Below, piece by piece: positions 1 through 64,000 of a stretch of DNA of 64,000 nt (positions within the stretch are counted from its first letter, which is position 1; each line of letters starts with the position of its first letter). This DNA is from Methanolobus vulcani (lineage in GTDB: Archaea; Halobacteriota; Methanosarcinia; Methanosarcinales; Methanosarcinaceae): NCBI RefSeq assembly GCF_006546655.1, contig NZ_VIAQ01000019.1, forward strand, positions 1-64,000. The letters run 5' to 3'. The notes under the pieces were generated by a model. It saw only the letters and a list, made by a program, of their open reading frames with translations. It did not search any database and had not been told where the DNA came from. Made by a program: the position numbers and the translations under genes.

Positions 1-14
1 GGGTGCACTAATAA

Positions 15-87
15 TGGACTTGCAGGGATTCGAACCCTGGGCCTTCGCCTTGCAAAGGCGACGATCTTCCAACTGATCTACAAGCCC
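15..87 (-). tRNA. tRNA-Ala (UGC)
   Basis: The minus strand folds as a tRNA: a 7-bp acceptor stem (GGGCTTG with CAAGTCC, one G-T pair), a T arm around GGTTCGAATCC, and a 7-nt anticodon loop with TGC. It lies just downstream of 16S in the same direction, the usual place for tRNA-Ala in euryarchaeal 16S-23S spacers, so it is presumably processed from the rRNA precursor. The CCA end is not encoded after the discriminator A. Confidence 0.96.
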
Positions 88-144
88 ATAGAAGATTCAC
101 TTATTGAATCTTGCCTTTTTTCTTGAATCTGACAGTCTTTCGAT

Positions 145-160
145 TTCTGACCGGTAAGTG
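145..160 (-). other. 16S precursor processing stem, 3' side
   Basis: This stretch is complementary, with one bulged base, to 1793-1807 on the other side of the 16S gene (TTCTGACCGGTA pairs throughout, then GTG with CAC). In archaea such a helix around 16S carries the bulge-helix-bulge cut by the tRNA splicing endonuclease. Pairing is seen directly; the processing role is known from the family. Confidence 0.75.
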
Positions 161-187
161 GTGATAGACTTTGTGTCTATCATGCTT

Positions 188-1661
<1,474 letters not shown>

Positions 1662-1792
1662 TGTTAATCCACACACAAAGTATTGTTTATTTTGGAAGTC
1701 ATTAGGAATCAGTCGGAAAGAACTCTCTTTGAGAGAATATTTCCTATTTGCACATAGTTGGTTAATTCCTTAATTTTTGTTTAGTAGTTATA

Positions 1793-1807
1793 CACTACCG
1801 GTCAGAA
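1793..1807 (-). other. 16S precursor processing stem, 5' side
   Basis: Leader partner of the 145-160 segment; the two arms pair over 15 bp with a single bulge, enclosing the whole 16S gene. It marks the mature 5' leader as at least 130 nt long. Confidence 0.75.
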
Positions 1808-1923
1808 TTAACCGAACTGCCAAATCCAACGTCAGACAGAAAAAACTTCTGTCTCCACTTGTAAGGCGGTGATTGTAAGTGTTTTCGCGCAATTTGCGCG
1901 GACTCCTTCAAAGGTCACAATCG

Positions 1924-1931
1924 TATATATA
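1924..1931 (-). promoter_or_regulatory. Probable rRNA operon promoter (TATA box)
   Basis: On the minus strand a TATATATA box follows a purine-rich stretch (CGAAAGC) that could serve as a BRE. Transcription would start about 25 nt downstream, near 1900, and give a leader of about 240 nt before 16S. Additional promoters further right, up to 2100, cannot be excluded because the region is AT-rich with several TATA-like strings. Confidence 0.6.
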
Positions 1932-1935
1932 GCTT

Positions 1936-2506
1936 TCGAACACAAGGTTCGAAGCCAAAGGATTGACCTTTGATCACACCTGCCATGATGAAATGAAAGT
2001 TATTACTTCATCGAATGATTCTCGCGAACAAATAATCTGATGCGGAAGCCGCATCATTGTGCTCGTCGCGAGCACCCCTACATAACAGGCTTACTATAAA
2101 AACGTTGCGGATAGCAAGTATGAAATGACCATTACTTAGCGAAAATATGTGATAAAATACAAAATTGATAGAATAGTGAACCCAAGATATTCATGAGAAT
2201 TGCCCATAAATTACAAATTCTCTATTAATTTCCTGTTCAAACAACATCCTCGCCCAATTTAGCACAATTACACATTTACGTCTGTTTTCAAAATAGTGTT
2301 TAGAACAAATACCACATTGCTGCCTCATCATAATCACCATAAGCAGATTTGTGTTTCCAGTCATGTATTTATACCACTACACATGATTAAAAAATAATAT
2401 CAGACATGCAAAGATAAAATTTGCATTGTAGCGTGATGTTCATAGACCATCCATGTGAAGGATATAACATACGCCCTGAAAAACAAGACCAGGAGTCAAA
2501 CGGAGT
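1936..2506. other. Intergenic region between the rRNA operon and a secreted peptidase
   Basis: No convincing coding frame. The sequence is AT-rich, with a small GC-richer hairpin-prone stretch near 2040-2075 (GATGCGGAAGCCGCATC pairs with itself, followed by GCTCGTCGCGAGC, also self-complementary). The divergent promoters of rRNA and the 2507 gene must lie here. For the latter, AGGAG sits about 11 nt before the ATG. Confidence 0.5.
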
Positions 2507-3694
2507 ATGAGCGGATCGGGGGATCCACATAACATCAATAGCTGTGGCTATGCATATGCAGGCAAAGTAGTTGCAACTCTGCTTTCTATTTTGATATTAT
2601 GCACATGCAATGTTGCTTCTACTAAAGAGACCGATATGCTGTACGGTATTGAAAGTTCACTGCCATCAGACACAGTCCTGGATGTTCCGTATTATAATCA
2701 GGGAAACACTAACTGGTGCCTTTACTATTGCCTTACCATGATGTTCAATTATAATGGAAAGGACATTGAAACATGGGAAATAGCAGATTACTTTGACTCA
2801 GGATATTACGACACTTTTTCCGAACAATACAACCCATCTGACACTTCCATTGAGGATTATGCAGAACAAGAGCATTCATTGGAAATTAGAAGAATTATAT
2901 GGGGATTAACCATCACAGATTTTGACAACGAAACCTTTGATGACCTGATAAAGAGTAATATAAATAACGGACAACCTGTCCTCATGGCATTCCAATACAT
3001 GAATTCAGATGAAGAAAAAGAAGGACACGCAATACTCGCAGTAGGATATGATGAGCAGTACATCTACCTCACTGACTCCAGTGGTGCCATCACAAGAGGA
3101 GTCTTTGGCAGTGATAACGGTTACATTGCAGTACCAGTAAGCTGGGAAGATTTCAATGAAAAACTTGTCAGCAACATTTCACCCCGGAACATGGCATACA
3201 CCTTCGAAGTCATAAGCGAAGCACCCGAAAACTCAACCGAAGGTTCCATCTACCTGACAGACCGCAGTGACAATGGATTCAGTTGTCTGACTTTCACTAA
3301 TAGATACGAAGAAAATGACACCGGACTGTTGAGATTTGACGGCACTTATGAAAATGGATACAGTATAGTTGACAGCACTGACCTGACCAGCCCCAGAGAA
3401 CCTGAAGAATCGGATAGCATGTCTGTGTACTTTACTGTGGCAAATCCCACATCCGAAGAAAGCAGATATACAGTGACATACCAGTTTGTGAACGTTGAAA
3501 CCGGAGAATCAATTAATGGTTTTGACTACACAACAAGTTTCGACCTGACAGCATACAATACTATTTCAAAAGGAATTAATTACTCCAATCAGCTATATTC
3601 TGTGAATTCGGGAAGTTATAGAGTTATGATCAGTCTTTTTGATAATGAAATGGAAGAGATTGATAATATTGGTATTGATCTTTGTGTAAATTGA
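2507..3694 (+). CDS. Secreted C39-like cysteine peptidase domain protein
   Basis: A 395-residue exported protein. A hydrophobic segment near residues 22-37 (ATLLSILILCTC) looks like a signal peptide or lipoprotein signal. Residues about 60-200 resemble the Peptidase_C39_2 papain-like fold: a PYYNQGNTNWCLYYC segment places the candidate nucleophile Cys in N-W-C, and HAILAVGYDE gives the candidate His, followed by an aspartate in the LTDSSG turn. The C-terminal half is Thr/Ser/Tyr-rich and probably beta-structured, without a family I recognise. It stands alone, read away from the rRNA operon. A role in cleaving surface peptides is inferred only from the fold. AGGAG lies upstream at a usable distance, supporting the first ATG. 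Confidence 0.7.
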   Translation: MSGSGDPHNINSCGYAYAGKVVATLLSILILCTCNVASTKETDMLYGIESSLPSDTVLDVPYYNQGNTNWCLYYCLTMMFNYNGKDIETWEIADYFDSGYYDTFSEQYNPSDTSIEDYAEQEHSLEIRRIIWGLTITDFDNETFDDLIKSNINNGQPVLMAFQYMNSDEEKEGHAILAVGYDEQYIYLTDSSGAITRGVFGSDNGYIAVPVSWEDFNEKLVSNISPRNMAYTFEVISEAPENSTEGSIYLTDRSDNGFSCLTFTNRYEENDTGLLRFDGTYENGYSIVDSTDLTSPREPEESDSMSVYFTVANPTSEESRYTVTYQFVNVETGESINGFDYTTSFDLTAYNTISKGINYSNQLYSVNSGSYRVMISLFDNEMEEIDNIGIDLCVN

Positions 3695-3754
3695 TCACTT
3701 TATGAGGTTTAAAAGCATCATCAATAAAAACACTCTAATGAATATAGAAACTGG

Positions 3755-3809
3755 TGCGGGAGGTGCGATTCGAACGCACGAACTCCTACGAGACAGGGTC
3801 CTAAGCCCT
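3755..3809 (-). pseudogene. 3' half of host tRNA-Leu (UAG), cut by element integration
   Basis: The minus strand reads the 3' half of a tRNA-Leu: anticodon stem and loop (AGGGCTTAGGACCCTG), long variable arm, T arm and CTCCCGC acceptor strand. From the variable arm to the 3' end it equals the intact copy at 23878-23962. The CCCTG of its anticodon stem does not match the 5' half of the intact copy, but pairs exactly with the CAGGG in the orphan 5' half at 24058-24100. The two halves therefore come from one host gene split by insertion. Beyond the loop it runs into unrelated sequence beside the integrase gene. Confidence 0.9.
3797..3809. repeat. Attachment core, left copy
   Basis: GGTCCTAAGCCCT, identical to 24058-24070. 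It covers the anticodon loop and part of the stem of the split tRNA-Leu. Just inside, ACAGGGTC occurs again (3814-3821) after its copy at 3793-3800 overlapping the core, a possible arm-type site. Confidence 0.8.
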
Positions 3810-3846
3810 ACTTACAGGGTCACGTAATATTTATTACTGTATAAAG

Positions 3847-3862
3847 CATACTAGATAGTATG
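3847..3862. promoter_or_regulatory. Palindrome over the integrase start codon
   Basis: CATACTAGATAGTATG, a perfect inverted repeat with 7-bp arms, whose last three bases are the integrase ATG. It could be an autoregulatory operator or an accessory integrase site, since it lies within 60 bp of the attachment core. No Shine-Dalgarno is visible, so the mRNA may be leaderless, from the TATA-like AATATTTATT near 3826-3835. Confidence 0.5.
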
Positions 3863-4993
3863 AAATATGCGCCTGAGGTAGAAGGAGAGAACAAAGAACC
3901 CCTTGAAGATTATGCCAGGAGTCTTGATCTTAATAACTTCAAGGAAACAACAATCAACACTAAGCTATGGAAAGTTTATACCTTCCTGAAATTCCATGAT
4001 AACAAAAATGTCAATGATATAACTAAAAAAGACATTGAGAACTACATCCTCTACCGAAGGAAGAACAACAAACCAAAAACAGTTCATAATGACATTGTGG
4101 ACCTGAGACTTTTCTTCAAGTGGCTAAAGCCTGAAAATGACTTCTTTGACAATATCAAGTCAAGGGCACCAAAGAACCACTTGCCAACCAAAGAGATAAT
4201 TGTTCCTGCAGATATCAAAAAACTATTACCTGCCTGCAAGACACAACGTGATAGAGCTATTGTTATGTCCTTCTGGGATAGTGCCGCAAGAGCTACTGAG
4301 ATACTCAATCTGGACCTTAGACATGTAGAGATAGATAAATACGGAGCTGTGATAGTTGTCGAAGGCAAAACTGGAATGAGAAGAATTAGACTCATTGAAG
4401 CAGTACCGGACCTTCAAGCATGGATAAATCAGCACCCCAACAAAGACGACCCCAATGCACCTTTATTTGTCACATTCAGAAATAGCGGAAAAGAACCAAA
4501 AAGGCTTGACATACGCACAGTTCAGAACATGCTAAAGACAGTAGCAAATGATGCAGGTGTTAAGAAAAATGTACACCCACATGCATTCAGACACGGAAAG
4601 CTCACTGACCTTGTCAAACGTGGGTTCAAGGAAACAGAATTAAGGATAATCGCAGGTTGGGAAGCAGATTCCAAAATGCCTGCCACCTACATCCACCTAT
4701 CAGGAGATGACGTGGAAAAGAAGGTCCTAGCATCCTACGGAATAATAGAAGATGAGACTAAAAAGGAAAAGCTGGAACTAAAGCCAATAGAATGCCCTCG
4801 CTGTAAAAGCCTTAACCCACATGATGCAAAATATTGTAGTAGCTGTTCAATGGTCCTTGACCAGAAAACAGCAATTAAGATGGACTCTGAAATGAAGACA
4901 GCCGATGACAAACTTACCCAGCTCATGCAATCAAAGGTTGATGAATTAGTAGAAGCTCGAATTAATGATGTTCTTAAGAAGATAAACGTTTAA
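3860..4993 (+). CDS. Tyrosine recombinase / integrase with C-terminal zinc ribbon
   Basis: Site-specific integrase of 377 residues. An N-terminal SAM-like core-binding domain (about 20-105) is followed by the catalytic domain. The visible catalytic set is R144 in SAARATE, H241-x-x-R244 in HPHAFRHG, the GW motif near 262, and Y277 in ATYIHLS. After it comes a zinc ribbon (CPRCKSLNPHDAKYCSSC, about 312-330), common in euryarchaeal integrases, and a short helical tail. It lies 50 bp from the left attachment core and is read into the element, so it most likely catalysed insertion into tRNA-Leu. The gene is whole, so excision may still be possible. Its 3' end overlaps the convergent downstream gene by 20 bp. 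Confidence 0.93.
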   Translation: MKYAPEVEGENKEPLEDYARSLDLNNFKETTINTKLWKVYTFLKFHDNKNVNDITKKDIENYILYRRKNNKPKTVHNDIVDLRLFFKWLKPENDFFDNIKSRAPKNHLPTKEIIVPADIKKLLPACKTQRDRAIVMSFWDSAARATEILNLDLRHVEIDKYGAVIVVEGKTGMRRIRLIEAVPDLQAWINQHPNKDDPNAPLFVTFRNSGKEPKRLDIRTVQNMLKTVANDAGVKKNVHPHAFRHGKLTDLVKRGFKETELRIIAGWEADSKMPATYIHLSGDDVEKKVLASYGIIEDETKKEKLELKPIECPRCKSLNPHDAKYCSSCSMVLDQKTAIKMDSEMKTADDKLTQLMQSKVDELVEARINDVLKKINV

Positions 4994-5903
4994 GATCAAA
5001 GGAAGGCCAATGTGCATATCTATCTTTTTCATCTTTCTCTAAAATAGGATTAAATGAAGGGTCCATTATGTCATTAACTAAGAAATGAACTCTTTTAACA
5101 TCCAATCTGAGCTGTTCACGATCTTCTTCTGCTGTCAAAAGTTCTAAAAATGGGTAATCACACAAAATTTGCTCAAATAAAATAGGTACTTTACTTTTAT
5201 CAAGTAGACTCTCAAAATGCTTAACTCTTGGAGTCAAAGAACTCAAAGCTTTATCATGAATCTCATTGAGAAGTTGAACTTGTTTATCCTCAGCAACCAC
5301 CTCACTTTCGACTATGGCAGCGGCTATTGTAGACACCGATATAAATCGACCTTGTTTTAAGTGCTTGGCTAAAACTTTGTGTTCATAAACAAGCCATCCT
5401 GAAAGCTCCTCACAATCGTAGATACCCAATACAACATATAGAGCCTTGTAAGAATATTTAAGACATAATTGTATCACTTCTTTTTCGTTTGCTGAAAAAG
5501 CATTGTGGCCTGAAGATACCCGTTTATTTTCAAAAATAGAAATCAGATTATCAATTTGTGACTTATAATAGTCTTTTGTCATGATATGATCAATCAGGCT
5601 TTTTGAACCCTGTGCATACAAGTAATTCAAAACGTCTGTCATATCGCCCAAGTAGTAATGTTCGGTATATTTATACCGAGTAGCACATTTTTTTTCTGAT
5701 AACAAAATACCCTTATCTATCAGCTCTTCACATTTTCCTTTTAACCATGATTTATCAGCTTTAAACTCACGTGCAATTTCTGCAGCATATGTAGGCTCAT
5801 TGTTGTTATTAATGAGATACATGATAATCTTTTCATCTGTTTTATTTAAGAGATATTCTTTAGCATAATCATCTGAAGTATAATCCGAGTTCAAATCATC
5901 CAT
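4974..5903 (-). CDS. Winged-helix protein of the integrated element, function unknown
   Basis: A 309-residue protein. Residues about 20-80 look like a winged helix-turn-helix (DEKIIMYLINNNNEPTYAAEIAREFKADKSW... then a wing), suggesting DNA binding. The rest is mostly helical and matches no family I know. It may be a transcription regulator of the element or a copy-control factor. It is convergent with the integrase and overlaps its end by 20 bp. An inverted repeat (5946-5971) flanks the TATA-like AATATAAATC of its own promoter, which fits autoregulation. Confidence 0.6.
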   Translation of the reverse strand: MDDLNSDYTSDDYAKEYLLNKTDEKIIMYLINNNNEPTYAAEIAREFKADKSWLKGKCEELIDKGILLSEKKCATRYKYTEHYYLGDMTDVLNYLYAQGSKSLIDHIMTKDYYKSQIDNLISIFENKRVSSGHNAFSANEKEVIQLCLKYSYKALYVVLGIYDCEELSGWLVYEHKVLAKHLKQGRFISVSTIAAAIVESEVVAEDKQVQLLNEIHDKALSSLTPRVKHFESLLDKSKVPILFEQILCDYPFLELLTAEEDREQLRLDVKRVHFLVNDIMDPSFNPILEKDEKDRYAHWPSFDLKRLSS

Positions 5904-5945
5904 GCCAGATAATTTTCAAACAAACTATTTGAAGACATCTAACTT

Positions 5946-5971
5946 GTGGGGATTTGATTTATATTCCCCAC
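5946..5971. promoter_or_regulatory. Inverted repeat around a promoter, likely operator
   Basis: GTGGGGA and TCCCCAC (7-bp arms, 12-nt spacer) enclose a TATA-like element read leftward toward the winged-helix gene, whose ATG ends about 43 bp away. The layout fits repression by a dimeric regulator, possibly that gene's own product. The same stretch may also serve the rightward cassette at 6179. Confidence 0.5.
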
Positions 5972-6178
5972 TGGTAGGGATTAATTTTCTGTCACCTACA
6001 ACTTATGATACTATTTATAACAGTACTCCAATCTTGCATCTGAGGAACAATTCCTCTAAACTCGACAAAGAGTAAACTGAACAGATAATTGAACAAAAAT
6101 GTAGAATCTGCACCGGTCCAACAAATCTTGGCGGATAGTGAACCGATGCACAAACGCGCACGTTGGGAGTGCACATTG

Positions 6179-6376
6179 ATGAATAGTAGCATATCAGGTA
6201 TTAAGCCTTCTATTGAGAAAGTAGATGAACAGATAATCGAACACATGCCCCAGTCATTCCAACTGATGCTCAGGATAGAGAAACTAGCAAACGAAAAGCT
6301 GGATGATCTTCTGGAACCTGTTAGACGTGGAGAAATGACCCTTGAGGAACTCAAAAGGTCAAGGGGGTTATTGTGA
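6179..6376 (+). CDS. Small helical protein upstream of the replication-like gene
   Basis: 65 residues if started at the ATG with GGGAG about 9 nt upstream. A longer in-frame start at 6089 has no such site. The product is charged and helical (VDEQIIEHMPQSFQLMLRIEKLANEKLDDLL), ending in an LEELKRSRGLL segment. Its stop codon overlaps the start of the next gene, so the two are translationally coupled. I do not recognise a family. A helper or control protein for the downstream gene is a reasonable guess. An 18-bp near-repeat (TGAACAGATAATTGAACA, 6078-6095; one mismatch at 6226-6243) occurs upstream and within it. Confidence 0.6.
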   Translation: MNSSISGIKPSIEKVDEQIIEHMPQSFQLMLRIEKLANEKLDDLLEPVRRGEMTLEELKRSRGLL

Positions 6377-8265
6377 TGGATGCTTCATCTAACTTCATAG
6401 TTGACAGAGATGCCAACAAAATAATTATTGAGAAACTGTTTGGTGATGAAAGCAAAATACCGATTGCTGATGTCAAATCCTATGAGCTACCTACCTTTTT
6501 CTGGAGATCTACAGAATCAGTGTTTGAAGATCACAAACAGAACAAATATGATATTGACCTTTTTAACCGATTTCAAGAAGATATCTGTTTATTTGATTCT
6601 TTCCTTGGAGATGCACCTATTCCCTTCAGCGAACTTTTAGGAAAGCACCTTGGAATTACTGAAATTGAAAAAATAGAACATTATTACGGCAAACCTGAAG
6701 ATATTGAGAGATTGGCCGAGTTCAACGACATAATATGCGATTACTACAGGAAAAATGGCCACAGAATAAAGATTGACAGATTCTTAAAGAATGAGAAATC
6801 AAAATTCTCGAACTTTAAGAGGGAGTTTGTCAGAGATCGATATCTTGAATGGGACACCCTACTGACGGACGACTTTTACAAGCACGACTCAGAACATATC
6901 GAATACCCAACATTGATGATCGACAGGATAAGCCTGCAGGTTTACTCCAAGGATTACCTCACTTACAAAGGTGACGTAAAAAAGACAATAAAAGATACAT
7001 CTCGCCGATTTCAAATAGAAGCACTAGTAGAACGCTACATGCGTCATAAAAATGAATTATCTAAAAGAGGCTATTCAATAGAAGACATAGAAGATTATGC
7101 TGAAAACTGCTTGCCTGCTGATCTGGAGGAAGAATACGATTTCATGAAACATCGTTCCATACTCACAGACTATAATCTAACATCAGTACCAAAAGTCTAC
7201 AAAGATTCCTATTTATGGGAAACTGAAGGAGTAACATACCGCTTCCGGCACAATCCTCCAAAAGGTGCTCCGGTCTCACTTTTCATCTATGCCAATCTGC
7301 AAAGGATAGTCTACAAAAAGATGAAAGAAGACATTCCAGAAATAGAAGAAGCATTCAATAATGAACTACTGGATGAGAACAACTTCATTCCTATAGGTTT
7401 TGAAAAAGAATACCAGAAATACGAACTTGAAGCCCTCCAAGAGCTGAAACACAAAGCCAAAAAAGCATACTATATGATGCTTGAAAGAGATGGTTTTGAG
7501 CAGGAAGAGATCAGAAAGTCACCTCTTGAGTTCAACATCAGCCAGATAGAGATATGCTGGAACACTCCACTCCCACTTGACCCAATCAAACACATGAAGA
7601 AAGTAATGGACAACTACCACTCCTATAATCTCATGGATTCCAGCTTTCACGACAATACGCCTCTTCTTGTCACAAAATACGTGTCTGACATAGAACCCAA
7701 TACAACAAGATTCTCACACAAGATATACAAGAAGACAAAAAAGAACCTGAGAAATGAAATTGTCCTGGGCAATGAACTAAAACTCTCTGCAGACATAGGA
7801 AATGGCCGCAAACCAATTTATGCACAATTCTTCATCCACCCAGAGCAGATGAAACGCTACATGTATGCAAAGCTAATATTCCACTTCACCCGAAGAACAT
7901 CAGGATTTGACAAGGAAAAATACCAGCATGGTTATCATCAATGGGCAAAGAGCAATTCCGATGTGACTGATGAGGATAAAAAGCAGTATCTTACTGCATA
8001 CCTGCAATCTACAAACCTACACGAATCATTCAAAGACATTTCCTTCTTTAATAATCTGGTAAACGAACTAAGAACAAAAGGATTTGTGACCCGAAAGTTC
8101 TTCCGTCCACGAAGTGACAGGTTCTTTGATAAGAATGTCAGTAAATCTGGTGATTTTGAAAGGATTAAGCGTGGAAGATACAGGATCAGACACGGAAGTT
8201 ATTTAGAGGATATTGCGAGCAATTATATAAAGTTTAGAGACATAGTCTTGCGGCCAGTCAGATGA
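6373..8265 (+). CDS. Large element protein, possibly a replication initiator
   Basis: 630 residues, starting at GTG (6373) or the ATG directly after (6376), coupled to the upstream small gene. I recognise no certain family. Near residues 385-395, ISQIEICWNTPLPLD, followed about 60 residues on by TRFSHKIYKKTKKNLRNEIVL, recalls the layout of phage/plasmid replication proteins of the gene II/X and Rep_trans type (a hydrophobic strand with acidic residue, then Y-x-K and L-R-x-E). No clear HUH metal-binding motif is visible, so the assignment is weak. Charge is high and there is no membrane segment. Its size and position behind an element regulator make replication or transfer of the element the likeliest role. 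Confidence 0.45.
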   Translation: MMDASSNFIVDRDANKIIIEKLFGDESKIPIADVKSYELPTFFWRSTESVFEDHKQNKYDIDLFNRFQEDICLFDSFLGDAPIPFSELLGKHLGITEIEKIEHYYGKPEDIERLAEFNDIICDYYRKNGHRIKIDRFLKNEKSKFSNFKREFVRDRYLEWDTLLTDDFYKHDSEHIEYPTLMIDRISLQVYSKDYLTYKGDVKKTIKDTSRRFQIEALVERYMRHKNELSKRGYSIEDIEDYAENCLPADLEEEYDFMKHRSILTDYNLTSVPKVYKDSYLWETEGVTYRFRHNPPKGAPVSLFIYANLQRIVYKKMKEDIPEIEEAFNNELLDENNFIPIGFEKEYQKYELEALQELKHKAKKAYYMMLERDGFEQEEIRKSPLEFNISQIEICWNTPLPLDPIKHMKKVMDNYHSYNLMDSSFHDNTPLLVTKYVSDIEPNTTRFSHKIYKKTKKNLRNEIVLGNELKLSADIGNGRKPIYAQFFIHPEQMKRYMYAKLIFHFTRRTSGFDKEKYQHGYHQWAKSNSDVTDEDKKQYLTAYLQSTNLHESFKDISFFNNLVNELRTKGFVTRKFFRPRSDRFFDKNVSKSGDFERIKRGRYRIRHGSYLEDIASNYIKFRDIVLRPVR

Positions 8266-8394
8266 ATTTCCTATAGCCCAAAATGGCATTTATCCCTCTA
8301 TGAAACCAAAGATTTAATCGAGAATGTTCGACTTTAAAAGTAGTATAAGTAATCTATATTATAGCTTATAGATACCTATAATAACCTTTATATC

Positions 8395-8414
8395 ATAATA
8401 TTGCGCAATATTAT
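8395..8414. promoter_or_regulatory. Perfect 20-bp palindrome at a promoter
   Basis: ATAATATTGCGCAATATTAT, fully self-complementary, placed between TATA-like strings (CTTTATATC just before, TTATTTATAC just after) and 70 bp ahead of the 47-residue ORF at 8484. This is the expected layout of an operator for a small autoregulated gene. Which protein binds is unknown. Confidence 0.6.
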
Positions 8415-8483
8415 TTATACTATGAATCAGTACAAGTGACAAGTTAAGCAGCATTATAATTAGTGATTTCAGGAGTGATAAAC

Positions 8484-8627
8484 ATGTTCAGGAAACAAAT
8501 TCGTAAATTATCTGCACTTAAACACAAGTCAACTTCATTAAATAAGTTGACATTGGACGAAAGAGCATTACTGGACAATTTTGTAGAAGAAAATCGTGAT
8601 TTGCTAAAAACCTTAGCAAAAATGTGA
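8484..8627 (+). CDS. 47-residue protein, candidate antitoxin or regulator
   Basis: ATG with AGGAGTGAT about 5 nt upstream; the product is basic at the N-terminus (FRKQIRKLSALKHKS) and helical and acidic toward the end (LDERALLDNFVEENRDLL). It sits behind a 20-bp palindromic operator and ends tail-to-tail, without a gap, against the Fic/Doc gene. A small, probably autoregulated protein next to a toxin suggests an antitoxin. However, the two genes face each other rather than forming the usual operon, and there is no clear Phd or inhibitory Fic motif. Confidence 0.5.
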   Translation: MFRKQIRKLSALKHKSTSLNKLTLDERALLDNFVEENRDLLKTLAKM

Positions 8628-9185
8628 TTATTCATTTTTCTCTTCTTTTTCTTCATTTATATTTTTGTAATAATCATTAGGTATACATGTCAATAGAACC
8701 TTCACAAAAAGATATACAATACCTATTTCTTTCCTTTTCAACATCCAGTTAAGCAAAAATTCTATTCGCCCCATCTTACGTGAATTCTGTCTCAACCAAG
8801 TCTCAATGAAATCCACATCAACTTCATATCTTGCTATTTTTAAAAGGAACTGTAATCTTTCGTCTTCAGTTGCAATGATTTTATACCCTTCGGCTTCCAG
8901 TAAAATATAGGCAACAGCAAACCCAGTCCTTTTGTTTCCATTTCGAAATGCATGACGGCACGTAATAGAATCGAGCGCAAACGCAGCATTCTGGAACACA
9001 CTATTATTAGAGTGTATTCTCCATTCGAACAAAGTTTCTAGTGAACCAATTTCATGTATTCCTGGTAAATAATCATCAGGATTCAGCGCCTTGTCAAACT
9101 CTATAATATAATCATGGATTTCGATAACCTTCTCAACATTCAAATCAACAATAGGTTTTCGGTCCATTCTACGACAAAACTCCAC
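8628..9185 (-). CDS. Fic/Doc family toxin-like protein
   Basis: 185 residues from a GTG at 9185; an ATG six codons on (9167) with GGAG about 12 nt before it is equally likely. The Fic-fold active loop is HAFRNGNKRTG (near residues 78-88). The GNKR form is nearer to Doc, a kinase of elongation factor Tu, than to AMP-transferring Fic proteins with GNGR. The position that is Asp/Glu in canonical Fic motifs is Asn here. Doc-like features upstream include the IEIHDYII and GIHEIGSLE segments. The tail beyond residue 130 is longer than in Doc and includes a hydrophobic stretch. Likely a stability or abortive-infection module of the element. Confidence 0.8.
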   Translation of the reverse strand: MEFCRRMDRKPIVDLNVEKVIEIHDYIIEFDKALNPDDYLPGIHEIGSLETLFEWRIHSNNSVFQNAAFALDSITCRHAFRNGNKRTGFAVAYILLEAEGYKIIATEDERLQFLLKIARYEVDVDFIETWLRQNSRKMGRIEFLLNWMLKRKEIGIVYLFVKVLLTCIPNDYYKNINEEKEEKNE

Positions 9186-9302
9186 TTTTAAAGCTTAAAG
9201 CTTTTGATTCTGTATTTTCAAAATAGATCAACGGTAAATATTATTTAACCCAATATAAACAGTTGTCTGTAAATTGAAAGTATTCCGAAAACACCCAAAA
9301 TA

Positions 9303-9314
9303 GGAAGATCTTCC
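9303..9314. repeat. 12-bp palindrome GGAAGATCTTCC
   Basis: Perfect palindrome in the non-coding region between the Fic/Doc gene and the cas operon. It shares the GGAAGA...TCTTCC arms with the longer palindrome at 9382-9399, so both may bind one factor. Confidence 0.5.
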
Positions 9315-9381
9315 AACATCATTTCAAGAATAATCATTTTACATATACAAACTTTGTAGTTCCAACATCAATATAAGGCCT

Positions 9382-9399
9382 TGGAAGAATTCTTCCAAT
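9382..9399. repeat. 18-bp palindrome TTGGAAGAATTCTTCCAA
   Basis: Perfect palindrome 79 bp after a related 12-bp one. No gene starts immediately next to it, so it could be a replication or partition site of the element rather than a promoter operator. Confidence 0.5.
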
Positions 9400-9479
9400 T
9401 GTTTTGCCTAATCGGAAATTACTTTTTGATTTTTAAAGATAAGTACCCATATGATTTCAAGCATTATCCTTCAAAACAA

Positions 9480-9825
9480 ATCTATGAGATGCTCCTCCTA
9501 CTCACACCCCCTCCCGGAGGGTATCCCGAAAACAGCCTAAGCGGCGCATGAGCGTCAACTACAAGCTGCGTTTCCAACGCACCAGCAAGCACAAGCGACG
9601 TTTGAGCGTACCAATAAAATGAGCATCGCTTTTTTTGATTTACTTTTCTTGCACGGATGCGAACCTGAGAGCATCGGTGCACCAGCCACCTTGAAGCACT
9701 GTGGTCCGAGCACCAACCGGAGCACAGGACGACAGTGCGTCAAATACCAATGCAAGGCGGTGCGCCGCCCGCAGTACCGCGAAGGCAGCGAGGACGGAAA
9801 CCGCCAAATGTCCCTATCCTAAGGA
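9480..9825. other. GC-rich non-coding island upstream of the cas operon
   Basis: About 345 bp of GC-rich sequence in an otherwise very AT-rich element. Frames on both strands are shorter than 70 residues and look non-coding. Several short hairpins are visible: CCCTCCCGGAGGG (9510-9525), GCGTTTCCAACGC (about 9568-9581) and GGCGGTGCGCCGCC (about 9757-9770). It may be a structured RNA, a replication origin, or a remnant of another element. I recognise no known RNA family. Confidence 0.45.
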
Positions 9826-9985
9826 TATATGTTACTTTACTCCTATTATGGGTGTTTGGAGAAATTGAATGGCAGCTGATTCTATTTTTACTAAAAATGT
9901 TACTGAATTTAAAGTAGAATATACATTCCAACCTCATATTATTATCAACAGCAATAATAAACATACACTCAAAGACAAATAGAAA

Positions 9986-9998
9986 CGTTTATTAATAA
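9986..9998 (+). promoter_or_regulatory. Candidate cas operon promoter
   Basis: A TATA-like TTTATTAATAA after AGAAACG lies about 45 bp before the cas8b GTG, predicting a start near 10020. All eight cas genes follow in one direction with overlaps or gaps under 15 bp, so this may drive the whole operon. Confidence 0.45.
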
Positions 9999-10037
9999 TT
10001 TACAACGTAATGACATTGTAGGGATTGGTGAAATGTT

Positions 10038-11891
10038 GTGATTGAAGCAATCAAAGAGATTGGAGAGTATGCACTAAAAAAAGATGAAAAAAATCCAGAG
10101 AATCCTATCGAAATTATAATTGAAGACCCTGCATCATCTCCAACTTACAAGCATATTTTAGCAATAATTCTGAATGAAACTGAAACTGAATTCACGTACG
10201 GTGGTATTCAGCTTGAAGAATATAGTAAAGAAAAGAAGGAAAAGTACCTATATAAAGGTGGATCTTCTAGAGGGACAGATTTGTCCCCTACTTCTAAAAT
10301 TACTACGTTAGATAAAACATGGAACAACAAAACAATTGCGTGGTTCAGAAAAGTTATCAATGACACGAATGTAGATATAGAAGAAGTTGAATCAAAGTTT
10401 CTTGAGAGCATATATGAATGCTTGGAGATTAACAAAGATATTATTTTAAATGATTTAACTGAAAAAAGTAGTGATTTTGCAAAAAATGAAAATGCCATCA
10501 TTACTTTGATCATAAATACTACAAATCTCTCTCCTCAATATATAGGAGACATCAATGTTTTTAAAAAAATAGTGGAACAATACTATTCTCAAAACTTATC
10601 TCACTCAGCTACATACAAAATTGACTCCATAGGACATAATCAAGTTTGCTCAGTATGCAATCATGAAAGTGAAGAAGTATATGGACTAGTTACTACATAT
10701 AAATTTTACAATGTAGATAAGCCCGGATTTGTCAGTGGAGGATTTGACAGAAGTGAATCTTGGAAAAACTATCCAGTATGCCTTAAATGTTCTCTTGCTC
10801 TTGAGGCTGGAAAACAGTATTTGGAAGAATACAATAAGTACAAATCATATGGTATAAATTATTATATAATCCCAAAACTTCTCCAACAAAATGGAAGCAG
10901 TGATATATATGAAGTATTTGAGGATTATAAAGAAAATATACTTGATGGAAATTTAACCATCAAAAAAGAATATGGAAGACTGTTGTCTGAAACTGAAGAA
11001 GAGATATTTGAGCTTCTTTCAAATCAAAGTAATACACTTAGTAACAACATTCTATTTTTTGAGAAAACAAATGCTGCTTTTAGGATTCTACTTTATGTAG
11101 AAGATGTTCTTCCTTCCAGATTAAGAAAATTGTTTGAAATAAAAAAAATAGTGGATAAAAAAAGTACTTTTAATAATCTTTACAAAAGGAATCATCCACT
11201 CTCCTTTACATTTGGTAATATATGGTATTTATTTAGTAACCAAGAACAAGACGGTACTAAGTATTTTTTAGAAATAGCAAATAATATTTTTTCAAATAAG
11301 ACACTTAGTTATACTTTTTTGGTGAAAAAAATAGTGGATAAAGTGAGGAGAGACTTTGTGAATGATAGAAGTACAATTAATTCTACCCTCAAAGGCCTTC
11401 AACTACTAGATTATCTAAATTATCTTGACCTGCTAGACAATTTCAATGGAGAGAATAAAGTGAGAACTGATTTTGATGATACCTTAAATAAATGTAACAC
11501 ATCTATTGATGAAAAAGCGAATCAACTTTTTAGTGAGTTTTCTGATTTTTTTAACCAACCTGCAAAAAGAGCTATTTTCTTGCAGGGTGCTCTCACACAG
11601 TACCTATTGAATATTCAGTGGCATGATAGAGGAGCATCGCCTTTCAGAACAAAGTTACATGGCTTAAAACTAGATGAGAAGCTTGTAAAGAAACTCTTCC
11701 CTGAAATTCAAAATAAACTTGAAGAATATGGGAAAAATTACTATCTAGACCTTGAAACTTTAATTTCAAAATATATGCTACAAGCAGGTAGTGACTGGAA
11801 TATATCCAAAGATGAAATCAATTTCTATTATGTTCTTGGAATGAACCTTTCATACATATTTAAGAACCAAGGAGAGAATGCAGATGAGTGA
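10038..11891 (+). CDS. cas8b: Cas8b (Csh1 / TM1802 type), large subunit of type I-B Cascade
   Basis: 617 residues, within the usual range of Csh1-type Cas8b. It is the large Cascade subunit that recognises the PAM and helps load target DNA. Two cysteine pairs, C204-x2-C207 (VCSVCNH) and C248-x2-C251 (VCLKC), form the zinc-binding insertion typical of this family. Start is GTG with GGTGA-like sequence upstream. It opens the operon and its end overlaps the start of cas7. The gene is strikingly AT-rich. Family assignment rests on the cysteine layout, size and neighbourhood, since Cas8 sequences diverge widely. Confidence 0.88.
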   Translation: MIEAIKEIGEYALKKDEKNPENPIEIIIEDPASSPTYKHILAIILNETETEFTYGGIQLEEYSKEKKEKYLYKGGSSRGTDLSPTSKITTLDKTWNNKTIAWFRKVINDTNVDIEEVESKFLESIYECLEINKDIILNDLTEKSSDFAKNENAIITLIINTTNLSPQYIGDINVFKKIVEQYYSQNLSHSATYKIDSIGHNQVCSVCNHESEEVYGLVTTYKFYNVDKPGFVSGGFDRSESWKNYPVCLKCSLALEAGKQYLEEYNKYKSYGINYYIIPKLLQQNGSSDIYEVFEDYKENILDGNLTIKKEYGRLLSETEEEIFELLSNQSNTLSNNILFFEKTNAAFRILLYVEDVLPSRLRKLFEIKKIVDKKSTFNNLYKRNHPLSFTFGNIWYLFSNQEQDGTKYFLEIANNIFSNKTLSYTFLVKKIVDKVRRDFVNDRSTINSTLKGLQLLDYLNYLDLLDNFNGENKVRTDFDDTLNKCNTSIDEKANQLFSEFSDFFNQPAKRAIFLQGALTQYLLNIQWHDRGASPFRTKLHGLKLDEKLVKKLFPEIQNKLEEYGKNYYLDLETLISKYMLQAGSDWNISKDEINFYYVLGMNLSYIFKNQGENADE

Positions 11892-12870
11892 CGTAATTTC
11901 AAATCGTTCAGAATTATTATTTTTGTATGACGCAAAAGATTCGAACCCCAATGGTGACCCTCTCGATGAGAATAAACCCAGGATAGATGAAGAAACTGGA
12001 ATTAATCTTGTTACAGATGTAAGACTAAAAAGAACAATTCGAGATTACCTATATAAATTTAAGGAACAAGAGATATTCGTTCGTGAAATTGAAGATGAGG
12101 AGGGTCATATCCAAGATGCAAAACTCAGAGCGGAAGACTTTTTATTGGAAAATGGCAAGGCTGTAGACAAAAAAGATATTAGTCTGGCAGAGATGAAAAA
12201 AATTATTGATGAAAATGTTCTCAAAGATTGTATTGATGTCAGATTGTTTGGTGTCACGCTTCCCATTGAAAAAGAAACTAACAAAAGTTCCTCAATTACC
12301 CACACAGGTCCAGTGCAATTTAAAATAGGACGTTCATTACATAAAGTTTTTACAAAACATTTCAAAGGAACTGGAGCATTTGCATCTAAAAAAGGTGCAT
12401 CACAAAAAACCTTCCGAGAAGAAGATTTTTTACCTTATTCGCTTATTTGTTTCTATGGCATCATAAATGAAAATGTTGCAAATGAAACAAGATTGACGGA
12501 AGATGACATAAAATTACTTTTAGATGGAATGTGGAATGGAACAAAAAGCCTAATATCTAGATCTAAAGTGGGCCAGGTTCCAAGATTGATTTTAAAAATC
12601 AATTACAAAAAAGAGAACTATCACATCGGTGATCTGAATAATATGCTAAAACTTGATTCAAACATACCAGATGATGAAATACGCGATGTCTCCCAGATAA
12701 AATTAGATATTTCACAACTTATCAGTGCCTTTTCTAAAAACATTGAGACTATTGATAATGTAGAATACTGTATAGACGACAGGGTGAATTTGTTATTTGA
12801 TGGAAAAGAAACAACCCTTAGTGAATGTCTAAAGAATAAGAAATTATCAATCAAAGAACTGAAGTTTTAG
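11884..12870 (+). CDS. cas7: Cas7 (Csh2), backbone subunit of type I-B Cascade
   Basis: 328 residues from the ATG at 11884, chosen because GGAG lies 9 nt upstream; an ATG two codons earlier is possible. The N-terminus carries the Csh2 signature (FLYDAKDSNPNGDPLDENKPRID...LVTDVRLKRTIRDYL), the RRM-like fold that polymerises along crRNA. The thumb segment HTGPVQFKIGRSLHKV and the later GMWNGTKSLISRSKVGQ also fit. It overlaps the end of cas8b and is followed after 8 bp by cas5. Intact. Confidence 0.95.
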   Translation: MSDVISNRSELLFLYDAKDSNPNGDPLDENKPRIDEETGINLVTDVRLKRTIRDYLYKFKEQEIFVREIEDEEGHIQDAKLRAEDFLLENGKAVDKKDISLAEMKKIIDENVLKDCIDVRLFGVTLPIEKETNKSSSITHTGPVQFKIGRSLHKVFTKHFKGTGAFASKKGASQKTFREEDFLPYSLICFYGIINENVANETRLTEDDIKLLLDGMWNGTKSLISRSKVGQVPRLILKINYKKENYHIGDLNNMLKLDSNIPDDEIRDVSQIKLDISQLISAFSKNIETIDNVEYCIDDRVNLLFDGKETTLSECLKNKKLSIKELKF

Positions 12871-12878
12871 GTGTTAAT

Positions 12879-13595
12879 GTGGATAAGGTACTTGCATTCG
12901 ATGTGTGGGGAGAATATGCTCATTTCAGGAAGTATTATACCACCACATCACCACTCACTTTTTCCATACCACCACGAACTGCAATATGTGGCTTAATTGC
13001 AGCAATTATTGGTATTGATAAAACAGAATATCTTAGTTATTTCTCAAAAGATAAAGCTGATATTGCCGTGAAACTGTTGTCTCCAGTAAAAAAGGTTAGA
13101 CTTTCTGAGAATCTAATCGACACCAAAACTGCACTAATGATGAGTAAAATAAAGAACCGTACACAAATACGCTTCGAACTTCTAAAGGATGCAAAGTTTA
13201 GAATATATTTTAGCCATAAAGAAGCTGAATTATATGAAAAACTGAGTTCATACCTTACGCAGCATCAGTCTTTTTATACCCCCTGTCTTGGACTAAGTGA
13301 GCATATTGCAAATTTTGCGTTTGTTGGTGAATTCAGCTCTGAGCTGAAAAATGGAACCGAAGATTTTGTAAGAATAGATTCCGCAATTCCAGTCAAACAA
13401 AATTCAAATTTAAAAATCAAGTTTGATGAAAATGGTGGCGAGTATTTCCATGAAACTTTACCTATTGAAATGGCAGAGGATAGAACTGTACTGGAATATT
13501 CTAAAGTAGCTTTTGAGCGTAATGGTCAACCCATAATTGCAAAATTAGACACGTATTGGGAACTTGATAATGGTGAGAGAATTGTCTTCTTATGA
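12879..13595 (+). CDS. cas5: Cas5 (Cas5h/b), 5'-handle binding Cascade subunit
   Basis: 238 residues starting at GTG. The N-terminus, VLAFDVWGEYAHFRKYYTTTSPLTFSIPPRTAICGLIAAIIGI, is the Cas5 signature with the glycine-rich P-P-R-T-x-x-x-G-L turn. Cas5 caps the crRNA 5' end in Cascade. The C-terminus overlaps the start of cas3. No sign of damage. Confidence 0.94.
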   Translation: MDKVLAFDVWGEYAHFRKYYTTTSPLTFSIPPRTAICGLIAAIIGIDKTEYLSYFSKDKADIAVKLLSPVKKVRLSENLIDTKTALMMSKIKNRTQIRFELLKDAKFRIYFSHKEAELYEKLSSYLTQHQSFYTPCLGLSEHIANFAFVGEFSSELKNGTEDFVRIDSAIPVKQNSNLKIKFDENGGEYFHETLPIEMAEDRTVLEYSKVAFERNGQPIIAKLDTYWELDNGERIVFL

Positions 13596-15954
13596 ACTAC
13601 TCTCTCACCCTGAGAAAACACTCCATACTCACCTCGGAAATGTTGCAGATCTTAGTAGAATTACTATTAATTCAAAGAATTTAAATTTTGAAAATTTAGA
13701 TGTAAATATTCTTGCAGATATATCATATATCATTGGTGCCTGCCATGACCTTGGTAAAGCCACACGTTATTTTCAAGATTATATACGAGAAACGGATGAA
13801 CAACGTAAATTAAAATTTAAGAACAATCCTCTTACTCGGCATGGACTGATTTCTGCTGTTTTTACTTACTATGTACTAAAACAACATATTCAAGAAAAAA
13901 ATGAGGAGCTTTTTTTCATACCATTATTTGGATATTTAGCTGTAAAAAGGCATCATGGTAATTTGAATAACCCTATTTTAGAATTGCTTGCTTTAGATGA
14001 TGAAAATATTGAATATTTAAAAAAGCAAGCTGAAGCTATAGATTCAAAGCAAATAAATGAGGTTTATCAGTCACTTTTACCTGACATAAATACCAATGAT
14101 TTCTTGAAGCAAATTGAACCATTGTCCATAGAAATAAAAAAAAGCAAAAGGCAATTAGCAAGACACTTGAAAATTGAAGGGTCAACATATAGTTATATCC
14201 TCTTTCAACTTTTGTATTCAGTTCTTTTGAACTCAGATAAAACAGATGCTGCAAGTCTCAGCATGTCTACTCGACCAAAGATTAGCCCATTATTAGTAGA
14301 TGAATATCGCAAATTTAAAAAATGGAATAACACAGAGGAAGGAATAAACAACATTCGAAATCTAATCTATTCTGATGTTACAGATGAAATTAAGAACATA
14401 AATCTTGATCATAGAATCTATTCTTTGAATGTTCCAACTGGCACAGGAAAAACACTTACTTCATTCTCATTGTCATTAAAATTAAGAGAAAAGATAGAGA
14501 GTGAACTCAATTATTCTCCAAAAATAATATACAGTTTGCCTTTTTTGAGCATAATAGATCAGAATTATTCAGTATTCGAAGATGTTTTTAAAACAATTTA
14601 TGAAGATGACCCAGATACATCTACACTATTAAAACATCACCACTTGTCAGATATCCAGTACACATTTCAAGATGATGAGTTTAAAGAAGATAAAGCTCTT
14701 TTATTAATTGAAGGTTGGAATTCAGAAATAGTTGTCACTACATTCGTACAGTTTTTCCATACACTGATATCGAATAGAAACAGGTCATTAAGAAAATTCC
14801 ACAGCATTGCTAATTCCATTATTATTCTCGATGAAGTTCAATCTATTCCACATAAGTATTGGCTACTTTTTAAAGAACTTATTATAACATTATCCAAGCA
14901 TCTAAACACATATTTTGTCTTTGTTACTGCAACACAACCTCTTATTTTTAATGAAAATGAAGGAGAAATTGTTGAACTTGCAAAGAATAAGAATGACTAT
15001 TTTTCCAAATTTGATCGAATTAGCCTTCAATACTTACCTGAACCTATGAGTTTAGATGATTTCAAGGAAAAGGCAAGATTAGACATTGAAACAATGGAAA
15101 ATAATGATTTTTTAATCGTTTTAAACACCATCAATGCAAGTAAAAAAGTATATGAGCATCTCACATCTCCGAAAAAACAATCCATTGACTACTTTTATCT
15201 TTCAACGCATATAACTCCAAAAGAACGCCTTGAAAGAATTAAACAAATAAAGAACACTAAAAAACGGAGAGTAATAGTAAGCACTCAATTGATAGAAGCG
15301 GGTGTTGACATTGATGTTGATGTGGTTTATAGAGACATGAGTACTTTGGACTCCATTAACCAAGTTGCAGGAAGATGCAATAGAAACTTCGATACCAAAA
15401 AGAAAGGAGAAGTAAAGATATTCATTCTCAAAGACGAGATAAAAGAATACTACAAATATATCTATCCTGCTTTTCTGATTGACAAAACCAAAGAAACTCT
15501 AGCTGGAACTGGTATCATAGAAGAAAAGCAATTTTTAGAACTAAACAACGAGTATTTCAAAAAGATAAAAGAAACTCAAAGTGAAGATGAAGCGAAAAAA
15601 ATCCTTGATGCTTTACATAATATGCGTTTTGATTACATCAAGGAAAATTTCCATCTGATTGAAAATGATTATGAAAAAGCAGATGTATTCATTGAAATTG
15701 ATGATAATGCCCATGCTATTTGGCAACAATTCAAAGCACTTCGTGAAATCAAGAACTCACTTGAAAGGAAAAACAAATTCTTGAATTTTAAAAAGCAGTT
15801 CTACGAGTATGTTATATCAGTGCCAAAAAGCAAAGCACCAGCGTTAGTTGATTCTGATACTGGAATTGGTTACATTCCGTATGATAAACTTAATGATTGG
15901 TATAATGAAGAAACAGGGTTTATAGCAAAAGATGGGGGGACATTGATTACTTGA
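13570..15954 (+). CDS. cas3: Cas3 HD nuclease-helicase
   Basis: About 794 residues from the ATG at 13570 (a TTG two codons upstream is also open). The HD nuclease domain is at the N-terminus: HTHLGNVADL near residue 18, ACHDLGK near 60, with RHG and KRHHGN further on. The SF2 helicase follows: Walker A PTGTGKT near 290, DEVQ (the Cas3 form of the DEAD box) near 421, SAT-like VTATQP, and motif VI QVAGRCNR near 600. The protein shreds target DNA recruited by Cascade. All key motifs are present, so it looks functional. It overlaps cas5 upstream and cas6 downstream. AT content drops sharply right after its stop. Confidence 0.95.
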   Translation: MVRELSSYELLSHPEKTLHTHLGNVADLSRITINSKNLNFENLDVNILADISYIIGACHDLGKATRYFQDYIRETDEQRKLKFKNNPLTRHGLISAVFTYYVLKQHIQEKNEELFFIPLFGYLAVKRHHGNLNNPILELLALDDENIEYLKKQAEAIDSKQINEVYQSLLPDINTNDFLKQIEPLSIEIKKSKRQLARHLKIEGSTYSYILFQLLYSVLLNSDKTDAASLSMSTRPKISPLLVDEYRKFKKWNNTEEGINNIRNLIYSDVTDEIKNINLDHRIYSLNVPTGTGKTLTSFSLSLKLREKIESELNYSPKIIYSLPFLSIIDQNYSVFEDVFKTIYEDDPDTSTLLKHHHLSDIQYTFQDDEFKEDKALLLIEGWNSEIVVTTFVQFFHTLISNRNRSLRKFHSIANSIIILDEVQSIPHKYWLLFKELIITLSKHLNTYFVFVTATQPLIFNENEGEIVELAKNKNDYFSKFDRISLQYLPEPMSLDDFKEKARLDIETMENNDFLIVLNTINASKKVYEHLTSPKKQSIDYFYLSTHITPKERLERIKQIKNTKKRRVIVSTQLIEAGVDIDVDVVYRDMSTLDSINQVAGRCNRNFDTKKKGEVKIFILKDEIKEYYKYIYPAFLIDKTKETLAGTGIIEEKQFLELNNEYFKKIKETQSEDEAKKILDALHNMRFDYIKENFHLIENDYEKADVFIEIDDNAHAIWQQFKALREIKNSLERKNKFLNFKKQFYEYVISVPKSKAPALVDSDTGIGYIPYDKLNDWYNEETGFIAKDGGTLIT

Positions 15955-16610
15955 TTGAACTAAAGATTTTCACCCTAACCCTCACCTCCACCCACCCCAT
16001 CAAAGGATCCGGTGCACAGCTTAGAGGCTTCTTTGCCACCAAATTCAACGAATACAACCTCTTACACCAACATAACACTGATAAATTCATCTACCAGTAC
16101 CCGATGGTCCAGTACAAAATGATAGGACAAACACCCACAGTCATCGGAATAAATGACGGTGCAGAGGTGCTCAAAGAAATATACGATGAGTACGACAAAA
16201 TCAACCTTAATGGCAATGAGTATGAGATATTAGAAAGGGGAATAAGCTACAAGAAAGAAGAATTTGGAATCTCCGAAAAGCTAATCAAATACGATTTTGT
16301 AACACCCTGGTTCGCACTGAATCAGGAAAATCATAGAAAATATCTAACCTCTAACAAGGAACAACAGGCAAATCTATTAAACCGAAATCTAACCGGTAAC
16401 ATGCTTTCCATGTCAAAATCCTTGAATTACCAAGTTCCTGAAAGAATAAAATGCCATACTGAACTGAAAGCTCGTCGTTCAAGTCTGAAAGGAAATGAGA
16501 TACTTGCCTTCAAAGGCTCCTTTGTCACAAACTTCCAGATCCCCGACTACCTGGGATTAGGCAAATCCGTATCACGTGGATTTGGGACGGTGAAACAATG
16601 CAACTTGTAA
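15951..16610 (+). CDS. cas6: Cas6, CRISPR RNA endoribonuclease
   Basis: 219 residues from TTG, with a G-run (GGGGGGA) about 10 nt upstream; it overlaps the cas3 stop. Cas6 cuts the repeat RNA to make crRNAs. The C-terminal glycine-rich segment YLGLGKSVSRGFGTVK is the Cas6 hallmark, and the N-terminal HPIKGSGAQLRGFFATKF matches the first ferredoxin helix region of the Cas6b-type family. The catalytic histidine cannot be fixed by eye. Codon use changes here: C-ending codons are frequent, unlike in cas8b-cas3. It may belong to a differently inherited block with cas1. Confidence 0.85.
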   Translation: MIELKIFTLTLTSTHPIKGSGAQLRGFFATKFNEYNLLHQHNTDKFIYQYPMVQYKMIGQTPTVIGINDGAEVLKEIYDEYDKINLNGNEYEILERGISYKKEEFGISEKLIKYDFVTPWFALNQENHRKYLTSNKEQQANLLNRNLTGNMLSMSKSLNYQVPERIKCHTELKARRSSLKGNEILAFKGSFVTNFQIPDYLGLGKSVSRGFGTVKQCNL

Positions 16611-17566
16611 TCAATTCACGTGGCTCTTACCTCAAAAAACAACAGAACTGTTTTCTTGTCAAGAACGAAGACAAAGTGTTCGAAGTCTCTGCCAACAAAG
16701 TTGAAAGTATCCTCATAACCACATCAGCAACCATTACAACTGATGCTATCAAGTTCGCTGTTGAAAATAACATTGACATAGTGTTTCTAGACCATTTTGG
16801 TGACCCATATGGAAGAGTATGGCATTCCAAATTAGGAAGTACTGTACTTATTCGTAGAAAACAACTTGAAATTGCAGACAAAGAGAAAGGCTTTGACCTT
16901 GCAAAAGATTGGATAGAGGTAAAAATCAACAATCAAATCGAATTTCTGAAAGACCTAAAGAAGAACCGTCCAGAAAAACGTGAAGAAATGGATGAATACA
17001 TAACAAATATAGAAGCAATGAAGGATAAGCTCATTGAACTTGACGGGGTTCTCGATGAAGCAAGAGGATCTATATTGGGAATAGAAGGTATGTCTTCAAG
17101 ACACTATTTTAATGCACTTAGCTATATTACGCCTGAAAAATGGAAATTTGAAGGAAGAAGCAGAAATCCTGCAGTCGATGAATTTAACTGTTTGCTTAAT
17201 TATGGATATGGTGTCCTTTATTCAATGGTAGAAAAAGCTTGTATCCTCTCAGGACTTGATCCTTATGTGGGTTTCATACACACTGATAACTACAACAAGA
17301 AATCACTTGTATTTGACCTTATAGAAATGTATCGAATCCATGTTGACAGGACCGTGGTCAACCTATTCTCAAAAAGAAAGATCAAAGAGGATTATTTTAA
17401 CAGCATCCCCAATGGCCTGAGCCTTAACAAAGATGGTAAAGCTGTGCTTATCCAAGCGCTTAACGAGGTTTTAGACCAGAGTATCAGCTATCATGGCAGG
17501 AATATCAAAATCAGAAATACAATACAAAGTGATTGTCATAAAATAGCTAATTCACTTATCAAATGA
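16598..17566 (+). CDS. cas1: Cas1 integrase
   Basis: 322 residues; ATG with GGTGA just upstream, overlapping the end of cas6. Cas1 catalyses spacer insertion with Cas2. The N-terminal beta domain runs to about residue 80. The helical catalytic domain has E in GIEGMSSRHYF (near 163), H in GFIHTDNYNKKSL (near 228) and D in VFDLIEMYR (near 241), the metal-binding triad. Length is typical. Intact. Confidence 0.97.
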   Translation: MQLVINSRGSYLKKQQNCFLVKNEDKVFEVSANKVESILITTSATITTDAIKFAVENNIDIVFLDHFGDPYGRVWHSKLGSTVLIRRKQLEIADKEKGFDLAKDWIEVKINNQIEFLKDLKKNRPEKREEMDEYITNIEAMKDKLIELDGVLDEARGSILGIEGMSSRHYFNALSYITPEKWKFEGRSRNPAVDEFNCLLNYGYGVLYSMVEKACILSGLDPYVGFIHTDNYNKKSLVFDLIEMYRIHVDRTVVNLFSKRKIKEDYFNSIPNGLSLNKDGKAVLIQALNEVLDQSISYHGRNIKIRNTIQSDCHKIANSLIK

Positions 17567-17869
<303 letters not shown>

Positions 17870-17876
17870 GGATATC

Positions 17877-18479
17877 ATGGAAGAGCTAGAAAGTGAAAGT
17901 TCTACAATAATTACTATTTCAGACGTGCTGGAATATCTATTCTGCCCCAGATTTATCTATTTTATGTACTGCCTGGATATACCTCAACATGAAGAAAACA
18001 GATTCAAGGTCATCAAAGGAAGAGATGTTCATAAAAAGCGGCAAATGACAAACAGAGAATATGTGAGGAAGAAACTAAACTGTATTAGCAAAGAATCCGA
18101 AGTCTATGTCGTTTCCAAAGCCCACCACATAAAAGGAATAGTGGATGAAGTACTTTTTTTAGAAGATAATACTGCTGCTCCTTTGGAATATAAGTTTGCA
18201 GAATATAAAGATAAGGTATTCTCAACTTACAAATATCAACTTGTTCTACAGGCATTGTTGATAAAAGAGAATTACAACATAGAAGTTCAAAAAGGATATA
18301 TCTGCTATACTCGTAGTAATAGTATGATAAAGGAATTAGCTTTTAAGTTATCAGATTTCAAAAAGGCTAATGACATCATCACAGATATTATACAGATAGT
18401 TGACAAAGGAAAATACCCTAAAGCAACAAAATCAAAGAACAAATGTATTGATTGTTGTTACAGAAATATATGTGCATGA
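17877..18479 (+). CDS. cas4: Cas4 nuclease of the adaptation module
   Basis: 200 residues with GAGGAT before the ATG. One iron-sulfur cysteine lies at the N-terminus (FCPRF, C23) and three or four at the C-terminus (C190, C193, C194, C199). The RecB-like nuclease core is between them, with a G-I-V-D-E motif (KGIVDEVLFLEDN) and a PLEYKF segment carrying the catalytic Asp, Glu and Lys. Cas4 trims prespacers and sets their PAM orientation. Last in the operon, after cas2; in many type I-B loci it precedes cas1. Confidence 0.94.
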   Translation: MEELESESSTIITISDVLEYLFCPRFIYFMYCLDIPQHEENRFKVIKGRDVHKKRQMTNREYVRKKLNCISKESEVYVVSKAHHIKGIVDEVLFLEDNTAAPLEYKFAEYKDKVFSTYKYQLVLQALLIKENYNIEVQKGYICYTRSNSMIKELAFKLSDFKKANDIITDIIQIVDKGKYPKATKSKNKCIDCCYRNICA

Positions 18480-18591
18480 CATAATTATCTTATACTTATA
18501 AGGAGTTCAATAATTTTGCAACAAGAATCAGCGTGTTCTGAAAGAAGCAATTTAACTGGTTATTTTGCTAAAAGCAGGAAATATTTGTGCT
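18480..18591 (+). promoter_or_regulatory. CRISPR leader
   Basis: 112 bp between cas4 and the first repeat, AT-rich with TATA-like CTTATACTTATAAGG near 18489-18503. Orientation is set by the repeat, whose 3' end is the conserved ATTGAAAC, and by the degenerate repeats at the opposite end. It should contain the array promoter and the Cas1-Cas2 docking site. Confidence 0.75.
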
Positions 18592-21500
18592 ATTCAAAAT
18601 CAAGATCCATTAAAACAAGGATTGAAACATAAATTTCAGTGGATCGCAAGCATGATACCTGAATATTCAAAATCAAGATCCATTAAAACAAGGATTGAAA
18701 CCCTCAATACCTTTGCCGCCTGAAATGGTGCATAAGACATTCAAAATCAAGATCCATTAAAACAAGGATTGAAACATGTTGGATGTTCAAATGCCGAACT
18801 AAGACTTATTATTCAAAATCAAGATCCATTAAAACAAGGATTGAAACAGGTTCCTACTGTAAGTGTCTGTGGCGTTGTCTCCATTCAAAATCAAGATCCA
18901 TTAAAACAAGGATTGAAACCCGTAAATTCAGAATTGCCAGCAGCAGATGTGGTTGAATTCAAAATCAAGATCCATTAAAACAAGGATTGAAACAGAGATA
19001 CGCGGCTGCTGACTTAAGGCGTGGTGGTGCTATTCAAAATCAAGATCCATTAAAACAAGGATTGAAACAAATCTCATCTCCTCTTCGGCTTCATTAAATT
19101 CAAAATTCAAAATCAAGATCCATTAAAACAAGGATTGAAACTATCGATGGTGCATCCGGTAATGTTCCTGAAATATGATTCAAAATCAAGATCCATTAAA
19201 ACAAGGATTGAAACTGTTAACAATACCGTCCACAACATCAACTTCCGTGATTCAAAATCAAGATCCATTAAAACAAGGATTGAAACAGCAATTCGACCAC
19301 AATATATGCTACTGTGAGTACGATTCAAAATCAAGATCCATTAAAACAAGGATTGAAACTCCTCTTCGTGGATGAGAAACAGATCAATCTCATAGAATTC
19401 AAAATCAAGATCCATTAAAACAAGGATTGAAACAGATCGTATCCGCAATCGGTGCATGGATACCATTTACATTCAAAATCAAGATCCATTAAAACAAGGA
19501 TTGAAACTGTATTCGTGAACAGATGACGAGTTCCAACCCAAGAAATTCAAAATCAAGATCCATTAAAACAAGGATTGAAACCTCTTGTACCTTGAAGACA
19601 AGACTGCTTATGCCATTTATTCAAAATCAAGATCCATTAAAACAAGGATTGAAACAGTTCGAGCTAGAAATCACCCTCGCGGAAATCGTGGCATTCAAAA
19701 TCAAGATCCATTAAAACAAGGATTGAAACTTGTTCTTCCTATACCGAACATGTAGATTCAGCCTCATTCAAAATCAAGATCCATTAAAACAAGGATTGAA
19801 ACCGGAAACTGATAAGGGTGTTCTGCTTGAACCTGCAATTCAAAATCAAGATCCATTAAAACAAGGATTGAAACACTTCGATAATGGGTGACTTCTTTAC
19901 GGCCTTTGATATTCAAAATCAAGATCCATTAAAACAAGGATTGAAACTTAACTCACTGTGGTATTCTGGGTGATGAAGATAACATTCAAAATCAAGATCC
20001 ATTAAAACAAGGATTGAAACTAATGGAATTCAACAACTATTCACAATATAGACAAATATTCAAAATCAAGATCCATTAAAACAAGGATTGAAACTAGAGT
20101 AATTGTCTGGTTGCCTCTGCATCCGCGAGTGATTCAAAATCAAGATCCATTAAAACAAGGATTGAAACCACGTGTGCTGGTGTTTGCCTGGTGTCCCAGG
20201 ACGTATTCAAAATCAAGATCCATTAAAACAAGGATTGAAACAATGAAACCTCTTGATCATCCCATCACCTACACCCAAATTCAAAATCAAGATCCATTAA
20301 AACAAGGATTGAAACAGTTAGGAGAGGTAAAACAATGTGGGCTACCCGGATTCAAAATCAAGATCCATTAAAACAAGGATTGAAACAGATTGTAAATGAT
20401 TACACCGAAGACAGGAAAATCATTCAAAATCAAGATCCATTAAAACAAGGATTGAAACCATTTACACGCACGTTCTTACGTGCAATGTCTTCGATTCAAA
20501 ATCAAGATCCATTAAAACAAGGATTGAAACAGAGAGACGGGTAAGTGGAAGACCGTGGCACTCACAATTCAAAATCAAGATCCATTAAAACAAGGATTGA
20601 AACAGTAATTCGACCACAATATATAGCATTGTGAGTCCGATTCAAAATCAAGATCCATTAAAACAAGGATTGAAACATGCTTTTGTGTAATGGTGATGGC
20701 AAGAGAAGGGATTCAAAATCAAGATCCATTAAAACAAGGATTGAAACTTATCTTGACACTGAAAGGAACCTCACAGAGGATGATTCAAAATCAAGATCCA
20801 TTAAAACAAGGATTGAAACTAGTAATTGGAGGGGATTGAACCTTAATACTGATGATTCAAAATCAAGATCCATTAAAACAAGGATTGAAACCCGATGAAG
20901 ACGACGTATCTGTCGATGCCGATGATATTCAAAATCAAGATCCATTAAAACAAGGATTGAAACGGCTATCTTTCCAGGTTCCATCTGCAATTGCTTCCTA
21001 TTCAAAATCAAGATCCATTAAAACAAGGATTGAAACACCGCCTCATTTCTTCATTTTGAACTGAGACTTAAACATTCAAAATCAAGATCCATTAAAACAA
21101 GGATTGAAACCCTAAGGATCGTTTCGGAACACATCTTTTGAACCTATTCAAAATCAAGATCCATTAAAACAAGGATTGAAACCTTGGAGGAGTGATTTGA
21201 TGAAAGGAATTGATAAGAATTCAAAATCAAGATCCATTAAAACAAGGATTGAAACGAAAAAGATATCTCCGGCTTAAAAAACAGTACCACTATTCAAAAT
21301 CAAGATCCATTAAAACAAGGATTGAAACTGAAACTCTACTTATAATAATTGCGTTCTGTGAATATTCAAAATCAAGATCCATTAAAACAAGGATTGAAAC
21401 GATTATCATGGAATATCCGAGGATGATGAGTATCCAATTCAAAATCAAGATCCATTAAAACAAGGATTGAAACCAAAACATACGGTGTCAATTACATAAG

Positions 21501-23806
21501 CTCAGAACTAATTCAAAATCAAGATCCATTAAAACAAGGATTGAAACGCTATCCCTGAAAGGACACTACGCAACCATATTAAATTCAAAATCAAGATCCA
21601 TTAAAACAAGGATTGAAACCTACAAGATAGTACATTGCAACAAAAGCAGCAGCAGGATTCAAAATCAAGATCCATTAAAACAAGGATTGAAACAGTCCTA
21701 CTTTCAAGGATATCCCCTCGAACATAGTATTCAAAATCAAGATCCATTAAAACAAGGATTGAAACCATCGTATTTGAATGCCCTCTTACATTCGCGAATG
21801 ATTCAAAATCAAGATCCATTAAAACAAGGATTGAAACATCTTCAAGAAAACCTGTAAAGCTCTAGCAGCTTCAATTCAAAATCAAGATCCATTAAAACAA
21901 GGATTGAAACTGGCTGCGACCTTATTTCTAAGGCTTTCAGTTGTAGATTCAAAATCAAGATCCATTAAAACAAGGATTGAAACATTCAGGATGTCCTGAA
22001 ACTGACGAACTGAAAGAATAATTCAAAATCAAGATCCATTAAAACAAGGATTGAAACGCTGTTGCCGGTGCCGGTTATCTGATATATAAGAAAATTCAAA
22101 ATCAAGATCCATTAAAACAAGGATTGAAACATTTTAGTTTGGATGGAAGAAACAGGAAAAAAATATTCAAAATCAAGATCCATTAAAACAAGGATTGAAA
22201 CTATTATAGATTATCATAGAGTACATAGAGTACTATGAATTCAAAATCAAGATCCATTAAAACAAGGATTGAAACTTCTAACCCTATTCTTAGCTATCCG
22301 ATCTGTTTACTATTCAAAATCAAGATCCATTAAAACAAGGATTGAAACTCCTTGATACTATTAATCTTTTCTTCTGCACCACCGATTCAAAATCAAGATC
22401 CATTAAAACAAGGATTGAAACGACATAATAAGAAGAAGTTAAAGAACATATAAAAGGATTCAAAATCAAGATCCATTAAAACAAGGATTGAAACTGGTCC
22501 TTCACTTCCACAGCTGGCAGAGCTTCCACATTCAAAATCAAGATCCATTAAAACAAGGATTGAAACGTTCATCTCCACACGTGACATTTTGACGAAATTC
22601 TTATTCAAAATCAAGATCCATTAAAACAAGGATTGAAACTATTTTTATAAATCCTGTTCAGGATCCCGGGTATTCATTCAAAATCAAGATCCATTAAAAC
22701 AAGGATTGAAACTTGCCGTATTATCATCTCCTCATTGAATCCTTGAGAATTCAAAATCAAGATCCATTAAAACAAGGATTGAAACTTGCTTTTCCTATGC
22801 CGAACATTTAGATTCAGCCTATTCAAAATCAAGATCCATTAAAACAAGGATTGAAACAAAAAAGATTGAGGAAGCTTGACGGTAAGCTCAGAATTCAAAA
22901 TCAAGATCCATTAAAACAAGGATTGAAACTAAAATAGCCTTCCGGGGCATCCATTGAGAAGGATGATTCAAAATCAAGATCCATTAAAACAAGGATTGAA
23001 ACTCAGAACATAGATAATAGATATAATCCCCCTCAGCCATTCAAAATCAAGATCCATTAAAACAAGGATTGAAACAGCCCTTCGATCATTCTGTCTATTT
23101 CTTCTTGTTTCATATTCAAAATCAAGATCCATTAAAACAAGGATTGAAACGAAAAATAGTAAAATATCCAGAAAATGCAGGCAAGTTATTCAAAATCAAG
23201 ATCCATTAAAACAAGGATTGAAACAACGGAGTAGCTTAAGCTCTCTTTTTTTTATCAAAAATTCAAAATCAAGATCCATTAAAACAAGGATTGAAACCAT
23301 TCTGGGAGTTGCACCCATGTCTTTTACAGGCGGATTCAAAATCAAGATCCACTAAAACAAGGATTGAAACTTACATACTCGTTTTTGAGGTGGCTTACAT
23401 GGCTGATTCAAAATCAAGATCCACTAAAACAAGGATTGAAACTGCCGAGGTTATGAGGGCACAGTATACCAGGCAAGAATTCAAAATCAAGATCCACTAA
23501 AACAAGGATTGAAACACTGATTACGGAGGTATAACATGGTAACAAGTACTAAATTCAAAATCAAGATCCACTAAAACAAGGATTGAAACTAGAGGATGTT
23601 TTTCAATATCGGGGAATGGATGGATTCAAAATCAAGATCCACTAAAACAAGGATTGAAACGTCATACAGATAACAGCACCAGCAAGCCATTCCTGAATTC
23701 AAAATCAAGATCCACTAAAACAAGGATTGAAACAATTAGTTTCAGATGAAACAACAACTTCATAATAACATTCAAAATCAAGATCCACTAAAACAAGGAT
23801 TGAAAC
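18592..23806 (+). CRISPR. Type I-B CRISPR array, 72 repeats and 71 spacers
   Basis: The repeat is 37 bp, beginning ATTCAAAATCAAGATCC and ending CAAGGATTGAAAC. I counted 72 copies with spacers of 34 to 38 bp. Repeats 1-65 are constant; repeats 66-72 (from 23334) all carry a T-to-C change (CCATTAAAAC to CCACTAAAAC), marking an older block at the trailer end. The ATTGAAAC end predicts the usual 8-nt 5' handle. Two spacer pairs are near-identical (19287-19322 with 20604-20639; 19730-19765 with 22786-22820). Repeat uniformity and intact cas genes indicate an active or recently active array. Open frames in it are artefacts of the repeats. Confidence 0.99.
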
Positions 23807-23841
23807 TGACAATGCATTAAGATAAATTCTTCCGTTAGTTC

Positions 23842-23877
23842 ATTTAAAATCAAAATCCACTGTAACAAGGTAAGTGA
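23842..23877 (+). repeat. Degenerate terminal CRISPR repeat
   Basis: ATTTAAAATCAAAATCCAC followed by TGTAACAAGG aligns with the repeat at several mismatches and loses similarity in its last 8 bases, abutting the tRNA-Leu 3' end. It closes a 72nd spacer (23807-23841) and keeps the CCAC variant. Decay at this end confirms it is the trailer. Confidence 0.85.
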
Positions 23878-23962
23878 TGCGGGAGGTGCGATTCGAACGC
23901 ACGAACTCCTACGAGAATGGGTCCTAAGCCCATCGCCTTTGGCCAAGCTGGGCAACCCCCGC
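23878..23962 (-). tRNA. Intact tRNA-Leu (UAG) carried by the element
   Basis: Complete 85-nt class II tRNA on the minus strand: acceptor GCGGGGG with CTCCCGC, anticodon stem ATGGG/CCCAT around CTTAGGA (anticodon UAG), a long variable arm and a T arm with GTTCGAATC. It lies between the array and the right attachment core, thus inside the element. Relative to the split host copy it has changes in the D loop and in both strands of the anticodon stem, which remain fully paired. One change alters the last base of the 13-bp attachment core. It probably replaces the function of the gene disrupted by integration. Confidence 0.95.
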
Positions 23963-24025
23963 ACAAAAGAGTAGTCATTAAATATATTGTTCACATATTA
24001 ATATTACGCAATGAGATATCTATTT

Positions 24026-24054
24026 TTCATAGAAATGCTATGAAGCCCTATGAA
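24026..24054. repeat. Putative integrase arm sites
   Basis: TTCATAG (24026-24032), CTATGAA (24038-24044) and CTATGAA (24048-24054) form an inverted and a direct repeat just inside the right attachment core. Short clustered repeats beside the core are typical of arm-type binding sites of tyrosine integrases. Confidence 0.5.
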
Positions 24055-24057
24055 TAT

Positions 24058-24070
24058 GGTCCTAAGCCCT
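24058..24070. repeat. Attachment core, right copy
   Basis: GGTCCTAAGCCCT, identical to 3797-3809. To its right the sequence continues as the host tRNA-Leu 5' half, and to its left as element DNA. Confidence 0.8.
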
Positions 24071-24100
24071 GCGCCTTTGGCCAGGCTGGGCAACCCCCGC
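24058..24100 (-). pseudogene. 5' half of host tRNA-Leu (UAG)
   Basis: On the minus strand: acceptor GCGGGGG, D arm GCCCAGCCTGGCCAAAGGC, and the anticodon stem and loop CAGGGCTTAGGACC, then a break into ATATTCATAGGGC. Its CAGGG pairs with CCCTG in the 3' half at 3755-3809, not with the neighbouring intact copy. Together the halves rebuild one perfect tRNA. It could still be transcribed from the native tRNA promoter, producing a non-functional fragment. Confidence 0.9.
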
Positions 24101-24187
24101 AAAAGAAGCAACTAACAGATAACACACTGACATATTAATGTTACGTATAATAACATATTTTTCTAGTTCTGAATCCTGATTCTACAA

Positions 24188-25567
24188 TTATCCGATTGAC
24201 TTAAAAGCTGCAAGTGCCACGTTCCTTTCCTTAGAATGATTCACAATAGGCTGCGGATAATCCACTCCAAGAAGCTGCTGTCCCTTATCCATAGAATGAA
24301 TGGCTTTTGGTGAAAGACCTTCCAACTCTGGAATCCATTTTTTAATATACAGACACTCAGGATCGAACTTCTTCTGCTGCAGCCACGGGTTGAATATCCT
24401 GAAATATGGTTGCGAATCCGCACCCGTTGATGCAGCCCACTGCCAGTTACCATTATTTACGCAAGGATCATAATCTACAAGTTTGCTGGCAAAATATCGT
24501 TCACCCCATTTCCAATCAATATGCAAGTCCTTTACAAGGAAAGATGAGACTATCATCCTCACACGGTTATGCATATATCCGGTAGTATTGAGTTCTTTCA
24601 TTCCCGCATCAACAATTGGAAAACCTGTTTGTCCCTTGCACCATGCATCAAATAGCTCTTCATCACCTGACCAGGAAAGCAAATCGAATTTCTTCTTAAA
24701 AGCGTCCGTGAAAACATAAGGATGAGCAGCAGCAATATGAGTAAAGAAATCACGCCAATGAAGTTCATTTATCAGAGTATGATTCGGACCTAATTCACTT
24801 TTTACATAGTGATAGAATTCCCTTATTGAAATTGTTCCCAGTTTATTATGAGCCGAAAGTCCGGTAGTGCCAGTTATTGATGGATAGTCGCGTTCATCAT
24901 CATAATTTTTGAAATCACTTATTTCCTGAAGAATTGAAAGAGCATGGCTTCTGCCACCTTTTGTAAAAAGAGACGGATTCCTGTCTATTGAAAAATCAGA
25001 GAGCGAAACACGAGATACAGCCAGATTGCCTGAATAGAATTTACCCCCCTCCTGCATTGCTGGCAATGGAATCTCCCTTTTTGAAGCCTTTTTGAAAAAC
25101 TGGGAAAACACAGAATAGGTCTTTCCTTCCTTTGTAAGCACAGTACCGGGCTCGTGCAATAAAACATCATGACAGCATATAAGATCAATATCTAAATCCT
25201 CGCAGGTATTAAGAATCGCATCATCACGTTTTCTGCTAAAAGGCGTGTAGTCCTTGTTGAAAAAAACAGCTTCAATTCCATGTTTGATTTTAAGTTCCAT
25301 AATGATATCTTCAGGAAGAACGGAGAATAAAAACAAAATTCCATTTCTGAATTTCAACTGTTGACTCAGGTCTTCAAGACATTCCAGCAGAAACTGGAAA
25401 GCATTATGATTGAAATTTTTTCTTTTTTCATCAGCAAGCCCTGGGTCGAAAATAAAGCATGGAATCACCATATCAGAGCTTTCCATTGCAAGATTTAGAG
25501 CAGTATTATCATCAACACGGAGGTCACGTCTGAATATGAACAAAGATAATCCGTATTTCTTTGCCAA
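24188..25567 (-). CDS. phr: Deoxyribodipyrimidine photolyase (class I type)
   Basis: 459 residues. Repairs cyclobutane pyrimidine dimers with blue light, using FAD and an antenna chromophore. The N-terminal alpha/beta domain begins LSLFIFRRDLRVDDNTAL. The FAD domain contains LINELHWRDFFTHIA, GMKELNTTGYMHNRVRMIVSSFLVKDLHIDW, and the core DYDPCVNNGNWQWAASTGADSQPYFRIFNP. The start is TTG, with GAGGTGG placed inside the last codons of the upstream SOUL gene, so the two are coupled. It is the first host gene right of the element. Confidence 0.95.
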   Translation of the reverse strand: MAKKYGLSLFIFRRDLRVDDNTALNLAMESSDMVIPCFIFDPGLADEKRKNFNHNAFQFLLECLEDLSQQLKFRNGILFLFSVLPEDIIMELKIKHGIEAVFFNKDYTPFSRKRDDAILNTCEDLDIDLICCHDVLLHEPGTVLTKEGKTYSVFSQFFKKASKREIPLPAMQEGGKFYSGNLAVSRVSLSDFSIDRNPSLFTKGGRSHALSILQEISDFKNYDDERDYPSITGTTGLSAHNKLGTISIREFYHYVKSELGPNHTLINELHWRDFFTHIAAAHPYVFTDAFKKKFDLLSWSGDEELFDAWCKGQTGFPIVDAGMKELNTTGYMHNRVRMIVSSFLVKDLHIDWKWGERYFASKLVDYDPCVNNGNWQWAASTGADSQPYFRIFNPWLQQKKFDPECLYIKKWIPELEGLSPKAIHSMDKGQQLLGVDYPQPIVNHSKERNVALAAFKSIG

Positions 25568-26152
25568 TTATTCCACCTCAATAACAATTTCATTGTGCAT
25601 CAGTGCGGGAGGAATCCACGGAGGATTGTAGCGCATCTGGAAAAAGTCTTCTTTAGGTACAATGCCGTTTTCATCAAGTTGCAGGCTGAGATCTGAACGC
25701 TTTTCTCCAATAATCTCATCTTTTGCATATCCTGAAAATTCAATCACAGCCACCTTTCTTGCTGGAATACTCTGTATTTTGATTTCAGGATTGACAGGTG
25801 GAGGTGCATTGTCTGCATCATACATCCGAGGAAGTATAAATGACATATTTACAAGATTTTCATCCTCAAATATGATTAGCGGATATGTCATTTCGATTTT
25901 CTCCTTCTCTGCATTATTACCGGAAATATAAGATGAAAGTACAGAAAAAGCATCATCAATATCATTTGATGATGTGGAAACAACAGCCATTTCCCCATAC
26001 TCCCTTACCTCAGTATTTTCCTCCAATTCGTACAGTACCTTGTATCCAACCTCTTCCGTTGTCATTGAAACGTGCATCCCTGCAAAAAACCATGAACCAA
26101 GCATGACAGCAAACACCGTCAACAAAGCAAAAATTGCCCCGCCTTTATCCAT
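25568..26152 (-). CDS. SOUL-family haem-binding-like protein, membrane-anchored
   Basis: 194 residues. The N-terminal hydrophobic segment (FALLTVFAVMLGSWFFAGM) is a signal anchor. The remainder matches the SOUL fold (YKVLYELEENTEVREYGEMAVVSTS, then IEMTYPLIIFEDENLVNMSFILPRMY and IPARKVAVIEFSGYA). Family members bind haem or other tetrapyrroles, although ligand residues are not well conserved and binding here is inferred. It is upstream of, and directly abuts, the photolyase gene. Confidence 0.85.
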   Translation of the reverse strand: MDKGGAIFALLTVFAVMLGSWFFAGMHVSMTTEEVGYKVLYELEENTEVREYGEMAVVSTSSNDIDDAFSVLSSYISGNNAEKEKIEMTYPLIIFEDENLVNMSFILPRMYDADNAPPPVNPEIKIQSIPARKVAVIEFSGYAKDEIIGEKRSDLSLQLDENGIVPKEDFFQMRYNPPWIPPALMHNEIVIEVE

Positions 26153-26275
26153 AATGGTAAATTGTTCTGGAAGTTTAAAGAGTATTATGGTTCATTTCAT
26201 GAAAAATATATAGATTTTATAATCTATGATTGAACCCTGGATTAACTAGATATATGCCTATTCAGAGTCTCATTT

Positions 26276-26938
26276 GTGATTGAAGCTTTTATATTTGATA
26301 TGGACGGGATACTCATCGACTCCATGCACCTGCATGCACAGGCATGGAAAAATGCGTTTATGGAAGTTGGAATAAACATAGATGAAAGAGACATATTCGC
26401 CCTTGAAGGCGAAAATGATTCAGGAATAATAAAAAGAGTCATGAGTATGAATAAAAATGATTCCTTAGACATGGAATCAATACTCACAACAGTAACTGCA
26501 AGAAAACATCAGCTTTTTGACAGAGACAATGTCGCTCTTTTTGATGGTGTTAATGATATACTCCGACAGATCAATGGAAAATTCAGGCTTGCGGTTGTTT
26601 CAGGTTCCGACAGGAAGATCGTGGAAATGATGATGGAGCAATATTTCCCCGGAATCTTTGAGGTAATCGTCAGTGGTGATGATACTGAAAATGGAAAGCC
26701 TGCGCCTGATCCATACAATAAAGCTGTTGAAATGCTTGGCATCAACAAAGAAAACTGCATGGTGGTTGAGAATGCGATTCTTGGCGTTGAATCTGCAAAA
26801 AATGCAGGAATATTCACAGTAAGCATACCCACCTACCTTACAAGGAAAGAACTCGAACATGCCGACATAGTCCTGCATGACCACAAAGAATTATTCAGAT
26901 TAATAGAGTTGCTGATGAGAATGATCATCGGAAACTGA
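26276..26938 (+). CDS. HAD-family phosphatase, beta-phosphoglucomutase-like
   Basis: 220 residues, GTG start. HAD motif I is IFDMDGILIDSM (nucleophile and acid Asp), motif II VVSGS near residue 103, Lys in ENGKPAPDPY and motif IV MVVENAILGVESAKNAG. The cap sits between motifs I and II, as in the beta-phosphoglucomutase/phosphoglycolate phosphatase group. Substrate unknown. Its end overlaps the convergent glycosyltransferase gene by about 40 bp. Confidence 0.88.
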   Translation: MIEAFIFDMDGILIDSMHLHAQAWKNAFMEVGINIDERDIFALEGENDSGIIKRVMSMNKNDSLDMESILTTVTARKHQLFDRDNVALFDGVNDILRQINGKFRLAVVSGSDRKIVEMMMEQYFPGIFEVIVSGDDTENGKPAPDPYNKAVEMLGINKENCMVVENAILGVESAKNAGIFTVSIPTYLTRKELEHADIVLHDHKELFRLIELLMRMIIGN

Positions 26939-28099
26939 GGACAAATACTCCTCAAGTCTTTCTCTTATGAAAGTCGGACCATGACTCATCAATGCCTGTT
27001 CTCTTAATGCAGACACATTTGACCTATATTTTTCATCGTCTATAAGAGAGCGGATAGCCTGCAAAAGCTCCTCAGGTGTTACGGAATAGGAGAATCTTTT
27101 ACCATACCCATTATCTTCAATGAACTGCGCATTATTTTCCTGTTCATTATGAGATTTGTCAGGGAATGAGATAACAGGAAGTCCATAACTGAGAGATTCT
27201 GTAATAGTTCCATGACCTCCTGTGCAGATAACCACATCCACTGACCGGTAATAAGGGAATGGATCTGGTATAAGACGGCGAATGTCCACATTTTCAGGAA
27301 CATCTTCTAAAAGATCATAGTCCAGGTCAGGTCCACCTATCAGAGTGTAATTGATGCTTTCATCCATTTTTGCAGCCACAAGCAGCGTTTTGAATATCTG
27401 GAGACGATAACCGAAACCTCCTATACTGCAAAGCACATGTGGGCGCTTCAGGTCTTTTATTGGAATGACCTTATTGTATTTTTTCCTGAGTACCGGACCG
27501 CTGAATATTATTTTATCCTTTACTTCATCAGGAAATGAAAGATTAGAACCACAGATAGTAAAAGGCGGAGCAAAATCAGGAACGAATATCATATTTACAT
27601 TCCTGTAGATCCATGTATAGAATTTTTTTACAGCAAATCCCACAGACCCTATTAAAAAACCCTTGTCCCTGAAAAAATCCTGCATACTTGACTGGTTGAC
27701 TATAATACATACAGGGACTTTTTTTCTTTTGGCTGCTATGATTCCGTTGTAGTACCCGTCAGATATCACAAAATCAGGCTTTGTCCTTTCTATTAATCGA
27801 GTAACTGAATTAATGTTGCTCAGGGAAATTCCTTTTGCTGTTGAAAGTATAGAACTCTTAAGATCAAGTGAACCTTTTTTACCGCAGAGTCGAAGCTCCT
27901 GAGGAATTTCCTCAACAATATATCCTGACTCTTCGATTAATTTTTGTGAATAACCATAGGCCCCTATGAAGACCGTATGACCTGCATTCAGCATTTCAGA
28001 TGCAAGGGAAATGCATCTTCCGGTGTGACCCAGTCCTTCCCCACACACGAAAATCAAGAAGATCATACGTTTATCAGGACTTATCTGGTATTCACTCAT
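26900..28099 (-). CDS. MurG-like glycosyltransferase (GT-B)
   Basis: Up to 399 residues. The core begins FLIFVCGEGLGHTGRCISLASEMLNAGHTVFIGAYGYS, so an internal ATG at 28066 may be the true start by comparison with the paralogue at 29401. The C-terminal nucleotide-sugar site is visible in VDVVICTGGHGTITESLSYGLPVISFPDKSHNEQENNAQFIEDNGYG. The two paralogues have the same architecture and flank a PHP protein. Likely acts on lipid or surface glycans; the substrate cannot be inferred. Confidence 0.85.
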   Translation of the reverse strand: MSEYQISPDKRMIFLIFVCGEGLGHTGRCISLASEMLNAGHTVFIGAYGYSQKLIEESGYIVEEIPQELRLCGKKGSLDLKSSILSTAKGISLSNINSVTRLIERTKPDFVISDGYYNGIIAAKRKKVPVCIIVNQSSMQDFFRDKGFLIGSVGFAVKKFYTWIYRNVNMIFVPDFAPPFTICGSNLSFPDEVKDKIIFSGPVLRKKYNKVIPIKDLKRPHVLCSIGGFGYRLQIFKTLLVAAKMDESINYTLIGGPDLDYDLLEDVPENVDIRRLIPDPFPYYRSVDVVICTGGHGTITESLSYGLPVISFPDKSHNEQENNAQFIEDNGYGKRFSYSVTPEELLQAIRSLIDDEKYRSNVSALREQALMSHGPTFIRERLEEYLSSVSDDHSHQQLY

Positions 28100-28146
28100 A
28101 TTTATAGAAGAGATTGATAAATATATAATTGTTTATTATATAGAGA

Positions 28147-29271
28147 ATGAAGAAATCTATAGAAGATATAGATTATCTATTTATTTTTGAGTATAAACAT
28201 ATACAAATGAAAACATCAGAAACAGAATTTACAAAAAATGAAGATTTGACATCAACAACATCAGACAGGAGTAACAGGATGTTCCGCAAACAGGATAATA
28301 CTATACAAAAAATAATTGCATCCGACAGAGCAACAGAACTTCTTGAAAATGGGTGGTGTAAAGCAGATATGCATGTCCATACTACCTGTTCATACGATGT
28401 GCCGGCATGTAAATTCACAAAGCCGGAAAATCTTTTCAAAAAAGGGTTAGCAGATGGCCTTGATTTTGTGACTTTTACAGACCACGACACTGTGAAAGCA
28501 TATGACAGAATGGGATGGAATAGGGACAAACTAAGTACGGGAGTGGAATTATCAATTAGCGACATGCAAAATGTTGGACACACGGTACACATCAATGCTT
28601 TTGAATTTGATAAATCACAATATTCAGAGATGGAAACAATTGTACAGAAAAAGCAGGATGTCTATATGCTTCTTGACTACTTCAGGGATAATGACATCCT
28701 GCACATGTACAACCACCCGTTCTGGTTCAAACCGGGAGAAAAGCCCAACATCATGGCTGTGCCTGAGCTTGCAAAACATTTTCCGGTGATCGAATATAAC
28801 ATGCAGGACCTAAAGCAGAAGAACTTCTTCTCAATGGTGCTGGCACAGCGTTACAGGAAAGGAATGGCTGTGACAACTGACAGCCACACAGGCAGGATTG
28901 GAAGAGTCCATACTCTTGCAAAAGGAGATACTTTCAGAGAGTATTTCAAAAACATCGAGAAAGGCAGGTCTTATATGATGATCGATGAGCCAATATGGAA
29001 ACACATCAGCCATGAAATGAATGCATGGGTAGAACTTATCTTTAACATGGAAAAACGTATGCCACATGAGGGTGACTACTCTACTGGAGTGGAGGTATTC
29101 GATAGAGTGGTCAACCTCGTTGGCAGAGAGAACAGGGTCAAACACCCTCACATTTACAATATGACAATGCACCTTGCACAGCAGTTCTTTGTTTCTGGTT
29201 TACCTTTCCTGTTGTACAGGATATCAAAACAGCCACAGGTTTCCAGAATCGGACGTGTTGTGAACAGTTAA
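28147..29271 (+). CDS. PHP-domain phosphoesterase
   Basis: 374 residues; the first 60 are low in conservation, and an internal ATG at 28207 is possible. The PHP metal-binding motifs are ADMHVHTTCSYD (near residue 75), VTFTDHDTVKAYD, the GVELS segment, the HMYNHPFW histidine and the TDSHTGRIG motif. The family includes phosphoesterases acting on nucleotides or small phosphates. It stands between two paralogous glycosyltransferases, so a role in glycan-precursor turnover is plausible. It is divergent from the left glycosyltransferase, with a 47-bp shared promoter region. Confidence 0.85.
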   Translation: MKKSIEDIDYLFIFEYKHIQMKTSETEFTKNEDLTSTTSDRSNRMFRKQDNTIQKIIASDRATELLENGWCKADMHVHTTCSYDVPACKFTKPENLFKKGLADGLDFVTFTDHDTVKAYDRMGWNRDKLSTGVELSISDMQNVGHTVHINAFEFDKSQYSEMETIVQKKQDVYMLLDYFRDNDILHMYNHPFWFKPGEKPNIMAVPELAKHFPVIEYNMQDLKQKNFFSMVLAQRYRKGMAVTTDSHTGRIGRVHTLAKGDTFREYFKNIEKGRSYMMIDEPIWKHISHEMNAWVELIFNMEKRMPHEGDYSTGVEVFDRVVNLVGRENRVKHPHIYNMTMHLAQQFFVSGLPFLLYRISKQPQVSRIGRVVNS

Positions 29272-29400
29272 TGTGCAATAGCACATCCTCTTTTTGAAAA
29301 ACAAACTTTTGAAGAATTAGCCCGGGTAATAGTATTTTTAAAAGATCAAAACGTATGAACACCGGTCAGTTTTTGAGCTGGCTGTTTTTTTGGTGTTAAG

Positions 29401-30528
29401 ATGAAAGTAATGATATTTGTCTGCGGCGAAGGTCTTGGACATACCAGCAGGTGTATATCCATTGGCAAGGAGCTTGTTTCTGCAGGGCACGATGTGCATT
29501 TCGGAGCTTACGGATATTCCAGGGAACTGATTGAACGTAAGGGATTTAAAACCCACATGGTTCCCTCGGAGATAACCCTTGTCGGCAAGGCAGGTTCACT
29601 GAATCTGAAAAAGTCAATTCTTGCAACTTTCAAGAGAGGGCAGTTCCTCGGCATAATAAAGATACGCAAATTTCTCAAAAGAACAAAGCCCGATGTAGTT
29701 ATCTCAGATAGTTATTTCATGGGAATGTTAAGCGCTAAATCCCGCAGCATTCCATGCTATTTGATTGTCAACCAGTCAAATATGGAAGAATTCTTCAAGG
29801 GCAAGGGTGTTTCAAGCAAGATACTGGCCGAGCTTGTGAAAAAGTTCTACACCGGTATGTTCAAGATGGCTGACAAAGTGATAATTCCTGATTTCCCTCT
29901 GCCACACGCGGTATGCAGAAAGAATCTGGATTTTAAGGAAAAAACATGGAAAAAAGTGTTTTTCAGTGGCCCACTCATTGGAAAGACCTTTGAAGAAACA
30001 ATTGCCAAAGAATTGGAAAAACCTCACGTGCTTTGCACTGTTGGTGGATTCGGATACCGCGAACCTATTTTTAGAAAGGTCATTGAAGCTGCAGGCATGG
30101 ATAAATCAATCAATTACACTTTACTTTCGGGCCCAAGTGTTGACCCTGCAAGTCTTGGAACACTGCCGGAGAATGTTACAATACTGAAATTCATTGATGA
30201 CCAGTTCCCATACATGAAAGCTTCAGATCTTGTTATTGCTCCCGGAGGCCATAGTACCATGATGGAAGCTCTGAGTTTCGGAGTTCCTATGATAACTGTT
30301 CCTGACCAGAAACACAGCGAACAGCAGAACAACGCTCTTGTTATCGAGGAAGATGGTCTTGGAAAGATGCTGGACTATTCCACATCTCCTGACGTGATAC
30401 TTGAGAATATCAGGGTACTTATTGATGATGAAAAGTATAAAAAGAAGCTTACTGAAATGCGGGAGCTGGCAGTGGAACTGAATGGACCGGGGGCTGTAAG
30501 GTTGCTGGTTGAAGAGATGGAAAATTGA
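29401..30528 (+). CDS. MurG-like glycosyltransferase, paralogue
   Basis: 375 residues, clearly paralogous to the product of 26900-28099: MKVMIFVCGEGLGHTSRCISIGKELVSAGHDVHFGAYGYS at the start, and ASDLVIAPGGHSTMMEALSFGVPMITVPDQKHSEQQNNA near residue 280. GT-B fold with the donor-binding site at the C-terminus. Its start codon aligns with the shortened start proposed for the paralogue. The two genes are separated by the PHP gene, an arrangement that suggests one duplicated biosynthetic cluster. Confidence 0.87.
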   Translation: MKVMIFVCGEGLGHTSRCISIGKELVSAGHDVHFGAYGYSRELIERKGFKTHMVPSEITLVGKAGSLNLKKSILATFKRGQFLGIIKIRKFLKRTKPDVVISDSYFMGMLSAKSRSIPCYLIVNQSNMEEFFKGKGVSSKILAELVKKFYTGMFKMADKVIIPDFPLPHAVCRKNLDFKEKTWKKVFFSGPLIGKTFEETIAKELEKPHVLCTVGGFGYREPIFRKVIEAAGMDKSINYTLLSGPSVDPASLGTLPENVTILKFIDDQFPYMKASDLVIAPGGHSTMMEALSFGVPMITVPDQKHSEQQNNALVIEEDGLGKMLDYSTSPDVILENIRVLIDDEKYKKKLTEMRELAVELNGPGAVRLLVEEMEN

Positions 30529-30556
30529 TAGAATCGGAAATTAAATCCTGTTGAAT

Positions 30557-31150
30557 TCAGTGTGAGAAGATCTTTTTATGATAGAGACTCAAAATTATTG
30601 TGAATAATCCAACTACAGCAAAAAAGATGACATGACCGAGGATACTGATATCAGTTATCAGGTTTTGAAGGTTACTATGGAAAATGTATCCTGTGGTTAT
30701 CAAAAATGGGTAAAATACCAATAAAGCCAGCAGGTCGTAAAAAACAAATTTGCGCCAAGGAACTTTTGCAGAGCCTGCAACTACGGGACCGAAAACACGC
30801 AGACCTACTATAAGGCGAAATGTAAAAATGGTTTTCCCACCGTGATGTTCCATTAAATCCTCATACCGGGCAATCGTTTTCTTATCTTTGTTGTTATCGA
30901 ACCGTGAGAGTAATTTATTGCCGTTCCTGCTGAGCCAGTAGAGCAAAATATCACCGGAAGCACCTGCCATCAGGCTGACAACAATCACTATCCAGAGGTT
31001 TCCAAATCCAAGACTGACAATATAGCCTACGATGAGTAGAAGAACCTCTTCGGGCAGTGGAATGAAATGCCCCAGAAAGCCGAGAGTTATAAAAATACCA
31101 AGATATGACAGATGTTCAAGATAAGGTATTAAGAACTCCCAGTTACTCAT
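30557..31150 (-). CDS. DedA/SNARE-associated membrane protein
   Basis: 197 residues with several membrane segments. The DedA signature is seen in HFIPLPEEVLLLIVGY and ASGDILLYWLSRNGNKL, then FRLIVGLRVFGPVVAGSAKVPWRKFVFYD. DedA proteins act in membrane homeostasis and lipid-carrier recycling. It stands downstream of the SIMPL gene on the same strand. Confidence 0.9.
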   Translation of the reverse strand: MSNWEFLIPYLEHLSYLGIFITLGFLGHFIPLPEEVLLLIVGYIVSLGFGNLWIVIVVSLMAGASGDILLYWLSRNGNKLLSRFDNNKDKKTIARYEDLMEHHGGKTIFTFRLIVGLRVFGPVVAGSAKVPWRKFVFYDLLALLVFYPFLITTGYIFHSNLQNLITDISILGHVIFFAVVGLFTIILSLYHKKIFSH

Positions 31151-31219
31151 TTTGGTTAATCAGTAATTGAATATATAAAAGCTCTTTCAGACTTGTAAAA
31201 AGAGAGGAATAGAAAGGGA

Positions 31220-31257
31220 GGGAGTTGCAAAGGAATATTCGTTTTTATGCAACTCCC
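31220..31257 (-). terminator. Hairpin between SIMPL and DedA genes
   Basis: GGGAGTTGCA (31220-31229) and TGCAACTCCC (31248-31257), a perfect 10-bp stem with an 18-nt loop. It could end the SIMPL transcript or lie in the dedA 5' leader; no strong U-tract follows, so its role is uncertain. Confidence 0.45.
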
Positions 31258-31332
31258 GAGTGGAGTGGTTGGTAGGGTCGTTTTTATAATCGCTCTTTGA
31301 ATGGTTAAGTCCTGTATCCTACATCATAATAT

Positions 31333-32085
31333 TTACCCAATGTAGTATGTTACGTCTACTGACATTGAAACTGTGGACTCACCGGGTTCTATTGGTGTGG
31401 AAATTCCACCTGCATCCATTGCTGCTTCTTCCACGACATACCTTCCATAATAGATGCCAGTGTCACCGTTCTCATACATAGATGCGGTCTGCACGCCTGT
31501 GATCTTAAGACCCAGGTTGTCTGCGAGTTCATCGGCCTTTGTTCTTGCATTATCTACGGCTTCACCTACAAGCTCATCACGGAGCTGCTCCTGCATGTCG
31601 TCAGAGACTGTGAAGGAGATACTTCCTATCTGGTTGGCTCCTGATGCAGTTGAGTTGTCTATGATATCGCTCAGGTAATCGAGCTTTGTGGTTGTGACCT
31701 GTACGCTGTTGGATGCGGAATAACCTGTGATGGTTCGTTCCCCGTCATAATTGTAGACCGGATACACTGAAACATAGGATGTCTGTATTTCTTTGTCTTC
31801 AAGACCGAGTTCTTTGAGTCCTGATATGACAGCGCTCATGATGGCAGCATTCTCGTCAGATGCTTCCTGTGCTGTTTCGGACTGGATTACAACGCCTATA
31901 CTTAATGAGGCGGTGTCAGGGACGACCTTCTGTTCGGCATATCCGCTCATGGTAATTGTGTCTGCTGTAGTTTGTTCAGCACCATCCTGTGAGATGGCAT
32001 AGATTGTTAGTGACATCACCACCAGCACTACGGATAGTGCAATGACAGCGATGTATGATTTATCGTTTTTAGTGTCAGATGACAT
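31333..32085 (-). CDS. SIMPL (DUF541) domain protein, membrane-anchored
   Basis: 250 residues from the ATG at 32085, chosen because GAGGAGG lies 8 nt upstream. One transmembrane segment (VIALSVVLVVMSLTIYAI) is followed by an exported SIMPL domain: TITMSGYAEQKVVPDTASLSIGVV and later ITGYSASNSVQVTTTKLDYLSDIID, then GGISTPIEPGESTVSMSVDVTYYI. The family is widespread and of unknown function, linked to oxidative stress in bacteria. Confidence 0.88.
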   Translation of the reverse strand: MSSDTKNDKSYIAVIALSVVLVVMSLTIYAISQDGAEQTTADTITMSGYAEQKVVPDTASLSIGVVIQSETAQEASDENAAIMSAVISGLKELGLEDKEIQTSYVSVYPVYNYDGERTITGYSASNSVQVTTTKLDYLSDIIDNSTASGANQIGSISFTVSDDMQEQLRDELVGEAVDNARTKADELADNLGLKITGVQTASMYENGDTGIYYGRYVVEEAAMDAGGISTPIEPGESTVSMSVDVTYYIG

Positions 32086-32328
32086 GTTATATCCTCCTCT
32101 AATTGCCTTCCTACCGGTGATCATGACCGGTTATTGCAATTAATAGAAAGACTTGCACATATTAAACAATTGTCTAAACTTCAAACTCATTTGCAGCTAT
32201 GGCGGGCGCTTGATAGCGATGAACAATTGTGAACAATGGTGACCATATTATTCTGATAGATATCTGAACCCAAATTATTCTCAGATTTGCAAAGTCCTAT
32301 ATACCAGATGATTGGTCATTTATTTATG

Positions 32329-33102
32329 AATAAAACAAGAATAATTATGATGTTGGTTCTTTTATTCCTGGCGAGTTCAGGATGCACGGAACAGGATAAA
32401 TTTACAATATCGGAAAACGCTACTATCCTTTCCATGAAATATGTGACTACTTCGGTAACTGATATGGAAATACAGGAATTGGTGATCAATTCAAGTACCA
32501 TGGACCTCAGTATTTACAGTCTCACCCACCAGCTCAAAGCACATTACACCAGACCAATGATAGAGTATCAATGGAAGCAGCCACCTTATATGTTAACTGG
32601 AAAGCCTTTCCTTGAGATCAGTTCTTCTTCAGAGGCAAAGAAAATCCGGCCAGATGTTATAGGTTCCGGCACACTGGAAGTTACGGTGTTGCAGGATGGT
32701 TATATTCATACGGTAACCATTGATTCTGATTCCCCGGAATACCAGTTTGAAGATTTATACCAGATTGAAGATTACATGGATTTCCAGAGACTACTTGCAC
32801 TGGAGCCGTCGTTTGAAGAAGCACAGGCAATTGTAGAACCGTGGATAATTTCGATGCCAACATACAGTTTTGATGGTTCCAACCTGACACTCGAAGAACA
32901 TATTCGTGAAGATACGCTGCCTTCCATGCACCTGTTGATCTATACATTCACCAGCAGTCATGAAGGCTATGGTGACCGCTCGAATGAAGAGTTAACCGAA
33001 TCCCTCACAAATCACACTATCAGGGTTTCTTTTAGTCAGCGTGAAATCACAAAGGCCATAATTGATGGTTCATGGGATGAGATGAAACAGGAGTCTGTTT
33101 GA
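32329..33102 (+). CDS. Putative lipoprotein, function unknown
   Basis: 257 residues from the ATG at 32329, which gives a compact lipoprotein signal (KTRIIMMLVLLFLASSGC, cysteine near residue 20); a TTG start 14 codons upstream is open but less likely. No family recognised; the mature part is soluble and rich in Thr, Ser and acidic residues. It stands alone, upstream of a stretch without genes. Confidence 0.6.
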   Translation, partial: NKTRIIMMLVLLFLASSGCTEQDKFTISENATILSMKYVTTSVTDMEIQELVINSSTMDLSIYSLTHQLKAHYTRPMIEYQWKQPPYMLTGKPFLEISSSSEAKKIRPDVIGSGTLEVTVLQDGYIHTVTIDSDSPEYQFEDLYQIEDYMDFQRLLALEPSFEEAQAIVEPWIISMPTYSFDGSNLTLEEHIREDTLPSMHLLIYTFTSSHEGYGDRSNEELTESLTNHTIRVSFSQREITKAIIDGSWDEMKQESV

Positions 33103-33294
33103 GAAAAGAAGCTCAGGAATAAGATCGATGGAGTCCGCTTTAGCCGGCTCCCCTATGCTCCTTATACCGAAGGATTGTTCGACGTATGGAGTCGAGAAGG
33201 AATTTGATTTTAACTCAGGTTTTTGGTAAAAAATAAACTCTTAAACTCAAAAAGAAAGTAATACTCTTGCAAGATATAGATTAGGAAAGAATAC

Positions 33295-33591
33295 TCATCT
33301 GATGAATTCTAATCCAATAATAAAATCATATTCACTTTCATGTTCTTTTAGGATTTCTAATACTCTTGCCTTGTGAGTTTTTGGTAAACATACATCATTT
33401 CGTCCTTGGGATTTATATTCTTGGAGATAACCATCTTTCACAAGTCGATGTAATGCCTTTTTGTAATCATCATTACAAGGTTTTCCTTTGATAAGATCAC
33501 GTTTACTAATGTGTTTTCTTGGGCACCATCTACGCATGTATGCTATTTTCCATATAAGGAATAGTTCGTATTTTGTGAACCCACATGACAT
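33295..33591 (-). CDS. Small winged-helix-like protein
   Basis: 98 residues, basic. The segment DYKKALHRLVKDGYLQEYKSQGRNDVCLPKTHKARVLEIL resembles the recognition helix and wing of a small winged-helix domain, preceded by RKHISKRDLIKGKPC. Possibly a DNA-binding regulator, perhaps from an old integrated element. Weak support beyond composition and fold impression. Confidence 0.5.
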   Translation of the reverse strand: MSCGFTKYELFLIWKIAYMRRWCPRKHISKRDLIKGKPCNDDYKKALHRLVKDGYLQEYKSQGRNDVCLPKTHKARVLEILKEHESEYDFIIGLEFIR

Positions 33592-33703
33592 AAACTTTTA
33601 ATAGAATTGAAAGTAAATAAAGATATGGTGTTCATCCAATTGAACACCTTGTCCAATAGAATTATATAGTTTTGTTGGACTATACAAGATTGCTGGAGTT
33701 AAG

Positions 33704-33727
33704 GCAATATATATAATAATATATTGC
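33704..33727. promoter_or_regulatory. Inverted repeat upstream of the winged-helix gene
   Basis: GCAATATAT and ATATATTGC (9-bp arms, 6-nt spacer), followed by a direct repeat of ATAATATATT. It lies 92 bp before the winged-helix gene at 33819, in a TATA-rich promoter region, and is a good candidate for an autoregulatory operator. Confidence 0.5.
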
Positions 33728-33818
33728 ATAATATATTATTATGAACATTCATGTGTTACTATTAGTGGTACGTAAAAAATGCGGTAGCGCATACTGAAAA
33801 CATAGGAGGATAAATGTC

Positions 33819-34265
33819 ATGGCACTTGAAGACATTTTTGGTTCGACGACTGCAATCAAAATATTTGACTTCTTGGCAAGCAATCTGGATTCTAATTACA
33901 ACCAATCACAAATCGCAAGATGTGCAGGAGTTTCCAGAGGCATGGTGAATCAAAAGCTTCCTGATATGATCCTAAATGGATTGATAGAAGTAAAGGAAGA
34001 AGCAGGAACCATGAAGACATACCAACTCAAGAAAAATGACTTGGTAAAGATGCTAATCAATGCATCTATGATTAACAGTTTCATGTTTGCCGACATGGAA
34101 GATGAAGATGAAGAGTTCCTTGAGGCAAATTTAAAGGTAGATCCACTCATAAAGGAAGAGGAAATTAGGTGTTACTGTGGCCCATCTGAACCGGTATGTG
34201 AAGAACCTATATACCTAAAAGACTACAAGAATGGACACATAATTGGTACGGCTGTATCTGCATAA
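33819..34265 (+). CDS. Winged helix-turn-helix transcription regulator
   Basis: 148 residues; ATG with AGGAGGA 8 nt upstream. The N-terminal winged helix is clear: GSTTAIKIFDFLASNLDSNYNQSQIARCAGVSRGMVNQKLPDMILNGLIEVKEEAGTMKTYQLKKN. An acidic stretch (ADMEDEDEEFLEAN) follows. The C-terminus contains two cysteines (RCYCGPSEPVC region) that might bind metal or a partner. Probably forms an operon with the next gene (11-bp gap). No phage or plasmid genes are visible nearby, so it may be a small stress- or element-derived regulator. Confidence 0.75.
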   Translation: MALEDIFGSTTAIKIFDFLASNLDSNYNQSQIARCAGVSRGMVNQKLPDMILNGLIEVKEEAGTMKTYQLKKNDLVKMLINASMINSFMFADMEDEDEEFLEANLKVDPLIKEEEIRCYCGPSEPVCEEPIYLKDYKNGHIIGTAVSA

Positions 34266-34276
34266 AAGGTGAATTT

Positions 34277-34618
34277 ATGGAATCGATGAGACCTGATGAA
34301 AGTGAAGAACTTGCACCTGTTGTCGAAAAGAAGGTAAAAGACAAAATAACAGTTGCTAGAACACCTTTATTCACTAAAAAATATGCAACCAACGTGCTAG
34401 TTACACATACCGACTCCGACTTTAGAATTGAATTGTTCAACGAAAAGTTTAGAGTTGAAGATAAATGGGTGTTTCACAGTGATGGATTAGTCATCCTTAC
34501 TTTTGAAGCTGCGAAGAAATTATTGGTTGATTTAACCGAATGCGTTCAGAACTATGAAGAACAAAATGGTGAAATTGCAATTTCAAGCGAACGAAAAGAA
34601 GCAGAATTTTTAATCTAA
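34277..34618 (+). CDS. Hypothetical protein downstream of the regulator
   Basis: 113 residues, acidic, no membrane segment. It has an IELFNEKFRVEDKWVFHSDGLVILTFEAAKKLLVDLTECVQNYEEQNGEI core that could be a small alpha/beta domain. It probably is co-transcribed with the regulator before it, and may be its partner. No family recognised. Confidence 0.55.
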   Translation: MESMRPDESEELAPVVEKKVKDKITVARTPLFTKKYATNVLVTHTDSDFRIELFNEKFRVEDKWVFHSDGLVILTFEAAKKLLVDLTECVQNYEEQNGEIAISSERKEAEFLI

Positions 34619-34638
34619 AACTACTTTTTTACTTTTTT

Positions 34639-34657
34639 ATTAATATTGAATATTAAT
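34639..34657 (+). terminator. Stem-loop downstream of the two-gene operon
   Basis: ATTAATATT and AATATTAAT with a single central G, set between T-tracts (CTTTTTTACTTTTTTA before, CTATTTTTT after). Archaeal termination often uses the T-tract itself; this is the likely end of the 33819-34618 operon. Confidence 0.45.
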
Positions 34658-34908
34658 GATGTCTATTTTTTAACACGTTTCTATTTTTGAGTATTCAATT
34701 TTGAATAAGTTACGTAATCAATTCTGGGACACATGAAAGATATCCTTTCCTCACCAGTTCGGATCAAATTCTAGGTAATTATTAGCCTAGGTCTTTTCTT
34801 TAATGAATCTCCCCAGAGCCATTTGATATAAACTTCCTGCATCCCTGCCCTAAAAACAAAAGAAAACAAAGTCTTCTAACAAACTTAATTTCATAAAAAA
34901 AAGTTGAG

Positions 34909-34980
34909 TGCGCCGACCGGGATTCGAACCCGGGTTTAAGGCTTGGAAGGCCTCAGTCATAGCCACTAAACCACCAGCGC
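34909..34980 (-). tRNA. tRNA-Gly (UCC)
   Basis: Minus strand: acceptor GCGCTGG with TCGGCGC, D arm GGTTTAGTGGC, anticodon loop CTTCCAA (anticodon UCC) on a GAGGC/GCCTT stem, and T arm GGGTTCGAATCCC. Complete, without encoded CCA. An unoccupied tRNA gene, no element is seen beside it. Confidence 0.95.
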
Positions 34981-35085
34981 AGTTTGGACACCCAATACAG
35001 TGCTTTTTCCAATATAATCTTTTCGCCTGATAATGAATCTAATCAGGAATTATATTTAAAGACAGAAGTCATTCACTAATATCGG

Positions 35086-36132
35086 ATGGAACAGGAACAC
35101 TCAGACGAAGCGATCCGCACTGAAGGGATAAGCAAACATTACGAGCAGGTAAAAGCTGTAAAAGGCATCAACATTACGGTTAAAAAAGGAGAGCTATTCG
35201 GCTTGCTTGGACCCAACGGAGCAGGGAAATCAACACTCATAGGGATGCTCGCCACAATGCTCAGGCCAACTGAAGGAACAGCTCGAGTCTGGGGACATGA
35301 CATCAGGAGCGAACCAACAGAAGTGCGCATGTCCATAGGAGTCGTGTTCCAGGGCACCACCCTCGACCAGAAACTCACCGGACGCGAGAACCTCGACATT
35401 CACGGAAGGCTCTACGGACTCGGGAAGAACGAGCGCCATGAGCGCATCGATGAAGTGCTCAAACTCGTAGAGCTCAGCGACTGGGCTGACGAGGTGGTGC
35501 AGAAGTATTCCGGCGGAATGATGCGCAGGCTCGAAATAGCAAGAGGACTCATGCACCATCCAAATGTACTCTTCCTTGACGAACCCACCCTTGGACTTGA
35601 TCCCCAGACAAGGAACCATATCTGGGAATACATCAAGAAGCTCAACCAGGAAAAGAACATCACTATGATCCTCACCACCCACTACATGGAAGAAGCTGAC
35701 GTGCTCTGCAACCGTATTGCCATCATCGACCACGGCGAGATAATCGCCGAAGGCACTCCAGCAGAACTCAAAGCAGAATTAGGTGGAGATATCATAACCC
35801 TCACCTTCAGCAGCGAAGATGAAGCCGCAAAAATGGTTGAACACTACAAAAATCGCAAGAGTCATAACAATAACAATAACAACCCCGACACAAATGAAAT
35901 AACCACCACCGGCACATCCATCCGCATAACCGCCACCGACGGTGAAAGAACCATACCGGAACTCATGAAGATCAGCACCGACCTGAACCTTCACATAGAA
36001 TCCGTCAGCCTGAGAAAACCGACCCTTGATGACGTATTCCTTCACCACACCGGCAAAAACATAAGATACTCAGGCCCTGATGACCGTAAAAGAAGACGCG
36101 GCATAAGGCGCATGAGACGCAATGCAAGGTAA
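35086..36132 (+). CDS. ABC transporter ATPase, DrrA-type, without a visible permease
   Basis: 348 residues. Full ATPase: Walker A GPNGAGKST near residue 44, Q-loop, signature YSGGMMRRLEIARGL, Walker B VLFLDEPTLGLDP, H-loop TTHYMEEAD. The domain order matches DrrA-like exporters acting with a DrrB permease. A Asn-rich stretch (NNNNNNPD, near residue 265) and a very basic tail (RKRRRGIRRMRRNAR) are unusual. The permease normally follows directly; here the next gene is uvrB on the opposite strand. Confidence 0.9.
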   Translation: MEQEHSDEAIRTEGISKHYEQVKAVKGINITVKKGELFGLLGPNGAGKSTLIGMLATMLRPTEGTARVWGHDIRSEPTEVRMSIGVVFQGTTLDQKLTGRENLDIHGRLYGLGKNERHERIDEVLKLVELSDWADEVVQKYSGGMMRRLEIARGLMHHPNVLFLDEPTLGLDPQTRNHIWEYIKKLNQEKNITMILTTHYMEEADVLCNRIAIIDHGEIIAEGTPAELKAELGGDIITLTFSSEDEAAKMVEHYKNRKSHNNNNNNPDTNEITTTGTSIRITATDGERTIPELMKISTDLNLHIESVSLRKPTLDDVFLHHTGKNIRYSGPDDRKRRRGIRRMRRNAR

Positions 36133-36154
36133 CCAATTCAGATTATAGAAGTCA

Positions 36155-38140
36155 TCACAGGGAATACTCTTCCCTGAGTTCCTTTATCCTGTCTCGAAGT
36201 TCTGCCGCCCTCTCAAATTCAAGATTCTTGGCAGCAAGGTGCATATCAGCTTCAAGGTCGATGATGATATCTTTAATCTCACGTGCCGATGCATCCTCGG
36301 CAATTGCCAGGACACCTGAAGCAGGTTTGTATTTCTCGCCCTCAACAAGCTCCTTCTGCAAAGCCTTGCGAATTGTGGTTGGAGTAATGCCATGTTCTTC
36401 GTTGAATTCCATCTGGAGCTTGCGGCGTCTTTCAGTTTCATTAATAGCGCGCTCCATAGAACCGGTCATATTATCAGCATACAGAATGACACGTCCTTCC
36501 GAGTTTCTCGAAGCACGTCCGATAGTCTGGATAAGCGAGCGCTCAGAACGCAGGAAACCCTCCTTATCAGCATCCAGTATAGCAACAAAAGCAACTTCCG
36601 GAATATCAAGACCCTCACGCAGCAGGTTAATTCCGATAAGCACATCGAACTCGCCTTTTCTCAAATCCCTGACAATCTCTGCACGCTCAAGTGTGTCAAT
36701 ATCCGAATGCATATAGCGCACCCTGATACCAAGCTCCAGCAAATATTCCGTCAAGTCCTCGGACATCCTCTTTGTCAAAGTCGTCACCAGAGTCCTGAAT
36801 CCCTTTGCAGTAACCTTGCGAATCTCACCAATAAGGTCATCCACCTGATTCTCAACCGGCCTGACAGTAATTTCAGGATCAACAAGACCAGTCGGGCGAA
36901 TAATCTGCTCCACCACAGCCTTACTCTTCTCAATCTCATACTCCGCAGGTGTGGCAGAAACATAGATCACATTGTCAAGCCGTCTCTCAAACTCATCATA
37001 ACGCAGCGGCCTGTTATCAAGAGCAGAAGGTAACCTGAAACCATACTCCACCAGTGACTGCTTCCTTGCCCTGTCGCCGTTATGCATTCCACGAATCTGC
37101 GGGATGGTCACATGTGATTCGTCAATGACCAGAAGATAATCATCGGGGAAGAAATTAAGCAAAGATGATGGAGGCTCGCCGGGACGGCGGCCGTCAAAAT
37201 GCCGGGAGTAATTCTCAATACCACTGCAATAACCAAGCTCACGAATCATCTCCATGTCAAACTTGGTTCTCTGTTCCAGTCTCTGAGCTTCAAGCAAACG
37301 ATTCTCCGACCTCAGCACAGCCAGCCTGTCATAAAGTTCAGCCTCAATTGTACCCAGAGCCTTGTCAATGTACTCTTCCGGCATAACGAAGTGTTTGGCA
37401 GGATAGATACCGATAGTCTCCCCAGGAAGCACTTCATCCAGCGCTTTTCCGGTAAGAGTATCAAAATAAGCGATCCTGTCAATCTCATCACCAAAAAGCT
37501 CGATTCTTATTCCTTCCTTCTCCTGCGCAGGGAATATCTCAATTGTATCCCCACGCAACCGGAAAATACCCTGAGTGAAAGCAACATCGTTCCTTTCATA
37601 TTGTATATTGATCAAAGACTCAAGGAAAGCTGGCCTGTCAATCTCCATTCCGGGAGTCAGCATCACAGACATAGCTCTCCATTCATCAGGAGAACCAAGG
37701 TTGTAGATACAGGAAACACTGGAAACCACAATTACGTCTTTGCGTTCCAGCAAAGATTTGGTTGCCGAAAGTCTCAGCCTGTCTATCTCTTCGTTAATTG
37801 ACGCATCCTTTTCGATGTAAGTATCAGTAATAGGCAGGTAAGCCTCAGGCTGGTAGTAATCATAATAACTGACAAAATACTCAACGGCGTTATCCGGAAA
37901 AAACTCCCTGAACTCTGAAAATAGCTGTGCAGCAAGGGTTTTGTTGTGTGCAATCACAAGAGTTGGTTTCTGCACGTTCTCTATAACATTGGCTACTGTG
38001 AAGGTCTTTCCCGAACCTGTCACGCCGAGCAATGTCTGGTGTTTCTTTCCTGCCAGCATACCTTCAGTTAGCCGGGCAATTGCCTTGGGCTGATCACCCT
38101 TCGGACTGTATTCAGAAACTAGTTTGAAAGGACGCATCAC
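36155..38140 (-). CDS. uvrB: UvrB, excision repair helicase subunit
   Basis: 661 residues, close to bacterial UvrB. Damage recognition in nucleotide excision repair with UvrA and UvrC. Walker A GVTGSGKT near residue 40, the beta-hairpin region [16 protein letters not shown] in [11 protein letters not shown], helicase motifs [10 protein letters not shown] and QTIGRASRN, and a C-terminal UVR domain ([28 protein letters not shown]) that contacts UvrC. Methanosarcinales gained Uvr genes from bacteria; uvrA and uvrC are not in this window. Confidence 0.98.
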
Positions 38141-38272
38141 TATGTGTATTGAGCCGAAAGCCTATAAACGTATTCACAGGTGAAGCGCATGCGCATTTCA
38201 CATCAGAAAATAGAATAAAACGGGTTAACAATATCACTGCCTCACCACACGATTCACAAGGATGTTGTGCAA

Positions 38273-38599
38273 TCATCGGGCGAATATCAGGAAATACAAC
38301 ACCATTAGCACAATTGCCAGTATCATCAGTGTCTGAGCACTTTTATTGTCTGAACCGATTATGATTGGAATCGGACCTATCATGATAAGGCCGCTACCCC
38401 TTACCTCTGTTTTATCAGAAACTGACCCATTACTAGCCTCACCATTTGAAGAGCCATAATAAGATGAATCTGAATTTAATGAGTATTCATCTCTTATTTC
38501 ATCATTTTGAGAGCTAGATACACCTGAAATAAAAAGTAATACAAAACCTGCAATTATCATCAGCATTCCCAATAGTATCAGAATGGTCCCAAGCATCAC
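38273..38599 (-). CDS. Small membrane protein, TIGR00304/DUF131 type
   Basis: 108 residues with an N-terminal and a C-terminal membrane helix (MMLGTILILLGMLMIIAGFVLLFI, ILAIVLMVLYFLIFA) and the family motif LIMIGPIPIIIGSD. The central part is Ser/Asn-rich. It overlaps by 4 bp with the related gene upstream, so the two form a duplicated operon. Function unknown. Confidence 0.8.
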   Translation of the reverse strand: MMLGTILILLGMLMIIAGFVLLFISGVSSSQNDEIRDEYSLNSDSSYYGSSNGEASNGSVSDKTEVRGSGLIMIGPIPIIIGSDNKSAQTLMILAIVLMVLYFLIFAR

Positions 38600-38832
38600 A
38601 ATCTCCTCCTTGCCAGCAGATAGATCACAGCTATCAGGACACCTGCCCAGAGTAAGGATGTAGTAATCTCTGGAGATGAGCCGAATGCAATTGGGATCGG
38701 ACCGATCATAACAAGACCACCAAAATTACCACTGCTGCTGAAAGAAGAAACTATTGCACCGGCAAAAACAAGGAAAAATCCAAAGAATACAAGTAGTGAA
38801 CCCAGTTGTGAAAGATCCTGTGGCGAACGCAT
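38596..38832 (-). CDS. Small membrane protein, TIGR00304/DUF131 type, paralogue
   Basis: 78 residues, two membrane segments, with LVMIGPIPIAFGSSPEI, the same motif as in the next gene. The first of the tandem pair, its stop overlaps the start of 38273-38599. Function unknown. Confidence 0.8.
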   Translation of the reverse strand: MRSPQDLSQLGSLLVFFGFFLVFAGAIVSSFSSSGNFGGLVMIGPIPIAFGSSPEITTSLLWAGVLIAVIYLLARRRL

Positions 38833-38872
38833 GGGAATCTGTATGTTAAAGGTCTGTTAAATAAGTGACAGT

Positions 38873-40140
38873 GACTGCTCCCACGTCTAAAGACCGTGGG
38901 CTTCTACGGATTTGATACCGACAGATTGCAATCCCAATCTGAGAATGTTGATAGCCGCATTGTGGTCACGGTCTAACACCAGACCACAGCTATTACATTT
39001 GTGTGTTCTATCTGCTAATGTTTTTTCCACTAACAGACCACACCTTGAGCACATTTTAGAAGTGTTCGCAGGATTAACCAATGCAACTAAAGAACCAGCA
39101 CTTTCAGCCTTGTACTTTGTTGCAGAGATTACCATATTCCATGCGGCATCTGATATGCTTTTTGCGAGACAATGATTTTTAAGCATGTTCTTGATGTTCA
39201 AATCCTCAAAAGCGATGAAAGAATACTCATCTACCAATTGTCTGCTTAATTGATGAATGAAATCATATCGCTTATTTGCGATTCTTTCATGAACTCTCTG
39301 TACCACTCGAATAGCTTTTTTACGTTCAAGGGAGCCCTTTGTGGTTTTGGATAACTTTCTTTGAGCCTTTGCGAGTTCTTTTTCTTCCAGACGGAAAAAG
39401 CGAGGGTTGGATATTGATGTTCCGTCAGATAGAGTTGCGAAACTGGACAATCCCATATCAATACCTACAACATGTTCCATACTACGCTCTGGAATTTCTA
39501 TATCCTCACATTCTGTTGTTATGGAAACGTACCATTTTTTACATGCGGAGCGTCTAACGATGATTCTTTTAATATCGCCTTCAATTTCCCGATGTACTTT
39601 TACACGAACATTTCCGATTTTAGAGAGATACAAAACGTTATCTTCGAGTTTAAAACCCATCTGCGGATATGTGAAACTATCATACCAACCTTTGCCTTTG
39701 AATCGAGGGTATCCAGGTTTTTCTCCGTTCCTTACACGTCTGAAAAAGTGTTTGAATGCAAGATCTACTCTTTCCTGTACTTCTTGAAGGGTTTGAGAGA
39801 ATACTTCTTTGTATTCGGGATTCTCTTTTTTCCATTCAGGAAGCAGTTTGTTAAGAGTGTATTTTGAGAGTATTTCCCCTCTTTCCTCATAGGCGGTTTT
39901 TCGTTCTGCTAATGTACGATTATATACTTGTCTGCATATCTCCAAGCTACGCTCCATCTGTTTTTGTTGTGGTTTGTTAGGATAGATACGGAACTTGTAT
40001 GTTTTACGCATTAGACATTAATGTATTCAATTAGCTTAAAAAGGTTATGATAGAATAAGATTAACGAAGAGGTGGGGTACGATTCATCCCACAACTAAAT
40101 TCATGGGCTTTCTCTACCCCTACACCCCGCTAGTCGTAAA
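38873..40140 (-). mobile_element. IS1341-type element (IS200/IS605 family, TnpB only)
   Basis: Single-gene element with subterminal hairpins. At the right end CCCACG (38880-38885) pairs with CGTGGG (38895-38900), lying just past the tnpB stop as in IS605-family right ends. At the left end CCCA (about 40088) and TGGG (about 40106), with GTAGGGGTAGAGAAAG alongside, match the left-end structures of such elements. Exact ends are estimated. No TnpA transposase is present, so mobility would need one elsewhere. Confidence 0.8.
38887..40011 (-). CDS. tnpB: TnpB, RNA-guided nuclease of IS1341 type
   Basis: 374 residues. N-terminal HTH (KTYKFRIYPNKPQQKQMERSLEICRQVYNRTLAER), RuvC I Asp in VVGIDMGLSSFATLSDG, RuvC II Glu in FIAFEDLNIKNM, the zinc ribbon CSRCG...CNSCG, and RuvC III Asp in LDRDHNAAINILR. 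All catalytic residues are present. TnpB cuts DNA guided by an omega RNA from the right end of its element, which would overlap the tail of the gene and the hairpin near 38880. Confidence 0.95.
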   Translation of the reverse strand: MRKTYKFRIYPNKPQQKQMERSLEICRQVYNRTLAERKTAYEERGEILSKYTLNKLLPEWKKENPEYKEVFSQTLQEVQERVDLAFKHFFRRVRNGEKPGYPRFKGKGWYDSFTYPQMGFKLEDNVLYLSKIGNVRVKVHREIEGDIKRIIVRRSACKKWYVSITTECEDIEIPERSMEHVVGIDMGLSSFATLSDGTSISNPRFFRLEEKELAKAQRKLSKTTKGSLERKKAIRVVQRVHERIANKRYDFIHQLSRQLVDEYSFIAFEDLNIKNMLKNHCLAKSISDAAWNMVISATKYKAESAGSLVALVNPANTSKMCSRCGLLVEKTLADRTHKCNSCGLVLDRDHNAAINILRLGLQSVGIKSVEAHGL

Positions 40141-40183
40141 ACAATATGAATAGCAAAACTGAAATTCTCTGAAAATAGAAAAG

Positions 40184-41134
40184 TTAGTACTGGAACCTGT
40201 AATCCTGAGGCATTGAAGCCATCTGGTCAATGCTCATATCAGATTCCGGTTCAATCTCGTCTGCAATGTAGCGATATTCGCGCTGTGTCCTGTTTCCTCT
40301 GCGTGCAAGAATATTCTTGCGGAACATACGGGAAAGATAGGTGGACACTGTACTCTGTTTTATTTCACCGTAAATGCGCTCATACTGCTTCTGTATGTCC
40401 TGTGATGAGAACCAGATTCTTGGGTACTCATATTTCAGGAAGAGTTCCAGACGTTCATTGATGGTTAGTGAAGTGTCATTCATCCTGTTATGAAGTGAAG
40501 GAACCTTGCGCTGCGGTGCTGCCTGGCGCATAACCTGTGCAGGAGCTTCAATAGGAGGTACAGCCGACATCATCTGGTGGATAGGATTCATTGTCTGGCG
40601 GACCGTAGATGACAGTGGTGGTGTCGGCTGTCCATACCCGTATTGCTGTACCCCCACAGGAGGTAGAGTGTTGGGTTGTATATATTGCGGCGGTAATTGA
40701 TAATCAGTTATTGTGTTTGGAACTGAACTATGCACCGGCTGCGGTACATAAGCCTGCCTGGGCTGTTGTGTTTGTGGCAGCACATTCTGCGCAGGAATCT
40801 GTGTCTGCTGTACTGGCAACTGTGAATACTGTTGCTGATACTGCTGAGACATATTTGCCTGCTGTGCTGGCTGTTGGGAAATCATAGGAGATTGCTGCTG
40901 AACAAATTGTGGTTGATATGGAGTCTGTTCAGCAATACTTTCCTGAGAATTAGTAGTAGGAATTGATGCATTCTGCATCGGATAAGATGAATTGGACGAA
41001 GGTTCGGAAATATTTTTAGTCTCGTCTGCATATAGATCCAAGAATGCCAGCAGGCGTCGCCTGTCAGCAAACTCGAACTCGGCGCTTGCTTTGTTAGTGC
41101 CATCGTCGTTGATGATCTCAAGCCGAACCTTCAT
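40184..41134 (-). CDS. Q/P-rich protein with C-terminal winged-helix-like domain
   Basis: 316 residues. N-terminal small domain (VRLEIINDDGTNKASAEFEFADRRRLLAFLDLYADE), a long Gln/Pro/Tyr-rich disordered linker (about 60-210), and a C-terminal domain: SLTINERLELFLKYEYPRIWFSSQDIQKQYERIYGEIKQSTVSTYLSRMFRKNILARRGNRTQREYRYI, a good winged-helix candidate. Perhaps a transcription or chromatin factor. Family unknown to me. Divergent from PAN across 600 bp. Confidence 0.65.
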   Translation of the reverse strand: MKVRLEIINDDGTNKASAEFEFADRRRLLAFLDLYADETKNISEPSSNSSYPMQNASIPTTNSQESIAEQTPYQPQFVQQQSPMISQQPAQQANMSQQYQQQYSQLPVQQTQIPAQNVLPQTQQPRQAYVPQPVHSSVPNTITDYQLPPQYIQPNTLPPVGVQQYGYGQPTPPLSSTVRQTMNPIHQMMSAVPPIEAPAQVMRQAAPQRKVPSLHNRMNDTSLTINERLELFLKYEYPRIWFSSQDIQKQYERIYGEIKQSTVSTYLSRMFRKNILARRGNRTQREYRYIADEIEPESDMSIDQMASMPQDYRFQY

Positions 41135-41734
41135 CCTTTTTGCCTCTTTGCGGATCCATTCATCCCCTCAGATATTGATGGATTCACAAAACCATTTATC
41201 CCCTCAGACTCATGGTGTTGCTCATTAATCTTGATCCGTTATCGTGTGAATACATCAGGAACACATTGTTTCTCTGTGCTTCACAATACTTACATGGTAT
41301 TAATAATATATAAATATTTGCTCTAATAATGAGTCGGGATTTGTTTTAAGAATAATCAAAGCAATATTAAAGCTTTATTTTAAAATTAAAACACTTAATA
41401 CAGACCGAAGATAAGTCACACAACTTATCTACACTACAACAACTGCAATGATAATAGATAAATATTTCGTTTTTTGTCGAATTAAGCAGTAATAATGTGT
41501 ATTGGAAAAATAAACACTGATTTTAAGCTTGTTTTACCATAAAAAAAGCAATATTAATGCTTTTTCACCTAAATAAAAACATAAGAGAACACAAAAGCAG
41601 TTTTTTGTGAATCGTAAAAAAAAGGACGTTTTAGTTACATAGAGCACCGGTACAAAAATAAAGATGCTGCGAACAAAAGCAGAATGCATTGGTGCGGTCG
41701 CCTTTATATCCAATGATACCCATAGTAAGCCCCT
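41135..41734. other. Long AT-rich region between divergent genes
   Basis: 600 bp without a coding frame worth noting. Two related hairpins occur: AAAGCAATATTAAAGCTTT (41358-41376) and AAAAAGCA with TGCTTTTT (41543-41565), sharing AAAGCAATATTAA. A TATA box for PAN is near 41703. Possible long leader for the Q/P-rich gene on the left. Confidence 0.5.
41703..41709 (+). promoter_or_regulatory. PAN promoter (TATA box)
   Basis: TTTATAT in CCTTTATATCC, about 28 bp before the ATG at 41735. A start site at the normal archaeal distance would fall within two or three bases of the ATG, so the PAN mRNA is predicted to be leaderless or nearly so; no ribosome-binding site is present. Confidence 0.65.
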
Positions 41735-42970
41735 ATGTCAAATAGTAGTGCTGAATCACCAATTGACAATATTAGTTCAAAAATAAAGACTCAGATAGAG
41801 TCCAATTCTCTTGACGAAAATGATGTGGAGTCCCTACTCCATGAAATAGAATTACTCAAAGTCAATAACGAAAACATGCGGGCAAAGTTGCTTGAAGCAA
41901 GTATGCTGGCAAACAATTACCTTGAAGAAACAAGCAAGCTCAAAAGACAGATAGAGCAGCTCACAACCCCACCACTTTTCATCGCTACAGTCATGGAAGT
42001 TGACAACGGAACGGCACTTATCAGGCAGCATGGGAACAACCAGGAAGTTGTGACCAGAGTACCAGCCAACATTAATGTTGAGGCAGGTATGAGAGTTTGC
42101 GTCAATGCCGCATTCTCTATTATATCTATAATCTCCAGGGCTGCGGACGTACGCGCCCAGGTTATGGAGCTTATCAACTCCCCAGGAGTCGACTATGACA
42201 TGATAGGCGGCCTGGATGATGTTCTGAAAGAGGTTATCGAATCTGTCGAGCTTCCACTTGTAGAGCCGGAACTCTTCGAGAAGATAGGAATTGAGCCTCC
42301 AACTGGTGTGCTGATGTACGGTGCGCCGGGAACGGGTAAGACTCTTATCGCAAAGGCGGTTGCCTCAAGAGCAAATGCCACATTCATCAGGATGTCAGGT
42401 TCTGACCTTGTGCAGAAGTTTGTCGGAGAGGGCGCACGCCTTGTAAAGGATGTGTTCCAGATGGCTCGCGACAAGTCCCCATCCATCCTTTTCATTGATG
42501 AGATAGATGCAGTGGGTGGCATGCGTACACACGACGGTACCACCGGTTCTGCTGAAGTAAACCGTACCATGCTTCAGCTTCTTGCTGAGATGGATGGTTT
42601 TGATGCAACCAGAAACGTGAAGGTCATTGCCGCAACCAACAGAATAGATCTTCTTGACCCTGCACTGCTTCGTCCGGGAAGATTTGACCGTGTTATTGAG
42701 GTTCCACTCCCTGATGAGAAAGGACGTCTTGAGATTTTCAAGATCCACAGCCGCAAGATGAACATGGCCGAGGATGTGGACTATGAGAAGCTTGCAAAGA
42801 TGACAGATGGCCTCAGTGGTGCAGATATTAAGATTATCACAAAGGAAGCAGGAATGTTTGTCCTCAGAAGACGCGGAGAAAGCATCACAATGCAGGACCT
42901 TCTTGACGCATATGAGAAGGTAGTTTCCGAGGAAGAAGAACAGACCACTCCTTACAGTATGTTTGCATAA
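41735..42970 (+). CDS. pan: Proteasome-activating nucleotidase PAN
   Basis: 411 residues. AAA+ unfoldase that feeds proteins to the 20S proteasome. N-terminal coiled coil (about 25-85), OB domain (about 85-140), AAA+ core with Walker A GAPGTGKT, pore loop KFVGEGARL, Walker B ILFIDEIDAVGG, sensor AATNRIDLLDPALLRPGRFDR. The C-terminus ends Y-S-M-F-A: the hydrophobic-Tyr-any docking motif here has Phe in the aromatic position. Solo gene, not with psmA/B here. Confidence 0.96.
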   Translation: MSNSSAESPIDNISSKIKTQIESNSLDENDVESLLHEIELLKVNNENMRAKLLEASMLANNYLEETSKLKRQIEQLTTPPLFIATVMEVDNGTALIRQHGNNQEVVTRVPANINVEAGMRVCVNAAFSIISIISRAADVRAQVMELINSPGVDYDMIGGLDDVLKEVIESVELPLVEPELFEKIGIEPPTGVLMYGAPGTGKTLIAKAVASRANATFIRMSGSDLVQKFVGEGARLVKDVFQMARDKSPSILFIDEIDAVGGMRTHDGTTGSAEVNRTMLQLLAEMDGFDATRNVKVIAATNRIDLLDPALLRPGRFDRVIEVPLPDEKGRLEIFKIHSRKMNMAEDVDYEKLAKMTDGLSGADIKIITKEAGMFVLRRRGESITMQDLLDAYEKVVSEEEEQTTPYSMFA

Positions 42971-43055
42971 ATCGCAAGCATACACCCCTTTTACCCAAAC
43001 GAAAGATTAATATGCTTTGAGTGACTTTCAAAGGTGCTGACAAGCAAAGCAGATT

Positions 43056-43130
43056 GCTCCGATAGTGTAGCACGGCCAATCATGCAGGACTCTCACTCCT
43101 GCGACTGGGGTTCGAATCCCCATCGGAGCA
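43056..43130 (+). tRNA. tRNA-Glu (CUC)
   Basis: Acceptor GCTCCGA with TCGGAGC, discriminator A at 43130, D arm AGTGTAGCACGGCCAATCAT, anticodon loop in CAGGACTCTCACTCCTG (CUC) and T arm GGGGTTCGAATCCCC. Complete. Confidence 0.95.
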
Positions 43131-43385
43131 CTCAAAATTTTTTTATACTCCTAATTTTGATGTGCTTTTTTGTAGAGAGATTCAAATTAATCTATTCTTA
43201 GATTTTTATCTATCATTTAAGCACTACACCACTCATCCTTCATGTTGAGATATGATTTTAAGATCTCATTTGCGCTAATTAGTTATTTATACTATCCAGG
43301 AAATCATGTCTAAAAGTTAAATTAAAGTTGCAGCAGTCTCTTTATATTTAATTTAGATGATTATATAATATGGAGATTAGTTTAA

Positions 43386-43793
43386 ATGAGTAAACCTCTT
43401 ACATTCCTTGATTTATTCGCTGGTGCAGGCGGTTTGTCAGAAGGATTTATCAGGGCAGGTTACTCTCCAGTTGCACATGTTGAAATGGATGCTGCAGCTT
43501 GTTATACTTTAAAAACAAGGGCTGCGTATCACTGGCTTAAAAAACATGGCAAACTCGACATCTATAGCGATTATCTCTATGGAAAAATAAGCAGATCAGA
43601 ATTGTATGATTCGGTTCCAGAATCATTGATAAGTTCAGTGATCAATTCAGAGATAAGTGAAGATTCTTTACCTTTTATCTTCTCTGAGATTGATGATATA
43701 TTGGATGGAAAGTCTCTTGACCTCGTTATTGGCGGTCCGCCCTGCCAAGCTTATTCACTAGTAGGAAGATCACGTGATGAGAGAGGAATCTGA
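43386..43793 (+). pseudogene. N-terminal fragment of a 5-methylcytosine DNA methyltransferase
   Basis: 135 residues, about a third of a full enzyme. Motif I TFLDLFAGAGGLSEGFIRAGY binds SAM, and the catalytic Cys is in IGGPPCQAYSLVGRSRDERG (motif IV). Homologues continue with motifs VI-X and target recognition; here the frame stops right after motif IV, and the next gene on the other strand begins 17 bp on. The catalytic loop is present but the enzyme cannot be active. Remnant of a restriction-modification or defence locus. No restriction enzyme is visible. Confidence 0.9.
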
Positions 43794-43809
43794 AAAAGAG
43801 ACGACTGGT

Positions 43810-44328
43810 TTAGTTCCAGCCATAGACAGCTCTCCTTCCATTGTACTTGTCTACATCAACCAGATCTGCAAGCTCCATATGATGAAGCGATTCAAAAGGA
43901 ATTGTTGAGCGCTGATTGCCTTTACTTAGAAGAATATCACCATCCGGACCTATGATGAAATATGATTCCAGCATATCTTCAACAGATTCAAAGACAGGTG
44001 AGGTACCATTTTTGAATACAATTCCATCGTTTATATTCTTGAAGATATCAAATTCTTCCTGGTTAAGAAGAAGATCCAATGCATCATCATTCTGGCCTTT
44101 CATATGAAGCATCTGGAAGACCTTCCACCTTTCCGGACACACGGATGATATGAACGGTTTCATATCTTCAGAGTAGTTCATCTTGGTGACTGTAGTGTTG
44201 ATCTTTAACTTCATGCCATACTTGCGGACAAGTTCGCAAACTTTACGGACATGTTCCACATGATTTCCGTTCCCCCTCCCCAGCTCTTTTTCGATTAATT
44301 CATCCGCATCTCCCATATATTGCTTCAT
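43810..44328 (-). pseudogene. C-terminal half of a prokaryotic viperin
   Basis: 172 residues matching the C-terminal part of viperin radical-SAM enzymes, which make the chain-terminating nucleotide ddhCTP in animals and its relatives in prokaryotes. Visible blocks: LGRGNGNHVEHVRKVCELVRKYGMKLKINTTVTKMNYSEDM and PERWKVFQMLHMKGQN, and the C-terminal GRRAVYGWN. The N-terminal half with the CxxxCxxC cluster and much of the radical-SAM barrel is missing. Its ATG overlaps the stop of the kinase gene, so it may still be translated, but without the cluster it cannot be an active viperin. Confidence 0.85.
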
Positions 44329-45878
44329 CTATCCACAAAACCCTGATCTTCAATTGTAAATGCAAAAGTACTTCCTGCTCCTTCTTCACTCTCAACATGG
44401 ATAGTTCCGTTATGCAGTTCAACAAACCACTTTACCAGAGTGAGTCCCAGACCGGTGCCGCCATATGTTCTTGCATTTGATGAATCTGCCTGGATGAACG
44501 GGTCAAATATTTGTTTCAGCTTATGTTCAGGTATCCCTATTCCGGAATCAGATACAGAAACATGGAGCTTATCATCGTTCTTTTCTGCAGTAACTAAAAC
44601 CTTACCATTATTAGGTGTAAATTTTATTGCATTGCTCAGAAGATTAGACATGACCAGTTTAAATTTCAGCCTGTCACCATAGATTTCATCCACCTGGATA
44701 TCACTATCAAGTCGAAGATCAATATTTTTGCCTTGTGCCATTGGAGAGAATATTGCAAAAACATCATCTAATACTTCCATAATAGAGAAAATCTCACATT
44801 CAAGTTCCATTCTGCATGTTTCTAATTTAGAGACATTGAGAATATCATTTATAACTTCAAGAAGATGTTTGCCACTTTTTGCAATATGATTTGCATACCC
44901 AAGTTGTTTCTCATTGAGGTCCCCGGACATTCCTGTACACAAAACATCTGAAAATCCTATAATAGCAGTAAGAGGAGTACGCAATTCATGGCTCATATTA
45001 TCGAGGAATTCCGATTTTGCCCTGCTAAGGGATTCTGCTTCTAATTTAGTATTCAACAGCTCCTTTTCAGCTTGTTTACGTTTAGTAACATCCCTGAATA
45101 CCAGAGTATATCCTGTAGAATCCCCTCCTTCATTAATATTAACAGAAATAGTACCTTCCAGATAAATGACAGTCTTATCTTTCTTGATTAATCTGGTTTC
45201 AAAAACATTTTCAGAATTTGATTTTGCATTAATCACATGACGACTCATAAAATCAGGTAATTTTTTCCCGGATTCTATGTCACAACCCATTGCCTCTGAA
45301 ACTTTATGATTATAATAAGTCACGTTAAGTTGAGGATCAACTACAACAACACAATCACACATATTTTCAAGTACAGCATTTAAGAAATTGGTAGTCTTTT
45401 CAAGTTCGCCGTATTTATCCTCAAGCTTCCTGACAACCCTTTCACTGTATTGTTTATAATATTCTTCATCAGTCCCAATGATTTTCTCTTCTGGCTTGAT
45501 TAAACCAGCCGCATATTCATCAAGAACATTTTGTACCTCATGCAATAATTCATGTGGTTCAGCGGGTTTAACAATAAAACGTGAAGCACCGAGGGATGTT
45601 GCAAGCAAATGATCTTGCTCGCTCACATAATGTGCAGTATAAAATACAAAAGGAATATCTTTAGTATCAGGATTACTCTTTACTTCCTTTATCAGTGTGA
45701 AACCATCCATATTCGGCATCATAATATCTGATATAATTAAACCTGGCTTTGTATCTTTTAAAAACTCCAGCGCTTCATTGCCATCAGTCACCTCAAATGC
45801 TTCATAACCATTCGATACCAGTATTTTTGCAAGCAACTTTCTGGCATTTATATTATCATCAACTACAAGCACTTTCAT
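44325..45878 (-). CDS. Hybrid sensor histidine kinase (REC-PAS-HisKA-HATPase)
   Basis: 517 residues, cytoplasmic. Receiver domain at the N-terminus (VLVVDDNINARK, phospho-Asp in LIISDIMMPNMDG, Lys in RFIVKPAEP), a coiled stretch, PAS domain with PAC (about 160-265), HisKA phosphoacceptor SHELRTPLTAIIGFS, and ATPase boxes NAIKFTP, DSGIGIP, GGTGLGLTLVKWF. The last gene of the sensor cluster, overlapping the receiver pseudogene upstream by 4 bp. Intact. Confidence 0.93.
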   Translation of the reverse strand: MKVLVVDDNINARKLLAKILVSNGYEAFEVTDGNEALEFLKDTKPGLIISDIMMPNMDGFTLIKEVKSNPDTKDIPFVFYTAHYVSEQDHLLATSLGASRFIVKPAEPHELLHEVQNVLDEYAAGLIKPEEKIIGTDEEYYKQYSERVVRKLEDKYGELEKTTNFLNAVLENMCDCVVVVDPQLNVTYYNHKVSEAMGCDIESGKKLPDFMSRHVINAKSNSENVFETRLIKKDKTVIYLEGTISVNINEGGDSTGYTLVFRDVTKRKQAEKELLNTKLEAESLSRAKSEFLDNMSHELRTPLTAIIGFSDVLCTGMSGDLNEKQLGYANHIAKSGKHLLEVINDILNVSKLETCRMELECEIFSIMEVLDDVFAIFSPMAQGKNIDLRLDSDIQVDEIYGDRLKFKLVMSNLLSNAIKFTPNNGKVLVTAEKNDDKLHVSVSDSGIGIPEHKLKQIFDPFIQADSSNARTYGGTGLGLTLVKWFVELHNGTIHVESEEGAGSTFAFTIEDQGFVDR

Positions 45879-46249
45879 GGTTGCATCCTTTCAATTATTT
45901 TTTCGATATCCGTCATTATTGTCAGGGGATTGATGGGTTTTTCGAAATAACCATTACACCCTGCATCTATGATCTTTTCACGATCCCCTGCCATCGCATA
46001 AGATGTGATAGCAATGATAGGAATTTTTTGCATTGATTCTATTTTACGTATACGTCTGGTAGTTTCAAGCCCATCTATATCAGGAAGCATAATGTCCATC
46101 AAAATCATATCTGGGTTTCCTGTGCCGGCTTTTTCAACTCCTTCCTCACCAGTTACAGCTCCAATAGTCTCATACCCATGCCTTTTTTAAACCATGTCTA
46201 TCAGTTTCATGTTATTTGGATTATCTTCGACAACAAGAACTCTGCTCAT
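45875..46249 (-). pseudogene. Response regulator receiver gene with a nonsense codon
   Basis: Reads as a full receiver of 124 codons: MSRVLVVEDNPNNMKLIDMV, then a TAA at codon 21, then KRHGYETIGAVTGEEG...MILMDIMLPDIDGLETTRRI (phospho-Asp) and YFEKPINPLTI (Lys). One base change in TTA (Leu) would make the TAA. A shorter product could start at an internal ATG (46108) but would lack the first strand and acidic pocket. Overlaps its neighbours by 4 bp on each side, so it was once a full operon member. Confidence 0.85.
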
Positions 46250-47211
46250 ATCAGTTCCACCTCATTTATTGGGATGTGTAAAGTGAATGTACTGCCTTCC
46301 CCGTATTTGCTGATTACATCAATACTTCCATTGAGGACTTCGCGCACAAGTTTTTCTGTGAGATACAGCCCCAAGCCAGTGCCAGATGTTGAATCAGTAA
46401 GATGAGATTCCAGTCTTATAAAAGGTATAAAGAGTTTAGATAAGTCATCTTCTTTAATGCCAATACCCGTATCAATGATAGAAATGTCAACATAATTGTC
46501 ATTTAGTCTTACTTCAAGTGCAACACTGCCTTTTTCCGAGTATTTCACTGAATTTGAAAGCAGGTTTATAATGCACTGTAGCAAACGTCTGCGATCAGAA
46601 TAAATAGTAATATCCGGGATATCTACATTTAGCTCAAGGCCTTTTTCTTCAGCATCCGCTTTAATGAGAGAGACTGCCTCATCTATTACTTCCCCCAGAT
46701 TGAATTCCTCGTTGTAGACTTCCAGTTTTCCAGCTTCAATCTTTGATATGTCAATTACGTCATTTATAAGTGACAGAAGATGTTTTCCGGAGGAAAAGAC
46801 GATCTGGAGTTGTTCTTTTTGCTCTGGGTTCAATTCCCCGGACCAACCTTCAAGAAGAACACTGGAAAATCCAATAATAGAATTAAGTGGCGTACGCAAC
46901 TCATGAGATGTAGTGGCTATAAACATTGATTTCAGGCGATCAAGTTCCTGTAAACGGATGTTAGCTTTTTTGAGTTCTTCTGATGTATTATTAAGGTTCT
47001 CAACAATACTAACCAACTCCTGTTGACTGGCCTGGAGATCTGCCGTACGTTCTTCTACTATCTTTTCAAGATGGTCACGATATTCACGTAATTCATCCTC
47101 TGCTTTTTTACGTTTTGTTATTATTTCTGAAATATCCAATAACTCCATCAATTTTATCATCCTTATCGTATCTTGGAACATAGGTTCCTTCAAAGAACTC
47201 TGTATTGCCAT
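46246..47211 (-). CDS. Histidine kinase C-terminal part (HisKA-HATPase), split from its sensor
   Basis: 321 residues as an open frame. Coiled coil from ITKRKKAEDELREYRDHLEKIVEERTADLQ, HisKA TSHELRTPLNSIIGFS, ATPase NSVKYSE, DTGIGIKED, GTGLGLYL. The first 30 residues are read in a frame different from the PAS part of the upstream gene; the true sensor continues into it after one inserted base near 47117-47126. So this is most likely the kinase half of a gene broken by a frameshift, although separate translation is possible. Confidence 0.85.
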   Translation of the reverse strand: MAIQSSLKEPMFQDTIRMIKLMELLDISEIITKRKKAEDELREYRDHLEKIVEERTADLQASQQELVSIVENLNNTSEELKKANIRLQELDRLKSMFIATTSHELRTPLNSIIGFSSVLLEGWSGELNPEQKEQLQIVFSSGKHLLSLINDVIDISKIEAGKLEVYNEEFNLGEVIDEAVSLIKADAEEKGLELNVDIPDITIYSDRRRLLQCIINLLSNSVKYSEKGSVALEVRLNDNYVDISIIDTGIGIKEDDLSKLFIPFIRLESHLTDSTSGTGLGLYLTEKLVREVLNGSIDVISKYGEGSTFTLHIPINEVELI

Positions 47212-48454
47212 CCTTAGAAGTTAAAGCAGATTCAAAATGCTGAGGTTTGCCTGTAGATAACACTTCTTCTTTGATTCTTGTAAGTTTGTCGGCTACTTCT
47301 TCAGACAAAAAAGAATAGTCTGACTTTCCAATCATTTCCTCTTCCGGCAGGCCAAGCGGAGAATTGACAACAAATAGATATTTAAGTTCTTTATCATGCA
47401 TCACAATATAGTCAGGAGTATTAGATGCAATTATTTTGAATCGACTCTCGCTTTCCCTGAGTTTGCTTTCGGTATTCTTGTGTTTTTCGATTTCAGCTTC
47501 AAGATTCCGGTTAACCATTTTGAGATCTTCAGTTTTCCTATTTACCTGCCACTTAAATGTGATACTTACAAGAAAAAGAGCAACTATGACAAATACCGCA
47601 AATCCGAAAGTTGGAAGCACCCATCCAGGAATTATGACCTCCTGCTGATCATTTTCTGCTAATAGATATTTGTCGATTAAAGAATAATATTGTGAGTTTT
47701 TATCCTCCTTCATTTCATGGAGGTTTCTGTCAATTCCTTCTATAAGAATAGGATTTATTGTAGCATTCTTATGGAAAGCAAATCTTAGTTCTATAGGATT
47801 AAAAATAATATTTGTCCGTTCCACATCAAATTTATTTTTTTCACTCTCTGCGAAAAGTCTGTTCACAGCACCGGCATCAACTGATTTGGAATCAATAGAA
47901 ACGAATACATCTTCATATGAATTAACTTCTACAAACGTGCAATTTATATCAAATTCTTCGGCAAGAGCCTTGATCCCCCTTTCTCCATCGGCATGAATAC
48001 TACCATTCATCACCGCAACTGTTTTTCCATCAAGGTCAGTAAGGCTTGCAATCGTCCTACCAGGAATAGTATAAACAACACCCCAATTGTTGAACACCGT
48101 TTCATTATTGAAATCATATATTTCTGCCCGGTGTTCAGAATAAGCAACGTCAACCATGACATCGATATCTCCGGACTCCAGACGATCAAGACATGTATTC
48201 CAGTCCCCATAAACATATTCAATATTCCAGCTTTCGTTCTGAGCAACCAGTTCTATAATCTCGGGAAAAAAACCTTTCCAGTCTCCATTCTCATCTAAAT
48301 AGACTTTTGGAGGATTATCATAAACACCTACCCTGATAGCCAAATCCTCATTTTGTAAAGAAGAAGCCATTGGAACCAGAATGATAATCAACAAAATGAC
48401 CATTAGAACTGACCTTGAAATTGAGAAGAACTGGTCTTTATTTATGTTGGCCAT
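47108..48454 (-). CDS. Sensor part: exported SBP_bac_3 domain, membrane helix, PAS
   Basis: 448 residues. N-terminal signal anchor (VLMVILLIIILVPMASSL), an extracellular solute-binding domain (LAIRVGVYDNPPKVYLDENGDWKGFFPEIIELVAQNESWNIEYVYGDW...), a membrane helix (VLPTFGFAVFVIVALFLVSITF), coiled coil, then PAS (FKIIASNTPDYIVMHDKELKYLFVVN) and PAC ending FRNNNKT. The PAC lacks its usual continuation, which is found in the next frame of the downstream ORF (see 46246). Originally a single amino-acid or metabolite-sensing histidine kinase. Confidence 0.85.
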   Translation of the reverse strand: MANINKDQFFSISRSVLMVILLIIILVPMASSLQNEDLAIRVGVYDNPPKVYLDENGDWKGFFPEIIELVAQNESWNIEYVYGDWNTCLDRLESGDIDVMVDVAYSEHRAEIYDFNNETVFNNWGVVYTIPGRTIASLTDLDGKTVAVMNGSIHADGERGIKALAEEFDINCTFVEVNSYEDVFVSIDSKSVDAGAVNRLFAESEKNKFDVERTNIIFNPIELRFAFHKNATINPILIEGIDRNLHEMKEDKNSQYYSLIDKYLLAENDQQEVIIPGWVLPTFGFAVFVIVALFLVSITFKWQVNRKTEDLKMVNRNLEAEIEKHKNTESKLRESESRFKIIASNTPDYIVMHDKELKYLFVVNSPLGLPEEEMIGKSDYSFLSEEVADKLTRIKEEVLSTGKPQHFESALTSKDGNTEFFEGTYVPRYDKDDKIDGVIGYFRNNNKT

Positions 48455-48607
48455 TTCATTAAACTTCCCTTGAATGTAAAATAGTATATTACCAATTATT
48501 TTCCCGGCATTATCGAAAATATTACAAATAAAATTATATATTCTTCAATTGAAGATAATGACTTAAATAAATTTAGTACCGAATCTGCAAAATAAACTAG
48601 TCATTCA

Positions 48608-49336
48608 TTATAGTTCTTTATATGTTACTTTTTCAGCATTCACCAATTTTCTGCCGGTGCAAAAATGCTGGAAACATGAAACATACTCATAAGGAGCCAC
48701 AGTAACCGCAGGATAAGTCATTTCACCCAGGAGAGGATAATCAGCTTCATAATAAACTATCATCGTTGCATTAGTTACTTCAGCATCATCAGGAAATACT
48801 CTATTTCCATTTCCATCAAGTACACTTGGGCCATTTATCATTTGGATTTTAATTTCCGTATAAGGACGAGTATTCTGACATGATGATTCGGATTTTAATG
48901 CAGTGCTTTTTTCATTATTCATGTCCAGGAAAGGAGATTTATTTCCAGCTTCAATCTCGTCAATGTTTGAACTTATTTGATAGCTCATATTAAACTCAAT
49001 ATTTCCATCAATTTCAATAATACTATCATTACTCAAAAAGGATTCAGTGTAACTGGAATTGCTCCTATGTGAATGGTTTTCAGTTATTCCTGATTGAGAA
49101 CTATTTGAAACGTTATAGAGCCTAAGATGGTAGATGAAACCTTGAAAAGTGCTTTCATTGATATAAACATCCATATCTTCTGAAAGTTCAGAACCATTCA
49201 TAATTTCACTTTCAGTAGTTACAGTTGCAGAGACAACTCCGGAAAAGATTAAGATAAAAATAACTAATGCTGCAATCGAAGCTTTTTTCACGGATAGATT
49301 TTCACCTGAAAGCATATAGATCCCGGACACATTCAT
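48608..49336 (-). CDS. Exported protein resembling part of an S-layer domain
   Basis: 242 residues. A hydrophobic segment near residues 15-37 is a signal peptide. VYINESTFQGFIYHLRLYN resembles the DANTFSGFLYMIKPG segment of the S-layer protein encoded at 49979, and both lie on the same strand. The Ser/Asn/Glu-rich middle carries many N-x-S/T sites (SNSSYT, NVSNSS). There is no PGF-CTERM tail. Probably a surface protein or a shortened S-layer-like relative. It is not certain that it is functional. Confidence 0.6.
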   Translation of the reverse strand: MNVSGIYMLSGENLSVKKASIAALVIFILIFSGVVSATVTTESEIMNGSELSEDMDVYINESTFQGFIYHLRLYNVSNSSQSGITENHSHRSNSSYTESFLSNDSIIEIDGNIEFNMSYQISSNIDEIEAGNKSPFLDMNNEKSTALKSESSCQNTRPYTEIKIQMINGPSVLDGNGNRVFPDDAEVTNATMIVYYEADYPLLGEMTYPAVTVAPYEYVSCFQHFCTGRKLVNAEKVTYKEL

Positions 49337-49524
49337 TCTATAAATTCAGAATATTGAATTTGAAATATACCGCATACACTGTAATAATATTTAATAATAT
49401 GTAGAAAAACATAGAATGTTTTAGGAAATATTGAAAATTAACATATAAAGTATACAACAAGTTTTAATTGCATTTAAGAGCAAAACATACACCCTTAAAC
49501 TGTAAAAAATAAAAAAAGATAATA

Positions 49525-49722
49525 TTACCCTACATTCACAGCAACAAGGGAAAGTCCAAGTTCCTTTTCCAGTTTCTGGATCTCCTCAAGGCCTTCCTTT
49601 GTCAACTCAGCATTACTAATTTTGATACCTGAAAATGCAAGCAGAGTTACACCTGTTTTCTCTTCAAGTTCTGTAATGGCTTTCATCTGCTCATCTTTAA
49701 GTACTGAAAATCCCCATAGCAT
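49525..49722 (-). CDS. Small hypothetical protein, 65 residues
   Basis: MLWGFSVLKDEQMKAITELEEKTGVTLLAFSGIKISNAELTKEGLEEIQKLEKELGLSLVAVNVG; two alternating helix/strand repeats of the type LEE..TGV.LLAF and LEKELGLSLVAV. It looks like a compact alpha/beta protein. ATG with no strong ribosome-binding site. Function unknown. Confidence 0.6.
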   Translation of the reverse strand: MLWGFSVLKDEQMKAITELEEKTGVTLLAFSGIKISNAELTKEGLEEIQKLEKELGLSLVAVNVG

Positions 49723-49978
49723 ATTTCTTAATCTCCTGTATTACTCCTTGACCATTTTGGCCTAAATAATAAGAGAGACAATTGTATTTAGTATTTCTGA
49801 TAATCGATGTAATTATTACCGGGGAGTATAGACATTGAACACAAATAATTAGCATACAAAATAATTATTACACAGAATAATTATTACAGAAAATAATAAG
49901 TACACATAAAATCAGTGAAAAATGAAAAGAAAACAGGACATTTTAGAAATATCCTGTTGCCTTAAATCATACTTTAGT

Positions 49979-51268
49979 TTAATTCCTTCTTACAAGAACT
50001 GCACAGAAAAATCCCAAAACTCCGAATACCAGCTCAAATCCTGGTGCACTGACAGAACTTTCAACATCCGGAACATCTTCTTCCAGATCCACCTCTGTGG
50101 TTTCCTCATTTATAGTACTGCTTACTGAACTGGATTCTTCTGTTACTTTGTCTTCACCCATATCAACTACAACAACTTCTTCTTCGACCGTTTCCGATTC
50201 TGCGGTTGGAACTGTGCTTTTTATTGTGCAGGTCTTCCAGAGAGTCATTTTCAGACAAGTTCCACTAGTATCTTCTGTTTTAAGGTAAAGTCCGCCATAC
50301 AGATCTATTTTTTTATCAGCACTCAAGGTTACTGCTTTATTGCTGGAAAGTACAACAGCGTCATCGCCTGTATGAAGAACTGTACTTCCTGCAGCACCTG
50401 CGTAATTAGTGTCATTCATAAGAACAGGAACTTCAAACCCTTCAACATCAAAAATGCCATAGGTGTCATCGCTTTCAATAGTTGTAATATCCCCACGGAG
50501 GAATACATATTTGAAAACTGCAAAGTCTGTATCAGTGCCTCTGAAGACAGATTCAACAGTACAATAGAATACCGGATAATCATCACTGTCTTTGTAGAGA
50601 TAGGTCTTTTCCATGTTGGTCAAATTCGCAGAGGAACTTATCACTCCACTATCAATTTCCTCACCATTATAGTTTAGATGTACCCAGACTTTTTCTCCCT
50701 CAACATCTACCTGGTCTATAACCAGTGTCCAGCCACCTGCAAGTTCCCACACCTCACCAGAGGCCAGGTTTTTCTTGTCATCACTTTCCAACATGATCTT
50801 AGCGATCTTGTCAGGCTTGCATCCCTGTGAAGGGTCTGAAGGATCTTCAGGCATTGCAACATACTTGGGACCGAAGAAACCCATAAGATAATATTTTTCA
50901 AGGTCAACATCATCGACCATGAATGTGCCACCATCATCTGAACCGGCTATCTTTGTCTTTTTCATCTGTGGTTTGCTTATGTAGTAAAGGTCACCTTCTT
51001 CAATGGTATCTCCAAGCTGAATTGTCTCAGAAGAGTTCACACTGTTGTGAAGATAAAGAAGTTCACTGGAAAGTCCAGGTTTTATCATATACAAAAACCC
51101 TGAAAAGGTATTTGCATCCCAATAGAAATCTCCTGTTGCTATTGAAGGATCTGTATTGTCATATACAGTACTTCGAATAGTGTAAGTTACATCATCTGCA
51201 CTTACCGGAACAATGAGCATGGTCATTAGAACCGACAATATAAGCGTAATTTGTACTATTTTTTTCAT
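49979..51268 (-). CDS. S-layer family protein with PGF-CTERM-like anchor
   Basis: 429 residues. Signal peptide (IVQITLILSVLMTMLIVPVSA). One Methanosarcina-type S-layer domain begins TIRSTVYDNTDPSIATGDFYWDANTFSGFLYMIKPGLSSELLYL and covers to about 330, shorter than the usual two-domain S-layer protein. A Glu/Thr/Val-rich spacer and C-terminal APGFELVFGVLGFFCAVLVRRN follow, a PGF-CTERM-like archaeosortase sorting tail. Located near a similar shorter protein. Possibly an accessory surface protein rather than the main S-layer. Confidence 0.88.
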   Translation of the reverse strand: MKKIVQITLILSVLMTMLIVPVSADDVTYTIRSTVYDNTDPSIATGDFYWDANTFSGFLYMIKPGLSSELLYLHNSVNSSETIQLGDTIEEGDLYYISKPQMKKTKIAGSDDGGTFMVDDVDLEKYYLMGFFGPKYVAMPEDPSDPSQGCKPDKIAKIMLESDDKKNLASGEVWELAGGWTLVIDQVDVEGEKVWVHLNYNGEEIDSGVISSSANLTNMEKTYLYKDSDDYPVFYCTVESVFRGTDTDFAVFKYVFLRGDITTIESDDTYGIFDVEGFEVPVLMNDTNYAGAAGSTVLHTGDDAVVLSSNKAVTLSADKKIDLYGGLYLKTEDTSGTCLKMTLWKTCTIKSTVPTAESETVEEEVVVVDMGEDKVTEESSSVSSTINEETTEVDLEEDVPDVESSVSAPGFELVFGVLGFFCAVLVRRN

Positions 51269-51547
51269 ATAATATATCTCCTGACAAGAAAATCAAACAA
51301 TGCAACATTCATTTTTATTCCAAAGTTGACCCCCTAAAATAATAAACCGCAATAAACTGGTGTGCTGTTTATATTAATAAAGTTACAACAAATATGATTT
51401 TCTTTATATTTTGTGTTACGTGGATGGGATGACAAATACGGTTATGAGATAAAAAGTTGTCTATATGATATCGTATTAAAAAATAGTAATATTTTAATAC
51501 TAACTTGTCATTACAGGTCAAAAAGTAAGAAATATGGTGGAAGCCTT

Positions 51548-52729
51548 ATGACAAATATAAGATTCAAAACAACAATACTACTTGTAATGATACTTTGCAT
51601 TTCAGCATTCGTATCAGGATGTACAGATAGTTCTACTTCACAGAGCATTACCAATCAGGAAGAAAGCACAACATCAACTGATACTGTAACAATTACCGAT
51701 GCAATGGGCAGAGAAGTTGAAATACCTGACACTATTGAAAATGTAATCTGCTCTGGTGCCGGATCACTTCGTCTTCTGACATACCTTGAATCCGAAGACA
51801 AGATCATTGCAGTTGACAGTATCGAAGCCAGGGAAAACCTTTACGATGCAAGACCTTATGCACTTGCAAATCCACAATTTGCAACTGATTACACTGTTTT
51901 TGGTGAATTCAGGGGAAATGATGATCCTGAAAAGATACTGGCACTTGAACCTCAACCTGATGTGATTCTCAAAACCTACTCAGCATCCGGCTATGACCCT
52001 GTAGAACTTCAGGAAAAAACAGGAATCCCTGTAGTAGTAGTCAATTATGGAAACATGGTGGACAGCAGGGAAGACATGTATCAGGCACTCAGGATATACG
52101 GAGAAGTTATGGATAAGGAAGAACGTGCAGAAGAAGTTATTGAATTCTTTGATGAAACAATTGCAGACATTAACGAGCGAACCTCTGATGTATCAGATGA
52201 CGAAAAAACATCATGTTATGTTGGCGGAATTGCAAGAGCAGGACCACACGGACTCCAATCCACCGAACCAACATATCCTCCATTCTTCTTCACCAATGCA
52301 CTGAACGTAGCTTATGACGATATGGACCTGAGCACCGCTGAAGTTGCCAAGGAAAAGATAATCGAGTGGGATCCTGAAATCCTGTTTGTTGACCTTTCAA
52401 CCATGCAATCAGAAGATGAGAACAGTGCCGTTTACCAGTTACAGAACGATGACTCATACCAGCAGCTTCAGGCTGTCAGTTCCGGAAACGTATACGGAAT
52501 GCTTCCATACAACTGGTACACCCAGAACTTTGGATCAGTACTTGCAGATTCATACTACGCAGGAAAGTTACTCTATCCTGAAAATTTCGAAGACGTGGAC
52601 ATTGAGGACAAGACTGCTGAGATATACACATTCCTCGTATGTGACGGTGATGAAGAACTTGGGGAAGAAGTAGCTGACAAGATGATCAACGCCTTTGGAA
52701 CTCCGGCATTTACCAGACTGGATGTATGA
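51548..52729 (+). CDS. Substrate-binding lipoprotein of an iron/cobalamin-type ABC importer
   Basis: 393 residues from the ATG at 51548, with GGTGG about 9 nt upstream; the open frame extends 45 codons further left without signals. Lipoprotein signal ends at CTDSS. Core of the periplasmic_binding_2 fold: TITDAMGREVEIPDTIENVICSGAGSLRLLTYLESEDKIIAVDS, and EPQPDVILKTYSASGYDP. First gene of the importer operon, followed by permease and ATPase. Ligand unknown: ferric siderophore, haem or corrinoid. Confidence 0.9.
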   Translation: MTNIRFKTTILLVMILCISAFVSGCTDSSTSQSITNQEESTTSTDTVTITDAMGREVEIPDTIENVICSGAGSLRLLTYLESEDKIIAVDSIEARENLYDARPYALANPQFATDYTVFGEFRGNDDPEKILALEPQPDVILKTYSASGYDPVELQEKTGIPVVVVNYGNMVDSREDMYQALRIYGEVMDKEERAEEVIEFFDETIADINERTSDVSDDEKTSCYVGGIARAGPHGLQSTEPTYPPFFFTNALNVAYDDMDLSTAEVAKEKIIEWDPEILFVDLSTMQSEDENSAVYQLQNDDSYQQLQAVSSGNVYGMLPYNWYTQNFGSVLADSYYAGKLLYPENFEDVDIEDKTAEIYTFLVCDGDEELGEEVADKMINAFGTPAFTRLDV

Positions 52730-52788
52730 GTTTTCAGTGAAAGTGAAAAGATCAGCAAACTATGAAAAAAGCAGTCAAGGGTGAAAAA

Positions 52789-53880
52789 ATGGTGAAAATG
52801 CTGAATAAATCAACAGGAAATGAAGGTGATATCAGCCGTCAATACAAGGAGCATACCAGCAGGAAATACACATACATTCTGTCAGGACTTGTGCTTCTCT
52901 TTGTGATGCTGATATTTTCAATATCAATAGGTTCTGTTGATATACCACCAATGGAAGTTGTGCAGACACTTACAGGACACACCGTTTCAGTCAGATGGGA
53001 CAGCATCATATGGAACATACGCCTGCCCCAGGTACTCACTGCCATTGTTGCCGGAGCAGGACTTGCAGTGTCCGGCGTGGTCATGCAGTCAATACTCAGG
53101 AACCCCCTGGGTTCACCTTTCACCCTTGGCATCTCAAACGCTGCTGCCTTTGGCGCTGCTTTTGCAGTCATGGTTCTTGGAACAGGTTCCACCCATAGCA
53201 CTGTGGGTGATGCAGTTGTCATCAGTAACCCATATACCACAACAGTCGTTGCATTTGCTTTTGCGCTTGCCGTAACAGCCATCATACTTGCATTTTCAAG
53301 ATTTAGGGGAGTAACTCCAGAAGTGATGATACTTGTGGGTGTTGCAATGGGATCACTATTCTCAGCAGGCACGATGTTCCTCCAGTATTTTGCAGACGAT
53401 GTGCAACTTGCATCAATGGTTTTCTGGACATTTGGTGACGTGTCAAGAGCAAGCTGGAGTGAACTGGCACTTATAACTGGCATCACACTATGCACTGTAA
53501 TCTATTTCCTGCTGGAACGATGGAAATACAACGCCATTGATGCAGGAGATGAAACTGCAAAAGGACTGGGAGTAAACGTGGAAAAAGTACGTTTGCGGGG
53601 GATGATGTGTGCATCTCTTGTGACAGCCATCATAGTTGCATTTCTCGGAGTCATCGGTTTTGTCGGACTTATCTGCCCGCACATGGCTCGCAGAATAATA
53701 GGTGATGATCATCGTTTTCTGATAATAGGCAGCATGATTATGGGCTCTCTGCTTTTGCTCTGCGCTGACACGGCTGCAAGAGTTTTGATAGACCCATACC
53801 AGTTGCCTGTTGCAGTGCTTACATCATTTTTGGGCGCACCCACATTCATTTACCTGATACTGGGAGGAAGAAGAATATGA
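52789..53880 (+). CDS. FecCD-type ABC permease
   Basis: 363 residues from the ATG at 52789, with GGTGA upstream; a start nine codons earlier is also open. Eight to ten membrane segments; the FecCD signatures include RLPQVLTAIVAGAGLAVSGVVMQSILRNPLGSPFTLGISNAAAFGAAFAVM and GVIGFVGLICPHMARRIIGDDHRF. Forms a dimer pore with two ATPases. Overlaps the ATPase start by 4 bp. Confidence 0.92.
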   Translation: MVKMLNKSTGNEGDISRQYKEHTSRKYTYILSGLVLLFVMLIFSISIGSVDIPPMEVVQTLTGHTVSVRWDSIIWNIRLPQVLTAIVAGAGLAVSGVVMQSILRNPLGSPFTLGISNAAAFGAAFAVMVLGTGSTHSTVGDAVVISNPYTTTVVAFAFALAVTAIILAFSRFRGVTPEVMILVGVAMGSLFSAGTMFLQYFADDVQLASMVFWTFGDVSRASWSELALITGITLCTVIYFLLERWKYNAIDAGDETAKGLGVNVEKVRLRGMMCASLVTAIIVAFLGVIGFVGLICPHMARRIIGDDHRFLIIGSMIMGSLLLLCADTAARVLIDPYQLPVAVLTSFLGAPTFIYLILGGRRI

Positions 53881-54629
53881 TTCTAGAAGTAGACGGAGTG
53901 GAGTTTCAGTACAAAAGCAAGGAAGTACTGAAGAATATTAAATTTGAACTTAAGAGGAATGAAATACTTTCAATCCTCGGGCCTAATGGTGTGGGGAAAA
54001 CCACACTTCTCAAATGTATGAACGCGATCCTCAAGCCAAAAAGAGGAACTGTACTTATTGAAGACGAGGATGTCCTCAAACTGGAACAGATAGAAATTGC
54101 CAGAAGACTAGGTTATGTCCCACAGCGCTGCGAACCTGCAAGACTCACAGCCTTTGACGCGATCCTGCTTGGAAGAATGCCACATATCAAATGGAACATT
54201 ACAACAGAAGATGTAATGATAGTAGAAGATACTATCAAAAAACTAAGCCTTGAAGACATGGCACTGCGTTACATCGATGAAATGAGTGGAGGAGAACTTC
54301 AGAAAATCGGCATTGCAAGAGCAATTGCACAGAATCCTAAACTTCTGTTGCTGGATGAACCCACAAGCAGCCTTGACCTGAAGAACCAGCTTGAGATACT
54401 TGATACTGTAAGAGAGGTTGTAAGAAAAGAAAATGTCTCAGCAATTATGACGATGCATGATCTGAATCTGGCTTTCAGGTACTCCGACAAGTTCCTGTTC
54501 CTGAAGAATGGAACCATATTTGCTGCAGGAAGTATGGAAGATATAACACCTGACATTATCAGGGAAGTCTATGGCGTTCCAGTAACAATAGAGAACTATC
54601 AGGATATTTCAGTTGTTATACCGGTTTGA
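53877..54629 (+). CDS. ABC importer ATPase (FepC/BtuD type)
   Basis: 250 residues. Walker A GPNGVGKTTLL, Q-loop YVPQRCEP, signature MSGGELQKIGIARAIA, Walker B LLLDEPTSSLDLK, H-loop MTMHDLN. Third member of the operon. Complete. Confidence 0.94.
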   Translation: MILEVDGVEFQYKSKEVLKNIKFELKRNEILSILGPNGVGKTTLLKCMNAILKPKRGTVLIEDEDVLKLEQIEIARRLGYVPQRCEPARLTAFDAILLGRMPHIKWNITTEDVMIVEDTIKKLSLEDMALRYIDEMSGGELQKIGIARAIAQNPKLLLLDEPTSSLDLKNQLEILDTVREVVRKENVSAIMTMHDLNLAFRYSDKFLFLKNGTIFAAGSMEDITPDIIREVYGVPVTIENYQDISVVIPV

Positions 54630-54686
54630 CATCACATTTAACGATTAAATAACAGAACCTGTCAAAAACAAAAGAAGAGGATAAAA

Positions 54687-55529
54687 ATGGTTATTGATGT
54701 GGATTGGAGCGATGTCTGGATAGAACAAATGAAAAAACATCTGGAATGCGGGAACAAGAAAGAGTGTGCTTCAATATGGGAAGAAAAAGAAAGCGCCAAA
54801 CAGTTCTGGGAAATGTCACTAAGAAACAACCAGCAAAGAGCACGCGATGTCATCAGTGGTCTTAATATCACTCCTGAATCCAGAGTTCTTGACATTGGTG
54901 CCGGGCCCGGAACACTTGCAATCCCTATTTCGGAAAAAGTGAAACATGTTACTGCTGTTGAGCCTTCAAACGGCATGATAGAAGTTCTGGAAGACAACAT
55001 GGCAGATTATAGCAGGGGCAATATCAGCATTATCAGAAAGAAATGGGAAGACATCGATATTGAAAAAGACCTTGATGGACCATATGATGTAATAATTGCA
55101 TCATTCTCACTGGGAATGCCGGATATACGCAAGGCTATCGAGGACATGCTTGCAGTGGCTTCAGGATACATCTATCTCTATTGGTTTGCCGGAAACACAT
55201 CATGGGATGAACATTCAATTGAGATATGGCCTAAATTACATGGTACTGAGTATTATATCACACCAAAGTGCGATGTTCTTTACAATGTACTCTACCAAAT
55301 GGGAATTTATCCCAATATGGAGACATTCACACTTGGAAGAACTGAGACATATGCAACACTTGATGAAGCAGTTGATAACCTTTCAAGCCATTTTTCACTT
55401 AAAAATAATGATCAAAAGAAGATACTGGAACAATATCTGGAAAAGAAACTCAAAAAAGAAAATGGAAATTACATTTATGATGCCCGATCGAGGCGCGTGA
55501 AAATATGGTGGAACATTCTGGATAACTGA
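54687..55529 (+). CDS. Class I SAM-dependent methyltransferase
   Basis: 280 residues. SAM-binding motif I VLDIGAGPGTLAIPIS and ALEPSNGMIE-like acidic loop TAVEPSNGMIEVLEDN, motif IV YDVIIASFSLGM. Follows the importer genes by 57 bp and may belong to the same operon. A role in modifying a corrinoid or metal-ligand compound imported by the transporter is possible but only from proximity. Confidence 0.85.
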   Translation: MVIDVDWSDVWIEQMKKHLECGNKKECASIWEEKESAKQFWEMSLRNNQQRARDVISGLNITPESRVLDIGAGPGTLAIPISEKVKHVTAVEPSNGMIEVLEDNMADYSRGNISIIRKKWEDIDIEKDLDGPYDVIIASFSLGMPDIRKAIEDMLAVASGYIYLYWFAGNTSWDEHSIEIWPKLHGTEYYITPKCDVLYNVLYQMGIYPNMETFTLGRTETYATLDEAVDNLSSHFSLKNNDQKKILEQYLEKKLKKENGNYIYDARSRRVKIWWNILDN

Positions 55530-55538
55530 GATAGTTCA

Positions 55539-56051
55539 TCAGGACTCTGACTCAGGCATAACTTCACTCATTATCTTTTTTGCAACGTTCATCACTTTAT
55601 CGTTCCTGGAAACGGTTATAGTGTGGTCAGCGAAAGACGTGTAAAGCCCTGTCCTCTCTTCATAAAGACCGCGAAGGCCTTTTTCTCTTAGACCCACAAC
55701 TCCACGGGTTGCAAGATTTGACAGACGGTAAACAATTGTTCCAAAAGGAACATCCAGATAAACAATAACTGAGTGCTCTTTCAGGAATTTCATTGCTTTT
55801 TCCGAGTAGACGACACTTCCACCCGTGGCAATGATACAATTATCATTCAACTTCATGTTGATGATACTTTGCTCCTCGGCTTCCAGCAAGGCCAGATCCC
55901 CAAAATCATTAACTATATCCTGGAGATCTTTCCCTGAATCATCAATAACCAATTTATCCGTGTCGATGAACTCATAACCAAGCAAAGAAGCAAGTTTCTG
56001 TCCTGCAGAACTTTTACCTGCACCCGGCATGCCAATGAGAGTTATTATCAT
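55539..56051 (-). CDS. aroK: Shikimate kinase, bacterial AroK type
   Basis: 170 residues, P-loop kinase: GMPGAGKSSAGQKLASLLGYEFIDTDKLV, the DTD motif for shikimate binding, IATGGSVVYSEKAMKFL (GGG-like shikimate loop), and an R-rich lid (RLSNLATRGVVGLREKGLRGLYEER). Phosphorylates shikimate in aromatic amino-acid synthesis. Most archaea use a GHMP kinase; here the P-loop form suggests gene transfer. The shikimate-specific residues are only partly clear, so a related small-molecule kinase is possible. Confidence 0.75.
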   Translation of the reverse strand: MIITLIGMPGAGKSSAGQKLASLLGYEFIDTDKLVIDDSGKDLQDIVNDFGDLALLEAEEQSIINMKLNDNCIIATGGSVVYSEKAMKFLKEHSVIVYLDVPFGTIVYRLSNLATRGVVGLREKGLRGLYEERTGLYTSFADHTITVSRNDKVMNVAKKIMSEVMPESES

Positions 56052-56097
56052 TTGATCATTCCATTTCTTTTTATTAAGAAATAACGGGCGATTAGTA

Positions 56098-57459
56098 TTA
56101 GTTGGTCAGTGATTGTATTGGCGCAGGAATGCGGCCACCTCTGGAAATGAACTGTTCGGAACTGAAATTGTGCACTGGCATTACCGGTGCACTTCCAAGC
56201 AGACCTCCGAATTCTATCATATCGCCAACCTTTGTGCCTGGAGCCGGTATAACCCTTACAGCAGTTGTTTTCCTGTTAATCATACCGATAGCCATTTCAT
56301 CGGCGATTATAGCGGATATGGTAGAAGATGAAGTGTCTCCCGGAACTGCTATCATGTCAAGACCAACAGAACACACACTTGTCATGGCCTCCAGTTTGTC
56401 CAATGAAAGAGAGCCTCGCTGAACAGCTCTGATCATTCCTTCATCCTCACTGACAGGTATGAAAGCACCGCTAAGACCTCCGACCGATGAAGATGCCATT
56501 GACCCACCTTTCTTGACAGCATCATTTAAGAGTGCAAGTGCGGCAGTTGTACCATGTGTACCGCAGCTTTCCAGGCCCATTGCCTCAAGGATTGCGGCAA
56601 CACTGTCACCTATAGCAGGAGTAGGGGCAAGAGAAAGATCAAGCACACCAAACTGGACATTGAACCTGCTGGCAGCTTCACGTCCTACCATCTCGCCCAT
56701 TCTGGTAATCTTGAAAGCTGTCTTTTTGATACACTCTGAAATGTCACCCAATGTAGGGTCTTTAAGAGCACGTACTGCTGAATTAACAACCCCCGGACCA
56801 CTCACACCAACATTGATAACACAATCCGGCTCACCAACGCCATGGAAAGCACCCGCCATGAATGGATTATCTTCCGGTGCATTAGCAAATACAACAAGTT
56901 TGGCGCAACCTATTCCAGCATTGTCCTTTGTCAGCTCCGCAGTTTCTTTGACAATTTTTCCCATCAGGGAAACAGCATCCATATTGATGCCTGCTTTAGT
57001 GGTTGCCACATTAACTGAAGAACATACCTTATTAGTAGTCGCAAGAGCACGAGGAATTGAATTAATAAGATTAAGGTCGCCAGGAGTCATGCCTTTCTGG
57101 ACAAGTGCACTAAAACCTCCGATGAAATCAACGCCTGCATCTTCAGCTGCCCTGTCAAGAGTTTGGGCAACTGATGTGAAGTCTGTGGCATCACAGCTTT
57201 CTGCAACTATGGCTATCGGAGTTACGGAAATACGCTTGTTAATTATAGGAATTCCGTAAAGGTTCTGGATTTCATTGGTGACCTTTACCAGATCTTTTGC
57301 ATAATACATTATCCGATTGTAAACATTCTCGTTGAATGTATCTATATCAGGATGACTGCAGCCGCGAAGGCTTATACCCATGGTGACTGTCCTTATGTCA
57401 AGGTTCTCGCTACTCACCATTTTTATTGTTTCAAGTATCTCTTCGGGATGAATGAGCAT
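56098..57459 (-). CDS. UPF0210 / DUF711 family protein
   Basis: 453 residues, typical UPF0210: [30 protein letters not shown] at the start, several glycine-rich loops ([39 protein letters not shown]), a PFL-like glycyl radical fold without the radical loop signature. Function unknown; almost always next to an ACT-domain protein, as here (9 bp gap). The pair may act in amino-acid or methyl metabolism. Confidence 0.92.
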
Positions 57460-57468
57460 GCTGGCACC

Positions 57469-57747
57469 TCAGATCCTGTGCATAAAACGGAAAGCATCTT
57501 CATGCTGTACCTTAACTTCCACACCAAGAACAGTACCTTTTTCTGACATTGCCTGATGGAAAGCTGACAGGTCGAAGTTCTCTTCTGTGGTTTGCGCTAG
57601 CATAATCATGGTGAACAGATCATCCATAATAGTCTGGCTGATATCAACTATATTAACGTTGTATTGCGCCATAGTCTGCGTGATTCCCGCAACGATACCA
57701 ACTTTATCAACACCAATAACAGTAATTATAAAACGACTGGATGACAT
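57469..57747 (-). CDS. ACT-domain regulator (UPF0237)
   Basis: 92 residues: FIITVIGVDKVGIVAGITQTMAQYNVNIVDISQTIMDDLFTMIMLAQ is a clear ACT domain. First gene of the pair with UPF0210. Probable amino-acid sensor. Confidence 0.92.
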   Translation of the reverse strand: MSSSRFIITVIGVDKVGIVAGITQTMAQYNVNIVDISQTIMDDLFTMIMLAQTTEENFDLSAFHQAMSEKGTVLGVEVKVQHEDAFRFMHRI

Positions 57748-58207
57748 GAATTTTCCTTCTATATATGGTTTTTTAAATGAGATTTATAGTGATTTAATAA
57801 CTATAAAGTAGCATAATAGATGAAATGCTATTTTGACTTTGCCAATGAAAAATCATTGCAAAAATGATATTTTAATATTGTTTCAATGAAAAAGTATATT
57901 TGCCAGTGACGAACTTCTCTTAAAGGAATATAAATAAGCAAAATCATTCTGAGCGCTTTGCCGGTTTCATATAACCAAAAATCAGGCACAAATATGATTA
58001 ATGGAAAAATATGAGCGATACAATCACATTAAATTCTAGCAAAGAATATATTTATGTAAATATATAATATGTGCTGTAATAGTTAGATTCTCATTAAAAT
58101 AGCGTTTGAGAATATAACAAAGTTTATATACAATTTTCATTATGATTATTATGATGATGGTTTGAACGACTAAGTTCATCAGATGATTCAAACAATCAGG
58201 AGATACA
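57748..58207. other. Promoter-rich intergenic region
   Basis: 460 bp without a coding frame. It contains divergent promoters. A TATA box (TTTATATA, 58123-58130) lies about 85 bp before the 58208 gene, giving a leader of about 55 nt. That leader holds an inverted repeat GTTTGAA (58160-58166) / TTCAAAC (58187-58193). Confidence 0.55.
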
Positions 58208-58414
58208 ATGGTTAAAATTGTACATGCACAAACTGTTCTCACGGAAGATGAACTGGCGGCTTTAAAGAAGAAATGCAATGAGTCGTCAACAAAAGAAGCC
58301 CTGAGTATGGCCGTGCAACATTATCTCGAGTGCGAATACACCGACCTCGACGATAAAATGTGGACCAAGAAACTTGAAAAAGTGGTCCAGAAAAAAAAGC
58401 AGAAAAAAGTATAG
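58208..58414 (+). CDS. Small Methanosarcinales protein, DUF5371-like
   Basis: 68 residues: MVKIVHAQTVLTEDELAALKKKCNESSTKEALSMAVQHYLECEYTD...LEKVVQKKKQKK; a short helical protein with a basic tail, resembling small ribbon-helix-helix-like conserved proteins found beside pilin genes in this order. AGGAGA lies upstream of the ATG. Probably co-transcribed with the pilin downstream (24-bp gap). Function unknown. Confidence 0.7.
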   Translation: MVKIVHAQTVLTEDELAALKKKCNESSTKEALSMAVQHYLECEYTDLDDKMWTKKLEKVVQKKKQKKV

Positions 58415-58438
58415 CTTTTGAACAAGAGAGGAACAACT

Positions 58439-58921
58439 ATGAGCAAAGCAAACCAATTTTTAGATGAGGATGCAGTATCCCCAGTCATCGGTGTAATCCT
58501 GATGGTTGCAATCACTGTTATCCTTGCTGCAGTTATCGCAGCATTCGTATTCGGCATGGGACCACCAGAACAGGCACCACAGGCAAGTCTGAGGGCAAGT
58601 GCTATGGAAGATAATAGTAGCAGTATGGTCAAGATTGAGCACCAAGGTGGAGATGAGATGATTCTCGCCTCCGCAAACACAAGAATTGTGGTCGATGGTA
58701 CTACTGCGACAATTGACGATGGTATTACCTCTGACGATGATAAGAGATTCGTAGCTGGTGAAAACGTATACATCAGTAACCAAACATCTGGCTTTTACCT
58801 CGATTTGACACCAAACGGCACTGCTGTACATGATATAGGTGCTACAGGCGAAACAGTCAACGTTAAATTTGTTGATGTTGGAAGTGGCCAGCTGATTGCT
58901 GACATGGACGTCAGGTTCTAA
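58439..58921 (+). CDS. Type IV pilin-like protein (DUF1628)
   Basis: 160 residues from the ATG at 58439 (GAGAGG upstream). Archaeal class III signal: an acidic start, then DEDAVSPVIGVILMVAITVILAAVIAAFVFGMG. Cleaved by a prepilin peptidase in the A-V-S-P region, then assembled through the hydrophobic helix. The rest is a beta-rich pilin head. A strong hairpin terminator follows. Confidence 0.92.
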   Translation: MSKANQFLDEDAVSPVIGVILMVAITVILAAVIAAFVFGMGPPEQAPQASLRASAMEDNSSSMVKIEHQGGDEMILASANTRIVVDGTTATIDDGITSDDDKRFVAGENVYISNQTSGFYLDLTPNGTAVHDIGATGETVNVKFVDVGSGQLIADMDVRF

Positions 58922-58932
58922 ACACAAACTTA

Positions 58933-58958
58933 ATGACGCATCTTGCGTCATCTTTTTT
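58933..58958 (+). terminator. Terminator downstream of the pilin gene
   Basis: ATGACGC and GCGTCAT form a perfect 7-bp stem with a 5-nt loop, followed by CTTTTTTC. Typical hairpin plus T-tract end of the 58208-58921 operon. Confidence 0.75.
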
Positions 58959-59044
58959 CATTTTTTGTATTGCAGTCATATATAGGAAATATTATATACG
59001 TTCCAAATCCACACTCTGTTATATAATTATATACAGGACGTGGT

Positions 59045-59587
59045 ATGTTGGACTATGAATTATCATTAAAGAATTCATGGAATGTAGTTAAAGAAAACAT
59101 TGTTACATTTATTGTTGGTCTTTTGATAGCTGTAATTGGGTCTATTTTAATCGTCACAATAGCACCTCTTGTTTATGGATTTACTTCAATGGCCGTAAAG
59201 GGTGCAAGAGGAGAAGCAATCGAAATTGGCGATGTCTTTGAAGGATTCAAAAAAGAGAATATAATCAGAAGCTGGACATTTATGATCATATACTTGATCA
59301 TTGTAGGAGTTCTTGGACAGATAGCATCAATACTCAGCACTATAGTAGGAATTCTCTTTATGTTTACAATGCCATTGCTTGTTATTAAAGAAGGCCTCAG
59401 TGGAATAGAAGCAATTACAGAAAGTGTTGAAATTGTTAAAACTGCCCCTGTAGAGAGTATTATTGTTTATGTTATAACTCTTGTACTCAACATGATTGGC
59501 ATATTCCTTCTGGGAATAGGAGTACTTATTACTGCACCTATAAGCGCAGTATTCCTCGCTTATGCAACCTTTGAGATGGCAGAGTAA
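59045..59587 (+). CDS. DUF4013-type integral membrane protein
   Basis: 180 residues with four or five membrane segments (IVTFIVGLLIAVIGSILIVTIA, FMIIYLIIVGVLGQIASILS, VGILFMFTMPLLVI, IIVYVITLVLNMIGIFLLGIGVL). The N-terminal YELSLKNSWNVVKEN and central RGEAIEIGDVFEGFKK are family features. Function unknown. Confidence 0.8.
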   Translation: MLDYELSLKNSWNVVKENIVTFIVGLLIAVIGSILIVTIAPLVYGFTSMAVKGARGEAIEIGDVFEGFKKENIIRSWTFMIIYLIIVGVLGQIASILSTIVGILFMFTMPLLVIKEGLSGIEAITESVEIVKTAPVESIIVYVITLVLNMIGIFLLGIGVLITAPISAVFLAYATFEMAE

Positions 59588-59619
59588 ATAGCATAAGTAT
59601 GATTAATCAAATAAAATAA

Positions 59620-59652
59620 GTTGTAGTAAAATAACTACAACATATTCTTTTT
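59620..59652. terminator. Shared terminator between convergent genes
   Basis: GTTGTAGT (59620-59627) and ACTACAAC (59634-59641) form an 8-bp stem with a 6-nt loop, followed by ATATTCTTTTTT on the plus strand. It lies between the convergent 59045 and 59674 genes and could serve both. Confidence 0.65.
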
Positions 59653-59673
59653 TATCCGAATATACAAAAATGG

Positions 59674-62475
59674 TTATATTCCGTAAATCTCTGAGCCTTT
59701 TTTGACCTTCTCAATATCCCTTTCTATTACAGAAAGCCTGTTCTTGTCAACCTTCATGCCGGCAAGGCTTTCAATGAACCATATAGACTTAACATGGTCA
59801 TCCGGAGTGAGTTTCCAGTCAGGTTTCTCCATATAGAAATCGATGCCTTCAGCATAATGAAGAAGCTCCATCCTGACTTTTTCAGTGATCCAGCCAAGCT
59901 CTTCATAATATGACAATATATCTGGAAGATTATTGCGACCAACAAGTTCCATCAAAAACTCAAGCCATTCCATACAGAGCTTCATGTTACTGGAATTTTT
60001 CACAATATTTGAAAGGTGGACATTCTGCCCGAATCCCTTATAGCTTCTTGCGCCAAGTTTCTTCAATTCGCTTTCCATATATTCTGTGAGAGAATCAATC
60101 TTCTCCATTACCGCAGTATTTTTCTCCTCGGATTCCTGTCTGAACTTCTGGAACTCTGAAGATACCTTTCCAAGATTGTCAAGCATTGAAGAAATCGAAC
60201 GGGAGAATTCCTTAGAAGTGGATTTAGATTCTTCCTGCATCTTCTCCATAAGCTCAACTCTTGGACCAAATGCATCAATCCGTGATGATAATTCTGCCAG
60301 GATTGCAAATTTAGACTCGTTCTCCTGTAATGACTCATGCAACTGAGCAAGAAGAGCTGTATAAGAACCAACAAGTTCGGAAATGTTCTCTTCAATTTGT
60401 GATAAATTAGTCGTCATTGAAGCATTATCAGACTGCAATACAGCAATAGAAGAATCAAACTCAGAAATCTCGTTTTCAACCTGTAAGACTTTTCCATCAA
60501 TAGCATCAAACCGGGAATTACTCTGGGATAGAATATTTTCACTTGAACTTACAGCAGAAGCCACAGCTTCAGTAATCTCTGATATCTTGTTTGAAAACTC
60601 TTCAACTTCAGAATGCATAGACGAAAATTGAAGGGTCATGTCATCCAGACTATTTTTCAGTCCTCCAAGATCATCTTCCAGGCTTTCGAACTTTTTATCA
60701 GTAGTTGCCCTTAGGTCCTTTATATCTTTGGTAAACACCTTTTTTGATAATTCCATGCCTGATGTAGAAGAAGTCTTTTCCTGTTTACTCATACTTTCAG
60801 AAACATCTGAGACTTCATGTGTAGCCTCATCTAAAACTTCAAGTTCTGTATATTTTACTAACGGATCATGGTCATGAATAGATACATCTTCTGAAGAAAT
60901 AGATGAAATAGATTCTTCTGCGGTTAACTCAACGCTTCCAGACAATGCATCAATTGAATCATCGTTACCAAAATCATTGTTATCAAGAAGATATTCCTCC
61001 CTCATTTCCATAATTGGATTCTCAATAGGAGTTACCTGTCGTATAGCACCAACTGTCCTATCACCTTCATTTTCCATGAAAGGATTCACAGGTTCATTGG
61101 CTTCCTCAATAACCTGTTTATTCACATCCAAAGAAGAAGAGAAAGGACTTGAATCAACGTTATTATCTGACGATTCAAATGGATTAGCATCAAATGACGA
61201 AGCATTCGAAGTAAATTGTGGTTTTGACTCGGCAACATCCACATCATCTCGCATGTCTTCCATTCTCTCAATGAGACTTTTTCCTTTTGTTAGATTTTTA
61301 AAGAAGCTTTTTGTGATGCTAGAAATGCCTTCCAGGTTTCTCTTAAATGAACCCATATCAATCGGTAATTTTACAGGAACCTTTTGTGCATGTTTATTCT
61401 TTTCAAATAATACTGTATCAGCAGCAACTTGATCACCAAATGGATTTTGAGACTGAAAAGCACCGGAAGTTGGTTCAAAAGGATTAGATGCTACAGAATC
61501 ACCAGCTGAAGAAAAAGGATTAGCAGGTGGAACCGCAACAGGAGCTGGTTCAAAAGGATTGGATGCTACAGAATCATCAACTGAAGCAAAGGGATCAGTA
61601 GATGGAGTAACACCAGAAGTTGGGTTAAAAGGATTAGATTCGACAGGGCCATCGACTGAAGAAAAGGGATTAGCGGGTGGAACAGCATTAGGAATCGGCT
61701 CAAAAGGATTGGATGCTACAGGGTCACTGACTGAAGAAAATGGATCAACAGATGGAACAGAATCTGGAATGGATTCAAAAGGATTAGATTCGACAGAGGC
61801 ACCGGCAGAGGCAAAAGGATCTGTAAGTGGAGCAGTTACAGGAGTAGATTCAAAGGAATTGGACTCTAAAGGACCATCAGCAGAGACAAGGGCGTCTGGT
61901 GTTGAAAAGGGTGGTACTTCCAACTGTGCACCAAACTGTGGGGATTGATTCGATTCAGGAGCAAAAGGCAAAGACTCACCTATTTCAGAAGAAGGAGAAA
62001 CTGATGGCTCATCGGAATTAATAAAAGGTTCAAATAATGGAGGAGGAGACCTTTTCTTTGCAGGCTTATCTGTGGCAGGAGAAGGCTCGTGAAACTGATT
62101 GACGGATGAAATTATCCCTACCTCACCTGCATTTGGCGGAGATTTCATAAATGGTGGCACCTCAATAGAATCCTCTTTTTCCTCTGCAGAAGGGATATTT
62201 GGTTGAGTGCCGCCTAATGCTGAAAGGTCAGGAAGATCTCCAAACGAAGGAAAAGCTGCCTGTGATGCGCCATTCTCTGCTGAAACAGGATTTACCTCTG
62301 GCACATCTATTTTCGCCTCTTCCATTGGTATATCGGCAAAAGCATTTGCCAATATGTCAGGAATTGGTGACGTAGAACTCTTTTTTTCGCCGGATGCATT
62401 TGCAGAAGATTGCTCTTCTTCAACAGAAGACATAATATCTGCTATCTTTTTATTCTCCCATGGAAGCTCACTCAT
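59674..62475 (-). CDS. Large NPF-repeat coiled-coil protein with an archaellum FlaD/E domain
   Basis: 933 residues from the ATG at 62475. N-terminal half (about 1-350) is Pro/Ser-rich with ESNPFE, ASNPFEP and ANPFSS repeats (NPF ten times in total, DPF three times). A coiled coil (about 570-790) with many LxxxLxx heptads follows. The C-terminus (about 820-933) matches the FlaD/FlaE domain: NMKLCMEWLEFLMELVGRNNLPDILSYYEELGWITEKVRMELLHYAEGIDFY. FlaD/E proteins are part of the archaellum base. No other archaellum genes are visible, so it may act in chemosensory or pilus complexes instead. Upstream TATA (62500-62512) suggests a leaderless mRNA. Confidence 0.8.
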   Translation of the reverse strand: MSELPWENKKIADIMSSVEEEQSSANASGEKKSSTSPIPDILANAFADIPMEEAKIDVPEVNPVSAENGASQAAFPSFGDLPDLSALGGTQPNIPSAEEKEDSIEVPPFMKSPPNAGEVGIISSVNQFHEPSPATDKPAKKRSPPPLFEPFINSDEPSVSPSSEIGESLPFAPESNQSPQFGAQLEVPPFSTPDALVSADGPLESNSFESTPVTAPLTDPFASAGASVESNPFESIPDSVPSVDPFSSVSDPVASNPFEPIPNAVPPANPFSSVDGPVESNPFNPTSGVTPSTDPFASVDDSVASNPFEPAPVAVPPANPFSSAGDSVASNPFEPTSGAFQSQNPFGDQVAADTVLFEKNKHAQKVPVKLPIDMGSFKRNLEGISSITKSFFKNLTKGKSLIERMEDMRDDVDVAESKPQFTSNASSFDANPFESSDNNVDSSPFSSSLDVNKQVIEEANEPVNPFMENEGDRTVGAIRQVTPIENPIMEMREEYLLDNNDFGNDDSIDALSGSVELTAEESISSISSEDVSIHDHDPLVKYTELEVLDEATHEVSDVSESMSKQEKTSSTSGMELSKKVFTKDIKDLRATTDKKFESLEDDLGGLKNSLDDMTLQFSSMHSEVEEFSNKISEITEAVASAVSSSENILSQSNSRFDAIDGKVLQVENEISEFDSSIAVLQSDNASMTTNLSQIEENISELVGSYTALLAQLHESLQENESKFAILAELSSRIDAFGPRVELMEKMQEESKSTSKEFSRSISSMLDNLGKVSSEFQKFRQESEEKNTAVMEKIDSLTEYMESELKKLGARSYKGFGQNVHLSNIVKNSSNMKLCMEWLEFLMELVGRNNLPDILSYYEELGWITEKVRMELLHYAEGIDFYMEKPDWKLTPDDHVKSIWFIESLAGMKVDKNRLSVIERDIEKVKKGSEIYGI

Positions 62476-62922
62476 AAAAACCAACTGACAAGAAGTATTG
62501 ATATAATTATAATTACAAGATTATTATATGGCGGATATTTATATAAAAGTTGCTCTTGACTGAAAAAGGAAAGTTGAACTTGATTAAAAATAACATAAAC
62601 TATACAAAAGGAACAAACAGACATTAAAAGAGTTTAGGCGCACGGGAATAATTGAGGGAATGGACGAGAGATAAAGGATGAAATTTGTGCTAAAATTCAC
62701 TTTGCTGTGAGTTTGTGCGCCTAATTGTGCATTGTTAATGATAGTATATAAGGATTATGCGTTACTTCCTAAAATATCCCAGATTATGAGTACATGATGA
62801 AAAACACTAGGCACATAATTATTTAACTCAAAAATATACTAGATAAAAATAAAAATTTGAAGAAATATATGTGTGCAAATTACTCACAGAAAAAGATTTA
62901 ATGTGTAAAACACTGTGAGAAA
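62476..62922. other. Intergenic region before thiI's 3' end
   Basis: 447 bp without a coding frame. It contains the promoter of the NPF-repeat protein (left) and AT-rich sequence with a TATA-like GTATATAAGG near 62744-62753. No feature recognised beyond that. Confidence 0.4.
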
Positions 62923-64000
62923 TCATTCAACATCAATTCGGGATATACGAGCATTCTTCACAGAAGCAGCCACAAGTTCTTCAATATTAATCTTTTTTTC
63001 CTCTACAATCATTGAATCCATTGCCGCTTTCACTTCAGGATGTACAGGTACAGCTCCACATCCACCGGTTTCGCGAATGGAGACATCATATGTACCAATC
63101 TTTCTGGCGATTTCGATTATCTCATTTTTATCAAGGGCTATCAGCGGGTGATACAAAGGTACGCAAAGTCCGTAGAGTTCAGCATACATGTTGTAGGTTG
63201 TCTGTGATGCAACCTGTCCAATTGAAGAACCGGTAATAATTCCTGCTGCACCTTCCTTTTCCATGATCTTCAAGGCAATCCTATACATTGTACGCTTACA
63301 CAATAGACATGTTTTGTTCTTTGAGCATTTATCGACAAAAGATTGGAGATTATCCCCGTGCGGAATTTCATAATACTTGAAAGGACGTCCAGGGCACCAT
63401 TCCTGAAGAACTTTGAGACAATCCATTGTACGATTATGTGCACGCTCATCACTGAAAGGAGTATTATTGCAATAAACCGGAATAACCTCAATTCCCCGTT
63501 TCATCATGAGCCATGTTGCAACAGGCGAATCAATTCCACCGGATACAAGTGAAATCATCTTACCCTGAGTTCCCAGTGGCAGACCCCCGACACCTTCCAC
63601 AGTCTCTGTGAATACATAGGACTTGCTCTGGCGCATTTCCACAAATATCTCCCTGTCAGGACTTGTGAGATCTACCGAAGGTGTGAATCCTTTTGATTCA
63701 AGCATCTTCCATACAGCATCCCCACATTTAATACCTATATCACGTGATGAAAATGAATGATTGCCTGTGCGTCTTGCCCTGATAGCAAAGGACTGACCTT
63801 CCGAGATATAGCCATCAGCAAGCTCTGCACACAAAGCCCCTGCCGCTTCGATAGTAGCACCTGTAACCTGTGCAAAAGAAGTAGAAACAACACCAAAAAC
63901 ATCAGCAGCTGCTTTTGCAGCCCTTATATCATCGCTTTTAATGAATATTCTCCCCCATTCACGGGATATATCCGAATAAGGAATTCCACGATGATCCAGC
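62923..64000 (-). CDS. thiI: tRNA 4-thiouridine sulfurtransferase ThiI (cut by the window)
   Basis: The frame runs off the right edge: residues continue upstream as LDHRGIPYSDISREWGRIFIKSDDIRAAK, the start of the ferredoxin-like/THUMP region. THUMP domain at the N-terminus (FVEMRQSKSYVFTETVEG region ends it), then the PP-loop LVSGGIDSPVATWLMMKRG, with the conserved GSSIGQVASQT. The catalytic Cys lies in NKTCLLCKR. It makes s4U8 in tRNA and may act in thiamine synthesis. No rhodanese domain, the usual archaeal form. Confidence 0.92.
   Translation of the reverse strand, partial: LDHRGIPYSDISREWGRIFIKSDDIRAAKAAADVFGVVSTSFAQVTGATIEAAGALCAELADGYISEGQSFAIRARRTGNHSFSSRDIGIKCGDAVWKMLESKGFTPSVDLTSPDREIFVEMRQSKSYVFTETVEGVGGLPLGTQGKMISLVSGGIDSPVATWLMMKRGIEVIPVYCNNTPFSDERAHNRTMDCLKVLQEWCPGRPFKYYEIPHGDNLQSFVDKCSKNKTCLLCKRTMYRIALKIMEKEGAAGIITGSSIGQVASQTTYNMYAELYGLCVPLYHPLIALDKNEIIEIARKIGTYDVSIRETGGCGAVPVHPEVKAAMDSMIVEEKKINIEELVAASVKNARISRIDVE

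Follow-up and report, generated by a model that had tools for sequence, protein, structure and literature searches.

In Methanolobus vulcani we found an integrated element of 20.3 kb that cuts the host tRNA-Leu(UAG) gene, on the minus strand, within its anticodon stem-loop, and that carries a complete tRNA-Leu(UAG) gene which almost certainly replaces the broken host tRNA. The DNA studied, hereafter the window, is a stretch of 64,000 nucleotides comprising positions 1-64000 of contig C16 of a 2.92-Mb draft genome, labelled G000. As the arrangement was found again in 23 other elements, it is not a product of chance. Taken as a whole, it is in our opinion well explained by obligatory tRNA replacement in which the anticodon stem of the carried gene is recoded for self-avoidance, and we consider this explanation likely. 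The principle itself is known from the tRNA-dependent lysogeny of the actinobacteriophages Fionnbharth, LeBron and Gaia, which break a tRNA gene, do not restore it and bring a replacement that is required for lysogeny (Guerrero-Bustamante and Hatfull 2024, PMC10865867). New are its archaeal, CRISPR-bearing version and the recoding of the anticodon stem; no earlier archaeal case of tRNA-replacing integration was found in the open literature.

The split host gene and the tRNA carried by the element

A first-pass annotation of this DNA had proposed that a CRISPR-Cas element splits tRNA-Leu(UAG) at the anticodon loop, and on this point the tRNA scan, BLAST and the pairing of the joined stem agree (Table 1). 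BLAST against the own genome placed the 3' half of the host gene at 3755-3808 and its 5' half at 24058-24100, so that the junctions of the element hold two separate halves and neither has a complete tRNA. Both ends share 13 bp, GGTCCTAAGCCCT on the plus strand and AGGGCTTAGGACC on the tRNA strand, and the distance between these two att cores is 20,261 bp. Because this core is too short, the host tRNA is not rebuilt. When the halves are joined they give CAGGG-CTTAGGA-CCCTG, with 5/5 stem positions paired, in line with the earlier claim that they match only each other. The displaced 3' half is 96% identical to the carried tRNA over 54 nt.

Table 1. Features of the element and its borders in the window
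Feature	Position	Strand	Evidence or remarks
Host tRNA-Leu(UAG) 3' half, displaced	3752..3809	-	BLAST; core + loop, 3' stem CCCTG, encoded CCA at 3752-3754
att core, integrase side	3797..3809	.	GGTCCTAAGCCCT
Tyrosine integrase, 377 aa	3860..4993	+	Phage_integrase PF00589, E 9e-18; SAM-like N domain
309-aa protein	4974..5903	-	Weak, below-cut-off match to winged-helix regulator (Sta1 family)
Two ORFs, 95 + 630 aa	6089..8265	+	Without family match; also in the G025 element
Fic/Doc-family protein	8628..9185	-	PF02661; Doc-like toxin
Type I-B CRISPR-Cas operon	10038..18479	+	cas8b/csh1, cas7/csh2, cas5, cas3, cas6b, cas1, cas2, cas4
CRISPR array	18599..23806	.	72 repeats
Element-borne complete tRNA-Leu(UAG)	23878..23962	-	ARAGORN, BLAST; stem ATGGG/CCCAT, without encoded CCA
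Upstream region of the carried tRNA	23977..24009	-	AT-rich TATA-like stretch + motif GCGTAATATTAATATG; the same precedes host tRNA-Leu(UAG) genes
att core, far end	24058..24070	.	GGTCCTAAGCCCT
Host tRNA-Leu(UAG) 5' half	24058..24100	-	BLAST; downstream of host promoter
Photolyase-like gene, host flank	24188..25567	-	Shared by relatives whether or not they carry the element

ARAGORN reported a single tRNA-Leu(UAG), at 23876-23963 on the minus strand. This complete copy, 138 nt from the 5' half when counted from loop to loop, reads ATGGG-CTTAGGA-CCCAT in its anticodon arm and thus has, as annotated, a stem that is different and self-consistent (5/5 paired). A second host gene elsewhere had been named as an observation that would speak against replacement; own-genome BLAST and a pattern search detected no second tRNA-Leu(UAG) in the source genome, and in a tRNA-Leu(UAG) pattern search of 186 genomes of the order the only match for G000 was the carried gene. 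The remaining tRNA-Leu genes of the source genome have the anticodons GAG (two genes), CAG and UAA. CUA codons, which require a UAG anticodon, occur 54 times across 11 genes of the window; the tRNA is presumably essential and the carried gene presumably expressed.

Within the genus Methanolobus, integrases 81-97% identical are present only in G000, G010, G020 and G025, all other matches reaching at most 37%, and these four are the Methanolobus genomes with a broken tRNA-Leu(UAG) gene, of which the 5' half is gone in G025. In four relatives that lack the element (G001, G002, G004 and G024) the CAGGG/CCCTG gene is uninterrupted, and conserved host DNA flanks it left and right. The copy at 23878 had been expected to be missing from such empty sites, and no copy of this type lies between the same flanks. 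Given the lack of a second UAG gene and the uninterrupted CAGGG/CCCTG gene of the empty-site relatives, the complete copy represents a replacement and not a restoration of the 3' end, as had been argued from the window. The elements measure 20 kb in G000, 30 kb in G020 and 42 kb in G010, and the host upstream region of G010 differs from that of G000 and G020. All three share the same element end, in which the core is followed by atattcatagggcttcatagcatttctatgaaaaatag, by the upstream region with motif GCGTAATATTAATATG and by the carried tRNA. In G025 the host upstream region continues directly into the carried tRNA; judging from this junction, homologous recombination probably fused the two, leaving an element that would be unable to excise.

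A family of tRNA-replacing elements in archaea

A search of the order yielded integrases at least 41% identical in 32 genomes, and 40-80 kb were read outward from each integrase to find the parts of the element. Altogether 24 split tRNA-Leu genes were collected, from Methanosarcinales and further classes of the phylum, the integrases being 42-97% identical. They comprise 16 elements within the order with all three parts, two further ones (G128 and G130) with the far end located on another contig, and six from other classes (two in G505, and those of G450, G323, G308 and G344). G123b, G130b and G405, where the far end, split half or att site could not be made out clearly, were left out of the count, and so were G025, G156 and G170 from the split count, their 5' half being lost.

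The broken targets are tRNA-Leu genes with anticodon UAG, UAA, CAG, CAA or GAG, and in each of the 24 elements the carried gene is a complete tRNA whose isoacceptor matches that of the broken gene. It is the only UAG gene also in G010, G020, G025, G123, G124, G127, G131, G136 and G085, and likewise the only copy of its isoacceptor in G082, G086, G054, G105 and G130. In the UAG elements it lies 129-148 nt inside the same end, despite their differing size, cargo, hosts and genera. Mapped on the integrase tree, the isoacceptor that is targeted has to change 10 times (minimum 4; 0/200 shuffles that low), and since the carried isoacceptor always follows, the integrase and its tRNA have switched target jointly many times. 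Of the protein families, the integrase alone is common to all 17 elements compared.

Integrase and tRNA are thus the common module, and CRISPR-Cas is incidental cargo. The window element holds Cas8b/Csh1, Cas7/Csh2, Cas5b, Cas3, Cas6b, Cas1, Cas2 and Cas4 together with an array, i.e. a type I-B system, but CRISPR-Cas is confined to four Methanolobus elements and most family members are without it, for which reason a part for it in the mechanism was rejected. The G010 element has a different I-B effector, while its cas1, cas2 and cas4 are nearly identical (96-99%). Among 114 spacers (from four arrays, those between exact repeats, and hence from only part of the window array) none matched the other elements or loci compared, an IMG/VR scan gave no match, and no virion genes were present among the searched ORFs of the window element.

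A recoded anticodon stem with a conserved loop

In all 24 elements the stem of the carried tRNA differs from that of the target, both stems being paired, and 13 distinct stem pairs were distinguished. Examples, from target to carried gene, are CAGGG to ATGGG, CTGGA to CCAGA, CCGGA to TCAGA, CAGGA to TTGGA, CAGGA to TTAGC, CTAGG to TTAGG, ATAGA to GCAGC and CCAGC to ATAGC, and, outside the order, CTAGG to TCAGG, CTGGA to GCGGA, CTGGA to ACGGA, ATAGG to CCAGG and CTAGC to TCAGG. The carried 7-nt loop equals the target loop, again in 24/24; the integrase-side copy is off by one base in G054 and G344, and in the latter the two ends disagree at one loop position. Over the 16 scored elements, differences amount to 68/160 in the stem, 75/1017 in the rest of the tRNA (G082, with its odd D-loop, being excluded from this score) and 0 in the loop. 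The changes affect pair 27 in 12 and pair 28 in 11 of the 13 distinct cases, and in G130c just one stem pair is altered. G130c and G344 weigh against the recoded-stem explanation.

The cores in common range from 7 to about 19 bp across the family, and the shortest, in G105 and G130c, are exactly the 7-nt loop (TTGAGGG and TTCAGAG). As this smallest core is kept by every carried tRNA, discrimination between target and replacement must lie in the stem and not in core identity. The first-pass annotation had suggested that the element could be immune to integration into its own tRNA by a break in the 13-bp core. That break is indeed present, yet core identity does not hold as the discriminator, the loop being kept throughout; the putative self-immunity as such gains support from the stem difference in all 24 cases. 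The distribution of split genes fits stem-dependent recognition by the integrase as well, as far as genomic occurrence can indicate: of the UAG genes with a CAGG(G/A) stem, those of 12 genomes are split and those of 51 intact, as against 0/67 split among those with other stems (p 9e-5, kinship ignored), although such Fisher values overstate independence because elements and hosts are related.

We propose that the tyrosine integrase acts on the anticodon stem-loop of a tRNA-Leu gene, which it would recombine with attP; the 7-nt loop would be the overlap for strand exchange, and the 5-bp stem would supply the two integrase-binding arms. Sites of tyrosine recombinases have as standard layout a 7-bp overlap between inverted arms. 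Integration would cut an essential tRNA gene in two because attP has a short core only. Survival of the cell would rest on a complete tRNA-Leu gene of the same isoacceptor, with its own upstream region, that adjoins attP on the circular element; once integrated, this tRNA would sit within the element, about 100 bp from the far end. Since the loop contains the anticodon, the replacement has to retain it and would therefore stay a perfect overlap partner for attP. If the loop is indeed the overlap, it is fixed by the anticodon, which leaves change open to the stem arms alone, and there only pair by pair; the observed changes agree with this. Being compensatory, the changes, which fall mainly on pairs 27-43 and 28-42, would keep the fold, but the integrase arms should be lost by them. 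We lean towards the view that the stem was recoded for self-avoidance, with integrase binding presumably lost. The same loop with a rewritten stem would then be a recurrent solution to the problem of carrying an essential gene that doubles as the element's own target, and it yields a clear and cheap prediction for in vitro recombination.

The replacement could also be genuine while the stem is functionless, the carried gene having been captured from another archaeon that naturally bears this stem. Natural stems do vary, 51 of 118 uninterrupted UAG genes having ATGGG and 43 CAGGG, next to others, and ATGGG is the normal stem in all genomes with a match of the Methanosarcina-like genus g7 and in five Methanolobus genomes. 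The idea that ATGGG is exclusive to carried copies was therefore rejected in the survey of 186 genomes, and part of the stem difference could stem from capture of a foreign gene. A Methanosarcina-like body, with TTTTCG adjoining the stem, is moreover found in the carried copies of G124, G123a, G128 and G130. In G000 and G020, however, the body is of the Methanolobus CAGGG type and differs at 1/68 positions outside the stem compared to 4/10 within it; with a single base differing outside the stem, these genes look like the local gene rewritten at the stem and not like a foreign one. Natural UAG stems drawn two at a time at random differ with a probability of 0.67, which under random capture gives about 0.006 for 13/13 distinct pairs, and no UAG split occurs in a host whose stem is of a non-target type. 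Capture of a stem without function is accordingly regarded as an unlikely account.

It is very improbable that the complete copy is an old tandem host duplicate, or a remnant of an earlier element, trapped between the halves by chance. Tandem tRNA-Leu genes exist in the source genome, where the two GAG genes are 158 bp apart, but the nearly constant spacing of the UAG copies in the same end of varied elements, the identical end sequence of the three Methanolobus elements and the presence of such a tRNA gene in a circular virus (see below) point to a conserved end module. Restoration by an ordinary tRNA-restoring island, with the complete copy as the restored host gene, is what usually happens in bacteria and archaea (PMC8371274); here it is refuted by the separate 5' half with the host promoter outside the complete copy, and by the different and perfectly paired stem of the joined halves, which is the version present in the empty-site relatives, so that we give it next to no credence.

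Relation to known systems, free form and relics

The window element works like tRNA-dependent lysogeny, without being classed as lysogeny proper. It encodes a tyrosine integrase, has its attB in a tRNA gene with a 13-bp core, leaves this tRNA unrepaired and encodes a tRNA of the same isotype. Unlike the bacterial temperate phages, the archaeal family consists of mixed element types including CRISPR carriers, and compared to the actinobacteriophages its targets are all tRNA-Leu, its tRNA is fixed beside attP and the carried stem is recoded. It has been speculated that the carried tRNA may itself act as a (second) attB, while anticodon stems and archaea are not mentioned in the main text of that study (PMC10865867). 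The Lactobacillus johnsonii prophage Lj965, in which according to the description given there the tRNA is not rebuilt and a cognate tRNA is carried (PMC10865867), is a single bacterial prophage, in contrast to the archaeal family, and was compared by description only.

According to a review of archaeal tRNA-targeting elements, which include those of SSV-type and pNOB8-type, integration restores an uninterrupted tRNA, and in SSV1 the exchange of strands takes place around the anticodon loop (Badel et al. 2021, PMC8371274). The window element resembles these in the use of an archaeal tyrosine recombinase at a tRNA gene, with the anticodon loop being the overlap in SSV1, but it leaves the tRNA broken and, unlike a tRNA-restoring genomic island, rebuilds it at neither junction. 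In contrast to the SSV-type, its integrase gene is not split by integration: the ORF is intact and lies 50 bp from one core, which is outside of it. With CRISPR-Cas-bearing mobile elements it has a complete I-B system as cargo in common, in which it differs from most of its family. The family extends tRNA-dependent integration from bacteriophages to archaea, contrary to the published view of constant tRNA restoration, and certain archaea would by now have come to rely on a mobile element for one essential tRNA.

Stem differences occur in phages as well. The tRNA-Lys of Fionnbharth has the stem GCCGG/CCGGC versus TCCGC in the host-type attP, the carried tRNA of LeBron has ATCGC/GCGAC, and that of BrutonGaster has GCGGT/ACCGC versus the attP core ACTTTTAATCC; the attP of TribleTrouble, reported to match attB-4, served as stand-in for the Mycobacterium smegmatis gene. 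As the phage tRNAs differ elsewhere too and host-type stand-ins were compared, these differences (3/3 phages) are a lead only. We tentatively consider, as a possibility that we rate somewhat below even, that a rewritten stem with a kept loop is a general rule for tRNA-breaking replacers in archaea and bacteriophages, that it hides the replacement from the integrase, that a carried gene outliving its element leaves a resistant host allele, and that this conflict helps to drive the variation of tRNA-Leu stems in methanogens. tRNA stems may thus evolve under integrase attack.

An archaeal tailed virus deposited as circular (BK063669.1, vir524) has a tRNA-Leu directly adjoining an integrase 41% identical. 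Between the two lies AAGGTTCAGGGCC, a loop-matching, att-like core with arms unlike the tRNA stem CTAGC/GCTAG, and on the deposited sequence this layout is the one predicted for the excised circle. Relics were encountered too: G156 appears collapsed like G025, and in G140 a decayed 5' half is still present along with the carried tRNA, with no integrase match nearby. That the tRNA would make the element hard to lose, as anticipated from the window, is consistent with G025, G156 and G140, in which the carried tRNA was kept after loss of the end or of the integrase.

Cargo of the window element and its relatives

The cas genes of the window element (10038-18479) have counterparts in the element of the Methanolobus genome G010. 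Identity is 96-99% for cas1, cas2 and cas4 but only about 30-34% for cas7, cas5 and cas3, which points to an effector module swapped around a single adaptation module. The CRISPR array of the window ends in a decayed repeat which immediately adjoins the 3' end of the complete tRNA-Leu gene carried by the element. Other cargo is listed together with this repeat in the table below.

Cargo genes and the terminal CRISPR repeat in the window and G020 elements
Feature	Source	Position	Remarks
Fic/Doc-family gene	window element	8628-9185	no annotated partner; otherwise common only to G025, a Methanolobus genome with a related element
2,223-aa ORF with repeated NGDG(L) motifs	element of G020 (Methanolobus; stretches L098-L099)	14539-21210, in integrase orientation	cargo
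Decayed CRISPR repeat	window	23830-23877	

Casposon-like gene sets within the elements

Casposon-like gene sets, consisting of a 400-aa Cas1 and a protein of ~890-900 aa resembling family B DNA polymerases, are contained in the elements G010 (L100-L102), where the set is present in two copies, G136 (L152-L153) and G130c (L174-L175). In G010 and G136 these sets lie close to the carried tRNA, on its 3' side. Since papers on Methanosarcina casposons mention tRNA-Leu, this gene is a possible target of theirs.

Anticodon-stem types and element relics

Among uninterrupted tRNA-Leu(UAG) genes of Methanosarcinales, 43 have the CAGGG anticodon stem of the split host gene versus 51 with the ATGGG stem of the carried copy, next to a few rarer stems. 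Neither BLAST nor pattern searches found tRNA-Leu(UAG) in the Methanolobus genomes G019 and G023 (95-99% completeness).

The locus in G140:C13 (L252; about 1657 and 3855) is a relic, having a decayed 5' half and a carried-type ATGGG tRNA. At a distance of 2.2 kb follows a complete tRNA of the CAGGG type, whose D-arm is odd. The stretch contains no integrase match. A further probable relic lies in genome G005 (L106), in which a truncated ATGGG-type tRNA-Leu fragment (C1:2111369-2111422), distant from the intact CAGGG gene, has a 357-bp stretch resembling the window element nearby. Finally, one stretch of G162:C21 (L257, L159-L160) holds several complete tRNA-Leu genes (CAA, two CAG and two UAA), an arrangement suggestive of a tandem accumulation of elements.

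What the first reader, a model, noticed from the sequence alone, without database searches (positions are those of the whole stretch)
43810..44328. Truncated prokaryotic viperin beside a truncated DNA methyltransferase
The C-terminal half of a viperin without its iron-sulfur cluster half overlaps a sensor-kinase gene. Across 17 bp, a cytosine methyltransferase is truncated just after its catalytic motif. Both are antiviral genes and appear to be the joined ends of a deleted defence island. Its retention next to the active CRISPR system elsewhere suggests replacement of one defence by another.
Basis: partly seen in the sequence, partly recalled or inferred. Interest (0 to 1): 0.7.

Follow-up and report, generated by a model that had tools for sequence, protein, structure and literature searches.

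The report
Defence-gene scraps at a tRNA hotspot
Two broken pieces of antiviral genes, the tail of a viperin and the head of a DNA methyltransferase, lie fused next to a tRNA gene where viruses integrate in related methanogens; they are ordinary leftovers of a lost defence island, and intact copies of both kinds of gene exist elsewhere in the same genome.

Summary
ORF 43810-44328(-) is the C-terminal ~60% of a prokaryotic viperin without the CxxxCxxC half. ORF 43386-43793(+) is the N-terminal third of a DrmMII-like cytosine-5 methyltransferase, ending just after the PCQ motif. The host is a Methanolobus. Relatives show two separate junctions. One (43780-43789) joins the methyltransferase to a point ~20-28 bp past the viperin stop. 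The other (44300-44308) joins the viperin's cut 5' side to the native end of a sensor-kinase gene, so the ORF's first ~6 residues are not viperin. The pieces sit between tRNA-Glu(CTC) and a sensor-kinase cluster. Six relatives carry integrase genes at that tRNA; one shows a complete provirus-like element with its attachment repeat. The same genome holds two intact viperins and a DISARM operon; on contig C3 intact viperin and methyltransferase genes face each other 9.9 kb apart in the window's order and orientation, which supports a collapsed island for the first junction. "Replacement by CRISPR" is not supported. The viperin piece is 96% identical to M. bombayensis DNA although a housekeeping gene is only 85%, so it arrived recently by transfer. 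Adjoining regulators are decaying too. Best reading: non-functional relic, ordinary.

The parts
43056..43131 (+). tRNA-Glu (CTC), the fixed left border and integration hotspot
   Evidence: ARAGORN. Near-identical and downstream of the PAN ATPase gene in all 15 compared relatives. Six of them have a tyrosine-integrase-like gene just downstream. G024 has the 3' 16 bp repeated ~16.9 kb downstream as an attR-like copy.
43386..43793 (+). Truncated DrmMII-like cytosine-5 DNA methyltransferase: N-terminal ~134 codons, then a stop at the junction. Motifs I and IV (PCQ) kept; the rest lost.
   Evidence: PADLOC DrmMII 4.1e-50, positions 3-138/422. Most homologues in the order have open frames of 393-436 aa; the two short ones are 304 and 117 aa. 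The missing C-terminal part of this copy is nowhere else in the genome; only the C3 gene is found.
43780..43789 (.). Junction 1: methyltransferase reading frame to downstream flank of viperin (start of the lost VakA kinase gene). Both parents resemble each other over up to ~10 bp (AGAGAGGAAT).
   Evidence: Alignment with viperin downstream flanks of M. bombayensis, M. psychrotolerans and own C3, and with full methyltransferase genes.
43810..44308 (-). Viperin C-terminal part, native stop codon intact; lacks the CxxxCxxC radical-SAM half
   Evidence: 96.3% nucleotide identity to M. bombayensis, 95.5% to M. psychrotolerans, 88% to own C3 viperin; profile matches.
44300..44308 (.). Junction 2: inside viperin to the 3' flank of the sensor-kinase gene, up to 9 bp of shared sequence (TCATCCGCA)
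   Evidence: Kinase-side homology of G024 begins at window 44304; G025 relic and viperin parents diverge on opposite sides of this stretch.
44309..44328 (-). Chimeric start of the ORF (MKQYMG), derived from the kinase 3' flank; the start codon is incidental
   Evidence: Same sequence (CCCATATATTGCTTCATC) next to the kinase relic in G025, which has no viperin there.
44325..45878 (-). Hybrid receiver-PAS-histidine kinase gene, native to the locus and intact (517 aa, 516 in G024)
   Evidence: Pfam; orthologue in G024 at 80% protein identity over nearly full length.

Best explanation
These are two non-functional gene remnants of a defence island that sat at a tRNA-Glu integration hotspot in a Methanolobus archaeon. 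A viperin-VakA module related to that of M. bombayensis was acquired recently, facing a DrmMII-like methyltransferase gene next to the tRNA. One deletion fused the methyltransferase at codon ~134 to a point just past the viperin stop. A second event removed the viperin's 5' half and fused the rest to the 3' flank of the native sensor-kinase gene. Both joints show short stretches shared by the two parents, as in microhomology-mediated (illegitimate) recombination. Shown: the truncations, both junctions, the hotspot, intact relatives, and recent transfer of the viperin sequence. Inferred: that both genes stood together at this site, the order of the events, the end-joining mechanism, and lack of function. 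A viperin without its iron-sulfur-cluster half cannot do radical-SAM chemistry, and a C5 methyltransferase without motifs VI-X cannot recognise a target or methylate (established knowledge of the families).
For: Profile coverage of only one part of each protein. All full viperins of the order have open frames of about 257-360 aa, and most methyltransferase homologues 393-436 aa. Own contig C3 carries the intact convergent arrangement Csa3 / viperin-VakA-radicalSAM-TPR ... Vsr-response regulator-GHKL-drmMII-DISARM, 9.9 kb between the points that are joined in the window. Junction sequences. tRNA-Glu is followed by integrase-like genes in six relatives, and G024 has an integrase plus a 16-bp attR-like repeat. 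Viperin piece 96.3% nt identical (dS 0.07) to M. bombayensis while the PAN gene is 85.2% (dS 0.92). Missing halves not elsewhere in the genome apart from the intact paralogues. Neighbouring regulators also decayed: stop codon in the response regulator, frameshift in the second kinase, absence of the adjoining 1537-aa gene.
Against: No genome was found with the intact ancestral island at this tRNA. The window methyltransferase is only 70-77% identical to any known copy, so it need not have come with the viperin; its nearest relatives (77%, 76%) stand in an operon without DISARM or viperin. The viperin piece could instead be a 0.5-kb fragment captured at a break. Both ORFs lack internal stops, and counts on the window branch (4 nonsynonymous, 5 synonymous against M. 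bombayensis/M. psychrotolerans) are too few to prove relaxed selection.
Confidence: 0.86

Rival explanations
1. Fragment capture (a variant of the relic reading): the ~0.5-kb viperin piece never belonged to an island here. It was pasted in as filler DNA when a break between a lone methyltransferase operon and the kinase flank was repaired.
For: Both ends of the piece are cut and carry short shared sequence. The nearest methyltransferases (G098, G033) stand in methyltransferase-GHKL operons without viperin. The source sequence is nearly that of another species (96%).
Against: Order and orientation match the intact C3 arrangement (a 1-in-4 chance for two genes), and the breakpoint lies past the viperin stop in the VakA region, as expected for a simple deletion.
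Confidence: 0.25
2. The short viperin is a real C-terminal-domain protein, translated in the kinase operon through the ATGA overlap, for example modulating the full-length viperins of the same cell.
For: Open frame without stops, ATGA overlap with the upstream gene, native C terminus intact, close full-length relatives in the genome.
Against: No relative among 185 genomes has such a protein in a conserved operon. Two other C-terminal relics in the genus (G006, G021) are cut at different residues (85, 75), as random decay would give. The operon it would join has a nonsense codon and a frameshift.
Confidence: 0.04
3. Assembly artefact: the contig wrongly joins pieces of other loci.
For: Draft genome of 20 contigs; intact paralogues exist elsewhere.
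Against: The window sequences are distinct from the paralogues (viperin 88% at DNA level and methyltransferase 70% at protein level), both flanks are syntenic with relatives, and the site lies well inside a 306-kb contig.
Confidence: 0.03

Closest known systems
Prokaryotic viperin (pVip), with its associated nucleotide kinase VakA (PADLOC names)
   Same: C-terminal ~165 residues, 92-93% identical to viperins of Methanolobus psychrotolerans and M. bombayensis
   Different: No CxxxCxxC cluster-binding half, no VakA, no Csa3/CARF neighbour; chimeric first six residues
DrmMII of class 2 DISARM / C5 DNA methyltransferases in methyltransferase-GHKL-Vsr operons
   Same: First ~132 residues, 70-77% identical, motifs I and IV (PCQ)
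   Different: Motifs VI-X and target-recognition domain missing; no drmA, drmB, drmC, GHKL or Vsr genes at this site
tRNA-associated integration hotspots with decayed mobile or defence cargo
   Same: tRNA-Glu border, variable cargo, integrases and an attR-like repeat in relatives, truncated genes
   Different: No integrase or attachment repeat remains in the window copy

Membership tests
Prokaryotic viperin | C-terminal viperin sequence recognised by family profiles | tested here: met
   NF038283 1.3e-32; pVip 4.5e-36
Prokaryotic viperin | N-terminal radical-SAM CxxxCxxC motif | tested here: not met
   Present in own C3 copy (CNYKCRFC), absent from the window ORF
Prokaryotic viperin | Curated whole-protein score | tested here: not met
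   113 bits against cut-off 180
Prokaryotic viperin | Antiviral ddh-nucleotide synthesis | not testable with these tools
   Needs biochemistry; excluded on chemistry if the cluster-binding half is absent (established knowledge)
DrmMII / C5 DNA methyltransferase | Motif I and catalytic PCQ motif IV | tested here: met
   FAGAGG and GGPPCQ in the ORF
DrmMII / C5 DNA methyltransferase | Motifs VI, VIII, IX, X and target-recognition domain | tested here: not met
   ENV, QRRKR and GNAVP of the C3 gene lie beyond the truncation point; remainder not elsewhere in the genome except in the C3 gene
DISARM system | drmA, drmB and drmC next to the methyltransferase | tested here: not met
   Neighbours in the window are tRNA-Glu/PAN and kinase genes; drmA-B-C-MII set found on C3 in this genome
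tRNA integration hotspot | Integrase and duplicated tRNA end in at least one relative | tested here: met
   G024 integrase and 16-bp repeat; integrase-like genes in five further genomes
tRNA integration hotspot | Integrase or attachment repeat in the window copy | tested here: not met
   No repeat of the tRNA end beyond generic 13-mers

The most novel reading that the evidence does not exclude
The 172-aa viperin remnant is a translated, exapted protein, coupled to the sensor-kinase operon, that binds viperin substrates or partners and modulates the two full-length viperins of the same cell.
Probability: 0.03. Interest if true: 0.55.

Novelty: new member of a known kind. Interest (0 to 1): 0.2.

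Why it matters
It is a dated example of fast turnover of archaeal defence genes: a viperin sequence moved between Methanolobus species recently and was already reduced to a scrap at a tRNA-Glu hotspot used by integrating elements, while other intact copies remain in the same genome. It also warns against counting partial pVip or DrmMII hits as working defence systems.

Tried and rejected
A single deletion junction joining both truncated ends: rejected, because the viperin's missing part is on the side away from the methyltransferase. Duplication of the own-genome C3 island: rejected for a recent copy, because the methyltransferase is only 70% (protein) and viperin 88% (DNA) identical. Replacement by CRISPR: rejected, because two full viperins and DISARM persist. 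Missing halves moved elsewhere in the genome: not found. Viral carriage of this viperin: no relative in IMG/VR; methyltransferase relatives in IMG/VR reach only 65% identity. CRISPR spacers of the window (71) against the fetched loci: no meaningful match. The original pVip paper was not held, and two literature searches gave nothing specific to this locus.

Full report
Observation. Both ORFs are as described. The minus-strand ORF 43810-44328 covers positions 119-268 of the 281-position viperin profile (E 1.3e-32) and 110-254 of 262 of the PADLOC pVip profile (4.5e-36), and has no CxxxCxxC motif. The plus-strand ORF 43386-43793 covers positions 3-138 of 422 of DrmMII (4.1e-50) and ends shortly after GGPPCQ. 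The two stops are 16 bp apart. The viperin ORF overlaps the kinase ORF by four bases.

Where it is. The window belongs to a Methanolobus genome of 2.92 Mb in 20 contigs. Two genus members are identified by name (matching contig lengths and coordinates): M. bombayensis DSM 7082 (G001) and M. psychrotolerans YSF-03 (G007). Both gene pieces lie between tRNA-Glu(CTC) at 43056-43131, which lies downstream of the PAN ATPase gene in the 15 relatives compared, and a sensor cluster at 44325-48454. In G024, one of the closest relatives by PAN (93% nt), the same cluster follows the same tRNA after a ~16.9 kb provirus-like element with a tyrosine integrase and a 16-bp copy of the tRNA end. Five further genomes (G002, G005, G020, G021, G023) have integrase-like genes at the same tRNA (recognised by reading the sequence, size and position; only the G024 integrase was scanned against profiles). 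In G004 the tRNA is followed closely by the genes that lie ~6 kb further on in the window. The site is therefore an integration hotspot with variable cargo.

The junctions. Comparison with full viperin operons shows homology from residue ~7 of the ORF through the native stop codon to ~20-28 bp beyond it. There it meets the methyltransferase frame, at 43780-43789, where both parents resemble each other over up to ~10 bp. At the other end the viperin gives way to the 3' flank of the kinase gene at 44300-44308; G024 homology starts at 44304 and G025 carries the same flank beside a 167-bp kinase relic. So the viperin lost its first half at a second junction, not at the one with the methyltransferase, and the first six residues of the ORF are not viperin. 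The exact amount of microhomology is an upper limit because the parents are not identical to the window.

The intact counterpart. The same genome holds two full-length viperins (contig C3, 277 aa; contig C19, 354 aa). On C3 the order is Csa3/CARF, viperin, VakA, a second radical-SAM protein and a TPR protein (all but Csa3 on one strand), then Vsr, a response-regulator-like protein, a GHKL ATPase, drmMII, a 1012-aa protein, drmC, drmB and drmA on the other (profiles; the drmA profile call was made on the near-identical M. bombayensis copy). The points that are joined in the window lie 9.9 kb apart there, in the same relative order and orientation. A single deletion in an island of this design would give junction 1. 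This is a model, not a direct ancestor: the window methyltransferase is 70% identical to the C3 one and closer (76-77%) to copies in G098 and G033 that stand in methyltransferase-GHKL operons (with response regulator and Vsr in G098) without DISARM.

Age and selection. The viperin piece is 96.3% identical in DNA to M. bombayensis (dN 0.029, dS 0.075) while the PAN gene of the same pair is 85.2% identical with dS 0.92, so the sequence moved between lineages well after the species split. Nine changes on the window branch (4 nonsynonymous, 5 synonymous) decide nothing about selection. The absence of stop codons is expected for a young relic.

Surrounding decay. The response regulator next to the kinase has an in-frame stop, the periplasmic-binding kinase is split by a frameshift near 47114-47121, and the 1537-aa methyl-accepting-type gene that follows in G024 is absent. 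The hybrid kinase itself is intact. Two other viperin relics in the genus, in G006 and G021, are cut at other residues (85 and 75), which fits random decay rather than a defined C-terminal-domain protein. Among 185 genomes of the order no equally short viperin in a conserved operon was found.

CRISPR. A type I-B cas operon (10038-18479) and a 72-repeat array (18590-23870) are in the window, about 20 kb away. Whether it is active was not tested. Because intact viperins and a DISARM operon remain in the genome, the idea of replacement has no support.

Function. By established knowledge of the families, a viperin without its cluster-binding motif cannot start radical chemistry, and a C5 methyltransferase cut after motif IV lacks catalytic motifs VI and VIII and the target-recognition domain. 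The most likely function is none. The main open question is whether the viperin piece is the remains of a whole module at this site or filler captured during repair; the C3 arrangement favours the former.

Noticed in passing
45875-46249 (-): Response-regulator gene between two kinase genes carries an in-frame stop codon where the G024 orthologue is open; likely a pseudogene (or sequencing error).
   Followed up: partly
46246-48454 (-): Periplasmic-binding-protein / histidine kinase gene is split into two ORFs by a frameshift near 47114-47121; it is one 735-aa frame in G024.
   Followed up: partly
10038-23870 (+): Type I-B CRISPR-Cas locus with 72 repeats and 71 spacers; no spacer matched the proviruses or defence loci fetched here.
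   Followed up: partly
L055 2214 to L129 2113 (G024 C1:835213-852112): Provirus-like element of ~16.9 kb integrated in tRNA-Glu(CTC) with tyrosine integrase and a 16-bp attR-like repeat; integrase-like genes at the same tRNA in G002, G005, G020, G021 and G023.
   Followed up: partly
L009 8986-12092: Methanolobus viperin operon: divergent Csa3-like CARF protein, viperin, VakA nucleotide kinase and a second, diverged viperin-like radical-SAM protein; the same set is seen in M. bombayensis (L070).
   Followed up: no
L010 9160-10224 (-): Second intact viperin of the genome (C19, 354 aa) has ~75 extra N-terminal residues and lies beside glycosyltransferase and sugar-epimerase-like genes.
   Followed up: no
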